From positions 1 to 37,791 of the IMG/VR virus record IMGVR_UViG_3300047470_000134: a stretch of 37,791 nucleotides of DNA. One strand, 5' to 3'. Origin of the DNA: a virus. The notes under the pieces are model-generated. The model saw nothing but the letters and a program-made list of their open reading frames with translations, had not been told where the DNA came from and did not search any database. The position numbers were made by a program, and so were the translations under genes. Below, piece by piece: positions 1 through 37,791 of this stretch; the first letter of the stretch is position 1; each line of letters opens with the position of its first letter.

Positions 1-127
1 CTCAGCACGCTCGATATCGTCAAGGATGCGGCGGATTTCCTGTTGTGCAGCCTGAGCCATGGTCAGTTGGGTGTTGGCTTCGGCCACGCCGGCAGCGAGT
101 GGCTTTTTCTCGAACCCCTGAATAATA
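1..127. repeat. terminal redundancy, left copy
   Basis: These 127 bases are identical to the last 127 bases of the window. The exact length and lack of mismatches fit the overlap left when an assembler closes a circular contig, so the unit genome is 37,664 bp. A true packaged direct terminal repeat is possible, but the repeat lies inside a virion coding sequence, which makes an assembly overlap more likely. Confidence 0.95.
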
Positions 128-1530
128 GAATCAGCACGCTGGTCCACACGCTCTTGGAAGCGCTCAGGCACATCACCCCGGCTCAAGGTGTTCAGGTCAG
201 CGCGGGCTTGCTCGGCAGTGCGATTGCCATCAAGGCGTTCGGTCAGCGCGGATTGCCGGTCGGCCAGATCAAGGCGTTCGGTCTCGATGGCCTCACGCGC
301 CGAGGCCTCGGCCTGCTTGCGGCTCTGGCCCTGCTGCTGGAATTCCTTTGCTCGAGCACGGAAGGTTTCGTCCAACCCTTCAAGGCTGCGGGCTACAGCG
401 GCCAGTTCGACTTTGACATCCTTCACGTTGGGCAGAATACCCGCGGCTTCCTGCTCGAGCTGCGTGCGTAACGCAGGCTCCAAGTCCTGCTTGGCCGTGG
501 CCAGCGCAACGTCACGTGGTGGAGCAATGACCGAGGGTGCCTCGGCAGTCCGCATGAATTCAGCAGAATGGATGCTCTCCGGCAGCACTACCGGTTCCCC
601 GCGCGCGAGCTGGGCCATGGCGGTACGGATTGCGTCCTGGTGTGCAACGGCAGACTTGGGATTGATCGGTGCACCTGGTGCGGTACCGACATCGGCGTGC
701 TGGTAGGTACGTTCGGCCAGTGCTGCGTCGACCTGCTCAGTGGTGGGACGGCGCATCCCGGCCCGGCCGATGCCGAAGAAGGCCGCGCCAAGGATCACAT
801 CAGTCGCAATGGCTGTGCCGTCCATGGCGTGATACTGGGCGGCCTGCGCGTGATAACCGCCACTCTCCAGCAGCGCTGCCGTTGCCCCTCGCCCTGCCAT
901 GCCCAGCCCAACGTTCGCTCCCACAGCGATTGCAGCGTCACCGAGCACTGGCTTGACGAACCGCGCCGCCGGCATCAATGCACCAAGACCAGTAGTCGTG
1001 GCATCGATCAGGCCCTTGTAGGTGGCGGTGGTTTCATCCAGACCTTCGGCCATGCCGACCTGCTTACTCGAGTAACCAGCAGGACCACCAGCAGCAACGG
1101 CACCGCCCACAGGGCCGCCGAGGACAGTACCCACCACCGTGCGCGGCAACACAGCAGCAGCTTCACCAAGGATCTGTCCCACAACACCGACCTCAGTTGG
1201 GTCTGGGCGCAGGTCCATCACCTCCTTGGCCGTGCCCTGCCCCAGCGTCTCTTGGCTCGTTCGCTCGGCGCTGGTCACATCAGGCGTACCGCCGAACTTA
1301 GGTTCCGGCAGCAATGCACTGGCGGCCAGATCAAGGCCGCCTTGCCACAGGGAGCTGAAACCCGACTCAACAGCGGAGCCGGCTTCAAGCCCACCGCGCA
1401 GCAGGTTGGGGCCCAGAGTGTCGAGCGCCCCAGTGAAGGCGCCGGGCTTGAGCTTTTCCTCAGTCCGGCCAAGACGCTGATCTTGGCTCGCCGCTTCGTT
1501 GTCTTCGACCAATCCGTCTAGCCAGCTCAT
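1..1530 (-). CDS. internal virion (ejection) protein C, N-terminal part, runs off the window edge
   Basis: The frame starts at an ATG at 1530 that overlaps the stop of the upstream 673-residue gene (ATGA). It stays open for 510 codons to base 1 and continues at 37664 down to a TAG at 37269, giving 641 residues. The N-terminal half has several Gly/Ala-rich hydrophobic stretches (about residues 110-150 and 175-260), as expected for a protein that enters or crosses a membrane. The second half is charged, Gln/Glu/Arg-rich and probably coiled coil. Its place after gp14- and gp15-like genes suggests an ejectosome protein in the gp16 position. I see no clear lytic transglycosylase motif. Function is inferred mainly from position. 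Confidence 0.75.
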   Translation of the reverse strand, partial: MSWLDGLVEDNEAASQDQRLGRTEEKLKPGAFTGALDTLGPNLLRGGLEAGSAVESGFSSLWQGGLDLAASALLPEPKFGGTPDVTSAERTSQETLGQGTAKEVMDLRPDPTEVGVVGQILGEAAAVLPRTVVGTVLGGPVGGAVAAGGPAGYSSKQVGMAEGLDETTATYKGLIDATTTGLGALMPAARFVKPVLGDAAIAVGANVGLGMAGRGATAALLESGGYHAQAAQYHAMDGTAIATDVILGAAFFGIGRAGMRRPTTEQVDAALAERTYQHADVGTAPGAPINPKSAVAHQDAIRTAMAQLARGEPVVLPESIHSAEFMRTAEAPSVIAPPRDVALATAKQDLEPALRTQLEQEAAGILPNVKDVKVELAAVARSLEGLDETFRARAKEFQQQGQSRKQAEASAREAIETERLDLADRQSALTERLDGNRTAEQARADLNTLSRGDVPERFQERVDQRADSIIQGFEKKPLAAGVAEANTQLTMAQAAQQEIRRILDDIERAE

Positions 1531-3548
1531 TTGACTTTCACCACCATAGGTTCTTTGGTCGTCGGATCGATCTGCACCCGGCCAGCGTTGAGCAGGTAAT
1601 ACGATCCCTCTTTGCCCGGTACCGGCGACAGCGGCATGTCTTCGAGCTGGCCCACAGGAAAGTTGCTGCGCTCGGCCATGCCCTGCAATTCGATATCGAC
1701 GACCTTGTTGAACATCTTGTCGCTCATGCCGTAAGGCTTGATGACCTTCGCCCCGCCCCGTTCGCTGATACCACCAGTGGCCAGGTTGACCGCCTGCTCG
1801 GCAAGGTCGCTGTCAATCTCGGGTTGGGCGCCGTCGTGCTTCACGCCCTTGGGCCCAGACATGCCGGCGTACAACGATTTGAATGCCAGATAGGCCTGTT
1901 CACGCTGCGGAGTTCCCGGCACCAGTGAATTGCCGACGTGTTCGTCAAAGGCTTCGCGGAACATGGTGTCTTTCGGCATCGGGGTTGATTTGTCGGTAAG
2001 CACCTTGGCCCCGGCCAGCAGGGTTTGGGGAACGTTGGTGCCGTCCGGGCCCTTGAGGTTGCGGAACTGCGCCATACCGGCCAGCACGGTGATGGGCTGA
2101 TCGGCAGCCAGCGGCTTGATGGCGGCGGCATAGTCAGCGCCAGAGGGAGACGCCGCCGCGATAGCGCCCAGCAATTGCAACCTGGTGCCATCGTCAGCCT
2201 GCGCCAGTACAGCCGACAGCAGCTGCTGTTCTTCGGGCTTAAACGGATTACGCGTCACCTCAGGGCCGTATGCACTACGCACCGAGTTGACCACGTCGAA
2301 GCGGTGGGCAATCTGCGCACCCAGCTTGGCCTTGCCTTCTGGCGTGGTGATGCCAGACACGTCCAGCGGTTCGACATCTTCACCGGTTCGCATGGCATTG
2401 AAGGTCAGCGGGTTGTCGCGCATCAGTTTGGTGTTGTTGTCGATGGCGGTTTGCAGCCGACTGATGTTGGCCTGCTCGGTGACGCTGGCACCGTTTTTGG
2501 CCATATCAAAACGCTTCTGATCAACGTAATGCTGCTGGGCCGCGATGGGCTGGCGCAACAGCGTCTGAACCTCATTCATCTCACCAATGCGGGAGTTGTA
2601 TTCGCCGGCCATGGACGTACCCGACAACGCCACTTTCCAGCGCTGCTGGTCTGCTGGGGTTGGCGGAACACCGGTGGCGGCCTGCCTATCCATCTGGTCA
2701 AGCACCCGCTCGGCCTTCATTTCGCGCATTTCGGCCTGACGCTGCTGGTGTTCCTTCACCTGGAAGATGCGGCCGCTCACGGTGTTGAGCAGCTGGTTGC
2801 GCTTTTCCGGGTCAAGCTTATTGGCGTAGAAACCATCTGCAGATGTCAGGTCGTTCTCAACTTTTTGCAGGCTACCCAGGCTTTCACGCGCCTCGATCAC
2901 GCGTTGAGTAGCGTGGGTTGACCAGTTGTTGTCCTTGAATTCCTGCTTCTTGTTTGTCCAAGCCTCACCGAAGGCCAGGTGCCCTGCGACATCGATGTCC
3001 TCGGCATCCATGCGGGCATTGATCTGTTCGACGTTGGCACCGGGCATGGCAGCGTCTTTGCCCAGCATATCCATGCGCGAGGTCAGATCGCTCTGGGCCG
3101 ACGCAATACGCCCCTTGGCAGAGGCCTCACGCACACGGTCAAGCCCGCCGAGCTGCATGCGCTTGAGCGAGTTCCCGATTTCCCCTTGCTGGGCCTCGTC
3201 AAGCCCAGGTGTTTCCAATGCCGGCAGCTTCGACACGGCCGCGTTGAAGGCCTCCTCCGACTTGTCATAGCTGAGCTTGCCGGTGCGCATCTGCTCATCA
3301 AGGTCGGTCGCAATGGTCTTGATCTGCGACTCACGATCGATCAACGCATTGCTGGCTTTAACCCGCGACAGCGCCTGATTTTCTTTGGTTTGCTGATCCA
3401 GAATGTTGAGCGCGGCATTCTGGATGGTGCCGGCCGTTTGCTGCGCTATCTGGTTTTGCGCACGGGTATCCACGGGCATGACGCGGTTTTGCACGACCTC
3501 CTGTTGCACCGCCACCCGATTAAAGTTGCCCAGTGGAATCTGTGCCAT
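1527..3548 (-). CDS. internal virion protein B (gp15-like position)
   Basis: A 673-residue, mostly alpha-helical, Gln/Ala-rich protein without signal peptide or membrane segment. It sits between the 168-residue gp14-like protein and the 641-residue protein, as gp15 does in T7-type phages. It probably forms part of the internal core that is ejected to make the DNA channel through the cell envelope. A strong ribosome site (AGGAGGT) lies before the ATG at 3548, which overlaps the previous stop by one base. The downstream gene starts in the stop codon (ATGA). Assignment rests on order, size and composition; no enzyme motif is visible. Confidence 0.7.
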   Translation of the reverse strand: MAQIPLGNFNRVAVQQEVVQNRVMPVDTRAQNQIAQQTAGTIQNAALNILDQQTKENQALSRVKASNALIDRESQIKTIATDLDEQMRTGKLSYDKSEEAFNAAVSKLPALETPGLDEAQQGEIGNSLKRMQLGGLDRVREASAKGRIASAQSDLTSRMDMLGKDAAMPGANVEQINARMDAEDIDVAGHLAFGEAWTNKKQEFKDNNWSTHATQRVIEARESLGSLQKVENDLTSADGFYANKLDPEKRNQLLNTVSGRIFQVKEHQQRQAEMREMKAERVLDQMDRQAATGVPPTPADQQRWKVALSGTSMAGEYNSRIGEMNEVQTLLRQPIAAQQHYVDQKRFDMAKNGASVTEQANISRLQTAIDNNTKLMRDNPLTFNAMRTGEDVEPLDVSGITTPEGKAKLGAQIAHRFDVVNSVRSAYGPEVTRNPFKPEEQQLLSAVLAQADDGTRLQLLGAIAAASPSGADYAAAIKPLAADQPITVLAGMAQFRNLKGPDGTNVPQTLLAGAKVLTDKSTPMPKDTMFREAFDEHVGNSLVPGTPQREQAYLAFKSLYAGMSGPKGVKHDGAQPEIDSDLAEQAVNLATGGISERGGAKVIKPYGMSDKMFNKVVDIELQGMAERSNFPVGQLEDMPLSPVPGKEGSYYLLNAGRVQIDPTTKEPMVVKVK

Positions 3549-4054
3549 CAGGTGTTACCTCCTGCTTTTGGGGCTGTTCCGTTGGCCGAAGCCTTCCACG
3601 ACATCCCGGCCTGTGCACCAGATTGCAATACGGTGCCAATGGCCTGTGAGTACCCGGCAGCCTTTGCCTGTTGACCGGCCAACTTGTAATTGCTCGCATC
3701 GGTATTCAGCCTGCCGGCCTGATTGCGGCCATTGAAGATGGTCAACGCCGCGTCTTCTTCGGCATTGCTGGTGATCTCCTCGTTGATGTTGATCGCCGTG
3801 CCCTCCCCGACCTCAACCCCAGATGCGGCAAGCGCGGCATTCGCCTCACTGGCCTGATTGCGACCCATGCGCCTGATCCGATCCGCCTGCACCACGGCGG
3901 CACTGGCGGCAGTATCTGCGTCCGCCTGGGCCTGATCGCTTTGCGCCTCGGCATTAAGGTTTGCCTGTTTGCCAGACTGGATGGATGAGTAGGCGGAATA
4001 AGCCGTCGCACCTGCCACCAGGGCGTAAGCGGCCATTGCTGCTGTAACTGCCAT
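3548..4054 (-). CDS. internal virion protein A (gp14-like)
   Basis: A 168-residue protein with an N-terminal hydrophobic Ala/Val/Tyr-rich segment (residues 2-27) followed by a Gln/Ala/Asp-rich helical region and a Gly/Asn-rich tail. This layout is typical of the small gp14-like internal virion protein, which is thought to insert in the outer membrane during ejection. A GGAG ribosome site precedes the ATG at 4054. It is coupled to the downstream 673-residue gene by a one-base overlap. Neighbouring tail-tube and ejection genes support the role. Confidence 0.7.
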   Translation of the reverse strand: MAVTAAMAAYALVAGATAYSAYSSIQSGKQANLNAEAQSDQAQADADTAASAAVVQADRIRRMGRNQASEANAALAASGVEVGEGTAININEEITSNAEEDAALTIFNGRNQAGRLNTDASNYKLAGQQAKAAGYSQAIGTVLQSGAQAGMSWKASANGTAPKAGGNT

Positions 4055-4055
4055 A

Positions 4056-4499
4056 TCAGAGCTCCATCATCATGAGCGGGCCGAAGTGATTGAGACCGCA
4101 AGCCTGGTACAGCTTGACGGTCCCCTCGACGTGTATGCCGGTGCCAATACCCATGTGCAGCTGCTTGGCTCCCTTGATCCGCCCCCACTCCTTGAGCGTA
4201 TTGACCAGGCGCATAGCCGTGATGCCGCTGCGGCGAGCAGGGTCGATAAAGATCGAGTAGTCAAAGACGATCAGGTCATTGCTGAACCACTGATCTGTAA
4301 TGCCGGCAGCCACCCCACCAACCACTTCACCGCCAACCTCTGCCACAAAAACAACACCGAGTCCGTCGATCAACTCACGCATGAAGTTTCCGGTCTTTTC
4401 TGCGTCAAACGCCATCTTCGAATAGTTGCTCGTCGCGTGCAGAAGGATGGCCAGCTCGACGAGGCGTGGGACATCCGAATGTGTGGCAGGCCTGATCAT
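4056..4499 (-). CDS. GNAT-family N-acetyltransferase
   Basis: A 147-residue protein with the GNAT fold order: N-terminal MIRPATHSDVPRLVEL helix region, central strands reading VVFVAEVGGEVVGGVAAG, an acetyl-CoA loop region around FIDPARRSGITAMRL (the RxxGxxxxL form of motif A) and a C-terminal GTVKLYQACGL segment (motif B-like). It would transfer an acetyl group to an amine; the substrate is unknown. It lies between tail tubular protein B and the first internal protein, cotranscribed with virion genes. The start at 4499 has a GAGGT site. Whether it modifies a virion or host protein cannot be told. Confidence 0.8.
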   Translation of the reverse strand: MIRPATHSDVPRLVELAILLHATSNYSKMAFDAEKTGNFMRELIDGLGVVFVAEVGGEVVGGVAAGITDQWFSNDLIVFDYSIFIDPARRSGITAMRLVNTLKEWGRIKGAKQLHMGIGTGIHVEGTVKLYQACGLNHFGPLMMMEL

Positions 4500-4507
4500 G
4501 GGAAACC

Positions 4508-6658
4508 TCAGTCGTTGATCGTAATTTTTTTGATGACGCTGAGCAGATGGAACGGCAGCGGCTGGTCTTGCTCGATCACCAGCGAGGCTTGCCCACGCTC
4601 CCACCCGAGGTTCTCCAAGCGGTGTTCCCCCGTGAACAACTTGGGTGGCTCGTCGAGTACCTGTTTGCCCAGGTTGCGGAAGGCGATGGTCTGGCCATTG
4701 ATCTTGCAGCCGATGGTTTCCAGGAAGCGCAACGTGATCTCGCCAATGCGCATGCTGTTGCCTTGTGCGCTGCCGGTGCTGCCGGCGACTTCAGGGGTCA
4801 GGGTCTTGATAAGGGTCTTGAAGTTGAGGCCAATCTGTACGGCGAACGCAGCGCGCGGGAGCGTGATTTGCCCACCAACAACGGTCTGCTGCTGCATGAC
4901 CACGCCGTCGGCGACCACATCCACCAGCTTTCCTTCCAGATGGCCGAGGCCTGCCCAGACGGTGGCACCGCCAACGCTGGTTGCATTGACGCCAGAATCG
5001 ACACGCACACCAACGGCAAAGCGCTCGATGTAGCGCACGTTCTGGCCGTTGATGGTGCGGCGAACCACCACCCACACCTGGTCGCCGTCTTCCGTGGGGA
5101 TGGATGCGGCGGACTCGTAAGCACCATCAGTGGTCTGTCTGGCCCAGCCAATAACGTCCTGGTCACGATCCACGGTCATGGTCGCCATAACGCCGTCCGC
5201 ACGAACCATGAACAAAATGGACTCGGGCTCTTGCTGGTAGGCCATGTCGATGATGCCGGACTTGGTGGCGTGCTCGGACAACACGGACATGTCAGGCGAG
5301 CCGAACGTGTCTGAGTCGTACTTGTAGGCCATGGCGCGCAGCTTGCGGTTGGCGCGCTGGATGAAATACAGCTCGTTGCCGATGCGCACCGGGCGCACCT
5401 TGTTGCAGCCGTACACCGATGGGTTCTTGGCGCGAATGTTGGTCGGGGTGATGGCCTTCTCGACGCCGCCGCTTACCGTGAACTCGCCGCCGTAGGTCAA
5501 CGGGACCAGGGCATTGATCTGCCCGATGTGCATTATGGGATTGATCTGGTCAGACGACAGGTTGTAGGAAATGGCATCGTCGTCCTTGGTACCCAGCTCG
5601 AAATTCAGGTACTCACCAGTTCGCGATTCCCAGATGGTTTGCGGGAAGTTAGGCGAACCGCCCAGGGCAAGACGCTGCTCGTACAGCGTGCCAGCGCCCG
5701 GGTAACCGTCAATGTCGTTCCACACCGAGGCCTCAAGCGACCAGGCGTTAGCCGGCGATGCAACTACTGATGTCGGCGCCGACCGGATGATTCCCGATAC
5801 CACTGTAGTGCTGGTGAAGATGCTGATCTCCAGCAGCCCACCGTTGATCTTGACGAACTTACCGACGTCGTTGGTGCGCCACCCAGCAGCGCCCAAGGTC
5901 ATCGTCACGACACCGCCCACAGGAGTGAATGCGCTGAGAGTGTTGGTGGTCTGTGGCGATCCTTTCAAGGACCAGTTAGGGCGAGTGGTAGAACTGAACG
6001 CGTTGACTACATCAACGGTGGCCACAGTGGCGCTGGTAACGCCAGTGATCTTGGCTACACCGCCGCCTGACCAGATTTCGCGCCCCACATCAGCTGCCAG
6101 AAACGCAGCCTCTGCGGCTGTCACTGTTCGGCCAGCCCCAACAGTCGGGTCGTTGATGGTGAACAACGTCAGGAAGTCGATGCCCTTTTCATCAAAGGGC
6201 TTGGTCACGAACGGAGCCGGTGCCAGGGACCATTCGGTGTTGGTGATCCTGCGCAGCCTACCCACCGGCACCCTGTTGTGGAAGATGAACATGGTGTCAG
6301 CGCCCTGCACGTAGTCCATGTGATCAAGGATGGTGTGCGCGTAGGGGCTGACCAGTTCAACGCCGCTGTAGGTGCCGTCAGGGAAGTGGATTCGGACATA
6401 CAGGTCGCCGAACTCAACCATATAGGCCTGAGATGCGTTGAATACGTAGGGGATCAAGCGCGTTTTCTTATCGGCGTACTTGGTTGGCGAGCACATCAAC
6501 GTGCCGTCGCGGCGGACTGCTCCACCGTGAATGACCGGCCAAGCGTTCTCTATAATCTCGGCGCCGTTCTGGTACCGGGCGATATCGGTACGTCCGAGCA
6601 TGCGCGGGGAGACTTCGCCCGCGGTGAAGTTCGTTTGGTTCAGCGTCACGCGAGGCAT
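4508..6658 (-). CDS. tail tubular protein B (T7 gp12-like)
   Basis: A 716-residue protein opening with MPRVTLNQTNFTAGEVSPRM, a start characteristic of the gp12-like tail nozzle proteins of podophages. The body is beta-rich with many Val/Thr/Gly runs and no membrane segment. It follows tail tubular protein A directly, with a one-base stop/start overlap, matching gene order 11-12 of T7. It should form the distal stubby tail tube. Family size (about 700-800 residues) fits. Confidence 0.85.
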   Translation of the reverse strand: MPRVTLNQTNFTAGEVSPRMLGRTDIARYQNGAEIIENAWPVIHGGAVRRDGTLMCSPTKYADKKTRLIPYVFNASQAYMVEFGDLYVRIHFPDGTYSGVELVSPYAHTILDHMDYVQGADTMFIFHNRVPVGRLRRITNTEWSLAPAPFVTKPFDEKGIDFLTLFTINDPTVGAGRTVTAAEAAFLAADVGREIWSGGGVAKITGVTSATVATVDVVNAFSSTTRPNWSLKGSPQTTNTLSAFTPVGGVVTMTLGAAGWRTNDVGKFVKINGGLLEISIFTSTTVVSGIIRSAPTSVVASPANAWSLEASVWNDIDGYPGAGTLYEQRLALGGSPNFPQTIWESRTGEYLNFELGTKDDDAISYNLSSDQINPIMHIGQINALVPLTYGGEFTVSGGVEKAITPTNIRAKNPSVYGCNKVRPVRIGNELYFIQRANRKLRAMAYKYDSDTFGSPDMSVLSEHATKSGIIDMAYQQEPESILFMVRADGVMATMTVDRDQDVIGWARQTTDGAYESAASIPTEDGDQVWVVVRRTINGQNVRYIERFAVGVRVDSGVNATSVGGATVWAGLGHLEGKLVDVVADGVVMQQQTVVGGQITLPRAAFAVQIGLNFKTLIKTLTPEVAGSTGSAQGNSMRIGEITLRFLETIGCKINGQTIAFRNLGKQVLDEPPKLFTGEHRLENLGWERGQASLVIEQDQPLPFHLLSVIKKITIND

Positions 6659-7245
6659 TATCCATGCGCTCCAAACCGGGCTGCGTACAGACGTTCATCA
6701 CCCAGGGTCTGCGGTGGGTCTTCCTGGCCGTCGACAGCGCGAGCCTTGCGCAGCATCAGTTCAAGCTTCTGTTCTTCCCCCGCCTGCTTCGCTGTCGACT
6801 GAGTGATTGGGTAAGCAAGCGCAGCGCACATGGCCTGAGTCACCACGGCCACAAGGCTGGAATCCCATGTGGTTTCGACTTCATTGCGGAACACGTAGCG
6901 CAGTTCCAGCACCGTGGTGTCGGCCTGAATGGATCGACCTTCGACCAGGTAATCTATCTGGCAACCGCTTGCGCCGACCTCCAGCACGCGCATGAAGTCG
7001 GCCGGCAGCTCGAATGACTGCTGATACCCGAACGCTGGCGCAGCGGCATCAGGCGCCAATACCACCCGCTTGATAGCGCAGTTCCATGGATGCGAGCGCA
7101 GCATGTCGTCACGCACGGTCGGGTACAGGTTGGCGCACAACTTTGCCCGGTCCAGGTTCAGCTCGTCGCCGAAGTCGTTGATGGTCTGCGAGCCCAACAG
7201 CAGCAGCGCGTTGGAGCAAATCGAAACCCCGGTTGCCGTGGCCAT
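6658..7245 (-). CDS. tail tubular protein A (T7 gp11-like)
   Basis: A 195-residue protein with the typical opening of gp11-like adaptor proteins: ICSNALLLLGSQTINDFGDE, then DRAKLCANLYPTVRDDMLRSHPW. It forms the ring between portal and nozzle. The longer open frame up to 7383 is not needed, because a strong GGAGG ribosome site precedes the ATG at 7245 and a terminator hairpin lies just upstream. The end overlaps tail tubular protein B by one base. Confidence 0.88.
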   Translation of the reverse strand: MATATGVSICSNALLLLGSQTINDFGDELNLDRAKLCANLYPTVRDDMLRSHPWNCAIKRVVLAPDAAAPAFGYQQSFELPADFMRVLEVGASGCQIDYLVEGRSIQADTTVLELRYVFRNEVETTWDSSLVAVVTQAMCAALAYPITQSTAKQAGEEQKLELMLRKARAVDGQEDPPQTLGDERLYAARFGAHG

Positions 7246-7262
7246 GGTCAAAACCTCCAGAT

Positions 7263-7289
7263 AAAAAGACCGGGGCACGCGGCCCCGGT
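7263..7289 (-). terminator. intrinsic terminator between head and tail genes
   Basis: Read on the minus strand it is an eight-pair stem, ACCGGGGC / GCCCCGGT, with loop CGCGT, followed by CTTTTTAT. It lies between the small head protein gene and tail tubular A. It probably trims or attenuates late transcripts so that capsid genes are expressed more than the tail genes below. Confidence 0.85.
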
Positions 7290-7321
7290 TGGTTACTTGC
7301 CTGCCTTGGCAGCCTGATGGA

Positions 7322-7783
7322 TCAGTTTTGGCCGGCGTAGAACGCCACCAGCGTGAGCACTTGACCGGCCAGCAATGCAGCACCAGCTACTACCGAGCGC
7401 AGCTCACTGGTATCAGTCGCATCCCCCGGCTTGACCACCGTCACTTCGGCCAGCGCGCCGTTGGCGAACTGGGCCTCGGCTGGCAGCTTCGCAGCGGTAG
7501 CAGCAGACGAAGCGGCCATGTAGCGCGCCGGCGCGACTGCATCGCCCAAGTTGATGGTCGAGGACGCAGTGCCAGCTGCACAGAAAATGGCGGTGCCAGG
7601 CATCAGGCGTGCGCCCAAGGGCAAGTAGCCCCAAGAGATGATGTCGGCAATCGCCACGCCGCCGGCTGGAACGGTGTAGGTGCTGATGAACGCCTGGATG
7701 TCCGCGCCTTGCAGGTTCGGTTTGACCAGGGTTTGCGGGTAAGCCACACGGGCTGCCGCGAGCGATGCGAGAACTGTTGCCAT
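7322..7783 (-). CDS. small head/structural protein downstream of the capsid gene
   Basis: A 153-residue protein rich in Ala, Val and Thr, with beta-strand-like alternation, lying between the major capsid gene and tail tubular A. An AGGAG ribosome site precedes the ATG at 7783. Small proteins at this place in related podophages are virion components, possibly capsid decoration. No motif is recognised. High expression is implied by the position just after the capsid gene and before a strong terminator. Confidence 0.65.
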   Translation of the reverse strand: MATVLASLAAARVAYPQTLVKPNLQGADIQAFISTYTVPAGGVAIADIISWGYLPLGARLMPGTAIFCAAGTASSTINLGDAVAPARYMAASSAATAAKLPAEAQFANGALAEVTVVKPGDATDTSELRSVVAGAALLAGQVLTLVAFYAGQN

Positions 7784-7828
7784 GATTGAGCTCCTGAACT
7801 GTGGGGAAGAAGGCGAAGCGAACGACCC

Positions 7829-8692
7829 TTACGGATCGTTGGCCGCGATTTCCACGACTTTTTCTTCTTCAACCCGCACAGCGCCAATGGACATCTTGGC
7901 GTAGATACGAACGTTGAAACCCTTGCCGGCGTCCTTACCCACTTCGGTCATGATCTCCGCACCCTTACCCAGCGTGACGCCGGACTTGGCGTAGGCGTAG
8001 GCAAAGCGAGTTGCACCAGACTTCGGCAGACGCTCAGACGGAATCCAGTTGAAGCCCATCCACTTGCCTTTGAGCGTGCCGCTCTGGAGCATCTGCGCGG
8101 CCAGAAAGTCGGCCGACGTCAGCGTGGTATCAGCCAGGATGTCGTTCAGGGCCTGCGCGTGGTAGACCATGTACAGCTCTTCACCGGCCTCCTCGTCCGC
8201 TTCGTTAAGGCGGAACATCTTTTTCGCCTGGATGATTTTGGTCTTGGTCAGACCGGTGCCGCCCACAGCAATTTTCTGCGAGGCCGGCAGGATGATGCCG
8301 CCGGTGGTGGCGCGGGAGCTGCTACCCAGCGCGCTGATAATCACGTCGTCCTTGGCGCGGTTCAGCGAGGCAATCATGGCCTTGACGTACTCCGACGTCG
8401 GGTCGACCAGCATGCGGATCTTGTCCTGGTCATCGACCATGTCGCCGTCTTCCCAGTCGTAGAGGTCCACGAACCGGGTGCTGTGCGGTTGATCGTTGAT
8501 CGGGGTGTCACCGTGGCGCTGGGTGCGGCGGGTCGCGGTACGCTGGCCCAGACGGTTGACCGACTTCGACATGCCGACGATGTTCGGCTCGATCGTTACT
8601 GTCGGCTCCAGGCGGGAAATGGCTTGTTGCGCGAGGTGCATGAAGTTGTCAGCGAACTGCTGGACAAACGCCTCGGTGATTTGCTGGGACAT
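7829..8692 (-). CDS. major capsid protein
   Basis: A 287-residue protein, preceded by scaffold and portal genes and followed by tail genes, so its place is that of the main head protein. Segments such as DLYDWEDGDMVDDQDKIRML and AKDDVIISALGSSSRATTGG resemble major capsid proteins of podophages related to Bordetella phage BPP-1. The start at 8692 has a GGAG site; the open frame extends to 8827 but that extension has no ribosome site. A 199-base gap upstream holds one of the five repeated hairpin elements. Confidence 0.85.
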   Translation of the reverse strand: MSQQITEAFVQQFADNFMHLAQQAISRLEPTVTIEPNIVGMSKSVNRLGQRTATRRTQRHGDTPINDQPHSTRFVDLYDWEDGDMVDDQDKIRMLVDPTSEYVKAMIASLNRAKDDVIISALGSSSRATTGGIILPASQKIAVGGTGLTKTKIIQAKKMFRLNEADEEAGEELYMVYHAQALNDILADTTLTSADFLAAQMLQSGTLKGKWMGFNWIPSERLPKSGATRFAYAYAKSGVTLGKGAEIMTEVGKDAGKGFNVRIYAKMSIGAVRVEEEKVVEIAANDP

Positions 8693-8862
8693 ACGATGCA
8701 CTCCAATGCAGATAAGGGGGTTGCCTGCCGGGTGTCCGATTGCTCGGGCCGGGGTTCCTGGCGTGCATCGGCTTTGCTGCGCCTCGGGGCTATCCGGGTA
8801 TCTGCGTGCCATCGCAGGCCGGCCCATTGCTGGGATGCCTGCGATGTTTGTGCATGGAGGGT

Positions 8863-8880
8863 GTCGGTTTCCCGACTATT
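8863..8880 (-). repeat. late-unit hairpin element, copy 1 (before major capsid gene)
   Basis: Plus-strand sequence GTCGGTTTCCCGACTATT; on the late-transcript strand it reads AATAGTCGGGAAACCGAC, a five-pair stem with a GAAA loop. It starts about 10 bases after the scaffold stop and lies 170 bases before the capsid ATG. Four more copies with the same orientation occur at 12507, 13709, 32332 and 36805. Function unknown. Confidence 0.9.
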
Positions 8881-8891
8881 TGCGGCGGTGA

Positions 8892-9752
8892 TCAGCCAAG
8901 GCGGGATTGAGGCTTGTTGTATCTGCGTTCGTACATGGCATCGAGCTCGGCCTTGATGCCGGCACGCTTCGGATCATGCTGCGGCATGGCCTCGAGCTGG
9001 GCGCGCAGCTCGGCGGTCTTCACAGCAAAGTCCGCCTCATTGACCTGGCCGCCGTTGATGGCGCTGTCTTCCTTGAGCTCCTTGCCGATGTTGGCGGTAA
9101 AGGCGATGAAGTCCGGATCGTTGCCGTACTTGGACATCAGCGCATCGAAGTTGCCCGGGGCGGTACCTTCACTGGCGAACGCCTGAGCCGCGCGGTAGGA
9201 GGCGGTGACGTTGGATTTCATGGCTGCCTCATCGGTCCACACGGACTTGAGCGCCGCGGTGCAGTCCTGAGCGGTGAGCTGCACGCCGCCTTCGATCAAG
9301 CCCGGGGCAGCCTTCATGTATTCGCCAATGACGTACTGCACCTGGTCATTGGTCAGGCCCTTGGCGTGGGCGCCCTTCAGGAACGACTGGGTGCTCTCGT
9401 CCTTCTTGAACTCGTCCCAGTTGAAACCCTCGACGCCTTCCAGCTTGACCGCGTATTCATCAGCGGTCTTTGGCGGCACATCACCCGAGCCCATGCGGGT
9501 CTCAAGGTGTTTGTAGGCCTCGGCAACCTTGCGCGACGATGCTTCCAGATCAAGGCTGCCGTCCTCTTTGTTGGTGCGGTACTTCTCGGGGATGAAGTCA
9601 GTGGTGGCTGCGTTGCTCAGCACGGACGGCGCCGGAACTGGTGCAGGTGCTGGGGCGGGAGTTGGATCTGGTGCGCCACCGCCGGCGGCCGGATCACCCT
9701 CGGCCATCAGGAACGCGCCCATGAACCGGGCAAAACTATTCTTCAAACGCAT
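8892..9752 (-). CDS. scaffolding protein
   Basis: A 286-residue acidic protein with an N-terminal linker of repeated Pro-Ala units (residues about 28-43) and long charged helices after it, ending in a basic tail (ERRYNKPQSRLG). Acidic helical proteins with a basic C-terminus placed between portal and capsid genes are scaffold proteins, which direct prohead assembly and then leave. The ATG at 9752 has a GGAG site. It overlaps the upstream 77-residue gene by 17 bases. Confidence 0.82.
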   Translation of the reverse strand: MRLKNSFARFMGAFLMAEGDPAAGGGAPDPTPAPAPAPVPAPSVLSNAATTDFIPEKYRTNKEDGSLDLEASSRKVAEAYKHLETRMGSGDVPPKTADEYAVKLEGVEGFNWDEFKKDESTQSFLKGAHAKGLTNDQVQYVIGEYMKAAPGLIEGGVQLTAQDCTAALKSVWTDEAAMKSNVTASYRAAQAFASEGTAPGNFDALMSKYGNDPDFIAFTANIGKELKEDSAINGGQVNEADFAVKTAELRAQLEAMPQHDPKRAGIKAELDAMYERRYNKPQSRLG

Positions 9753-9969
9753 TGGTATCTACTCCGTTTGCTCTGTTGATTTGGGAAACGATGAACTCCA
9801 GCACCCGGCGTTGGCCGTCGCGCTGATAGGTTTCGAGGACGGCATCAATCCCACCCTTGACCACGGCGGGACGTGCGAACTGGTTGGTCAGCGCGTCGAG
9901 GATCAACCGCCCTTCGTGGTGATCCTCAAACACGCGCTTGTACATCGCTGCATCGACTTCGATTGCCAT
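9736..9969 (-). CDS. Bbp19-like small head protein
   Basis: A 77-residue protein with the pattern YKRVFEDHHEGRLILDAL then DGQRRVLEFIVSQI. This matches the short Bbp19-like family known from Bordetella phage BPP-1 and relatives, encoded between portal and scaffold. Its biochemical role is not known; a head assembly role is inferred from position. It overlaps the portal stop by one base and the scaffold start by 17, implying translational coupling. Confidence 0.7.
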   Translation of the reverse strand: MAIEVDAAMYKRVFEDHHEGRLILDALTNQFARPAVVKGGIDAVLETYQRDGQRRVLEFIVSQINRANGVDTNAFEE

Positions 9970-11564
9970 TACGCTGCGGCTCCCTGTTGTTTGAGTGCGG
10001 CGTCAGTAACCTGCTGTTTCATCTGTTGCTGCTGGGCTTCCTCCTGCGCCTGTTGGTTGGCGGCGGCACGGTCTTCGCGGATCTTGTCGCGGTCGGCCTT
10101 GCTGCGGATGACGGACGACGGAACGCCCAAGGCCTCGCCCTTGAAGCGCTGGGCCTCGTCCATGTCGATGTTGTCCAGGACGGTCGGATCTGTCGCAGCA
10201 ACAACCAGTGCGCCGGCCACGAACTGGTCAATGGCCGAGACCTCTTCCAGCTTCTGCGAGCGGGCCAGCGGCGACAGGTAACGCACGGTGAAGTTACGAC
10301 CGGCCAGCGACTCAGGCGCAGCACCCAGCACGCCAGCGCGGTAAGCGATGCCAAAGCACCGCTCGATCATGGGTTGCAGGTATTCGGTTTGCAGGCGGCC
10401 ATAGACCGGGCCGAGCAACTGGCGGATCAGGTTCACGCGCACGTGCACCTCGGTGGCAGTCATCGCCGGGCCGTCCTGAGCCTGGAGCTGATCGGCCATC
10501 AGGATCTTGCGGATGGAGGCCTGCAAGCGGGCGATCTTGGTTTCGGCGTACTCGAAGTTCGAGCCGCTTTGCAGCGGCTTCATGCTGTCGACGCTGTTGG
10601 CGACGATGATCTTGCGCGGCCCGACCTTGACCGTGCGCGGATTGAGCACGCCGTCGTCTTCGGCAATCCACATGCCGGCAATGGCCAGGTCACCGGCTGC
10701 AAGGTCCATCCTGCAGAGTTCGTTGAGGGTGCGAGAATCAGGCAGTGCATCGAACACCGGGCCCACGGCGTACACGCTGTCCGGGATCATCATCCAGCGC
10801 GGCACAACCACCGGCATTTCGTGATAACCCGACTCGCTCACCAGGTGCTTGGCATCGACCTCGACCTTGCACGACGCAATCGGCATGTTCTTGGCCAGCT
10901 TGGCGCCGACCATGTACGTGGTGCGGGGGTAGATCGCGTGAACGAACTTGACCAGCTCCTGCGGTTTGTCCTTGGCCAGCTTGCGCGTGCCTTCGCTGAC
11001 GTTGGCCTCACCGAACTCATTGACCGCCTGTTCAGCGGTCAGCTTGTACTCGCGGTACACGGTGTCGATCTTGCCGCCAGCCTTGGACGCCGAGGCGTAC
11101 ACGCTCGCGATGGGCCACAGGTCGAAGGTGAAACCGCCCTTCTCCATGTCCTGATCGATGTACAGGGCAAACCAGCCAGCGCACACAACGTCGATCAGCC
11201 CCTCGAAAGCGGCCGCGTCGAAGTTGGAAGCATGGATGTTCTGCCAGAGGATGTCGGCTGAGTCGTCCAACCACCGGCGTTCCTCGTCGGTTTCCTGCCC
11301 CACGTCCATGCCAAACCACAGGGAGTTGGCCGGGGTCAGGCCCGACATGATGCCGGACGACAGGATCCGGGCCGCGTCCGTGGTGGTCCCGTCGATCATC
11401 CGGGCCTTGCGCATCTGCGCTTCCATGGCCGTGATCTGCTCCGTGCAAAAGCCACTGCCCCGGATTGGGTAGCTGTGGTCGAAGCAATCGCGCCAGACCG
11501 ACTCATGCGGCGAGCGGAGGGACTTCAGGGTGCTCAGCGTTTTGGCGATCTGGGATGCGTTCAT
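9969..11564 (-). CDS. portal (head-tail connector) protein
   Basis: A 531-residue protein of the T7 gp8-like connector family. The N-terminal LKSLRSPHESVWRDCFDHSY, the GIMSGLTPANSLWFGM segment and the LLGPVYGRLQTEYLQPMIER segment are typical. The C-terminus is Gln-rich (residues about 505-527). Twelve copies should form the ring through which DNA is packaged and ejected. It starts inside the stop codon of the 67-residue upstream gene (ATGA). Confidence 0.9.
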   Translation of the reverse strand: MNASQIAKTLSTLKSLRSPHESVWRDCFDHSYPIRGSGFCTEQITAMEAQMRKARMIDGTTTDAARILSSGIMSGLTPANSLWFGMDVGQETDEERRWLDDSADILWQNIHASNFDAAAFEGLIDVVCAGWFALYIDQDMEKGGFTFDLWPIASVYASASKAGGKIDTVYREYKLTAEQAVNEFGEANVSEGTRKLAKDKPQELVKFVHAIYPRTTYMVGAKLAKNMPIASCKVEVDAKHLVSESGYHEMPVVVPRWMMIPDSVYAVGPVFDALPDSRTLNELCRMDLAAGDLAIAGMWIAEDDGVLNPRTVKVGPRKIIVANSVDSMKPLQSGSNFEYAETKIARLQASIRKILMADQLQAQDGPAMTATEVHVRVNLIRQLLGPVYGRLQTEYLQPMIERCFGIAYRAGVLGAAPESLAGRNFTVRYLSPLARSQKLEEVSAIDQFVAGALVVAATDPTVLDNIDMDEAQRFKGEALGVPSSVIRSKADRDKIREDRAAANQQAQEEAQQQQMKQQVTDAALKQQGAAA

Positions 11565-11764
11565 GCTCCGAGTGTCCTTTTTCCTTGCTCAAGCACGCTG
11601 CCGGCGGCGCCAGCGGTCGACAGCAAGCTGCTCTCTGCCTTGCGCTTCTTGCGTGTGGCCGTCTCTTCGTTGGCCTTCTGTGCGGCCAAGTCGGCGGCCT
11701 TCTGCGCTTCGACCTGTGGGTCTGGTGCGGCGACTACCTTGGGTTTCTTTGGCTTGCTTCCCAT
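11561..11764 (-). CDS. small Lys/Ala-rich protein before portal
   Basis: A 67-residue basic protein beginning MGSKPKKPKVV, with a helical Ala/Gln/Lys middle and ending LEQGKRTLGA. Short proteins of this shape are often encoded just before connector genes in podophages, but no function is established. It is coupled to the portal gene by an ATGA overlap, which makes expression from the same message likely. Confidence 0.6.
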   Translation of the reverse strand: MGSKPKKPKVVAAPDPQVEAQKAADLAAQKANEETATRKKRKAESSLLSTAGAAGSVLEQGKRTLGA

Positions 11765-11769
11765 GGGCC

Positions 11770-12183
11770 TTACCCCTTGACCGGTGGCTCAGGGCAGAGC
11801 CAACCGTCTGGCGTCATGACCGGCTGCTTCAGGCTTGAGGCGTCGATATCGCCTGTGGGAGCGGGCTTGACCTGTGGCTTGGCGGCGGTGTCGTCCTTCG
11901 GCTCTTGCACGAACGGCTCACCGCCAGCGAGCAGGCGATCCAGTTCGACCAGGACGGTAACCTTGTCGCCAACGAAATCACCGACGCGCTTGGCCTCGGC
12001 GTCATTGGTCACGACATGCCAGCGGCCACCCGCAATGTGCTTGGCGACGTACAGCGCCGGGGCGGTGTCGTCCTTCGGTGGATCGCCGGCGCCGGTGATC
12101 CCGGCGGCATCCGGGGCAAGCGGCGTGATGGTGCCCAGCGGTTCGCCGGGGGTCTTCGGGGTAAGTTCTTCTGGAGCGGGCAT
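11770..12183 (-). CDS. hypothetical Pro/Asp-rich head-region protein
   Basis: A 137-residue protein with Pro/Thr/Asp-rich disordered ends and a compact core, ALYVAKHIAGGRWHVV to VTVLVELDRLLAGG (residues about 43-88). A strong AGGAGG ribosome site precedes the ATG at 12183. No family is recognised. It is the second gene of the head transcription unit and is five bases upstream of the 67-residue gene, so a structural or assembly role is possible. Confidence 0.6.
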   Translation of the reverse strand: MPAPEELTPKTPGEPLGTITPLAPDAAGITGAGDPPKDDTAPALYVAKHIAGGRWHVVTNDAEAKRVGDFVGDKVTVLVELDRLLAGGEPFVQEPKDDTAAKPQVKPAPTGDIDASSLKQPVMTPDGWLCPEPPVKG

Positions 12184-12214
12184 GTTGGTGCCTCCTGTGC
12201 TGCTGGAGTGGGAG

Positions 12215-12448
12215 TTACTCGGTGGGGGTTTCAGGTGCGTCCGGGACTTCTGGTGTTTCTGGCGCCTGTGGCTCTTCCGCCTTCCCGATCAGCTCGGAGG
12301 CGTAAGCAGTCATGTTCTGCACCAGGGCATTCACATCCGTCTGGACCTCCGGCATGTTCGCCGCTGCGGCCTTGCTGATCAGGTTGCCGACGGCATCGGC
12401 CAGGGATATGGCGCGGTTGAACTCGTAGTCTGCGATGGTGCGGGACAT
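12215..12448 (-). CDS. hypothetical small helical protein, first gene of head unit
   Basis: A 77-residue protein with a helical N-terminal two-thirds and a Pro/Glu/Thr-rich tail of repeated PE/PT units. The ATG at 12448 has a GAGG site. It is the first gene after repeated hairpin element copy 2, 58 bases upstream. No family is recognised. Confidence 0.6.
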   Translation of the reverse strand: MSRTIADYEFNRAISLADAVGNLISKAAAANMPEVQTDVNALVQNMTAYASELIGKAEEPQAPETPEVPDAPETPTE

Positions 12449-12506
12449 TGGGCTGGCCTCGGTTGGAGTTGTTGATCAACGAGGGCCAGCATCTGAGAGG
12501 TGAGCT

Positions 12507-12524
12507 GTCGGGTTCCCGACTATT
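12507..12524 (-). repeat. late-unit hairpin element, copy 2 (before head unit)
   Basis: Plus-strand GTCGGGTTCCCGACTATT. This copy can pair six by six (GTCGGG / CCCGAC) with a two-base loop, or five by five with loop GAAC. It lies between the muralytic gene stop and the start of the 77-residue gene at 12448. Confidence 0.9.
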
Positions 12525-12548
12525 TGCGAGGGCTTGCGGCGCTGGCTT

Positions 12549-12971
12549 TCACTCCAGCGCCCTGCGCACGCCTTCGGCCAGCACGGCGTCGGGGTAGGCA
12601 AAGCCTGCGTTTTCGTGATGGATGATGGCCCTGACGAAGCCGGCCAGTACTTTGATGGCGTGCAGATCGACGTCTGCCCCTGGCTCTGTGCCGGTGTTGG
12701 CCTCGACGGCCCGCACGTAAGCGCCGGTGTCGTTCTCGACTGACGGGGCCCAGCGACTGATGATCGTCTCGACGGTCTTGAGCTTGTGCTTGTCCTGGTA
12801 TGTGAGCAGCAGCTTGCCCAGGGCACGGATGCCATTCTCTGGCGTGTCGAAGCGGGCGAACCGTTTCTCCAGTGCTGGGTTGGGCGGCAGCTGGCCGCGC
12901 CACTTGTTGGCCGGCACGTAGTCGATGTTGCCCGGGTTGTTGTTCCGCACGCCGCGCGTAGGAGTTGCCAT
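12549..12971 (-). CDS. virion-type peptidoglycan hydrolase / endolysin
   Basis: A 140-residue protein with the opening RGVRNNNPGNIDYVPANKWRG, then FARFDTPENGIRALGKLLLTY. This arrangement marks a family of phage muralytic proteins often annotated as structural protein P5-like endolysin or lytic transglycosylase. Placed right after two holin-like genes, it should be the lysis enzyme that cuts peptidoglycan. No signal peptide is seen, so it would depend on a holin for export. The start at 12971 has a GAGG site and overlaps the holin stop by one base. I see no Rz/Rz1 pair. Confidence 0.75.
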   Translation of the reverse strand: MATPTRGVRNNNPGNIDYVPANKWRGQLPPNPALEKRFARFDTPENGIRALGKLLLTYQDKHKLKTVETIISRWAPSVENDTGAYVRAVEANTGTEPGADVDLHAIKVLAGFVRAIIHHENAGFAYPDAVLAEGVRRALE

Positions 12972-13261
12972 CAGTCAAGCCTCAGGACGCGGGCGACGTT
13001 GCCGTGAGCGCGGTACACAAGCACCGTCAGCACGAACAATACGACCAGGATGAAGGGGGAAACGGCGGTCACCGGCTTGGCGAGCAACACCGCCATCATG
13101 ACCGTCAGCCACTCACAGCCGGTGGCGGCGGCGAGGATGTAGGCCAGACAGGAAACGCCAGCGCGGTACCGAGCACCGTCACGACGGTAAGTCGCGATGC
13201 GCCAGCAAATGGCGCCGCACAGGGCGCCAGCGAGAAGAGTCCATGGATCAACCGTTACCAT
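12971..13261 (-). CDS. holin-like membrane protein (second)
   Basis: A 96-residue protein with an N-terminal hydrophobic segment (residues 5-20), a basic loop, and two further membrane segments (about 33-60 and 66-83), ending in a basic tail. It resembles the small holin III/LydA-type proteins of Pseudomonas prophages. A GGAGG ribosome site fixes the start at 13261 although the frame is open to 13549. It overlaps the first holin-like gene by 14 bases and the lysin gene by one. It may be holin or antiholin. Confidence 0.7.
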   Translation of the reverse strand: MVTVDPWTLLAGALCGAICWRIATYRRDGARYRAGVSCLAYILAAATGCEWLTVMMAVLLAKPVTAVSPFILVVLFVLTVLVYRAHGNVARVLRLD

Positions 13262-13631
13262 TGCGACTGCCTCCGAATCTGTCAGCGACCCATTGCATCC
13301 AGCTGGGCATTTTCCCGCCGCCAAGCCACAGCAGCAGACTGATTCCAACCGTGACGCAGAGCAGAGCACCCAAGAGCGCGACCAGGCCCGATGTCCGAAC
13401 CCATCCGCGCTCAATGGCTTCGGCAGCCACGTAATACCCACCAATCCAAGACGCGACGAAGTACCCGAACCGGGCCAACATGCCCAGCTCCTTGGCGAAC
13501 ACCACAAAGAAAATGGCACCGGCAAACGCGCCAATGACCGCGTTCCCATCCACGCCGGGCCACAGGCTCACAGCGGTGACACCGACAATCCCTGCGCCAG
13601 CGACCACAGCACTGCTGCTCGGCTCTGCCAT
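13248..13631 (-). CDS. holin-like membrane protein (first)
   Basis: A 127-residue protein with a short Ser/Ala N-terminus and four hydrophobic stretches (about residues 8-25, 30-47, 55-73 and 83-103), then an amphipathic basic C-terminus. The phrase WPGVDGNAVIGAFAGAIFFV resembles putative phage holins found next to endolysins. The start at 13631 is chosen for its GAGG site. It is the first gene after a terminator and repeated hairpin copy 3, so it opens the lysis unit. Confidence 0.72.
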   Translation of the reverse strand: MAEPSSSAVVAGAGIVGVTAVSLWPGVDGNAVIGAFAGAIFFVVFAKELGMLARFGYFVASWIGGYYVAAEAIERGWVRTSGLVALLGALLCVTVGISLLLWLGGGKMPSWMQWVADRFGGSRNGNG

Positions 13632-13647
13632 TTGATACCTCGTAAGC

Positions 13648-13669
13648 AAAACCCCGCACGGTGGCGGGG
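13648..13669 (-). terminator. intrinsic terminator between early block and lysis genes
   Basis: On the minus strand: CCCCGC stem, CACCGT loop, GCGGGG stem, then TTTT. It stands between the zinc-ribbon gene and the first holin gene. Early leftward transcripts would stop here, so lysis and late genes need readthrough or a new promoter. Element copy 3 lies about 40 bases upstream. Confidence 0.85.
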
Positions 13670-13708
13670 TCGGGTTATTCGACGAGGCAAGGATCGGTTG
13701 GGTGAGGT

Positions 13709-13726
13709 GTCGGGATCCCGACTATT
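13709..13726 (-). repeat. late-unit hairpin element, copy 3 (before lysis unit)
   Basis: Plus-strand GTCGGGATCCCGACTATT, containing a perfect 14-base palindrome. It overlaps the TAG stop of the zinc-ribbon gene and is followed, in the transcription direction, by the terminator at 13648-13669 and then the holin genes. Confidence 0.9.
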
Positions 13727-13886
13727 TCGGCTTACCGCGCACCAGGTCATCTGCCATAGCTGTCTTGGCGGCCTCCTGCGCAGCGGCATCAGCCTGTTTG
13801 CGTGTGCAGCTCGCACAAAGCTGACCGCGCATTTGTCCGACCCTTACGGCGTAGCTGCATCCCGGGCAAACGTACTGAACGCTCAT
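13722..13886 (-). CDS. small zinc-ribbon protein
   Basis: A 54-residue protein with two CxxC pairs, CPGC at residues 7-10 and CASC at 24-27, which should bind one zinc ion. A charged helix follows. Its ATG overlaps the stop of the upstream 50-residue gene (ATGA). It is the last gene before the early terminator, a position where some phages encode regulators of late transcription. Whether this one is a regulator or just a small nucleic-acid-binding protein is unknown. Confidence 0.65.
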   Translation of the reverse strand: MSVQYVCPGCSYAVRVGQMRGQLCASCTRKQADAAAQEAAKTAMADDLVRGKPK

Positions 13887-14035
13887 GACTGCGCAGCCTG
13901 CCAGATCGACCAGAACGTCTGAGTCATCTTGCTGACGTACGAGCCGTTGTAGCGCTCAACGTTGTAGCCCAGGTGCGCGATGTAATCCTCGAACCGCTGC
14001 CGCGAGGCGCTGGGAGTATCGTCTTCGGTGATCAT
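13883..14035 (-). CDS. hypothetical 50-residue protein
   Basis: A short protein, MITEDDTPSASRQRFEDYIA and on to KMTQTFWSIWQAAQS, with an amphipathic Trp-rich C-terminus. A GAGGG site precedes the ATG at 14035. It lies between the 88-residue HTH-like protein gene and the zinc-ribbon gene, coupled to the latter by an ATGA overlap. The open frame extends to 14281 but without a better start. Similar short proteins occur in Pseudomonas phages with no known function. Confidence 0.6.
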   Translation of the reverse strand: MITEDDTPSASRQRFEDYIAHLGYNVERYNGSYVSKMTQTFWSIWQAAQS

Positions 14036-14045
14036 GGTCTTGCCC

Positions 14046-14312
14046 TCAAGCCTTGGAGTGATAAGCCCACCAGTCGCCAATCGCGACCATGGGCAGTCTT
14101 GTGCGGTCGTTCCCAGTGGTCTGGCACCAGAACGACACCAGGCGCTCGCCCTCGGTGTAACGAGGTTCAGCGCCCTGCTTCCAACCCAACAACGTGGTGC
14201 GTGCAACTCCGATGGCGTCGGCCACCGACTGCGGGGAATAGCCGGTGCGCGACAGGACCGTGATGACCGTGAACCAGTCAACCCGCTGTTCGACCACGGC
14301 CAACATGGTCAT
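14046..14312 (-). CDS. small HTH-containing protein, possible late regulator
   Basis: An 88-residue protein with a helix-turn-helix-like stretch, GYSPQSVADAIGVARTTLLGWKQGAEPRYTEGERL (about residues 24-58), in which helix two reads QSVADAIGV and the recognition helix ARTTLLGWK. It probably binds DNA. Position near the end of the early leftward operon, where lambda has Q, makes it a candidate late activator or antiterminator, but that is inference. ATG at 14312 overlaps the upstream stop; a second ATG two codons in is possible. Confidence 0.62.
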   Translation of the reverse strand: MTMLAVVEQRVDWFTVITVLSRTGYSPQSVADAIGVARTTLLGWKQGAEPRYTEGERLVSFWCQTTGNDRTRLPMVAIGDWWAYHSKA

Positions 14313-14602
14313 GCCCCAAACGTGCGTGCGCGCGAGGTTGTGAAAGGTTGCGCGTCCCCCACCCCCTCCAATCCCCTGTTCACGCGATAAGTCATTTCAG
14401 CGATAACGCCAGCGAATTCCACAACCGGGTCAGTGCACTCGTCGAAGTGAAACGGGTGAATGGCCCTACGGTACCCGAGAAGCGCCTCAGGCTCTCCGGG
14501 TGCTGACAGGTCCACGTCCACGCCGATCATCACCCAGCCGTCTACCAGCTCGCGGCAGGCCCATTGCAGGATTGGTTTTGGCATAACTCCCCCGAGTTTC
14601 AT
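14309..14602 (-). CDS. hypothetical protein of the early operon
   Basis: A 97-residue protein, acidic in the middle (VDVDLSAPGEPEALLGYRRA) and ending with a basic tail. No family is recognised. The ATG at 14602 lies within the stop of the 32-residue membrane peptide gene; an alternative ATG at 14584 has GGGGG upstream and could equally be used. The next gene overlaps its stop by four bases, so it belongs to a tightly coupled chain. Confidence 0.58.
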   Translation of the reverse strand: MKLGGVMPKPILQWACRELVDGWVMIGVDVDLSAPGEPEALLGYRRAIHPFHFDECTDPVVEFAGVIAEMTYRVNRGLEGVGDAQPFTTSRARTFGA

Positions 14603-14697
14603 TGGCAGATGGTCGGCAGGCCGAGCATGTAGAGCTTGAAGGCCGCTGCTCCGATGGCGATCAGGGCGATGTACCAGAGCGTGATGAGGGCGCTCAT
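14599..14697 (-). CDS. 32-residue membrane peptide
   Basis: MSALITLWYIALIAIGAAAF and on to a short polar end (PTICQ) gives one membrane-spanning helix of about 20 residues. ATG overlaps the RusA-like gene stop (TCATGA context) and its own stop overlaps the next ATG, so it fits the coupled gene chain exactly. That fit is the main support, since the peptide is too short for family recognition. Confidence 0.5.
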   Translation of the reverse strand: MSALITLWYIALIAIGAAAFKLYMLGLPTICQ

Positions 14698-15137
14698 GAT
14701 GGCTTCCCCTCCAGCGGTACGACACGGACGAGAACACCCGGGGTTTCGCCGAAGCGCTTGCTCAGCGAGACGTTGACCACCTGAACGTCGTCCTTGAACA
14801 CGATGCCGTTGATACCGTCGCAGATGGCTTTGAGCACGTTGTCGATGTCCGGTTTCTTGGTGGGCATCACCAGGCCTTGCAGGGCCTCGGCGGTTTTCTT
14901 CTTGGACCAGGACGCGGCCACGGACACGATGATTTTCATTTCCACCATGACGGGGCCGGCGATCAGCTCGCGGCCGTTCATGGCTTGCTGCGCGGCCATG
15001 GCGATCAGGGTTTCGTAGTTGGCGGTCTTGGTGGGCGTGAACATGCGAGCGTGGCCACCGATGGTGCTGACGCGTGGCCTGCCCTTCCCGATGGCCTCAC
15101 CCGGCACGGTGAATGAAACGGGATTGTGATCAGACAT
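14694..15137 (-). CDS. RusA-like Holliday junction resolvase
   Basis: A 147-residue protein with the family order: FTVPGEAIGKGRPRV near the start, then the KPDIDNVLKAICDGINGIVFKDDVQVV region. Its Asp residues (KPDxDN and KDD) form the metal-binding active site of RusA-type endonucleases that cleave Holliday junctions and branched DNA. ATG at 15137 overlaps the P-like gene stop by eight bases. Its role would be to resolve recombination or replication intermediates before packaging. Confidence 0.9.
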   Translation of the reverse strand: MSDHNPVSFTVPGEAIGKGRPRVSTIGGHARMFTPTKTANYETLIAMAAQQAMNGRELIAGPVMVEMKIIVSVAASWSKKKTAEALQGLVMPTKKPDIDNVLKAICDGINGIVFKDDVQVVNVSLSKRFGETPGVLVRVVPLEGKPS

Positions 15138-15843
15138 CGTCGTCTCTCCGAATGCCCATCTTGGCGAGCAGCAGCTCACGGGCGGACTTGCCGTTGGTGG
15201 GGATGCCCTGGGCGATGACCAATGCTTCGGCTTCCTTGCGGGAGTGTTCGAGCTGGATCTGTTCGCGTGGCCGCATGCTGTCGCTGCCGATGCCGTGAGC
15301 AATTCGCCCTTCAAGCGGTTGGCCGGTCTGTGCACGGCGCGTGACGATGGCGTAGTTTCGTTCGAAGCGTTGGCGCAGGGCCTTGTCGCTGTTCGGTGCG
15401 CTGTGCAGGTCGAACGTGCTGGTGGCTTCTGCGGCAATGCGCACGGCTGGGTGGCTGTACTTCCCTGAACGGGCTTCGTCCCATGCTTGGGCTTCACTCG
15501 GCAGACCAGGCACTTGCAGGCACATGGCACGAAAGACGTTCGCCGGCGGTGGCCAGTCGTATTCGTCTGGTTTGTCGACCAGGGCATTCAAGCCGTTGGC
15601 GATCTGTTGGCCCGTGATGCCCTTGAGCACCGATGCCCACGAATGATCGGGATCAGCTTTCTCGCCGAAACTCGCCGTCCAGCGGTGGCCGTACATCTCG
15701 GTCATTTTCACCCACAGCTTGTCCAGGAGCGTTTGCGACAGCTTCTCGGGCTTGTCGGTCGGCAATGTGCTGCTTGACCCGGTCGACTGCAGATCGAGGA
15801 CCTTGCCGAGCAGGTCGGCTACCGGCGTTGTTGAGTCGTCCAT
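15130..15843 (-). CDS. lambda P-like replication protein (helicase loader)
   Basis: A 237-residue protein with the conserved core of phage P-type loaders: LLDKLWVKMTEMYGHRWTASFG and WASVLKGITGQQIANGLNAL, then WPPPANVFRAMC. Such proteins recruit host DnaB helicase to O-bound origin DNA. The ATG at 15843 has a good GGGAGA site, but using it places 191 bases in overlap with the O-like gene. An internal ATG at 15705 would shorten the overlap but lacks comparable support and would cut just before the conserved core. Confidence 0.82.
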   Translation of the reverse strand: MDDSTTPVADLLGKVLDLQSTGSSSTLPTDKPEKLSQTLLDKLWVKMTEMYGHRWTASFGEKADPDHSWASVLKGITGQQIANGLNALVDKPDEYDWPPPANVFRAMCLQVPGLPSEAQAWDEARSGKYSHPAVRIAAEATSTFDLHSAPNSDKALRQRFERNYAIVTRRAQTGQPLEGRIAHGIGSDSMRPREQIQLEHSRKEAEALVIAQGIPTNGKSARELLLAKMGIRRDDDV

Positions 15844-16564
15844 CGTTGGTTCTCCCGGCAGCCTGCTGGTGACGCAGGTCGCGTTTCAAATGTTGGGCAA
15901 GCGCGTGCTCCCACTTGGCGTGGGTACGGTGTTCGTCGGGGGATGCGATCCAGAAGGATTTGAATTCGAGAAGCTGATCGGCCTGGAAGGTCTGGCCTGC
16001 CATCGCGTTCATGGTCAGCACTGCGCCGAAGGATTTCTCACAAGGGAGCCATGCCTCGGTCATCGAGAATTTGTTGCGGGAATCGAAAATTTCGCTCGCG
16101 AAGAGAAGTGGTGGTGTTTTATCTAATCTCCTCTCCTCTTCTCTGTTGTGACTGGGCGTGACACTGCGTGACGCGTCGTGACCGATATTTTCCTCAGCTT
16201 CTTTTTTCAGGCGCTCACGCTGCTCGCGTTTACGCTGCGCGGCTGATTTGGCGCCGCTTTCAGGGTTTCCGGTGTCTTCCCGCTTTGGTTGTCGCCCTTC
16301 CCATCCGGACAGCTTGTCACCGTCCAACACACGGCCTTGCATTGCCGAAAAAACGGCCTCGACTTGCTCATCTGTCACGTCCAAAGCGGACGCAATGTCC
16401 TCCTTCGTGACTGTCACGTGACCACGCGTGACATTTCGTGACGCATCCACAAGCAGGTGCACATACATCGCCTGCACCAGGGCAATAGGCTGCGAGGAAA
16501 CGCGGGCAATCGTTCGCCACTTCGGGTCGTTGGGCATGTCGTGCCAGAGCCGGAGCCAATCCAT
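15653..16564 (-). CDS. O-like replication initiator
   Basis: A 303-residue protein. The N-terminus (MDWLRLWHDMPNDPKWRTIA) and following residues to about 85 form a winged-helix domain of the type in phage replication initiators; a basic Arg/Lys helix follows (about 105-125). Two Asp-Ala-Ser-Arg repeats (residues 40-53 and 129-140) are encoded by the GTGAC iteron clusters, so the gene contains its own likely origin, as lambda O does. GGAGGAGG precedes the ATG at 16564, two bases after the CII-like stop. The last 63 codons overlap the P-like gene. Confidence 0.78.
   Translation of the reverse strand: MDWLRLWHDMPNDPKWRTIARVSSQPIALVQAMYVHLLVDASRNVTRGHVTVTKEDIASALDVTDEQVEAVFSAMQGRVLDGDKLSGWEGRQPKREDTGNPESGAKSAAQRKREQRERLKKEAEENIGHDASRSVTPSHNREEERRLDKTPPLLFASEIFDSRNKFSMTEAWLPCEKSFGAVLTMNAMAGQTFQADQLLEFKSFWIASPDEHRTHAKWEHALAQHLKRDLRHQQAAGRTNDGRLNNAGSRPARQGPRSAVDRVKQHIADRQAREAVANAPGQAVGENDRDVRPPLDGEFRRES
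16147..16181. repeat. origin iteron cluster 1
   Basis: GTGAC occurs at 16147, 16157, 16167 and 16177, exactly 10 bases apart, so all four face the same side of the helix. AT-rich, pyrimidine-biased stretches flank it (16112-16140 and 16182-16208). Inside the O-like gene, this layout fits a lambda-type replication origin bound by the initiator. Confidence 0.75.
16407..16442. repeat. origin iteron cluster 2
   Basis: GTGAC occurs at 16407, 16418, 16428 and 16438 with 11, 10 and 10 base spacing. The 16415-16422 part is the palindrome TCACGTGA. It is a second copy of the arrangement at 16147 and lies nearer the gene start. Confidence 0.72.
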
Positions 16565-16566
16565 GA

Positions 16567-16875
16567 TCAGTCCTCCTCCAGCTGGTCGACGCTCTGGATG
16601 TGTTCCATCCAACGCTTGGAACCGTGGATGAACATGGCGATGTCTGCCTCGTTGAAGCAGCGCATCTCCTCGGGGACGATCTTCAGGCCCAGTACTGCAA
16701 GGATTTGGCAGAACTGCTCGAACTTCTCAGGCTTCATGCGGCTGATCGTTGCCTCATCGCAACCGACTGCAACCGCGACAGGTCCGTTGCCGATCGATGC
16801 AAGCTTTTGCATGAGAAAGGAGTAGTTCTTGCGGGCCCTTACGGTCTGCTGTTGGTTCAATGGGCTCGTCGACAT
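16567..16875 (-). CDS. CII-like transcriptional activator
   Basis: A 102-residue protein resembling lambda CII in size, order and fold: a helical N-terminus (RARKNYSFLMQKLASIG), then a helix-turn-helix, GPVAVAVGCDEATISRMKPE, followed by KFEQFCQILAVLGLKIVPEE. In lambda CII drives repressor and integrase promoters and so favours lysogeny. It lies directly after cro and before the O-like gene, the lambda order. GAGG precedes the ATG at 16875. Confidence 0.85.
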   Translation of the reverse strand: MSTSPLNQQQTVRARKNYSFLMQKLASIGNGPVAVAVGCDEATISRMKPEKFEQFCQILAVLGLKIVPEEMRCFNEADIAMFIHGSKRWMEHIQSVDQLEED

Positions 16876-16877
16876 GA

Positions 16878-17084
16878 TCAGGCCTCGGCCCGCTTAGCAG
16901 ACGGCTGGGAGGGAAATGGTTTCACCTCCTCCGCGCTCAGCGATCCGTCCTCATGCTCGATAACGAAGACTTTGCGGCCAGTTCGTATGGCTTTGCTCAA
17001 GGCCCCTTGGGTGAGGTTCAGCTTTTTGGCCGTAGCGACCTGGCCATTTTCCGCTGAGAAATCAGCTAGCTCAGAACGTTTCAT
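16878..17084 (-). CDS. cro: Cro repressor
   Basis: A 68-residue protein closely similar to lambda Cro along its length: NGQVATAKKLNLTQGALSKA is the helix-turn-helix and SLSAEEVKPFPS matches the strand and tail of lambda Cro (SVYAEEVKPFPS). It should bind the operators in the divergent region next to it and switch off repressor synthesis during lytic growth. It is the first gene of the leftward early operon, with a promoter whose -10 ends about 30 bases upstream. Confidence 0.93.
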   Translation of the reverse strand: MKRSELADFSAENGQVATAKKLNLTQGALSKAIRTGRKVFVIEHEDGSLSAEEVKPFPSQPSAKRAEA

Positions 17085-17188
17085 GGTGGTTAATCCGTGG
17101 AATGACTGGAGCGAGTATTTCCTGCGGAATTTATTTTGTCAATCGGGCGGAATTTGAATCGCATCGCCTGCGGGAATAACCTCATCTT
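17085..17188. promoter_or_regulatory. right-operator region between cro and repressor
   Basis: This 104-base divergent region holds repeated operator-like sites around GCGGAAT: TATTTCCTGCGGAATTT at 17116-17132, GGGCGGAATTTGAAT at 17145-17159 and CGCCTGCGGGAATAAC near 17165-17180. TATTTCCTGCGG recurs in the region at 18295-18347. The arrangement is that of lambda OR with three sites. Repressor and Cro are the expected binders. Confidence 0.7.
17114..17142 (-). promoter_or_regulatory. early leftward promoter for cro (pR-like)
   Basis: Minus-strand -35 TTGACA (plus 17137-17142, perfect consensus), 17-base spacer, -10 AATACT (plus 17114-17119, four of six). The operator GCGGAATT lies in the spacer, so binding there would block RNA polymerase. 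The message would have a leader of about 20-25 bases before cro. Confidence 0.75.
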
Positions 17189-17863
17189 ATGAATCTGAAG
17201 AAACGCGAACTGTCCGAGTGGGAAAAATCCGAATGCGCTGCTTTGAAGGCGGCAATTGAGGAGTACAACCGTGTCCGGCCTAAAAAAGATCGAATAACTC
17301 AAGAGCAGGCAGGCGCTGCGCTGGGGATGAACCAGGGCTCCTTTAGTAACTATCTAAACGGCAGGCTAGCGATAAACCTAGATTTCGCTTTAAAGGTTTC
17401 AAAGTTATTTGATATCCCTGTAGAGCGATTCAGTAAAAGACTCGCAGAAGAAATAGATGCAATAACTAATGCTGCGTTAAAACCTACCGAGCTCCACCAA
17501 TCTGAACGACCAAAAAATTTTAAAGCCGAAGAATATCGTTTCTTAAAAAAACCTAGGGTACATATCTTTAGAGAAGATCCAGACCTTCTAGCCCCAGAGA
17601 ATTTCTTGCGCATTAGCAGCTCTCTTAAGCCACCACAGAGCGATTTTCCAACAGCTTCGTGCGCAATGTACGTGAGCGATGGAGCCGCCAGCCTCGCTAG
17701 CCTGGTGCGTTTACAAAAGCTTGTCGAGAAGCTCCAGCGCGCAATTGGCGAAGATCGAATAACAGAAAAAGATTTCGAGTTATTTGAATCCATGTTAGAC
17801 CGACTCGTTGAAGTCAGTGCACCGCACCAAAGGGAATCCAATGAGCACTTCGAGAAACACTGA
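17189..17863 (+). CDS. CI-type prophage repressor without cleavage domain
   Basis: A 224-residue protein. Residues about 38-80 form an XRE-type helix-turn-helix (ITQEQAGAALGMNQGSFSNY and INLDFALKVSKLFDIPVERF). The C-terminal half (110-224) shows no S24/LexA-type Ser-Lys peptidase motif; it ends in helices that may dimerise. It should maintain lysogeny by binding the flanking operators. Without the peptidase it may not be inactivated by RecA. The coding DNA is AT-rich compared with the rest of the genome. There is only a weak ribosome site (GGGAATAA), as in leaderless or poorly translated repressor messages. Confidence 0.8.
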   Translation: MNLKKRELSEWEKSECAALKAAIEEYNRVRPKKDRITQEQAGAALGMNQGSFSNYLNGRLAINLDFALKVSKLFDIPVERFSKRLAEEIDAITNAALKPTELHQSERPKNFKAEEYRFLKKPRVHIFREDPDLLAPENFLRISSSLKPPQSDFPTASCAMYVSDGAASLASLVRLQKLVEKLQRAIGEDRITEKDFELFESMLDRLVEVSAPHQRESNEHFEKH

Positions 17864-18089
17864 CAGCGAAGTTTATAAAGCTCACGAAAAACACGCATGG
17901 ACATTAGCCTTTGGCGTTTGGATCGCAACAGCTGCTGCAATACTCTTACTGCACAATTTTGTGTGGCATGTAAAACCCAAATGGATTTCAGAAATACTCG
18001 ACATGGTCTTTTATGTTGTCGAATTCTTTTGGATATTTTTAATAGGGTACTTCAAAGACTATTTCCTAACGAAGCTACTTAAGAAATAG
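17841..18089 (+). CDS. small two-span membrane protein of the immunity operon
   Basis: An 82-residue protein with a polar N-terminus, membrane segments at about residues 22-42 and 52-72, and a Lys-rich end (LTKLLKK). It begins at 17841, inside the repressor gene (23-base overlap in another frame), with GGGA before the ATG, so it is cotranscribed with the repressor and expressed in the lysogen. Superinfection exclusion or another lysogenic conversion role is plausible, but no family is recognised. Confidence 0.65.
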   Translation: MSTSRNTDSEVYKAHEKHAWTLAFGVWIATAAAILLLHNFVWHVKPKWISEILDMVFYVVEFFWIFLIGYFKDYFLTKLLKK

Positions 18090-18130
18090 CCTCCACACCC
18101 ACCTCCATTAGCTCCTCCCAAGCCTATTGA

Positions 18131-18178
18131 AGCACCCCACTGTGCGAGCTAAAGCTATGCGCGCTCTGGGGTGCTTTT
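18131..18178 (+). terminator. terminator after immunity operon, possibly bidirectional
   Basis: AGCACCCCA at 18131-18139 pairs with TGGGGTGCT at 18167-18175, followed by TTT. The 27-base inner loop has a smaller GAGC/GCTC stem. It would end the repressor message and insulate the next promoter. An A-run on the other side is weak, so action on the minus strand is uncertain. Confidence 0.75.
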
Positions 18179-18294
18179 GCGTCTCCACTCCGGAAATGCC
18201 CCTCCTCGCTCCAAATCACTCCTAACCCCCTTCTTGACCTCCGCCCGTCGTGGAACTGACGAATTAGCCAAATTTGTCGATTTTTCACGCCAAG

Positions 18295-18347
18295 CGGAAT
18301 TATTATTTCCTGCGGCATTGACACGTAATAATTTCCTGCGGCAATAT
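18295..18347 (+). promoter_or_regulatory. left-operator region and early rightward promoter (pL-like)
   Basis: It contains GCGGAATTATTATTT, then ATTTCCTGCGGCA twice (ending at 18317 and 18343), sharing TTTCCTGCGG with the cro operator. A consensus -35 TTGACA lies at 18318-18323 between the two copies; a -10 is less clear (CAATAT with an 18-base spacer, or TATCTA with 21). It should drive the recombination operon that begins at 18762 and be controlled by repressor and Cro. Confidence 0.65.
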
Positions 18348-18350
18348 CTA

Positions 18351-18761
18351 TCCCATGCCAGCCACAACTGGCCGCAACCCGGCGAAAGCCACCGCTCTTT
18401 AGATCGACCGTTTCACCCTTGCCGGATCACCACCGGCCCAGATGCACAGGCAAGCGATAGACCGGCCTCAACGGTCCAGAGGGATGGCAACTGTCCCAGG
18501 GTGCGCAGCGTAAAGCCCCGAATCAGTTTTCCAGCGGACAGGGTCGCGGCTGGAGAGAAGGAAACACCGAAGCGCCTGGGCTACCAGGCTGCATCGGAGA
18601 TCGCTCGGCCCTCTGTCGTGATAGCAGGGTGGCCACCTTGCCCCACTGGGATTTGCCGCAGCCAAGACTTCAATCCGAGCTGCGCTACCCGAAGCTGGCA
18701 ACACTCGGAGGGATTCGAGCGATCTCCAATGCACAACCACCCCGCCACCACGGAGGCGACC
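18351..18761 (+). other. untranslated early leader, no gene seen
   Basis: About 410 bases between the presumed early promoter and the first well-supported gene. One frame is open through it, but no internal start has a ribosome site and the translation is Pro/Arg/Ser-rich and unlike a folded protein. Small hairpins occur, for example CCTGG-GCTA-CCAGG near 18577-18590. Lambda has nut sites in this position; I cannot show that here. Confidence 0.4.
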
Positions 18762-19049
18762 ATGACTTACGAAGTGATTGTTGAAGGGTTCGTCCTCCAG
18801 GTGGAGGTGACCCATTGCGAGAACACATCACCCTGCCCTGGTGATTGGTCCAGCGACTGGGATGCCCAGGGCTGCCGCGAACTGGAGTTCAAAGTTGAGT
18901 CGGGCATCTGCTACGACGATGACGGCATCCGGATGGATGTTGATCCGCTGGGCTTGCGGCTGGTTTTTATGCAGTACGGCCGGCAGATCGAGACGGCGCT
19001 GTGGCTTGAGATCGACGCCAACACCCGCCGGGAACGGTGGGCAGCATGA
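18762..19049 (+). CDS. hypothetical acidic protein, first gene of early rightward operon
   Basis: A 95-residue acidic protein beginning MTYEVIVEGFVLQVEVTHCE and containing EFKVESGICYDDDGIRMDVD, with mixed beta strands. No family is recognised. A GGAGG ribosome site sits before the ATG at 18762; longer starts in the same frame lack one. ATGA overlap with the next gene. Confidence 0.65.
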   Translation: MTYEVIVEGFVLQVEVTHCENTSPCPGDWSSDWDAQGCRELEFKVESGICYDDDGIRMDVDPLGLRLVFMQYGRQIETALWLEIDANTRRERWAA

Positions 19050-19279
19050 GCCGCGCACACCAAACAGCCCTGGACATGATCGACTCACGGTTTGCCCTGC
19101 TGCTGGAGGGCAACACCTCGGCACAGCTGCACGCTGAAACGAGCATGGCCATTGAAATGGCCCACGCGCTGGGCGCCATCGACATCGATGAGCACCGGCA
19201 TTACGTGGCTCGCCAAGATCGAATCCTTGATCGCCAGCACCGCGATCTGATGCTGCTACTGGAGGCTCACCGCGTATGA
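19046..19279 (+). CDS. hypothetical 77-residue helical protein
   Basis: A helical protein with two His/Arg-rich stretches near its end (DEHRHYVARQDRILDRQHRD). The ATG at 19046 overlaps the upstream stop, and its own stop overlaps the next ATG. No recognised family or catalytic motif. Confidence 0.6.
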   Translation: MSRAHQTALDMIDSRFALLLEGNTSAQLHAETSMAIEMAHALGAIDIDEHRHYVARQDRILDRQHRDLMLLLEAHRV

Positions 19280-19410
19280 CCATCATCGCCAAATCCTGCA
19301 AAGAACTCGCCGAAGCCCTGAACCGTCAGGGCTTTTTTCTGGTCGCCGATCTTCCAGCCCGTACCCGCATCGAGATCCGTCGCGGAATGATCGTGGTGCG
19401 GATGCCATGA
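19276..19410 (+). CDS. hypothetical 44-residue protein
   Basis: MTIIAKSCKELAEALNRQGF, then a basic stretch (RTRIEIRRGMIVVRMP). It may be a compact helix plus two strands. ATGA overlaps at both ends place it within the coupled chain 18762-19526. No family is recognised. Confidence 0.5.
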   Translation: MTIIAKSCKELAEALNRQGFFLVADLPARTRIEIRRGMIVVRMP

Positions 19411-19526
19411 CCACCCGCCAGCGTTCCCGGCGCCGCGCGATCCGCCGCACCTCTGCCATCGTCGGCGCCCTGTTCATCACCATCGTCCTCTTGGCCCCTG
19501 CCATCGGCGGCCTGATCACTCAATAG
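19407..19526 (+). CDS. 39-residue single-span membrane peptide
   Basis: A very basic N-terminus (MTTRQRSRRRAIRRT) followed by one hydrophobic helix, residues 16-37. The positive-inside rule places the N-terminus in the cytoplasm. Start and stop fit the coupled gene chain; otherwise unknown. Confidence 0.5.
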   Translation: MTTRQRSRRRAIRRTSAIVGALFITIVLLAPAIGGLITQ

Positions 19527-19534
19527 GTAATCCC

Positions 19535-20338
19535 ATGTCTGTAACCACAGTCCGCGCCTCGTCGTGGGGCTCTCTGTTCGACTGCGCGTTCAAGTTCGAA
19601 TGGGTGCAGCTGCTGGGCCACCGCTCGCCGAGCAGTCCCCGCGCCCACCTGGGCACATCGATTCATGCCGGTACCGCGGCGTTCGACTCAGCCCGCATCA
19701 ATGGCAGCAACCTGACGGCTTACGACACCGCCGAGATGTTCATCCACACGCTGCGCCATCCGGAATATGAGGTGGATTGGCGTGGCTCTGACATCTCGCT
19801 AGCCCAGGCGGAAGCCACGGGCCTGAAGCTGCACACCGCTTACTGCAATGAAATCAGCCCTCGGTATGAGTTCGTGGCGGTTGAGCGCACGGCCACACCG
19901 CTGGAAATCGACTGCGGTGGTGGCGTCATCGTTCGCCTGACCGGCCAGCTCGACCGGGCACGAATCTGCAAGACCGGTTCCGGCAAGGGCATTGCTGACG
20001 TGAAGTCGGGCCGCGCCGCTGTCGTGGACGGGGTCGCCAAAACCAACGGACACGCCGCGCAGATCGGCACATACGAAATCCTCGAAGAACACACAACCGG
20101 TGAAGCCTGCACGGCGCCGGCTCACATCATCGGGCTGAAGACCGGCGGAAAGCCAGAAACCGGCATCGGCGAGATTCGCAATGCCAAGCAAATGATGATC
20201 GGTACCGAAGAATTCCCCGGTCTGATCCAGATCGGCGCCGAGATGTTCCGCACCGGCCTGTTCCCTCCCAACCCCCAAAGTTTCCTGTGCAGCGCGAAGT
20301 ACTGCGCGCGCTGGTCCTCTTGCCCTTACCACGAGTAA
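19535..20338 (+). CDS. PD-(D/E)XK exonuclease with probable Fe-S cluster (RecB/Cas4-like)
   Basis: A 267-residue protein. The nuclease core shows a GQLD at residues 137-140, ADVKSG with D155 and K157, and a QIGTY helix (Q176), the layout of RecB-type exonucleases. Cys17 near the N-terminus and C252, C257 and C263 at the C-terminus match the four-cysteine iron-sulfur staple of Cas4/AddB-type enzymes. Next to recT, it is probably the exonuclease that makes single strands for RecT annealing. AGGT precedes the ATG at 19535. Confidence 0.82.
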   Translation: MSVTTVRASSWGSLFDCAFKFEWVQLLGHRSPSSPRAHLGTSIHAGTAAFDSARINGSNLTAYDTAEMFIHTLRHPEYEVDWRGSDISLAQAEATGLKLHTAYCNEISPRYEFVAVERTATPLEIDCGGGVIVRLTGQLDRARICKTGSGKGIADVKSGRAAVVDGVAKTNGHAAQIGTYEILEEHTTGEACTAPAHIIGLKTGGKPETGIGEIRNAKQMMIGTEEFPGLIQIGAEMFRTGLFPPNPQSFLCSAKYCARWSSCPYHE

Positions 20339-20343
20339 CCACT

Positions 20344-21297
20344 ATGACCCAGACCACCCTTGCGGCAATGCAGACCAGTGCTGTCGCTGCTCCAAAGAAC
20401 GATGCGCCCATGTCCCTGCTGACAGGCTCGGGCTTCGAACAACTGCAGCGAGTCGCGAAGGCCCTCGCCGGCTCTACCCTGGTGCCTGTGCAATACCGCG
20501 CATTCACAGAAAAAAAGGAGTACGGGAAGGTCGTTGGTCACGAAGCAAATGCCGCCGGACTCCCCAACTGCGTGGTCGCGCTGAACATGGCGCTGCGCAT
20601 GGGGGCTGATCCGCTGATGGTGATGCAGAACCTCTACGTCATCGAGGGCCGCCCGAGCTGGTCGAGCCAGTTCATCATCGCGATGCTCAACAGCTGCGGT
20701 CGTTTCAGTCCGTTGCGCTTCGACCTGAGTGCCCCGGGCAAGGTCGAGGAACTGAAATACAGCGCCACGTTTTGGAAGGACGGCAAGAAGGTCACTGAGC
20801 AGCGCACGGCGAAGATCAAACATCAAACCTGCACCGCCTGGGTGATCGAGAAGGAAACCGGTGACCGGCTCAACGGCCCGACCATTTCCATGCAGATGGC
20901 CATCGATGAGGGCTGGTTGACAAAGAACGGCAGCAAGTGGCTGACGATGCCTGAGGTCATGCTGCGGTACCGGGCAGCCAGCATGCTGGGCCGGCTTTAT
21001 GCGCCCGAACTGTTGATGGGGTTGCAGTCGCGCGAAGAGGTCGAGGATTTCATCGACGCCACGGCGGACGCTTCTGGCACCTATTCCGTGGACATCAACG
21101 ACCTGCGCGACAAAGAGCCTGAGGCGCCAGCGATCATTGATACCGACGATGACCAGGGCGACGGCGATGCAACAGATTTGCCGGAATCTGCAACACAAAC
21201 GGCCGAAACCGCAATGGATCAGGCCGAAAACGTTACCGAAACCGCCGAAACGGTTGCAGATGAGGCCGCCGAAACAGCCGGCCTTAACTTCGAGTAA
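20344..21297 (+). CDS. RecT-family single-strand annealing protein
   Basis: A 317-residue protein. The core (FEQLQRVAKALAGSTLVP, VVALNMALRMGADPLMVMQN and KWLTMPEVMLRYRAASMLGR) is typical of RecT annealing proteins, which pair complementary single strands in phage recombination. The start is set at 20344 after GAG; a longer frame from 20287 overlaps the nuclease gene. The last 50 residues are acidic and contain repeated AET units, a disordered tail that may contact SSB or partners. Confidence 0.88.
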   Translation: MTQTTLAAMQTSAVAAPKNDAPMSLLTGSGFEQLQRVAKALAGSTLVPVQYRAFTEKKEYGKVVGHEANAAGLPNCVVALNMALRMGADPLMVMQNLYVIEGRPSWSSQFIIAMLNSCGRFSPLRFDLSAPGKVEELKYSATFWKDGKKVTEQRTAKIKHQTCTAWVIEKETGDRLNGPTISMQMAIDEGWLTKNGSKWLTMPEVMLRYRAASMLGRLYAPELLMGLQSREEVEDFIDATADASGTYSVDINDLRDKEPEAPAIIDTDDDQGDGDATDLPESATQTAETAMDQAENVTETAETVADEAAETAGLNFE

Positions 21298-21302
21298 CCG
21301 CC

Positions 21303-21503
21303 ATGGCCGCTCAATCAGTCCTGGATATCTACGACAGCATTGAAGAATTCGCCGCGATCCTGGTCTCCGCTGAGCTTCACGCCAGCGGCGGCTGGGAGCT
21401 GGAGTTCGTCGAGAACATCCGCGCCAGCTTCAAGCGTTACGGCGCCCACACCAACCTGAGCCCGGCGCAACAGTCGAAGCTCGAACGCATCGCCAAGCAC
21501 TGA
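21303..21503 (+). CDS. hypothetical 66-residue protein after recT
   Basis: A small helical protein (IYDSIEEFAAILVSAELHAS, then YGAHTNLSPAQQSKLERIAK). It lies five bases after recT and nine before the next gene, so it is in the recombination operon. The ribosome site is weak, suggesting translational coupling. No known function. Confidence 0.6.
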   Translation: MAAQSVLDIYDSIEEFAAILVSAELHASGGWELEFVENIRASFKRYGAHTNLSPAQQSKLERIAKH

Positions 21504-21512
21504 GGGTTTCCT

Positions 21513-22331
21513 ATGAAAGCTGAACACCACGCAATTATCGAGCGCGCCAAGCTAGCGGACGTCCCACCGTCCTACCTGGCGCATGACCTGCTTGTGCATG
21601 ACCTGGTCAACGCCGGACTGTTCGAACTGAAGAACCTGCACTCGCCGTACAGCAAGCTGAATGAAGGCCAGCAGCAGGAAGTCATCGACCGGCTGACCGA
21701 GGCCGCGACGAAAGCGGTGTACAACGCTATCGCGATCATCAGTTCGCGCAACGTCGACACCATCCCGGTGACCGTGGTGGACGCGAAGTTCAAGGCGAAG
21801 GCGATCACCGTCACTGCCGCTATTGATGCACAAGACCCGAATCGTCACGGCCTCATCGATGTCGCCGGCAAGCTGTGTTTGCTGGTGCTCGCGCCGAACG
21901 ATTACGCCGAGGGCCTGGACTTCATCAGGCCTGACCGCGACCAGCATGAGTTTCCACTCCATACCAGCGAGCTGACCGGCAGCTTGTTTGCCGGTAGTGG
22001 CTCTGGACCTGACGAGCCAGATGGCGAACACCACCCGCTGGGCAATGACGATGAGCTCAACGCCCTTGTGAACGAAGGCCGTAGCACGGACTTGGGCAAA
22101 GAATTTGGCGACTTCAGCTACGAAGATGCCGCCCAGCTGGTGGTGCTGCACGCCAAGACTGTCGACGTCGCCTGGGTGCAACGCCGCTTCGCTATCGACA
22201 GCGACCAAGCCACCAGCCTGCTGTTGCGCCTCATCGACAACGCCGTGATCGAACTCGAAACCGAGGGCGACCTTTCCATAGACAACACCTACACAGTCAT
22301 CGCCGAGCTGGCGAACTTGAACCTGGAGTAA
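21513..22331 (+). CDS. recombination-operon protein with FtsK-gamma-like winged helix
   Basis: A 272-residue protein. Residues 1-150 have no recognised family. A Gly/Ser/Asp-rich linker covers about 158-180. Residues 201-248 (YEDAAQLVVLHAKTVDVAWV then RRFAIDSDQATSLLLRLIDN) have the shape of the FtsK gamma winged-helix domain, which binds DNA in FtsK. No ATPase motif is present, so this is not a translocase. It may bring partner proteins to DNA. The context is recT upstream and an SMC-like ATPase downstream. Confidence 0.6.
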   Translation: MKAEHHAIIERAKLADVPPSYLAHDLLVHDLVNAGLFELKNLHSPYSKLNEGQQQEVIDRLTEAATKAVYNAIAIISSRNVDTIPVTVVDAKFKAKAITVTAAIDAQDPNRHGLIDVAGKLCLLVLAPNDYAEGLDFIRPDRDQHEFPLHTSELTGSLFAGSGSGPDEPDGEHHPLGNDDELNALVNEGRSTDLGKEFGDFSYEDAAQLVVLHAKTVDVAWVQRRFAIDSDQATSLLLRLIDNAVIELETEGDLSIDNTYTVIAELANLNLE

Positions 22332-22337
22332 GTCGCC

Positions 22338-24092
22338 ATGCGCCTGAATCACCTTTTTGTTGAGAACTTCCAGGGTCTGCAAGCGTGCAACCTGGACCTG
22401 ACCGCACCTATCACCCTGGTCAGCGGCCCGAACGGCGCCGGCAAGACCAGCCTTCAGGAAGCAATCAACCTGGCGTTGGGTGGTTCGGCGCGGGTTTCCC
22501 TGAAGAAGGACTACAAGCAGCTGGTCACCGAGGGCCAGAAGAAAGCCCAGATCATCGTCAGTCACGACGACGTGGCCAGCAGCTACACCCTGCCAGATGG
22601 CAAGGGCGACCACACACTGGCGGTCGGTGACGAATACTTGCCCTACGTGCTGACCCCTTCCCTGTTCGCTGGCTTGAAGGACGTCGAGCGCCGCAAAATG
22701 CTGTTCGCGCTGACCAAGTCCAGCGGCAAACCTCAGGTGGTAGTCGACAAGCTGCTGGCCAAGGGTGGCGATGCGGCCAAGGTTGAGAAGATCAAGCCGC
22801 TGCTGTTGAGCGGTTTCACTGCCGCGCAGGAACAGGCCAAGACGTACACCAGCGAATGCCGTGGTGCATGGAAAGGGCTGACCGGTGAGGTTTACGGTAG
22901 CGAAAAGGCTGAAGGCTGGATGGTCGACATACAACCGCTTCCGGACGATGCGCCCGAAGTCACCAAAGACGACCTGGTGCAGGCTCAGAAAGCACTGACC
23001 GATGCTGCCACCGAGATAGAGAAAGGCACCCAGCATTTGGGCGGTCTACGTGCCAAGCGCGAGAACAGCGACACCATGGCGGTGCGCAAGGTCGACCTCG
23101 AAAAGGTTTACCTCGAACTGAATCGCCGCAAGGCCAAGCTCGACGCCACCATCAAAGAGCTGGAGCCATGGAAAGCCAAGGTCAGCGAGGCCGAGCAGCA
23201 GGTCACGGCGTTCTCGGGTGAAAGCCCGTGTGAGTGCCCAGCCTGTGGCGTGAAGCTGAAGATCGTGGGCAAGGTAATTGAGCTATTCAAAGGGAAGACC
23301 GCCGACGCGGCCAAGCTGGCCAAGGCTCATGCCGATCTGAAAACCGCAAACGATGCCTACAACCTGCTTGCCCGCACCCAAGTGAACGACCAAAAAGCCG
23401 TTGCCGAGTCGGAACAGGCTGGCCGTGACCTCGATGCCCTGGTGAAGTCTGCCGGCGAAGAAGTCACCGACGCGCAGATCAAACGTGTCGAGGATGCCAT
23501 TCAGGTACAGCGCAAGGCCCGTGACACCGCCAAGGCCAAGGTCGACGCCATCAGCGAACGTATCGACCTGATCGCCAGTGCCGAGCAGAAGGCCACAGAT
23601 GCAGCGGCCCACCATGCTGACGTGAAGGCCTGGACGCACATCGCTGAGTTGCTGGCTCCGGACGGCATTCCTAGCGAGATCCTTGCCGGTGCGCTCAAAC
23701 CGTTCAATGACAGTCTGGCTAAGTCCTCGACGCTGTCGGCCTGGAAGCAGGTGAAGATCGGCGCCGACATGAACATCACCGCCGGCGGGCGCCTGTACAC
23801 CCTGCTGTCGGAATCGGAACGGTGGCGCGCTGATGCCCTGCTGGCTCTGGCTATCGCAGAACATTCGGGGCTCAAGTTCGTGATTCTCGACCGCTTCGAC
23901 GTGCTGGACCTACCCGGGCGCGGCCAGCTGTTTGGCATGCTGGTGAAGATGGCCAAGGCCGGAACGATCGACAGCGCCATTGTCTGCGGCACGCTCAAGG
24001 AGAAACCCGCCAAGCTGCCGCCTGAAATCAATGCGGTCTGGATCGAGGGCGGTACCGCTGCCGGGGCCGAACAGCTGCAGCAAGCCAGTTAA
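22338..24092 (+). CDS. SMC/Rad50-like ATPase
   Basis: A 584-residue protein. Walker A GPNGAGKTS is at residues 30-38, followed by long coiled coils (about 205-290 and 320-430) around a cysteine turn, C298-x-C300-xx-C303, that resembles a Rad50 zinc hook but with one extra cysteine. The signature-like LSESE is at 490-494. Walker B reads VILD at 515-518 but the next residue is Arg, where most family members have catalytic Glu. It may act with the DEDDh exonuclease downstream, as Rad50/SbcC act with a nuclease. A short SMC-like ATPase is common beside recT in Pseudomonas phages. Confidence 0.85.
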   Translation: MRLNHLFVENFQGLQACNLDLTAPITLVSGPNGAGKTSLQEAINLALGGSARVSLKKDYKQLVTEGQKKAQIIVSHDDVASSYTLPDGKGDHTLAVGDEYLPYVLTPSLFAGLKDVERRKMLFALTKSSGKPQVVVDKLLAKGGDAAKVEKIKPLLLSGFTAAQEQAKTYTSECRGAWKGLTGEVYGSEKAEGWMVDIQPLPDDAPEVTKDDLVQAQKALTDAATEIEKGTQHLGGLRAKRENSDTMAVRKVDLEKVYLELNRRKAKLDATIKELEPWKAKVSEAEQQVTAFSGESPCECPACGVKLKIVGKVIELFKGKTADAAKLAKAHADLKTANDAYNLLARTQVNDQKAVAESEQAGRDLDALVKSAGEEVTDAQIKRVEDAIQVQRKARDTAKAKVDAISERIDLIASAEQKATDAAAHHADVKAWTHIAELLAPDGIPSEILAGALKPFNDSLAKSSTLSAWKQVKIGADMNITAGGRLYTLLSESERWRADALLALAIAEHSGLKFVILDRFDVLDLPGRGQLFGMLVKMAKAGTIDSAIVCGTLKEKPAKLPPEINAVWIEGGTAAGAEQLQQAS

Positions 24093-24114
24093 CCCACCCA
24101 CTTGCAACACCGCA

Positions 24115-24137
24115 GGCGCCTCAGGGCGCCTTCTTTT
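24115..24137 (+). terminator. intergenic terminator or attenuator
   Basis: GGCGCC at 24115-24120, loop TCAG, GGCGCC at 24125-24130, then TTCTTTT. It separates the SMC-like gene from the exonuclease gene, so some early transcripts would end here unless read through. Confidence 0.7.
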
Positions 24138-24157
24138 CGTCCAAAGGAAAGTGCCCA

Positions 24158-24772
24158 ATGAACCTGATTACCCCGTACGACACTGAAACCACCGGTCTCC
24201 CACTGTTCCGCGACCCAAGCGACGATCCGCGCCAGCCGCACCTGGTGGACATCTGCATTCTCGCCTACAACGCTGACGGCACCCTGGCCGATTCCTTCGA
24301 AGCGATGATCCGCCCTGATGGCTGGGTGATCCCGAACGAAGTGACCGCGATCCACGGGATCACCAACGAAATGGCGATGGACTTGGGTATCCCTGAGTCC
24401 GAAGCGCTGGACGGTTTCATGGCCATTCACGACCGTTCAGGCCTGCGGGTTGCGCACAACATCCAGTTCGATGACCGGATCATGCGCATTGCGTTGTCGC
24501 GGTACCGGGGCAAGGAAGCGGCTGACGCGTTCAAGGCAACCGCCGGTTACTGCACCTGTCAGTCCAGCAAGAACATCGTTAAGTGCCCTCCCACCGCCAA
24601 GATGATTGCCGCGGGCTTCGGTCGCCCTGGTCAATACAAGGTACCGACCGTAGCCGAGGCCCTGCTGCACTTCACCGGTGAGGAACTGGTCGGCGGCCAC
24701 CGCGCCCGGCCTGACACCGAGGCCTGCGCCCGCATCTACTTCGCCATGAACCCACCTGCTCAGGTGGCTTGA
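24158..24772 (+). CDS. DEDDh 3'-5' exonuclease (DnaQ/ExoX-like)
   Basis: A 204-residue protein with all four acidic ligands of the DEDDh family visible: DTET at residues 8-11, then HNIQFDD with D105, and HRARPDTEA with H181 and D186. It should remove nucleotides from 3' ends using two metal ions. A CTCQS segment and Cys143 in the middle are not part of the catalytic set. AAAGGAAAG precedes the ATG at 24158. Likely partner of the recombination genes or a role in DNA turnover. Confidence 0.87.
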   Translation: MNLITPYDTETTGLPLFRDPSDDPRQPHLVDICILAYNADGTLADSFEAMIRPDGWVIPNEVTAIHGITNEMAMDLGIPESEALDGFMAIHDRSGLRVAHNIQFDDRIMRIALSRYRGKEAADAFKATAGYCTCQSSKNIVKCPPTAKMIAAGFGRPGQYKVPTVAEALLHFTGEELVGGHRARPDTEACARIYFAMNPPAQVA

Positions 24773-24779
24773 CCCTGCC

Positions 24780-24798
24780 GGCGCCCTGCATGGGCGCC
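24780..24798 (+). repeat. GGCGCC hairpin before methyltransferase gene
   Basis: GGCGCCC (24780-24786), loop TGCAT, GGGCGCC (24792-24798), then ATTTAAAGG that includes the methyltransferase ribosome site. The lack of a T-run argues against a full terminator; it may tune translation or stabilise the message. It shares the GGCGCC stem with the hairpin at 24115. Confidence 0.55.
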
Positions 24799-24813
24799 AT
24801 TTAAAGGTGCCCT

Positions 24814-25737
24814 ATGACAACAGCAATCGATTTGTTCGCCGGTCTCGGCGGATGGTCAACCGGCGCCCGAAACGCCGGTATCGACGTACTCTGGGCTGCC
24901 AATCACTGGCCGGTCGCGGTTGAGTGGCACAACGCCAACCACCCGGAAGCCATTCACATCTGCCAGGACCTGCACCAAGCGGATTGGTCGAAGGTTCCCG
25001 CCCACGACATCATGCTGGCCTCGCCTTGTTGCCAGGGGCATTCGAAGGCACGGGGTAAGAAGTCAGGTAACGCTCAGCACGACGCATCGCGATCAACAGC
25101 CTGGGCAGTAGTGTCGGCAGCCGAATTCCACCGACCGGAAGTGGTGCTGGTTGAGAATGTCGAAGAGTTCACGAGCTGGGCCTTGTACCCCGCCTGGTCG
25201 CAGGCAATGGCGGCACTTGGGTACATGCTCGCACCGCATGTCGTTGATTGCGCCGACCTCGGTGTGCCGCAGCACCGCGTTCGCCTGTTTCTGGTCTGCA
25301 CCCGAAGCAAAGCACCGCTGAACCTTCAACTTCACCAGCGCCGGCACGTTCCAGCATCATCCTTCATCGATTTCGACGCGGGCAAGTGGAGCAAGGTCGT
25401 GAAGCCTGGCCGAGCTGAATCCACTCTGCTCCGCGTGAAGAATGGTCGGGAGCGCTTCGGTGATCGATTCATCATGCCCTACTACGGATCAGGCTCAGGC
25501 CTAACTGGTCGCAGCCTTGATCGCCCCATCGGGACCATCACCACACTCGACCGGTGGGCCTTGGTGCGCGGCGATGAGATGCGAATGCTCTCGGCCAACG
25601 AAGCCCTTGCCGCCATGTCGTTTCCTGCCGACACGAAGCGGCCGGACAATCATCGGCTAACAATGCACATGGCAGGAAACGCAGTTCCACCGCTGGCAGG
25701 TCAGCGCATTATCGAAGCGATCAAAGCTGCAGCGTGA
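24814..25737 (+). CDS. C5 cytosine-specific DNA methyltransferase
   Basis: A 307-residue protein with the ordered motifs of the family: DLFAGLGG at residues 6-13 (AdoMet binding), catalytic ASPCCQGHS with P71-C72, ENV at 114-116, QHRVR at 153-157 and GNAVPP at 288-293. It transfers a methyl group to carbon 5 of cytosine in a short, unknown target. No restriction endonuclease is encoded beside it, so it is a solitary enzyme, probably protecting phage DNA. AAGGTG precedes the ATG at 24814. Confidence 0.93.
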   Translation: MTTAIDLFAGLGGWSTGARNAGIDVLWAANHWPVAVEWHNANHPEAIHICQDLHQADWSKVPAHDIMLASPCCQGHSKARGKKSGNAQHDASRSTAWAVVSAAEFHRPEVVLVENVEEFTSWALYPAWSQAMAALGYMLAPHVVDCADLGVPQHRVRLFLVCTRSKAPLNLQLHQRRHVPASSFIDFDAGKWSKVVKPGRAESTLLRVKNGRERFGDRFIMPYYGSGSGLTGRSLDRPIGTITTLDRWALVRGDEMRMLSANEALAAMSFPADTKRPDNHRLTMHMAGNAVPPLAGQRIIEAIKAAA

Positions 25738-25773
25738 CTTACCTTAACCTACTGAAAACTACGAATAAACAAA

Positions 25774-26481
25774 TTAGGCAGTATCGCCGCCGCTTGGTGA
25801 TTGTTCACGATACTGCTTAGTAGAAAGAGTGTCTTTGTTGAAGACCTTCTGAATCTCCGCTGAGTAATAGTTCCGCATATCGACAGTCGAGCTATACGAA
25901 TTAAAATTCAAATCAACCAGCATCAAATTTAGATCACCGATCTGACGCCTAATACCAGTAACAATGTCTGCTATATCATTTAAATCTTGCCCCCTGTTAT
26001 TAGCTTTTCCATCAAGCACCCACTCAGCAAGTCTATCCATCCGCATAATCGTGGCTTCAAGGCGTTTCTGAGCCTGATCAATATAGCGGTCAAGCATCGC
26101 AAGCAGGCTCAAACGACAAGCTTCTATCTCCTGCCTCTCCGCATCCTTCAGCGACCTATCAGCGAGCTCCTGCTGTGAGGCTAAGGTCTTCATCTGAATT
26201 TCCTGCATCACTGAAAATTCGTGATTTTGGGTTTCAAGCAATGTGCTCTGTAATTTTATTGTTTTGAGAATTGCTATAAGCGTAACAAACGAAACAAGTG
26301 GGCCAAATATCCCGCCAAAATAAGTGCCAAACGCAGACCAGTAGTTAGGATCTGATGACAGAGTCGTGCCGAAACCTTGTCTGTAATAATAAATCGATAC
26401 GACAAGAGCAGCTAGCAGCCCAGCTATAGATAGCCACAAGACCAACCCATAACCGTCTTTTACAACTTCCTTTTGTTTCAT
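25774..26481 (-). CDS. membrane protein resembling putative phage abortive-infection proteins
   Basis: A 235-residue protein. Membrane segments are at about residues 11-33 and 55-75; between them lies YWSAFGTYFGGIFGPLVSF, matching the W-x-x-FG-x-x-x-GG-x-x-x-P-x-x-SF pattern I associate with the putAbiC group. The cytoplasmic part is a long coiled coil (about 78-125) with a helical C-terminus. It is the only minus-strand gene inside the plus-strand operon and is AT-rich, so it looks like an acquired moron. The start at 26481 has AGGGG; the longer open frame to 26628 overlaps the opposite gene. Function as an antiphage system is inferred. Confidence 0.62.
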   Translation of the reverse strand: MKQKEVVKDGYGLVLWLSIAGLLAALVVSIYYYRQGFGTTLSSDPNYWSAFGTYFGGIFGPLVSFVTLIAILKTIKLQSTLLETQNHEFSVMQEIQMKTLASQQELADRSLKDAERQEIEACRLSLLAMLDRYIDQAQKRLEATIMRMDRLAEWVLDGKANNRGQDLNDIADIVTGIRRQIGDLNLMLVDLNFNSYSSTVDMRNYYSAEIQKVFNKDTLSTKQYREQSPSGGDTA

Positions 26482-26555
26482 TGCCAGCCCCTTCGTGTAA
26501 GAGCGACGAACTCTACGCGAACGCCCGACTTCAACCAAGCCTATGAGGCAACGCC

Positions 26556-26861
26556 ATGAACTCACTCGCACAACAGGCGCTTGATCGTGCCCGCAACCCT
26601 GCACCCGCGCCAAAGCTTCTCCCGCCAATCTTGACCAACGAGCCGCTGCCCGAGCTGCTCATCACCGGCCCCATCAATCGCGTCATGGAGCTGGAAGGCA
26701 AGCGCTACGCCATGGACTTTGTACAGGGCCTCGGCGCGGCTATCCGCCGTGAACCAATCCGGACCAAGGCCATTGCCGACCTGACCCGGTACGCCGCACA
26801 GCGGCCAGCCAGCGTGGCCAGCGGTGTGAAGATCGTCATTGATTTGTTGAAGGGGGCGTGA
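26556..26861 (+). CDS. hypothetical 101-residue protein
   Basis: A protein with a Pro-rich N-terminus (ARNPAPAPKLLPPIL), a VMELEGKRYAMDFVQGLGAA segment and a helical end. It resumes the plus-strand operon after the reversed moron; the 74-base divergent gap before it may hold promoters, but none is clear. Its stop overlaps the next ATG by one base. No family recognised. Confidence 0.6.
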   Translation: MNSLAQQALDRARNPAPAPKLLPPILTNEPLPELLITGPINRVMELEGKRYAMDFVQGLGAAIRREPIRTKAIADLTRYAAQRPASVASGVKIVIDLLKGA

Positions 26862-27283
26862 TGGCAAAGCCCACGCTTGAATCCCGCGCCATCGCCGCAC
26901 TTATTCGCTATGAGTCAGCAGCAGCCGAGCTAACCAGAATCAAGAAAGCCATTGTGACCACGCTTGAGCAGTGCCCAATCACCATCGAGGCTTACAAGGT
27001 GTACGACGACAAATCGCCCCTCCGGGACAAAAGTCGCGTTAACCATCACCTGCACCAGGCACTTACCGCCACCGTCAGCGATTACTGCTCAGAGCGTCGA
27101 CTCGATCAGGAAGAGATCGCCGACCAGCTCACCGGATGGGATGAGGACTCTGAGGGCGCTTGCCCGCACTGTCTTGCAGCTTGGAATCTGATCCTTTCGC
27201 GAAAAGATGCCCGAGCAGAGTTTGGCCAGGCCAAGCGCACGGTCCGGGCCCTGGGGAAATTAGCCATGAAGGTGACGTCATGA
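26861..27283 (+). CDS. hypothetical 140-residue protein with CxxC
   Basis: A charged helical protein with CPHC near residues 105-108 followed by AWNLILSRKDARAEFGQAKR. The pair of cysteines could bind metal with other residues, but only one pair is visible. AGGGGG precedes the ATG at 26861. Coupled at both ends in the accessory operon. No recognised function. Confidence 0.6.
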   Translation: MAKPTLESRAIAALIRYESAAAELTRIKKAIVTTLEQCPITIEAYKVYDDKSPLRDKSRVNHHLHQALTATVSDYCSERRLDQEEIADQLTGWDEDSEGACPHCLAAWNLILSRKDARAEFGQAKRTVRALGKLAMKVTS

Positions 27284-27708
27284 GTGAAGTGAAGTATTAC
27301 CACGTGTGCGATACGGGGCTTGCCGAGGGGGTATCACTGGGCCGGATCACTGTTGTTCTGGGGGCAGACTACGACGCCGCCCAGTCCGAGCTGGCTGCTT
27401 TGCGGGAAGAGAACGCCAATCTTCGTGAAGGCATGAAAGGCGATTACGACCTGGATGCCTGGCTGGACTGGTGCAAGACAGCAAAATTACTTGAGCAGCG
27501 CCTTGCGGACGCCGAGCGGAGGAATGAATCTCTGCGCGTCCTGCTGCGTTCTGCATCGACCGATTACGCATGCTGCCTTGAATCAGGTTACGACCGCATC
27601 ACGCAACTCGGTGGAGACTGTGACAGCGTTGAAAAGATGCTGGCCGACAACCCGAATTACGCTCGGTGCATCGCCGCCCTCGCCAAACCCGAAGAGGCCA
27701 AGTCATGA
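27280..27708 (+). CDS. hypothetical coiled-coil protein
   Basis: A 142-residue protein with a coiled-coil segment from about residue 33 to 90 (ELAALREENANLREGMKGD and on to LEQRLADAERRNESLRVLLR) and a Cys-containing C-terminal part. The start at 27280 is chosen because ATGA overlaps the upstream stop; a longer frame from 27160 is the shadow of the previous gene. Similar EEN-rich proteins are frequent in phage accessory operons. Confidence 0.6.
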   Translation: MSEVKYYHVCDTGLAEGVSLGRITVVLGADYDAAQSELAALREENANLREGMKGDYDLDAWLDWCKTAKLLEQRLADAERRNESLRVLLRSASTDYACCLESGYDRITQLGGDCDSVEKMLADNPNYARCIAALAKPEEAKS

Positions 27709-28112
27709 GCGAATTGAAGCCTTGCCCGTTCTGTGGCGGGAAAGTCAAACCAGCAGCAACCAAGCGGGCAGGCCATGACATCTATTTTTCAATAGTCTGC
27801 CATTGCGGGCTTGAATACTCAGACCAGTGTGCAACAGCTGAAGATCTGCACCGAAACTGGAACCGCCGTGTCGATGGCCGGACAATCATCGCGTCAGCGA
27901 CAGGTTTCGGCTTCATTTGCCAGGGCAATAATTTCCGTGGCGGGAGCGAGCCTCTTAACAGCGAGATACCAAGAGCCGCGTTTGAATCGTATTTGCTCCA
28001 ACAGGAAGACGACGACGAATGCTTCGAAGGGCCATATAACAGCGCCCACAAAAACACCGGCCTGCACTACTGGAACGCCGCCATCAACTGGATCAGGAGG
28101 CTGAATCAATGA
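27705..28112 (+). CDS. Lar-like restriction alleviation protein
   Basis: A 135-residue protein. It begins SELKPCPFCGGKVKPAATKR, followed by VCHCGLEYSDQCATAEDLHRNWNRR, the zinc-ribbon module of the Lar restriction-alleviation family. Lar of prophage Rac softens type I restriction of incoming DNA. A second half of about 75 residues ends in a Trp-rich helix (YWNAAINWIRRLNQ). Role in protecting phage DNA is likely from the family but not certain, since the N-terminal motif also occurs in unstudied phage proteins. Confidence 0.72.
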   Translation: MSELKPCPFCGGKVKPAATKRAGHDIYFSIVCHCGLEYSDQCATAEDLHRNWNRRVDGRTIIASATGFGFICQGNNFRGGSEPLNSEIPRAAFESYLLQQEDDDECFEGPYNSAHKNTGLHYWNAAINWIRRLNQ

Positions 28113-28348
28113 ATACCGAACACATCGAAGAGCCGGTCGAATTCATCAGGCTGCCAGAGGTCAAGAAGCTGACCAGCCTGGGAACCACCAAAATTTACGT
28201 TATGGCAAGCGAAGGCCTGTTCCCGAAACAGGTGCCGCTCGGTGGCCGGGCCGTCGCCTGGGTCAAGTCGGAAGTTCTGCAATGGAACAAGGACCGGCTC
28301 GCTGCAGCACGCGGCAATCAGTCGCCAACCACCAGCGAATCCAAGTAA
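28109..28348 (+). CDS. AlpA-like regulator, likely excisionase
   Basis: A 79-residue MerR/AlpA-type helix-turn-helix protein: IRLPEVKKLTSLGTTKIYVM, then GLFPKQVPLGGRAVAWVKSE with its wing. AlpA-like proteins next to an integrase usually serve as recombination directionality factors or activate integrase. It ends the plus-strand operon, overlapping the convergent integrase gene by 31 bases. The phased GTGAAA repeats near attP are possible binding sites. Confidence 0.8.
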   Translation: MNTEHIEEPVEFIRLPEVKKLTSLGTTKIYVMASEGLFPKQVPLGGRAVAWVKSEVLQWNKDRLAAARGNQSPTTSESK

Positions 28349-29547
28349 TCCGCCCAGTCCTGCATCATCCCCCGCCGCTGTTCCACGTACTCCGCGTGGT
28401 TGTAGGTCTTCCTGACCTTGCTTGAACCCGCATGCGAAAGCTGCGCCTCGATCCAATCCTCGTTGTAACCCATCTCGTTCAAGGCCGTTGAAATCGTGGC
28501 ACGGATCCCGTGCCCGGTCAGTCTGCCTTCATACCCCATGCGTCTCAGTGCCATGTTGACTGTGCCGTCGCTGATTGGCTTTGTCGGCTCATGCCGGCCA
28601 GCGATCAGCAGCTTGTAACGGCCAGTCATCTGGTGCACCTTGCGCACTTCCTCGACCGCCTGCCGCGACAGTGGCACCAGATACGGCGGTACTACTCCCT
28701 CCCCCTTTACCCTGATGACCTTCTGCAGTTGCTTCACGCCTTCCGCTGGAATCGTCCACAAAGCGGCATCAAGGTCGAACTGTGACCATGTTGCTTGGCG
28801 CAGCTCGCCCGTGCGCACCGCCGTCAGCAACAGAATCCGTATCGCGCTCTTGGTGTAATCCTTGATGTCGGCCTCATCGAGCTTTGCCAGAAACGCTTTC
28901 AGCTCCCGCTGCCTGAGCATTGGATTGTGCTGCTCCGGTGGCTCTTTCATGGCAACGATGTCCAGGTCAGCAGCTGGATTGACTTCCAGATAGTCGGACG
29001 CGATGCCGAAACGGAAAATCTCGTTCAACCAGGTGCGGCACTTGCGGGCCACGTTGAGCGCACCGCGCTTCTCGATCACCCGCAAACACGCCAGTACATC
29101 GGCGCGCTTCACGTCAGCGATGGGAATTCGCCCCAGCGCCGGCACCAGATCTTTGTCCAGGTAGAGCTGAGCCTGCACGGCGGCGCCCTTTTTGGCTGCT
29201 GCCCACCGTGGCAGCTTGAAGGCATACCACTCGTTGGCCACGACCTCGAACGTCTTGACGGCGCTGGAACTGGCCGCGCGCTTCTCTTCACGCCGGTTGT
29301 TCCGGGGGTCTATGCCCTTGGCGACGAGCGTGCGGGCCTGATCCCGCTTCTCGCGGGCATCTTTGAGGCTGATCTCGGGATAGGTGCCCAGCGACATGCG
29401 CGGCTGCTTGCCGTGCCAGGAGAACCTGAAGTGCCAGGACTTGGTGCCATTGGGGGCCACGAAAAGTGAAAGCCCGCCAGCGTCTGTAAGGGTGAAGCTC
29501 TTGTCGGCCGGCTTGGCCTGTCGCACAGCGGTATCAGTTAAGGGCAT
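28318..29547 (-). CDS. int: tyrosine integrase (P4-type)
   Basis: A 409-residue protein. Residues 1-85 form the DUF4102-type arm-binding domain (DAGGLSLFVAPNGTKSWHFR), about 97-190 the core-binding domain, and 210-400 the catalytic domain. Catalytic residues are R245 in AVRTGELR, H346-xx-R349 in GHGIRAT, H372 in LSHAG and Y382 in KTYNHAEY. It joins attP to a host attB, probably a tRNA gene. The ATG at 29547 shares bases with the first TGTACTAA arm-type site, so integrase may repress itself. Confidence 0.95.
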   Translation of the reverse strand: MPLTDTAVRQAKPADKSFTLTDAGGLSLFVAPNGTKSWHFRFSWHGKQPRMSLGTYPEISLKDAREKRDQARTLVAKGIDPRNNRREEKRAASSSAVKTFEVVANEWYAFKLPRWAAAKKGAAVQAQLYLDKDLVPALGRIPIADVKRADVLACLRVIEKRGALNVARKCRTWLNEIFRFGIASDYLEVNPAADLDIVAMKEPPEQHNPMLRQRELKAFLAKLDEADIKDYTKSAIRILLLTAVRTGELRQATWSQFDLDAALWTIPAEGVKQLQKVIRVKGEGVVPPYLVPLSRQAVEEVRKVHQMTGRYKLLIAGRHEPTKPISDGTVNMALRRMGYEGRLTGHGIRATISTALNEMGYNEDWIEAQLSHAGSSKVRKTYNHAEYVEQRRGMMQDWADYLDSLVVGD

Positions 29548-29640
29548 TAGTACATCGCCAAGTCGGTCGAACTGAGGAAGTACTGACCAATGTACTAAAA
29601 AATTGCGACAGGTGGTGAAAGAGCGTGAAACTCAGCGCAA

Positions 29641-29664
29641 TAAAAAAGCCGCTCTAGGCGGCTT
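29641..29664 (-). terminator. intrinsic terminator before integrase
   Basis: On the minus strand AAGCCGC, loop CTAGA, GCGGCTT, then TTTTATT. It would stop late transcription coming from the tailspike gene before it enters int. It lies between the attP core and int. Confidence 0.85.
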
Positions 29665-29711
29665 AGTATCTGGGCTTCGTGAAACTTGGTGAAACCCAGT
29701 GAAGCTGTAAA

Positions 29712-29729
29712 TGGTGCCCGAAGCCGGAA
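29712..29729. other. probable attP core, matches a tRNA 3' end
   Basis: TGGTGCCCGAAGCCGGAA; its minus strand reads TTCCGGCTTCGGGCACCA, which has the form of a tRNA 3' end: T-stem strand, seven-base acceptor strand, discriminator A replaced or preceded as usual, and CCA. Integration here would rebuild the tRNA 3' end. The exact tRNA is not identified. Confidence 0.65.
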
Positions 29730-29835
29730 CCTAAATAATGCCAAAAATACCTGTATTCATTGATAGATTCTGATGCTTGCGTTTTACAGTGTACTAACCG
29801 GTGTACTTTTTCATGTCTGCTGGTGCCGTCATGGA

Positions 29836-29868
29836 CTGCCGCCTGGGTGCTATCAACCAGGGCGGCAG
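29836..29868 (-). terminator. hairpin after tailspike gene
   Basis: CTGCCGCCTGG (29836-29846) pairs with CCAGGGCGGCAG (29857-29868) with one bulged G. It starts 28 bases after the tailspike stop. No T-run follows, so it may protect the message 3' end more than terminate. Confidence 0.5.
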
Positions 29869-29896
29869 CCCTGCCACAACATACACTCCCCTCGTA

Positions 29897-32242
29897 TTAC
29901 TTGACGACGTTCTTTGCCGTGATATCCGCCAGTAGCGTGCCGACCACGTTGGCAAGCTGCGGCAAGGTTACGGTCGTGGAGTCAAATGTGCGCAATGTGG
30001 AGCTAATCGTTGCCGCAAAGTCAGGTTCGTTCTGCACGGTGTTGATGTACCCGTTCTGCGCGAAGTGGTTCCTGAACTGGTAGATCACTGCCGAGTTACC
30101 GCCATCAATGCGGAATCGCTTGGTGGTGGTGGTTCCGTAGGTACCTTCTATGTGCCAGCGGTTTCGTGGGTCAGCGTCATACACCAGGTAGTTGCCGAGC
30201 GCGTCAGCCGAAGGGAATCGAATGCCGTTGTTCCTGAAGTACACCGTCGGGTTAGCCAGTTGGCTTGGAATGCCAGCAGCCCCAGGCGCGTAAATAAGGA
30301 TTGGCGATCTGTTGTCGTCGTTAACCCCGGAAAGGCCAGGGTTCAGGAAATCGTTGTTTTCGATCTGCATTATCCCGTAAAGCGATGTAGCGATAGCGCA
30401 GAAGCGAGTGGAACGGATTGAGTTGTTGGTAATGCGGCCTGACAAGTCACGGCCAAAGATCCCGTACGTGGAGCCCTCAATGTCGTTATTAGAAATATCG
30501 ACATCAACCAGCCTGTCTATTCCCATTGAGTTGTTTACACATCCTCGGGAGACGTTGTGTTTTATTGAAGCGCCACGGTTATAAATCTCTCGACCGTCAG
30601 ACAGCGAACTGCTGACAACAAGGATGTCGTAGCCATTGGTATCGAAGTTGTTGTTGTGGATCATGGTCCCCTTCCTGAAGGTTAGGGGGTCTACTTGCCA
30701 TTTTACGGAGTTGAACGCCACGTCAGAGTTCGCCACCGCGCAAATCCACAGGATACTTAAATACTGCACCTTCTGGCCTGGCACATACGAAGTTCCCGAC
30801 ACCCACAAAGGCGCGATGTTGAAGCCGGAATAGTTTTCGAACTGGGTCTTCACGCCAGCCTGGTAGCAATTCCTGAAGGTGTTGTTCATCACCATAAAGC
30901 CATCGTTCTCGATGCCATACACCCCGTGCTGGCCGAGAATAGGGCCGATGTCGTTACCCATGATCTGACAGGTTCGGGTTTGTACCGTCTGGATTCCGAA
31001 CGCGGTATCCCAGATACGATTATTCAGAAATGTATCGTTATAGATCCAGCCAAGCGCGTTGTTCTTTGGCTGGCACATGATGCCGAAGTCGGAGCCGTTG
31101 CCCTGGTTGCCTTGGCCTACCGGGTCGATGTAGGGGTAACCAATGCCTTTGATGTTGCAGTTCTTGACGGTCTTTGTCGGTACGCCGAACATCACCACGC
31201 AGCCACCGGCATGATCCCGGCCGCGCAAGCCATCCACCACGATTTCATCACCGCCGTCGAAACACACCGCCGCCACGCCGTTGTAGCTGGAACTGGCGCC
31301 GTTGTATTCACCTGCCGCGCCGCCACGACCGAAGAAGCGACCACGCCTTACTTCTGTGCCGAAGTGTTCCGTAAATCGCAGCGTCTGCTTGAAGTTCTGC
31401 TGCTGGTAGAGGTTGGCGCCCTTCAGATTGATCTGGCAGTCGGTGCGCGTCGGGAAGGTGATCTGGCCATTGATCAAATAATTTCCTTCAGCCTTAAACC
31501 TTCCGCCACTTGGCAGAGCATTCGCCGCTGCTTGCCAGGCGGCCGTGTCGGCGGCTGCGTTGCCCACACCGACCGCGCCAGCCACAGGGAACTGCTCGGG
31601 CCGAATGATCTTGCCGATGGTCTTGGAGAGCGAAACACCGGCATGCCCGACGACATCAGAGCCATTGGCGCCGCCAATATCCTGCACCACATGCGGCAGC
31701 CCATCGGCGCCGGTGATGTAGATGTTCGCTGAGTTGTTGATAGGCCCTGTGATGGCCTCAAGGATCTCAGTGATATAGGTCTGCGTGTAACGCTTGTTGA
31801 CTGCGTCCTGCGGGTTTATTGGGTCGCCAAGGTCTGCAAGACGGTTTTGCTTTGCTCGGTATGCCCCAAGCCCATCGATGTCATTGGGTCCAAGAATCGG
31901 CGAGCGACTGCTGTACCGGTCAAGTTGTTTGAGCGCTTGCCAAATACGATCAAAGTCGCGATTGAGCGTGCCGGAAAGGAGGTCCCCGTTGTTTTGATAG
32001 TCCGTAAGCCTTTGTATCGGAACTTCGAGATAGAGGAACAGATCGCCTGTTGGTGGGATCGTGAAGGTGATTGCGCTGGTAGGCAGACCAATACCCACAT
32101 GCACGTAGCCGGAGGTCAGGAGCACGCCGTTCAGAAGAACCTTCAGGTCGCCCGCTTCGATAACCAAAAATGGGACGGCGTAGGTTAGGGAGACGCCATT
32201 GGCGGCGTATCGTTTTTCGGTAGGTCCCGGCTGAACTGCCAT
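29897..32242 (-). CDS. tailspike with T7 gp17-like N-terminus and beta-helix body
   Basis: A 781-residue protein. Residues 1-150 are a T7 tail-fibre-type adaptor (EKRYAANGVSLTYAVPFLVI to DYQNNGDLLSGTLNRDFDRI). Residues about 230-660 carry repeated short strands with Asn/Gly turns (NNTFRNCY, NNNFDTNGY, SNNDIEGS, NNSIRS) typical of a right-handed beta helix that binds or cleaves surface polysaccharide. Residues 478-517 (PLWVSGTSYVPGQKVQYLSI then Cys) look like an inserted carbohydrate-binding loop. AAGGGG precedes the ATG at 32242. Confidence 0.88.
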   Translation of the reverse strand: MAVQPGPTEKRYAANGVSLTYAVPFLVIEAGDLKVLLNGVLLTSGYVHVGIGLPTSAITFTIPPTGDLFLYLEVPIQRLTDYQNNGDLLSGTLNRDFDRIWQALKQLDRYSSRSPILGPNDIDGLGAYRAKQNRLADLGDPINPQDAVNKRYTQTYITEILEAITGPINNSANIYITGADGLPHVVQDIGGANGSDVVGHAGVSLSKTIGKIIRPEQFPVAGAVGVGNAAADTAAWQAAANALPSGGRFKAEGNYLINGQITFPTRTDCQINLKGANLYQQQNFKQTLRFTEHFGTEVRRGRFFGRGGAAGEYNGASSSYNGVAAVCFDGGDEIVVDGLRGRDHAGGCVVMFGVPTKTVKNCNIKGIGYPYIDPVGQGNQGNGSDFGIMCQPKNNALGWIYNDTFLNNRIWDTAFGIQTVQTRTCQIMGNDIGPILGQHGVYGIENDGFMVMNNTFRNCYQAGVKTQFENYSGFNIAPLWVSGTSYVPGQKVQYLSILWICAVANSDVAFNSVKWQVDPLTFRKGTMIHNNNFDTNGYDILVVSSSLSDGREIYNRGASIKHNVSRGCVNNSMGIDRLVDVDISNNDIEGSTYGIFGRDLSGRITNNSIRSTRFCAIATSLYGIMQIENNDFLNPGLSGVNDDNRSPILIYAPGAAGIPSQLANPTVYFRNNGIRFPSADALGNYLVYDADPRNRWHIEGTYGTTTTKRFRIDGGNSAVIYQFRNHFAQNGYINTVQNEPDFAATISSTLRTFDSTTVTLPQLANVVGTLLADITAKNVVK

Positions 32243-32267
32243 TTTTTAGCCCCTTGGTGGTGGCGGG

Positions 32268-33893
32268 CTAGTAGTCCACTTGAACCTCATGCACGCCCGC
32301 ATCTGGGCGCCAATCGTCCCGCCGGGCCTCTGTCGGTTTCCCGACTATTCGCCCAATGCGTACAGGGGTTTGGCTGATGGCGCCGGCGCCGGAGTCGATG
32401 AAGTCATCGTCCTGATTGGTGAGTGCCGGATTGAAGTCGCGCATCTGGTCCCAGATCGTGCGCAGTACGTCGACGTGCGCCCACAGGAAGCGGGCCGACA
32501 GCGGCGACTCGAAGGCGTCGAGGATGCGCTTCTGCTTGTTGGTGCTGCTGTGTTCCTCCCCTACCCCACAACCGGTGCCCTTCAAGGCCTGCTTGAGGAT
32601 CGACGGGGCAAAGCCACCGGGGCCGTTGGTTTCGATGATCACCCGGGGGATCTGGTACTTGATCACCAACTCGCGGATCTGGTGCACCTGGCCGCCCGTG
32701 ATGCGATCGCGGCTATCGAACTCGGCAATTTCCCCGGTCAGGCCCTCGGCAATGTGCCAATAGAGCTGGCCGCGCGCATCGGTCAGCAGCAGCGAGAACG
32801 CCGAGGCATCGGACTTGATCTTGCCCAGCGAGCAGTCCCAATACGCCACCGCGCCGACGATCTGGGTTGACCCCAAGAACATGGCCGCCGCGCCGTTGGC
32901 GTAGCGCATGACTGGCTGAACGTCGTACGGGATGATCCGCGCCGGGTCCAAACGAACCTCCGTGACGGGCTTCGAGTGGAGCTGATACTGCGAATCCCAT
33001 TCGTTGATGGTCTTGGTCTTGAACCGGCGGTTCGCCAACTCTGCCGCGTTGAAGCGATCAGGCCAGGCGCTGCCGGCGTAGCAATCGACCAACGTGCAGG
33101 GTGGTGTAAAGAAGGCAATTCCGGTTTTTGTCAGTTGATAGTCTTTGCCTAGGACCAGAACCCACGAGTGCTTCCCGATGCCGGAGAACACAACGTCCGG
33201 AACAAACGGCACGTCGTAGGCATTGAGCTTGGCCTCTTCAATGCGGTGTTCCTGGGCAAACATGCGGATGGTCAGGCAGTCCGCCCCCAACCCTTCTACC
33301 TCGTCGTACAGGCTGTCATGAGTGTGGGGCGTACCAATGAAGAGCTGGCGGGCACCGGGCACCATGATGTGGATCTGCTCGCCCAGCCTGTACCGCATCT
33401 TCTCCCGCGCCTCGGGAGTGCCGATGTTGCTAGGCACCTCGACGTCGTCGTTCTGACATTCGTCGGCACGGGCGGATGTCACGTTCGACAGAATCCCCCT
33501 GGCGTACATGCTGGCGTTGCGGCTGTCGATGGCGCCCAGCACCCACCATTGCTCAATGCCGCCCTGGTTGGCGGACAGCAAATGGCGCGTCAGCGGGTGA
33601 TTGCGCAAGACGTTCTGGGTATCGCGGCTGGTCTTGTAAGCAGTTGGGTTCGATTCCGACTGGTGCAGAATTCGATAGGTCGGGTCGCAGTAGTAGCGCC
33701 AAGCGTTGTACACGGCCAGCAATGTGGACTTGCCGAAGCCACGGAAACAGCGAAGCACCGCGAGGTTTTCACGGTGCTCCAGCCAATAGCAGGCCCGGAC
33801 GTGAATGTCCGGTACCGCCCAACGCATGCGCTTCGCCCATATAAGGAAGAAGACCAGCAAAGAGACTTTCGCAGCTGGCGGCTCAGTGGACAT
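32268..33893 (-). CDS. terL: terminase large subunit
   Basis: A 541-residue protein. Walker A RGFGKST is at residues 51-57, a Walker B-type ADE is at 143-145, and the nuclease domain shows D353 (VAYWDCS), the ETNGPGG motif at 421-427 and DDDFIDSGAG at 496-504. The motor pumps DNA through the portal and cuts the concatemer. The gene overlaps TerS by 11 bases. The coding sequence near its end contains repeated hairpin copy 4, so the element also encodes GRIVGKPT. Confidence 0.92.
   Translation of the reverse strand: MSTEPPAAKVSLLVFFLIWAKRMRWAVPDIHVRACYWLEHRENLAVLRCFRGFGKSTLLAVYNAWRYYCDPTYRILHQSESNPTAYKTSRDTQNVLRNHPLTRHLLSANQGGIEQWWVLGAIDSRNASMYARGILSNVTSARADECQNDDVEVPSNIGTPEAREKMRYRLGEQIHIMVPGARQLFIGTPHTHDSLYDEVEGLGADCLTIRMFAQEHRIEEAKLNAYDVPFVPDVVFSGIGKHSWVLVLGKDYQLTKTGIAFFTPPCTLVDCYAGSAWPDRFNAAELANRRFKTKTINEWDSQYQLHSKPVTEVRLDPARIIPYDVQPVMRYANGAAAMFLGSTQIVGAVAYWDCSLGKIKSDASAFSLLLTDARGQLYWHIAEGLTGEIAEFDSRDRITGGQVHQIRELVIKYQIPRVIIETNGPGGFAPSILKQALKGTGCGVGEEHSSTNKQKRILDAFESPLSARFLWAHVDVLRTIWDQMRDFNPALTNQDDDFIDSGAGAISQTPVRIGRIVGKPTEARRDDWRPDAGVHEVQVDY
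32332..32349 (-). repeat. late-unit hairpin element, copy 4 (inside terL, before tailspike)
   Basis: Plus-strand GTCGGTTTCCCGACTATT. It lies within the last codons of terL and 89 bases before the tailspike ATG. Conservation inside a reading frame shows that the DNA or RNA sequence, not spacing alone, is selected. Confidence 0.9.
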
Positions 33894-34218
33894 GACCGCC
33901 CTTGCTCGCTCGCTCCAGCAGCGCCATGGCCTGGCGCTCAGCCTGAGCGACCTCGTCGTCGAGCTCCCTTTCTTCTTCGCCTATGGATGGATCTTTATCC
34001 CTCGTCAGGGTGGCGGTGATGTTCATCACCTTGACCAGCAGCGTCATGGTGGCGGCTGCGTTTTTCTTGCTCCAATAGCGATTCCCTCGCTCTTCCTGGG
34101 TCAGCTCATTAGCGACCTTCCCTTCCCCTGGCCACGTTGCTGGATTGGCCTCATCGATGACGACTTCAGCCAGGCTCTCGGACAAAGCCTGTAGGCGTGC
34201 GATCTGATCAAGTCTCAT
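33883..34218 (-). CDS. terS: terminase small subunit (probable)
   Basis: A 111-residue helical protein directly before terL, overlapping it by 11 bases and starting in the stop of the 847-residue gene (ATGA). It has an N-terminal helix (ARLQALSESLAEVVIDEAN), a WSKKNAAATMTLLVKVMNI helix and an acidic C-terminal helix. Position and size fit the DNA-recognition subunit; sequence similarity alone is not decisive. Confidence 0.7.
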   Translation of the reverse strand: MRLDQIARLQALSESLAEVVIDEANPATWPGEGKVANELTQEERGNRYWSKKNAAATMTLLVKVMNITATLTRDKDPSIGEEERELDDEVAQAERQAMALLERASKGGHVH

Positions 34219-36758
34219 GTTCTTGCTCCCACGGCTGCACCAGGATTCGGGGCGCGATCTGGCGAGGTCTCGCCCGGCTCCCACCAATACGATTGTTTGA
34301 ATTCCTTCTTGGCCCGCTGCTTCATCCGGCGCAGATACCCGGGCGAGAAGTATTCCTGCATCTGGTTGAAGATCAGGTGGTCGGTAGCCGCCTTCGTGTA
34401 CCAGAGGTTCGCCGCCGGCAAGTGACTCTTGGCCAGCTTCACCAGCTTGGCGCCGGTCTGATTGACCTCGCCGGCTGCAGCGTTGTCCTTGAGTTTGAAC
34501 ACCTGCTCGATGTCGCCAGCAATGGGGCCGCCAAGGGCTGCCAGCGGTGAGCTACCGCCCTGCGAGTTGTCGGAAAACAGGAAGTCGCCGTACAAGCCCA
34601 TCGCCCCGCCCTTGAGCATGGAGGCAATGCCAAAGCGCAGACCGGGCACCCCAAGCGTTCCGTCGTCGGTGATGTTCTTCGGGTCGCGGCCGCTGGCCAC
34701 TTCATTGAGCTGAATGGCCATGCCACCCAAAACGGTGGTGCTGGCGACCAAAGTGCCCAGATACCCTGCCTTGCCCCAGCCTTCCTGTGCCATGCCGCGT
34801 TGAACGTGCCGCATCACCATGCCGATGGAGAAGCTCTTGAACTGCCAGAACGATCGCAACAGTTCGCCTTTGACGGTCCCACGCTCAACACCACCGTGCA
34901 TCATTGCCTTCTCACGGGCGCCGGGCTCAATGATTGCCATGTTGGTTTCATCCAGCACAGTGCCAAGCAGCTTGGTGGCGGCCTGATCTTTCAGCCGTTG
35001 CGGGGTTGTGTTGAGCTGTCTTGCCATTTGCACCAGGTCGGCGTTCGGGATGCGGTAGATGCTGTTCGCCGTCAGCACGGTGTCGCCCACGCCTCGCCAG
35101 TCCTCCGGCTCTGCCATCCGCCATATTGACCAGTCAGTCTCGGTGACGCCCTGGCCAAGCAGGCGCTTGCTGTCTGCCGGGTCCATGGCTGCAATGGTCG
35201 GGTGCCGGCGTGACATGTCGCCGATGGTGTCCATCATGGTGGCGCCGAAAGCCCGCTGTGTGCCGGCGGTCAATGCGTTGAGGCCGGACGCCTGCATCAC
35301 CTTGCTGGCGGCGGTCTGCGAGAACTTCGATACCTTGCCCGATATCTGCTCAGTGCTGCCCAGGCCGTCAGCGCCCCAACGGTTCAGGCTGCCGATCAAT
35401 TGATTCAGGCCAAGGCCTGCGCGCTGCGCCATACGACGATCCCCAGCACTGGCCGGATTGAGCATGCGGATCTCGTTGGCGAAGACCTGCATTACGGGCA
35501 TGCCGTTCATGGATGCGGTAAGGCCAAGAGTTCCTTGGTCGGTAACGGACGTGAGAACAGCGGAGCCCAGCCGACTGGCAACGTTGAGTGCACGGTAAGT
35601 CTCGAAGCCGTTGGCCAGCGCAGCGGATGCCGGTGGCTCGCGAGTTCCGGCCACTTCCTCGTAAAGGTGTTCGATCTTGCGGCGTTGCTTGGCAGCCTTG
35701 TCGGCTTGCTTTGGGTCTGCCTCGATGGTGACCTTCTGCCCCTCATCTAGGAAGTAACGCATCTGGTTGTTCGGGTTCGGGCCGAGGTTTTCGACCAGGG
35801 AGATATCACGCGATGCACGATCGATGTGGCCGATCAGCAGCTCCAGCAGATTGCGTTCACCGTATGCCTTCTGGGCAGCGATGAAGCTTTCGGCATCCTT
35901 GTAGTGGATCTGCCGCGACTCGCTCCCACGGTTGGCGCGCATACCGTTGCCGGCGACGTTGCCCGGCTCCAGCTTGTTTACGCCGCCAGTGGCCAGCGTG
36001 GTCCATGCGTGACTGAGGAAGTCAGTCAGTTCGGCATCATTCATGGGCGAGCCGTCTTCTTTCATGTACTTGGCACGGTTGGCCCACTGCATATGGTCGC
36101 GCACCCACGTGGCCTGGTCCTTGGCCACCTTCACTTGGGAGTGGTCGCGAGGCATCGACCAATCCTCCAGAAACCCGACGTCGCCGCCGGCGCGGTTGAA
36201 GCGCTGACGCAGCTGCTCGGTGACATCCTTGAACTGTTTGGCGGCGGTCTTGGCCGCCGGCACACCTGAGTCTTCTCCGTGCAGCTCGCGCACCAAGGCC
36301 AAGTTGCCGGCCTCGTCTTGAAACAGGCCCATGAACTTGCCCTTGGTCACGTCGATGACATCGAGCATGCGGCTCAGCGCATCGTCGCGGATCGCCCGGG
36401 TTGCGGACTCAATCGACAGGATGCCGCTCTTGCCGTCGCTGGAGAACGCCAGCATTCGGTCGAGCCCTTCGAGGGGCTGGTCCGGGAAACGCTTCATGTA
36501 ACTGTCGATGCGGTCGTGGGCCATGATCGTCAGGGCCACCCGCTTTTTCTTCAGCTGCTGCTCGGCCACCAGCTCCTGCGCAGACTTGGTGGCAGCGTCG
36601 CTGAGTCGATCGGAGGATGTCTTGGATTGCCAGGTGGTGTCGGTCTGGGCAAGTTGGCGCATGTTGCGGCGCAGCCTGTCCTCGATGCCCTGAATCTCCG
36701 GCTGGGTGAGGGATCGGCCAATGGCCTGGGTGACGGCTTGAATACATTCGGCGCGCAT
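34215..36758 (-). CDS. large internal virion / ejection protein D
   Basis: An 847-residue, mainly helical protein with a charged N-terminal coiled coil (residues about 18-75) and a hydrophobic Gly/Met-rich segment near 690-740 that could touch membranes. It opens the packaging unit, upstream of terS. By order and size it is the largest internal protein, like the C-terminal part of T7 gp16; no transglycosylase motif was found. A strong AGGAGGT site precedes the ATG at 36758, and hairpin copy 5 is 46 bases upstream. Confidence 0.65.
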   Translation of the reverse strand: MRAECIQAVTQAIGRSLTQPEIQGIEDRLRRNMRQLAQTDTTWQSKTSSDRLSDAATKSAQELVAEQQLKKKRVALTIMAHDRIDSYMKRFPDQPLEGLDRMLAFSSDGKSGILSIESATRAIRDDALSRMLDVIDVTKGKFMGLFQDEAGNLALVRELHGEDSGVPAAKTAAKQFKDVTEQLRQRFNRAGGDVGFLEDWSMPRDHSQVKVAKDQATWVRDHMQWANRAKYMKEDGSPMNDAELTDFLSHAWTTLATGGVNKLEPGNVAGNGMRANRGSESRQIHYKDAESFIAAQKAYGERNLLELLIGHIDRASRDISLVENLGPNPNNQMRYFLDEGQKVTIEADPKQADKAAKQRRKIEHLYEEVAGTREPPASAALANGFETYRALNVASRLGSAVLTSVTDQGTLGLTASMNGMPVMQVFANEIRMLNPASAGDRRMAQRAGLGLNQLIGSLNRWGADGLGSTEQISGKVSKFSQTAASKVMQASGLNALTAGTQRAFGATMMDTIGDMSRRHPTIAAMDPADSKRLLGQGVTETDWSIWRMAEPEDWRGVGDTVLTANSIYRIPNADLVQMARQLNTTPQRLKDQAATKLLGTVLDETNMAIIEPGAREKAMMHGGVERGTVKGELLRSFWQFKSFSIGMVMRHVQRGMAQEGWGKAGYLGTLVASTTVLGGMAIQLNEVASGRDPKNITDDGTLGVPGLRFGIASMLKGGAMGLYGDFLFSDNSQGGSSPLAALGGPIAGDIEQVFKLKDNAAAGEVNQTGAKLVKLAKSHLPAANLWYTKAATDHLIFNQMQEYFSPGYLRRMKQRAKKEFKQSYWWEPGETSPDRAPNPGAAVGART

Positions 36759-36796
36759 GGCCTACCTCCTTCAGGGATGGAGGCAAGCCTACGGAG

Positions 36797-36824
36797 TTGA
36801 TACAGTCGGTTTCCCGACTATTTT
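36797..36824 (+). promoter_or_regulatory. possible lipoprotein-moron promoter
   Basis: Plus-strand -35 TTGATA (36797-36802), 16-base spacer, -10 TATTTT (36819-36824), 16 bases before the lipoprotein ATG. Repeated hairpin copy 5 fills the spacer, so a protein binding the palindrome would affect this promoter. Confidence 0.45.
36805..36822 (-). repeat. late-unit hairpin element, copy 5 (before ejection protein D)
   Basis: Plus-strand GTCGGTTTCCCGACTATT, identical to copies 1 and 4. It lies between the divergent lipoprotein gene and the 847-residue gene, 46 bases before the latter. Confidence 0.9.
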
Positions 36825-36840
36825 TCACCACGGAAGATCA

Positions 36841-37272
36841 ATGAAAATACTCCCGGTCATCACGTTGTCTTTCCTCGCTCTGGCCGGTTGCTCCAGCCAA
36901 AACGTTCATCAATACGGATCTGTCAGTCAAACCGAGAAGACCATAACCGTGCCCGCTGGATCGGCCGGGCTTCTCGGCATGCTGAAAACTGAACTGCAAC
37001 AGTCGGGCTGGAAGATGAATGTCCATCGTGGGCCCTCTGTAACAGAGGGAAGCGTTGGCAAAGAAACAAGAACAGAGCAAATCGACACCTTCAATACCCG
37101 ATACTCGCTCAGCGTTCGCTTCAATCAGTACGACACCTGCATTAAGGATTTCAAGGGTTACTCAAACTTTGACATCTCAATGATCGACAACGATACCGGG
37201 TCGGAAGTATTCACACTTGATGGCTCTGGCTGTGATAGCGATACAGTCAAGAAATTCAAGTCAATGCTCTAA
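36841..37272 (+). CDS. lipoprotein, moron-type
   Basis: A 143-residue protein with a lipoprotein signal: MKILPVITLSFLALAGCSSQ, with the LAGC lipobox and Cys17 as the lipidated residue; Ser at +2 favours outer-membrane sorting. The mature part is beta-rich with two more cysteines (C101 and C132) that may pair. It is transcribed against the surrounding late genes and has its own presumed promoter. Phage lipoproteins of this kind often block receptors or exclude superinfecting phages; this is inference. GGAAG precedes the ATG at 36841. Confidence 0.75.
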   Translation: MKILPVITLSFLALAGCSSQNVHQYGSVSQTEKTITVPAGSAGLLGMLKTELQQSGWKMNVHRGPSVTEGSVGKETRTEQIDTFNTRYSLSVRFNQYDTCIKDFKGYSNFDISMIDNDTGSEVFTLDGSGCDSDTVKKFKSML

Positions 37273-37791
37273 CCCGCCCCACGTTGCAAGAAGCAAGCGG
37301 CAGCAGCAGCAAAGCCCCGCGATTCTTCCTGGGCCCTGACGATATCGGCATCAGCCTGTGCCAGCATTTCCCGTGCAGACACAGTGATAGGGTTGCCGTC
37401 AGCGTCCATGGCACCCGTGGCTAGGCGCATGTCATCCACTCGACTCAGGATCTCGTCTGCAACATGAATGACCGGGTCGTTGTCGACTGGCTCACCCTTC
37501 GGTTGCGTCAGGGCATCCGGCTCGGCTGTCGGCTTGTCTGGCGTGCCGGATTTTGCCGGTTCTGATGCAGCTTTACCCGCTTTCGATGCGCTTTTACCCG
37601 CTACTGGTGCAGTTTCTGCCTGTTTCGGTGCAGAAATATCCAACGGCTTGGCCTGCAATGTCGGCTCAGCACGCTCGATATCGTCAAGGATGCGGCGGAT
37701 TTCCTGTTGTGCAGCCTGAGCCATGGTCAGTTGGGTGTTGGCTTCGGCCACGCCGGCAGCGAGTGGCTTTTTCTCGAACCCCTGAATAATA
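37269..37791 (-). CDS. internal virion (ejection) protein C, C-terminal part
   Basis: This is the continuation of the gene that enters from base 1 of the circle. Bases 37665-37791 repeat bases 1-127, and unique sequence runs from 37664 to the TAG at 37269. The C-terminus contains a low-complexity Ala/Lys/Ser linker (37540-37630) built from imperfect copies of a short AGK/SAK unit, then an acidic helical tail. The end meets the convergent lipoprotein gene, overlapping it by about four bases. A GTG at 37751 could be read as a start, but the frame is open upstream through the junction, so that start is not real. Confidence 0.75.
   Translation of the reverse strand, partial: IIQGFEKKPLAAGVAEANTQLTMAQAAQQEIRRILDDIERAEPTLQAKPLDISAPKQAETAPVAGKSASKAGKAASEPAKSGTPDKPTAEPDALTQPKGEPVDNDPVIHVADEILSRVDDMRLATGAMDADGNPITVSAREMLAQADADIVRAQEESRGFAAAAACFLQRGAG
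37665..37791. repeat. terminal redundancy, right copy
   Basis: Exact second copy of bases 1-127. Joining base 37664 to base 1 keeps the minus-strand internal virion protein gene open without any frame change, which supports circularity. Confidence 0.95.

Follow-up and report, generated by a model that had tools for sequence, protein, structure and literature searches.

A repeated palindrome at the -35 position as a candidate operator of coordinated late promoters in temperate podophages

An 18-base element occurs five times in the window, by which we mean the whole 37,791-nt stretch of DNA that was analyzed. All copies lie on one strand, and each stands ahead of one late gene group (Table 1); the group behind copy 5 comprises an 847-aa virion protein, a small gene, and TerL. 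A direct sequence count reproduced the five coordinates and the single orientation given in a preliminary description of this DNA, and its placement of one copy before each late group held for all five. The distances of 46 to 170 bases that it gave were also recovered (170, 58, 77, 89, and 46 bases between the end of the element and the putative start codon). Shuffled versions of the window contained a mean of 0.02 copies, and none of 100 reached five. Judging from the sequence comparisons presented below, the element is probably the operator of σ70 late promoters that lack a -35 box and are activated by P0001, a helix-turn-helix (HTH) protein of 88 residues. Most likely, the five late promoters would be switched on together by the docking of this small phage DNA-binding protein at the element. 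A Pfam scan of 20 window proteins revealed no RNA polymerase family.

Table 1. Putative late operator copies and neighboring features in the window
Feature	Coordinates	Strand	Remarks
Major capsid gene	7829..8827	-	PF19821; likely start codon 8692
Late operator copy 1 (AATAGTCGGGAAACCGAC), candidate capsid-tail promoter	8863..8880	-	-10-like AAACAT 8844-8849
Portal (head-tail connector)	9969..11564	-	PF12236
Late operator copy 2 (AATAGTCGGGAACCCGAC), candidate head (portal, scaffold) promoter	12507..12524	-	-10-like GATGCT 12488-12493
Endolysin-like gene, lysis group	12549..12971	-	PHROG 873
Holin gene, first of lysis group	13248..13649	-	PHROG 198; likely start codon 13631
Terminator-like hairpin inside lysis leader	13648..13669	-	Own finder; absent from the list of the stricter scan
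Late operator copy 3 (AATAGTCGGGATCCCGAC), candidate lysis (holin-lysozyme) promoter	13709..13726	-	-10-like GATCCT 13690-13695
P0001, 88-aa HTH protein, proposed late activator	14046..14312	-	PHROG 16553, labelled transcriptional repressor
Tailspike-like protein	29897..32242	-	PF13229
terL, copy 4 inside	32268..33893	-	PF22530
Late operator copy 4, terL 3' end, candidate tailspike promoter	32332..32349	-	-10-like GACGAT 32313-32318
847-aa virion structural protein, first gene past copy 5	34215..36758	-	PHROG 684
Late operator copy 5, candidate 847-aa virion protein-TerL promoter	36805..36822	-	-10-like TAGGCT 36786-36791

The element ends 13 bases ahead of a -10-like hexamer, and all five window copies carry an A at +32 and a T at +36 downstream of it. 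The second A and last T of a σ70-type -10 hexamer were conserved in 38/38 dereplicated copies from the site-selected set (141 before dereplication). In the P0001-selected set (131 copies reduced to 30), the same A/T offsets were kept in 28, the other two being displaced by one base. Given this fixed distance, the element would span approximately -43 to -26, where a -35 box is expected. The best match to TTGACA, with spacers of 15 to 19 bases, reached three of six positions at three window copies and two of six at the other two, and a promoter scan of positions 6000 to 16000 listed no consensus promoter at copies 1 to 3. Alternatively, the site could be a repressor operator, with P0001 sitting on the -35 region and keeping the late genes off. 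The repressor label of PHROG 16553 favors this possibility and counts against an activator. However, a usable -35 to block is missing, and the element and the -10 are preserved, in contrast to most of the rest of the promoter; we regard a repressor operator as very unlikely.

The nucleotides of the element are constrained even within a coding region. The core at the terL end was present in 80/80 loci, taken from the best 80 of 428 TerL relatives. In 73 terL sequences (dereplicated from 81), the Val, Gly, and Pro codons of the element (GTC, GGG, and CCG) were invariant, and they had the three lowest synonymous entropies among 156 conserved terL columns. By strand, 131 sites were on that of P0001 and 9 on the opposite one; each of the latter was the perfect palindrome GTCGGGATCCCGAC read in reverse.

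The preliminary description had proposed that the element folds as an RNA hairpin, and folding bore this out for three sequence forms, with a stem of 5, a loop of 4, and predicted energies of -7.4, -6.4, and -6.4 kcal/mol. A function as an RNA hairpin, in boxB-like antitermination, processing, or translation control, would be consistent with this stable 5-bp stem and with the GAAA loop of three copies. However, the two outer stem pairs were broken in 7/30 and 4/30 dereplicated copies with no compensating change, in a set that required the exact core, so that the inner pairs were unable to vary. Moreover, the distance to the -10 is rigid, and the element lies upstream of the start expected from the -10. 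On the stem-pair counts and this spacing, we rejected the RNA-hairpin readings, which appear extremely improbable; the element is better interpreted at the level of DNA than of RNA. Three options had been left open, namely a boxB-like site, an RNA-processing site, and an operator or promoter for a phage regulator. Only the last is supported, because of the rigid -10 spacing, the nucleotide constraint inside terL, and the joint inheritance with a single phage HTH gene. The first two are not, because the hairpin would lie upstream of the expected start and its outer pairs break without compensation.

The gene in question, P0001, is placed between rusA and the lysis genes. An AlphaFold model of the single 88-residue chain (pLDDT 88) predicts an XRE-like HTH fold, with helices at 13-22, 27-34, 38-45, 52-66, and 78-86 only. 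Using Foldseek, two viral models were matched at E under 0.001. Matches to the PDB were of the XRE type and weak (best E 0.044), which weighs against the proposed role, and a P0001 profile retrieved nothing convincing from the PDB sequences (best E 0.075). P0001 gave no match to Pfam Phage_CII at E up to 1; a separate CII-family gene, recognized by Pfam, is located at 16567-16875.

Co-inheritance of P0001 and the element was seen in relatives of the window. The individual searches covered chosen records only (42, 23, 29, 31, and 29 of those 31), and the element prevalence in the first viral scan is a lower bound. A profile detected P0001 in 30/31 searched records drawn from the best 80 of 428 TerL relatives. 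Allowing at most one mismatch and with the -10 as part of the pattern, all 29 P0001-bearing records searched held sites, 22 of them exactly five on the late strand. This agrees with the check that the preliminary description had itself suggested, namely whether relatives carry the element at corresponding positions. In the complete phage YeP5 and four diverged loci of 11 to 20 kb (L166, L172, L173, and L179), the structural genes and P0001 matched those of the window, and CI and CII did not. Of the window proteins compared with YeP5, P0001 was the only regulator with a match there. Two further records, G063 and G064, encode P0001 and have one site at the end of its gene and one more, which in G063 lies upstream of an endolysin gene; no match to the window structural genes was found in the 28 of 52 kb and 30 of 64 kb read. 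Across 398 genomes of one Pseudomonas genus, only 21 sites were found, in 11 genomes and within 19 kb in each, and their association with P0001 gave a Fisher p of 7.5e-8, uncorrected for relatedness.

Exceptions in both directions count against P0001 as the activator. The exact-core site was missing from the DNA read at 5/64 P0001 loci. The 18-mer was absent from 6/12 P0001-bearing Pseudomonas genomes, four with P0001 at 59 to 63% identity and two with partial matches; in genome G215, no capsid, portal, or terminase match was seen in the 37 kb read. Distant homologues of P0001 occur in two outgroup phages, whose repeated late element is nevertheless quite different. Conversely, genome G501 has five sites, and P0001 was undetected. 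P0001 was likewise undetected in 5/11 site-bearing Pseudomonas genomes, and single, perfect copies of the element are retained by unrelated Pseudomonas phages in which no P0001 was detected. We sorted the latter into two classes. In class A, with records as long as 83 kb, an element that matches at 18/18 positions and a -10 stand ahead of a small, functionally uncharacterized gene close to the integrase; in class B, a terminator follows the element immediately, where tail genes I and J meet. Among 23 records searched, the 18 belonging to class A or B gave no match to P0001. Of the products, four proteins belonged to no PADLOC family and three to no Pfam family above the cut-off; in PHROGs, one class B protein corresponded to PHROG 6632 (unknown function) and one class A protein had no match. 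With up to four mismatches allowed, the element was absent from bases 1 to 49500 of the 55060 of phiAH14a and from 4-kb stretches of PAJU2, Medea1, and PseuP_222.

These single sites and G501 could mean that another factor, either a host or another phage protein, binds the site and that P0001 is a mere companion. We consider this quite unlikely, since the sites are few and clustered in the Pseudomonas genomes, the five cases lacking P0001 are all class A or B loci, and no other regulator among the window proteins compared was shared with YeP5. A host regulon in particular was rejected on the scarcity of sites in the 398 genomes of the P. lundensis genus. A tentative explanation, which we hold to be possible but doubtful, is that unrelated Pseudomonas prophages without the activator gene captured the same promoter, which would eavesdrop and fire only when a P0001 phage is late in the same cell. 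If so, such promoters would serve defense, exclusion, or co-mobilization, and one phage would read the developmental signal of another.

The preliminary description also placed a terminator after copy 3. Our own finder detected a terminator-like hairpin there, but a stricter scan of positions 6000 to 16000 did not list it. At the first site, 30/59 P0001 loci had such a hairpin just past the start, as did 9/9 class B loci examined. It would be an odd feature for a plainly activated lysis promoter. These hairpins, together with the position of P0001, favor a role of the element as a loading site for antitermination of the Q or AlpA type, in which P0001 would join RNA polymerase and pass terminators such as that after copy 3; in lambdoid phages, the place between rusA-type and lysis genes is that of Q. 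However, the hairpin was absent from all second (0/47) and third (0/25) sites and from 6/6 class A loci. In addition, in the YeP5-like clade, the terminator at the TerS copy has a 5' arm that begins ahead of the expected start; late RNA would therefore escape it. The AlpA and Q systems resemble the present case in having a DNA site inside the promoter. They also have a terminator close downstream, to which a terminator-like hairpin may correspond here, at the first site only and in 30/59 loci. The AlpA element is described as GGGACGN5GGTA, located between -35 and -10, whereas ours occupies the -35 position. AlpA consists of eight helices, with a ring-forming N-terminal segment and a C-terminal HTH, unlike P0001, with its 88 residues and one HTH. 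On site position, motif, and architecture, we rejected P0001 as an AlpA homologue, which its position and the lysis hairpin had suggested, and we judge antitermination to be unlikely.

According to our model of P0001-dependent activation, P0001 would be produced by early transcription that runs across the cII, dnaT-like, and rusA genes after induction or infection. A P0001 dimer would then bind the palindrome GTCGG(N4)CCGAC, centered near -32.5, and hold RNA polymerase at the -10, and the five late groups would be turned on together. At the lysis copy, the hairpin just past the start may lower or delay expression.

On this best reading, late control by P0001 would be comparable to that by lambda CII, T4 MotA, and P2 Ogr, with no family link detected. 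The lambda CII promoters (pRE, pI, and paQ) likewise pair a small phage HTH activator with several σ70 promoters, and the CII site overlaps the -35 region. However, CII binds direct repeats (TTGCN6TTGC) and drives lysogeny, whereas the present element is an inverted repeat before late genes and P0001 has no Pfam CII match. The T4 MotA box, which stands in for the -35 of promoters with a good -10, resembles the element in position and differs in sequence; it is non-palindromic, and MotA requires AsiA and serves middle genes. In P2, one activator, Ogr, acts on several late promoters through an inverted-repeat site near -55, and P4 uses the activator of its helper. Ogr is a zinc-binding protein; in contrast to P2 Ogr and P4 Delta, our element lies at approximately -43 to -26 and P0001 has a predicted XRE-like HTH.

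The nearest named phages found were the Yersinia phages YeP4, YeP5, and YeP6. YeP5 encodes P0001 at 46% identity and has elements before its lysis, head, capsid, and packaging genes, although, unlike in the window, three of the five sites found there match only if one mismatch is allowed. In its main text, the description of the YeP phages does not use the words promoter, late, or transcription (PMC6548840), and within the titles, abstract openings, and motif text of the literature searched, neither a late regulator nor this element had been proposed for such podophages; the motif itself retrieved a single paper, on an unrelated subject. Members of the group were found in genomes of Pseudomonas and Stenotrophomonas, among Yersinia phages, and in many viral contigs that are unassigned. 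Since the site is strongly constrained, it could serve to mark late promoters when raw prophage sequence is annotated. For the broad group of temperate podophages whose head, tail, and packaging genes are T7-like, P0001 and its element constitute a candidate master switch of late transcription, and this switch appears to be common to a large, little-studied group of bacterial viruses.

The preliminary description had placed five copies of the 18-base palindromic element on one strand of the window, each 46 to 170 bases ahead of a late gene group. All five were recovered (shuffling expects 0.02), and each starts one late group, with likely start codons at the distances tabulated below. Allowing up to one mismatch, a search of the window found no additional core accompanied by a -10. 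With spacers of 15 to 19 bases, the best match to TTGACA reached 3 of 6 bases at three copies and 2 at the other two.

Two sets of sites were aligned, neither of which demanded a -10. The first, collected with the pattern AATAGTCGGGAWMCCGAC, comprised 38 dereplicated occurrences out of 141 with enough flank. Offset 32 was A and offset 36 was T in all 38; base -1 was A in 35, G occurred at 31 in 25 and at 38 in 25, and the remaining flanking positions were much less conserved. The second set was chosen by linkage to P0001, the predicted helix-turn-helix (HTH) protein proposed as late activator, in 64 loci, using the exact core GTCGGGAWNCCG. Sites were present in 59 of these loci; 131 shared the strand of P0001, and the 9 on the opposite strand were all the perfect palindrome GTCGGGATCCCGAC, i.e., a forward site read backwards. 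Following dereplication, 28 of 30 sites showed A32/T36, and the remaining two had such a hexamer one base nearer. Judged from these alignments, the pattern is the second A and last T of a predicted sigma70 -10. With the hexamer set at -12 to -7, the element spans about -43 to -26, the -35 position included. We consider it probable that the copies are P0001-activated sigma70 promoters lacking a -35. Activators that replace the -35, such as CII and MotA, are known, so the kind of activator is not new; our literature searches on the motif and on late promoters and activators turned up neither the P0001 family nor its operator, nor their five-fold use in such phages.

The palindrome had also been proposed to act as an RNA hairpin, a reading that was not sustained. 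Among the 30 dereplicated second-set sites, the outer two stem pairs were broken in 7 and 4, with no compensatory stem changes; this set was restricted by choice to exact-core sites, which left the inner three pairs no room to vary. This comparison argues that the element acts as DNA, not RNA. The core at the terL 3' end (copy 4) was present in all of the best 80 of 428 TerL relatives from a protein search, down to 68% TerL identity. After dereplication, all 73 terL genes used GTC, GGG, and CCG for the element's Val, Gly, and Pro, the three least variable among 156 conserved V, G, P, T, A, L, S, and R columns. Such codon usage shows selection on nucleotides within the terL coding sequence.

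The AlphaFold model of P0001 (pLDDT 88) is a compact HTH fold, and its Foldseek neighbors in the PDB, including C.BclI, HipB, and SinR, were weak (best E 0.044). The protein was present in 31 of 42 motif-bearing records. A profile search detected it in 30 of 31 TerL-selected records; the lone miss, G501, has five sites. The preliminary description had asked whether relatives have the element at the same places, and they do: all 29 P0001 records examined had sites, 22 of them exactly five on the late strand, and a reversed-pattern control gave four matches in all. In a more distant clade, each of 29 TerL-selected records had three to six sites (control, 0). We call this clade enterobacterial, a label not derived from known contig hosts, because Yersinia phages are the nearest named relatives by TerL and because one of 5426 E. 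coli genomes matches, over a third of the query. Phage YeP5 and seven related records also carry a weaker second element, GCCGGGAAACCGA, 112 to 117 bases downstream of the capsid copy.

Positions of elements, genes, and hairpins
Feature	Record or locus	Position	Remark
Copy 1, capsid-tail	Window	8863	Start codon 170 bases away
Copy 2, head	Window	12507	58 bases
Copy 3, lysis	Window	13709	77 bases
Copy 4, tailspike	Window	32332	89 bases
Copy 5, 847-aa virion protein-TerL	Window	36805	46 bases
P0001, 88 aa	Window	14046-14312 (-)	Between rusA (before) and lysis group (after); PHROG 16553 match, E 1.4e-20
Lysis leader	Window	13630-13690	
Hairpin overlapping TerS late promoter	L324	1095-1165	Also L310, L332, L335
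Second element GCCGGGAAACCGA	L123	21486	Also G483, G484, G485, G489, G490, G491, G499
CACCCAACAAACC-type element	L381 (Piluca)	7, 19459, 24200	Fourth match, 22691, not before a late group
CACCCAACAAACC-type element	L382 (TPWB-05)		Upstream of genes ending 3401, 8390, 11887, 20800, 25689
GTCGGAAAATCCGACAAGT-like tandem repeats	L383 (vB_EcoM_APEC)	21960-22035	Inside annotated replication protein O gene
Class A, perfect element and -10 before small gene	L061	12211-12457	61 aa, no assigned function
Class A	L055	9961-10210	Also L240, L244, L247, L248
Class B, element with -10 and an immediately following terminator-like hairpin, small protein at I-J junction	L087	1804-2085	
Class B	L112	4704-4950	Also L242

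The terminator claimed after copy 3 stood in part: our own finder saw the hairpin, which a separate, stricter terminator scan did not list. In 30 of 59 loci, our finder placed a terminator-like hairpin at the first site, starting 4 to 13 bases past the expected start (14 bases at the window lysis copy); it placed none at 47 second and 25 third sites. In the window lysis leader, CGAGG, the presumed Shine-Dalgarno sequence, is paired with a CCUCG close to the 5' end (fold, -25.1 kcal/mol; z, -3.8). We read this arrangement as attenuation or delay of lysis that would also stop early transcription; a role in antitermination is possible. In YeP5 and the enterobacterial clade, the TerS copy has a terminator-like hairpin, read by eye, that begins directly after the -10. 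The late transcript would therefore lack the 5' arm and be spared, whereas read-through RNA from upstream would be stopped. In four loci where such a hairpin overlaps the TerS promoter, the hairpin's 3' arm, GGGGCT, may also serve as a ribosome site.

The core element is absent from two outgroup phages, Piluca of Alcaligenes and TPWB-05 of Acinetobacter (TerL at 47% to a protein of the enterobacterial clade). In a search of five records, both gave distant P0001 homologues (E 2e-9 and 3e-10), so a P0001-type protein is not always paired with the site. Both repeat CACCCAACAAACC, or a close variant, ahead of late groups, usually with a terminator-like hairpin 6 to 22 bases farther on and immediately ahead of the start codon. 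Since this repeat has variable spacing and no evident -10, it may be an antitermination element. Escherichia phage vB_EcoM_APEC had neither P0001 nor the late element; its GTCGGAAAATCCGACAAGT-like repeats look like origin iterons, and their likeness to the late element may be due to chance.

A collection of 84,980 species yielded 33 stretches, of which 30 carry Pseudomonas in their titles, two carry Stenotrophomonas, and one is from a metagenome bin. Among 398 genomes from the genus of P. lundensis, 11 had the site, 12 had P0001, and six had both (Fisher p 7.5e-8, shared ancestry not corrected for). The six with P0001 and no exact 18-mer comprised four at 59 to 63% identity and two partial matches. 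The sites could have belonged to a host regulon, which we rejected because those of any one of these genomes fall within 19 kb. P0001 homologues of 57 to 61% identity with no matched site were seen at loci L160, L162, L164, and L265/L270; the last pair is from G215, whose region has integrase, excisionase-like, and ejection-type genes and no match to the window capsid, portal, or terminase. By gene content, this region is perhaps a remnant or satellite-like element.

The P0001 profile was also run against 23 chosen site-bearing records, the 11 misses among the 42 motif-bearing records and 12 others. There was no match in 22 at E up to 1 and a weak match in G001; 21 had a single site (up to 2 mismatches). 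By site context, ten were class A and eight class B; three showed the terL copy and thus appear to be fragments of the same kind as the window, and two fit none of these groups. In class A, a small gene close to the integrase follows the site by about 64 bases, and all nine loci found by that small protein had the element at 18/18; six of the nine contigs had, however, already turned up in the site search, and the flanks are alike. In class B, comparison with named phages places the site where tail genes I and J meet, two genes that are adjacent in Medea1 and PseuP_222. A hairpin lies 18 to 22 bases past the expected start in 9 of 9, and the small protein there is probably membrane-bound. The five Pseudomonas genomes with the site and without P0001 were four class A and one class B. 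These phages may either use another protein of the same specificity or respond to a P0001 phage in trans.

Complete YeP5 and four loci of 11 to 20 kb (L166, L172, L173, and L179) matched the window in structural genes and P0001, with no match to CI or CII and a weak rusA match in L166. Records G063 and G064 are the reverse case: they have CII, DnaT-like, RusA, and P0001 in common with the window, and over the part read (28 of 52 kb in G063, 30 of 64 kb in G064) its structural genes had no match. Each has one site at the P0001 end and a second site, which in G063 is upstream of an endolysin gene. From these sharing patterns, the site and P0001 seem to move together, independently of the virion genes.

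Follow-up and report, generated by a model that had tools for sequence, protein, structure and literature searches.

Helically phased GTCAC arrays inside a phage replication initiator gene as putative initiator binding sites and a candidate replication origin

In the O-like initiator gene of a phage we detected two clusters of a five-base word, GTCAC on the coding strand, which are repeated once per helical turn and conserved at the DNA level. The window, i.e. the whole stretch of DNA analysed, comprises 37,791 nucleotides (positions 1 to 37,791 of IMG/VR virus record IMGVR_UViG_3300047470_000134). We consider it highly probable that both clusters are binding sites for the initiator encoded by the same gene and that one of them, cluster B, forms the replication origin together with an adjoining AT-rich, purine-biased tract. 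An origin with iterons inside an O-like gene had already been suggested by a sequence-only reading of the window, and it is the interpretation best supported by our results.

The O-like replication initiator gene is located on the minus strand (15653..16564) and was assigned by PHROG 3729 and PHROG 1408, both named 'replication initiation protein', by the Pfam domain DnaT (PF17948) and by an AlphaFold model. Its likeliest start is the ATG at 16564, immediately after the cII-like activator gene (16567..16875, minus strand; PHROG 725 and Pfam Phage_CII), which lies directly upstream. With the P-like helicase loader gene (15130..15843, minus strand; PHROG 109 'P-like helicase loader', E 4e-20) the gene order is cI, cro-like, cII-like, O-like, P-like. 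The 3' end of the O-like gene shares 191 bases (15653-15843) with the P-like gene in a different reading frame, compared with a shared stretch of only 4 bases between O and P of lambda; relatives retain DRDVRPPLDGEFRR, the tail on the O side. The sole Pfam match of the protein is the DnaT domain (residues 182-252 of the longer frame, 46.6 bits against a curated cut-off of 25), and the Pfam scan revealed no Rep domain of the plasmid type. The name O-like, as given in the sequence-only reading, is appropriate with regard to place and layout, but there is no match to the lambda O family (DnaT only in Pfam, and PHROG 3729 and 1408 instead of the O-like PHROGs).

The AlphaFold model, built with 35 relatives, predicts a winged helix at residues ~1-90 (helices 14-23, 27-43, 54-61 and 65-75 plus wing), a basic helix at 108-125, a disordered linker at 133-159 and a DnaT-like domain at ~160-237. 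The fold of this C-terminal helical domain matches DnaT (PDB 4ou6 and 6aeq, probability 1.00).

On the plus strand, cluster A (16407..16442) consists of four GTGAC units starting at 16407, 16418, 16428 and 16438, hence at steps of 11, 10 and 10 bases, and cluster B (16148..16182) of four units at 16148, 16158, 16168 and 16178 at steps of exactly 10. These are clusters 2 and 1 of the sequence-only reading, which had the spacing of both and the start of A right and had placed B one base too early, at 16147. Since the gene is encoded on the minus strand, the coding-strand word is GTCAC; a reverse-complement GTCAC is also found at 16413 within cluster A. The window contains five GTGAC pairs at an exact 10-base step, compared with 0.08 expected from dinucleotide shuffles. 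Along the gene, A is located upstream of B at a separation of ~260 bp. It codes for residues 41-53, in the loop that connects helix 2 of the winged helix to helix 3, and B codes for residues 128-139 at the start of the interdomain linker. According to the model, loop and linker are positions at which the protein sequence can vary freely. The encoded peptides, VDASRNVT and HDASRSVT, indeed have Asp-Ala-Ser-Arg in common, as had been noticed from the sequence, and a duplication of the clusters had been suspected on this ground. As a 10-base period takes in all three reading frames and the tetrapeptide follows from the DNA word itself, the shared peptide does not speak for a duplication.

For the analysis of conservation, relatives were sought by protein similarity alone in IMG/VR and in bacterial genomes, which yielded a non-redundant set of 49 genes, and synonymous codons were permuted within each gene as a null model in which protein and codon usage are held. 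Under this shuffling 12.9 GTCAC pairs at steps of 10 or 11 bases are expected in the 49 relatives, and 247 were observed. The number of units amounts to 201 in region A (80 expected) and 169 in region B (46 expected). Both clusters, each with at least three units, occur at the same two places in 46 of the 49 genes; of the other three, L027 and L366 have different words, and L363 is cut short after residue 114. Both clusters are also present in phage Tritos. The steps between units in these related genes, proposed earlier as a check, are 10 bases in 186 cases and 11 in 53, and a missing unit leaves 20 or 21. The short unit at one-turn spacing and the split into two clusters, regarded as unusual from the window alone, are therefore both real and conserved. 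Synonymous loss of the word in relatives with the protein kept, which the sequence-only reading had named as a refutation, was not the pattern found: the word is kept far beyond the needs of the protein. Judged by this sequence comparison, cluster A too is under selection as DNA, with A alone not significant in some Pseudomonas genes because the loop peptide partly predicts the units. In L007, L011, L014, L015 and L018 the A region has a longer loop with GTGAC, the inverted word, at 9-base in-frame steps, which encode Asn-Val-Thr repeats next to the GTCAC units.

A search of four whole genomes that contain a relative, for matches of three units at 10-base steps, yielded only the two clusters of this gene, and a reversed-word control gave none. 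Among 299 evenly drawn Pseudomonadota genomes, matches outside the gene were present in four, all of them perfect tandem duplications. A phylum-wide draw of 398 genomes contained only three relatives. The distances between A and B are near multiples of ten, but the loss of edge units alone explains this, and a helical phase between the clusters is not claimed.

Directly downstream of B in the coding direction lies the proposed DNA unwinding element (16108..16147, without strand assignment), which is AT-rich with a purine bias on the coding strand and represents the least stable 40 bp of the gene. AT-rich DNA flanking this cluster had been noted before; it is real but modest, with 58% AT at 16100-16149 in comparison to 41% for the whole window. 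In 44 of 46 relatives, the window included, the least stable 40 bp are found at the end of B, with the tract starting no more than 20 bases ahead of the cluster end and no more than 60 bases past it. The first 30 bases of the tract in relatives show 64-75% A+T and 74-82% purine on the coding strand, and the weak tract is less marked in the window than in most of them.

Natural domain swaps indicate which part of the protein reads the word. L428 shares 78% of its C-terminal half with the window protein and has another, YdaU-type N-terminus; its word CGTTG(AACG), written CGTTGAACG, forms two clusters at 171, 182, 193 and at 374, 385. The phage UFJF_PfDIW6, in which a YdaU-type domain is combined with another C-terminus, carries GTTGA at 183, 194 and at 375, 386. 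L027, with 70% of the C-terminal half shared and a different N-terminal domain, has GTAAC at 106, 117 and at 313, 324 plus inverted copies; this case rests on few units (two phased pairs, p 0.006-0.02), and several of the word swaps are likewise thin. In the opposite case, where the N-terminal domain is kept and the C-terminus is unrelated, GTCAC persists, as seen in at least ten relatives. In the ct2G2228 virus the N-terminal domain is 50% identical and the word is CGAACGC in both clusters (p 0.002, synonymous shuffling); a search of the viral collection gave no relatives of this protein. The Pantoea gene L366 uses CGTAG and has an insert in the linker. From these comparisons we conclude that the word goes with the N-terminal domain of the initiator. 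Where two clusters are present, both change together, which suggests one reader for both.

Some further observations were made on these genes. The linker insert of the prophage initiator L366 (3001-4293) resembles, by eye, a GIY-YIG-type nuclease segment; GTCAC is absent, and CGTAG at 10-12 base steps flanks the insert on both sides. The L027-type relatives L415-L421 have ACAGA/CAGAA repeats in the linker at steps of 5-6 and 11 bases, with no clear word. We also looked in the recognition helix and the basic helix for residues that might specify GTCAC and rejected such a code: no residue separates GTCAC users from users of other words. The face that the predicted recognition helix exposes differs from one GTCAC user to the next, and no residue-to-base code emerged.

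Arrays of the same kind are not restricted to the family. When IMG/VR was scanned on the DNA level alone for four GTGAC units spaced 10 bases apart, at least 120 loci were obtained. Among the matches listed, 58 are relatives of the window protein and 28 are non-relatives located in sufficiently long open frames, the coding strand of which reads GTCAC, the remaining loci being short frames, intergenic stretches or tandem repeats. The mean column identity of the 28 frames is only 13%. Twelve of them match PHROG families of replication initiation, primosomal, O-like, replisome-organiser or DnaD-like proteins, and about ten more align at 25-40% with L202, itself one of the PHROG-matched set. The model of L202 predicts a winged helix, which matches other winged-helix proteins in the PDB, a basic helix, a disordered linker carrying the array and a C-terminal domain, in the same order as in the window protein. 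In 16 of the 28 frames the least stable tract is located at the end of the array (3.0 expected). The collection-wide counts were discarded as a measure of enrichment, as a 12-step control also gave at least 120 loci owing to the commonness of in-frame tandem repeats; a reversed word and a 13-step control gave far lower counts of 22 and 21. Spacer identity separates the array cases (0.60) from controls (0.94 and 0.87).

With another word, the annotated replication initiation gene gp38 of the actinophage Jace (L442, 955-1935) has TCAAA at 231, 242, 253, 264, 275 and 297, five of them in a row at 11-base steps. No array was detectable in the wider-family relatives Mwe-JY25 and AZO_p1, and no GTCAC array in lambda O, P22 18, a 15-kb part of D3, K-12 ydaU, Marvin gp71, Fyn8 and Chenonceau. 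A link to the BstA aba element was dismissed, as the aba repeat is a different one, CCCGCC.

Several findings count against a role in initiation, namely the modest weak tract of the window itself, the lack of a detectable array in Mwe-JY25 and AZO_p1, the failure to find a residue-to-base code and the small number of units behind several word swaps. Rival explanations also have to be weighed. The repeats might reflect a functional VTxxHxxSRxVT peptide segment or a recent duplication, the DNA having no role. The Asp-Ala-Ser-Arg encoded by both clusters and the nearly fixed VT, H and S-R in the alignments would fit, yet the phasing is lost on synonymous shuffling (247 versus 12.9 pairs), the peptides fall in a predicted loop and a predicted disordered linker, the corresponding peptides of relatives with other words are quite different, and the spacers between units differ. 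We regard this explanation as very improbable, more so than the following two.

The arrays might instead be operators, at which the initiator or another phage regulator blocks transcription of the O-P operon or controls its own synthesis. Cluster A lies early in the transcribed gene and away from the weak tract, and RNA polymerase would be impeded by occupied arrays. The tie between B and the least stable tract in 44 of 46 relatives is not required of an operator, however, and like arrays are present in the linkers of initiators from other families, which makes this reading unlikely. Equally unlikely is that a host or another phage protein, e.g. a partition or packaging factor, reads GTCAC and that the gene only happens to contain the sites. 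GTCAC arrays in initiators as dissimilar as the 28 frames described above could be due to a host factor in common, but the word changes in both clusters together when the N-terminal domain of the initiator alone is swapped, and no three-unit array was found outside the gene in the four genomes searched.

With the clusters as sites of the gene's own initiator, the following course of initiation is proposed. The N-terminal winged helix would read GTCAC(G) at one site in each helical turn, and the initiator molecules may thereby align head to tail along a single face of the helix. Binding at B would strain and open the adjacent weak tract (~16108-16147), the DnaT-like C-terminal domain would hold the single strand thus exposed, and the host helicase would be brought by the P-like loader from the adjoining gene; the steps after binding are modelled on lambda and DnaT. 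Cluster A may serve as a second array of the same sites, probably joined to B via bound protein and thereby strengthening or limiting initiation. Such pairing through protein is the likeliest role for A because the same word occurs in both clusters, and a brake on transcription would be the main alternative.

Comparison with known systems shows both correspondence and differences. As in the window, the lambda origin in gene O and its versions in Stx phages have repeated sites in the initiator gene at a domain border, an AT-rich tract adjoins the sites, and a helicase loader gene follows the initiator at the same place between immunity and replication. The order of sites, then AT-rich tract, within the initiator gene has been described for ori-lambda (PMC7466680). 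Lambda has one cluster of four 18-base palindromic iterons at steps of 20-24 bases, whereas the window has two clusters of non-palindromic units of 5-6 bases at steps of 10-11; the test used on the relatives found no helically phased array in lambda O. P22 gene 18 likewise has an origin annotated inside an O-like gene, and the same test revealed neither GTCAC nor a helically phased word.

In sequence as well as fold, the C-terminal domain of the window protein matches the single-strand-binding domain of E. coli DnaT (primosomal protein I). DnaT itself functions in replication restart and is not known to have an origin-reading winged helix of this kind. The YdaU/DUF1376 prophage proteins (Rac) take the same operon place as the window gene, and the YdaU-type L428 and UFJF_PfDIW6 each have two clusters of two GTTGA units 11 bases apart, but their N-terminal sequence is unrelated and the word is different. 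The ydaU copies of K-12 and Rac-SA53 have scattered units only; in E. coli K-12 Rac ydaU (L405, 6171-6977) GTTCA recurs at steps of 33 bases and a single GTTGAAC lies where cluster A would be. The K-12 units are perhaps decayed or looser YdaU-type arrays, which would be of interest for the origin of Rac. Plasmid iteron origins of the P1 RepA type resemble the window in their initiator-specific direct repeats, helical register and adjoining AT-rich tract. They differ in unit length and step, with iterons of ~17-22 bases at two-turn steps that are usually located outside the rep gene, and the window protein has no Rep domain. ParR/parC centromeres also have direct repeats of ten bases, arranged in two groups to which a small DNA-binding protein binds, and function in partition and not in replication.

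Origins with initiator sites inside the gene have been known since lambda. Very probably we deal with a lambda-like in-gene origin in a different layout, the differing features being a word of 5-6 bases per turn, two arrays and a word common to distant initiators. In the literature searched, most subscription journals being outside its scope, no description of GTCAC/GTGAC iterons was found, although one may exist. As a wider and tentative proposal, to which we give slightly less than even chances, these elements may constitute a portable replication cassette that is widespread in temperate phages, in which an N-terminal winged helix, two in-gene arrays of its own 5-7 base word with one site per turn, and an unwinding tract are exchanged as a unit between C-terminal halves. 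In this cassette, GTCAC would be the commonest word, used by several families with little similarity, and the arrays would act as a pair.

For the RepA-type mycobacterial phages, Wetzel et al. reported no repeats and guessed that the origin lies inside the gene (PMC7157519). Tests for phased words address such cases, and Jace gp38 does show a phased array, with another word. The sequence rule presented here would locate the replication origin without experiment in many phages for which it is not known, and it names the probable reading domain. Owing to the natural swaps, parts already exist for a direct test of how initiator and site are linked, and the second array poses a question absent from lambda, namely why there are two and whether they cooperate. 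If the cassette proposal is true, a search for arrays in DNA alone would find origin and initiator together.
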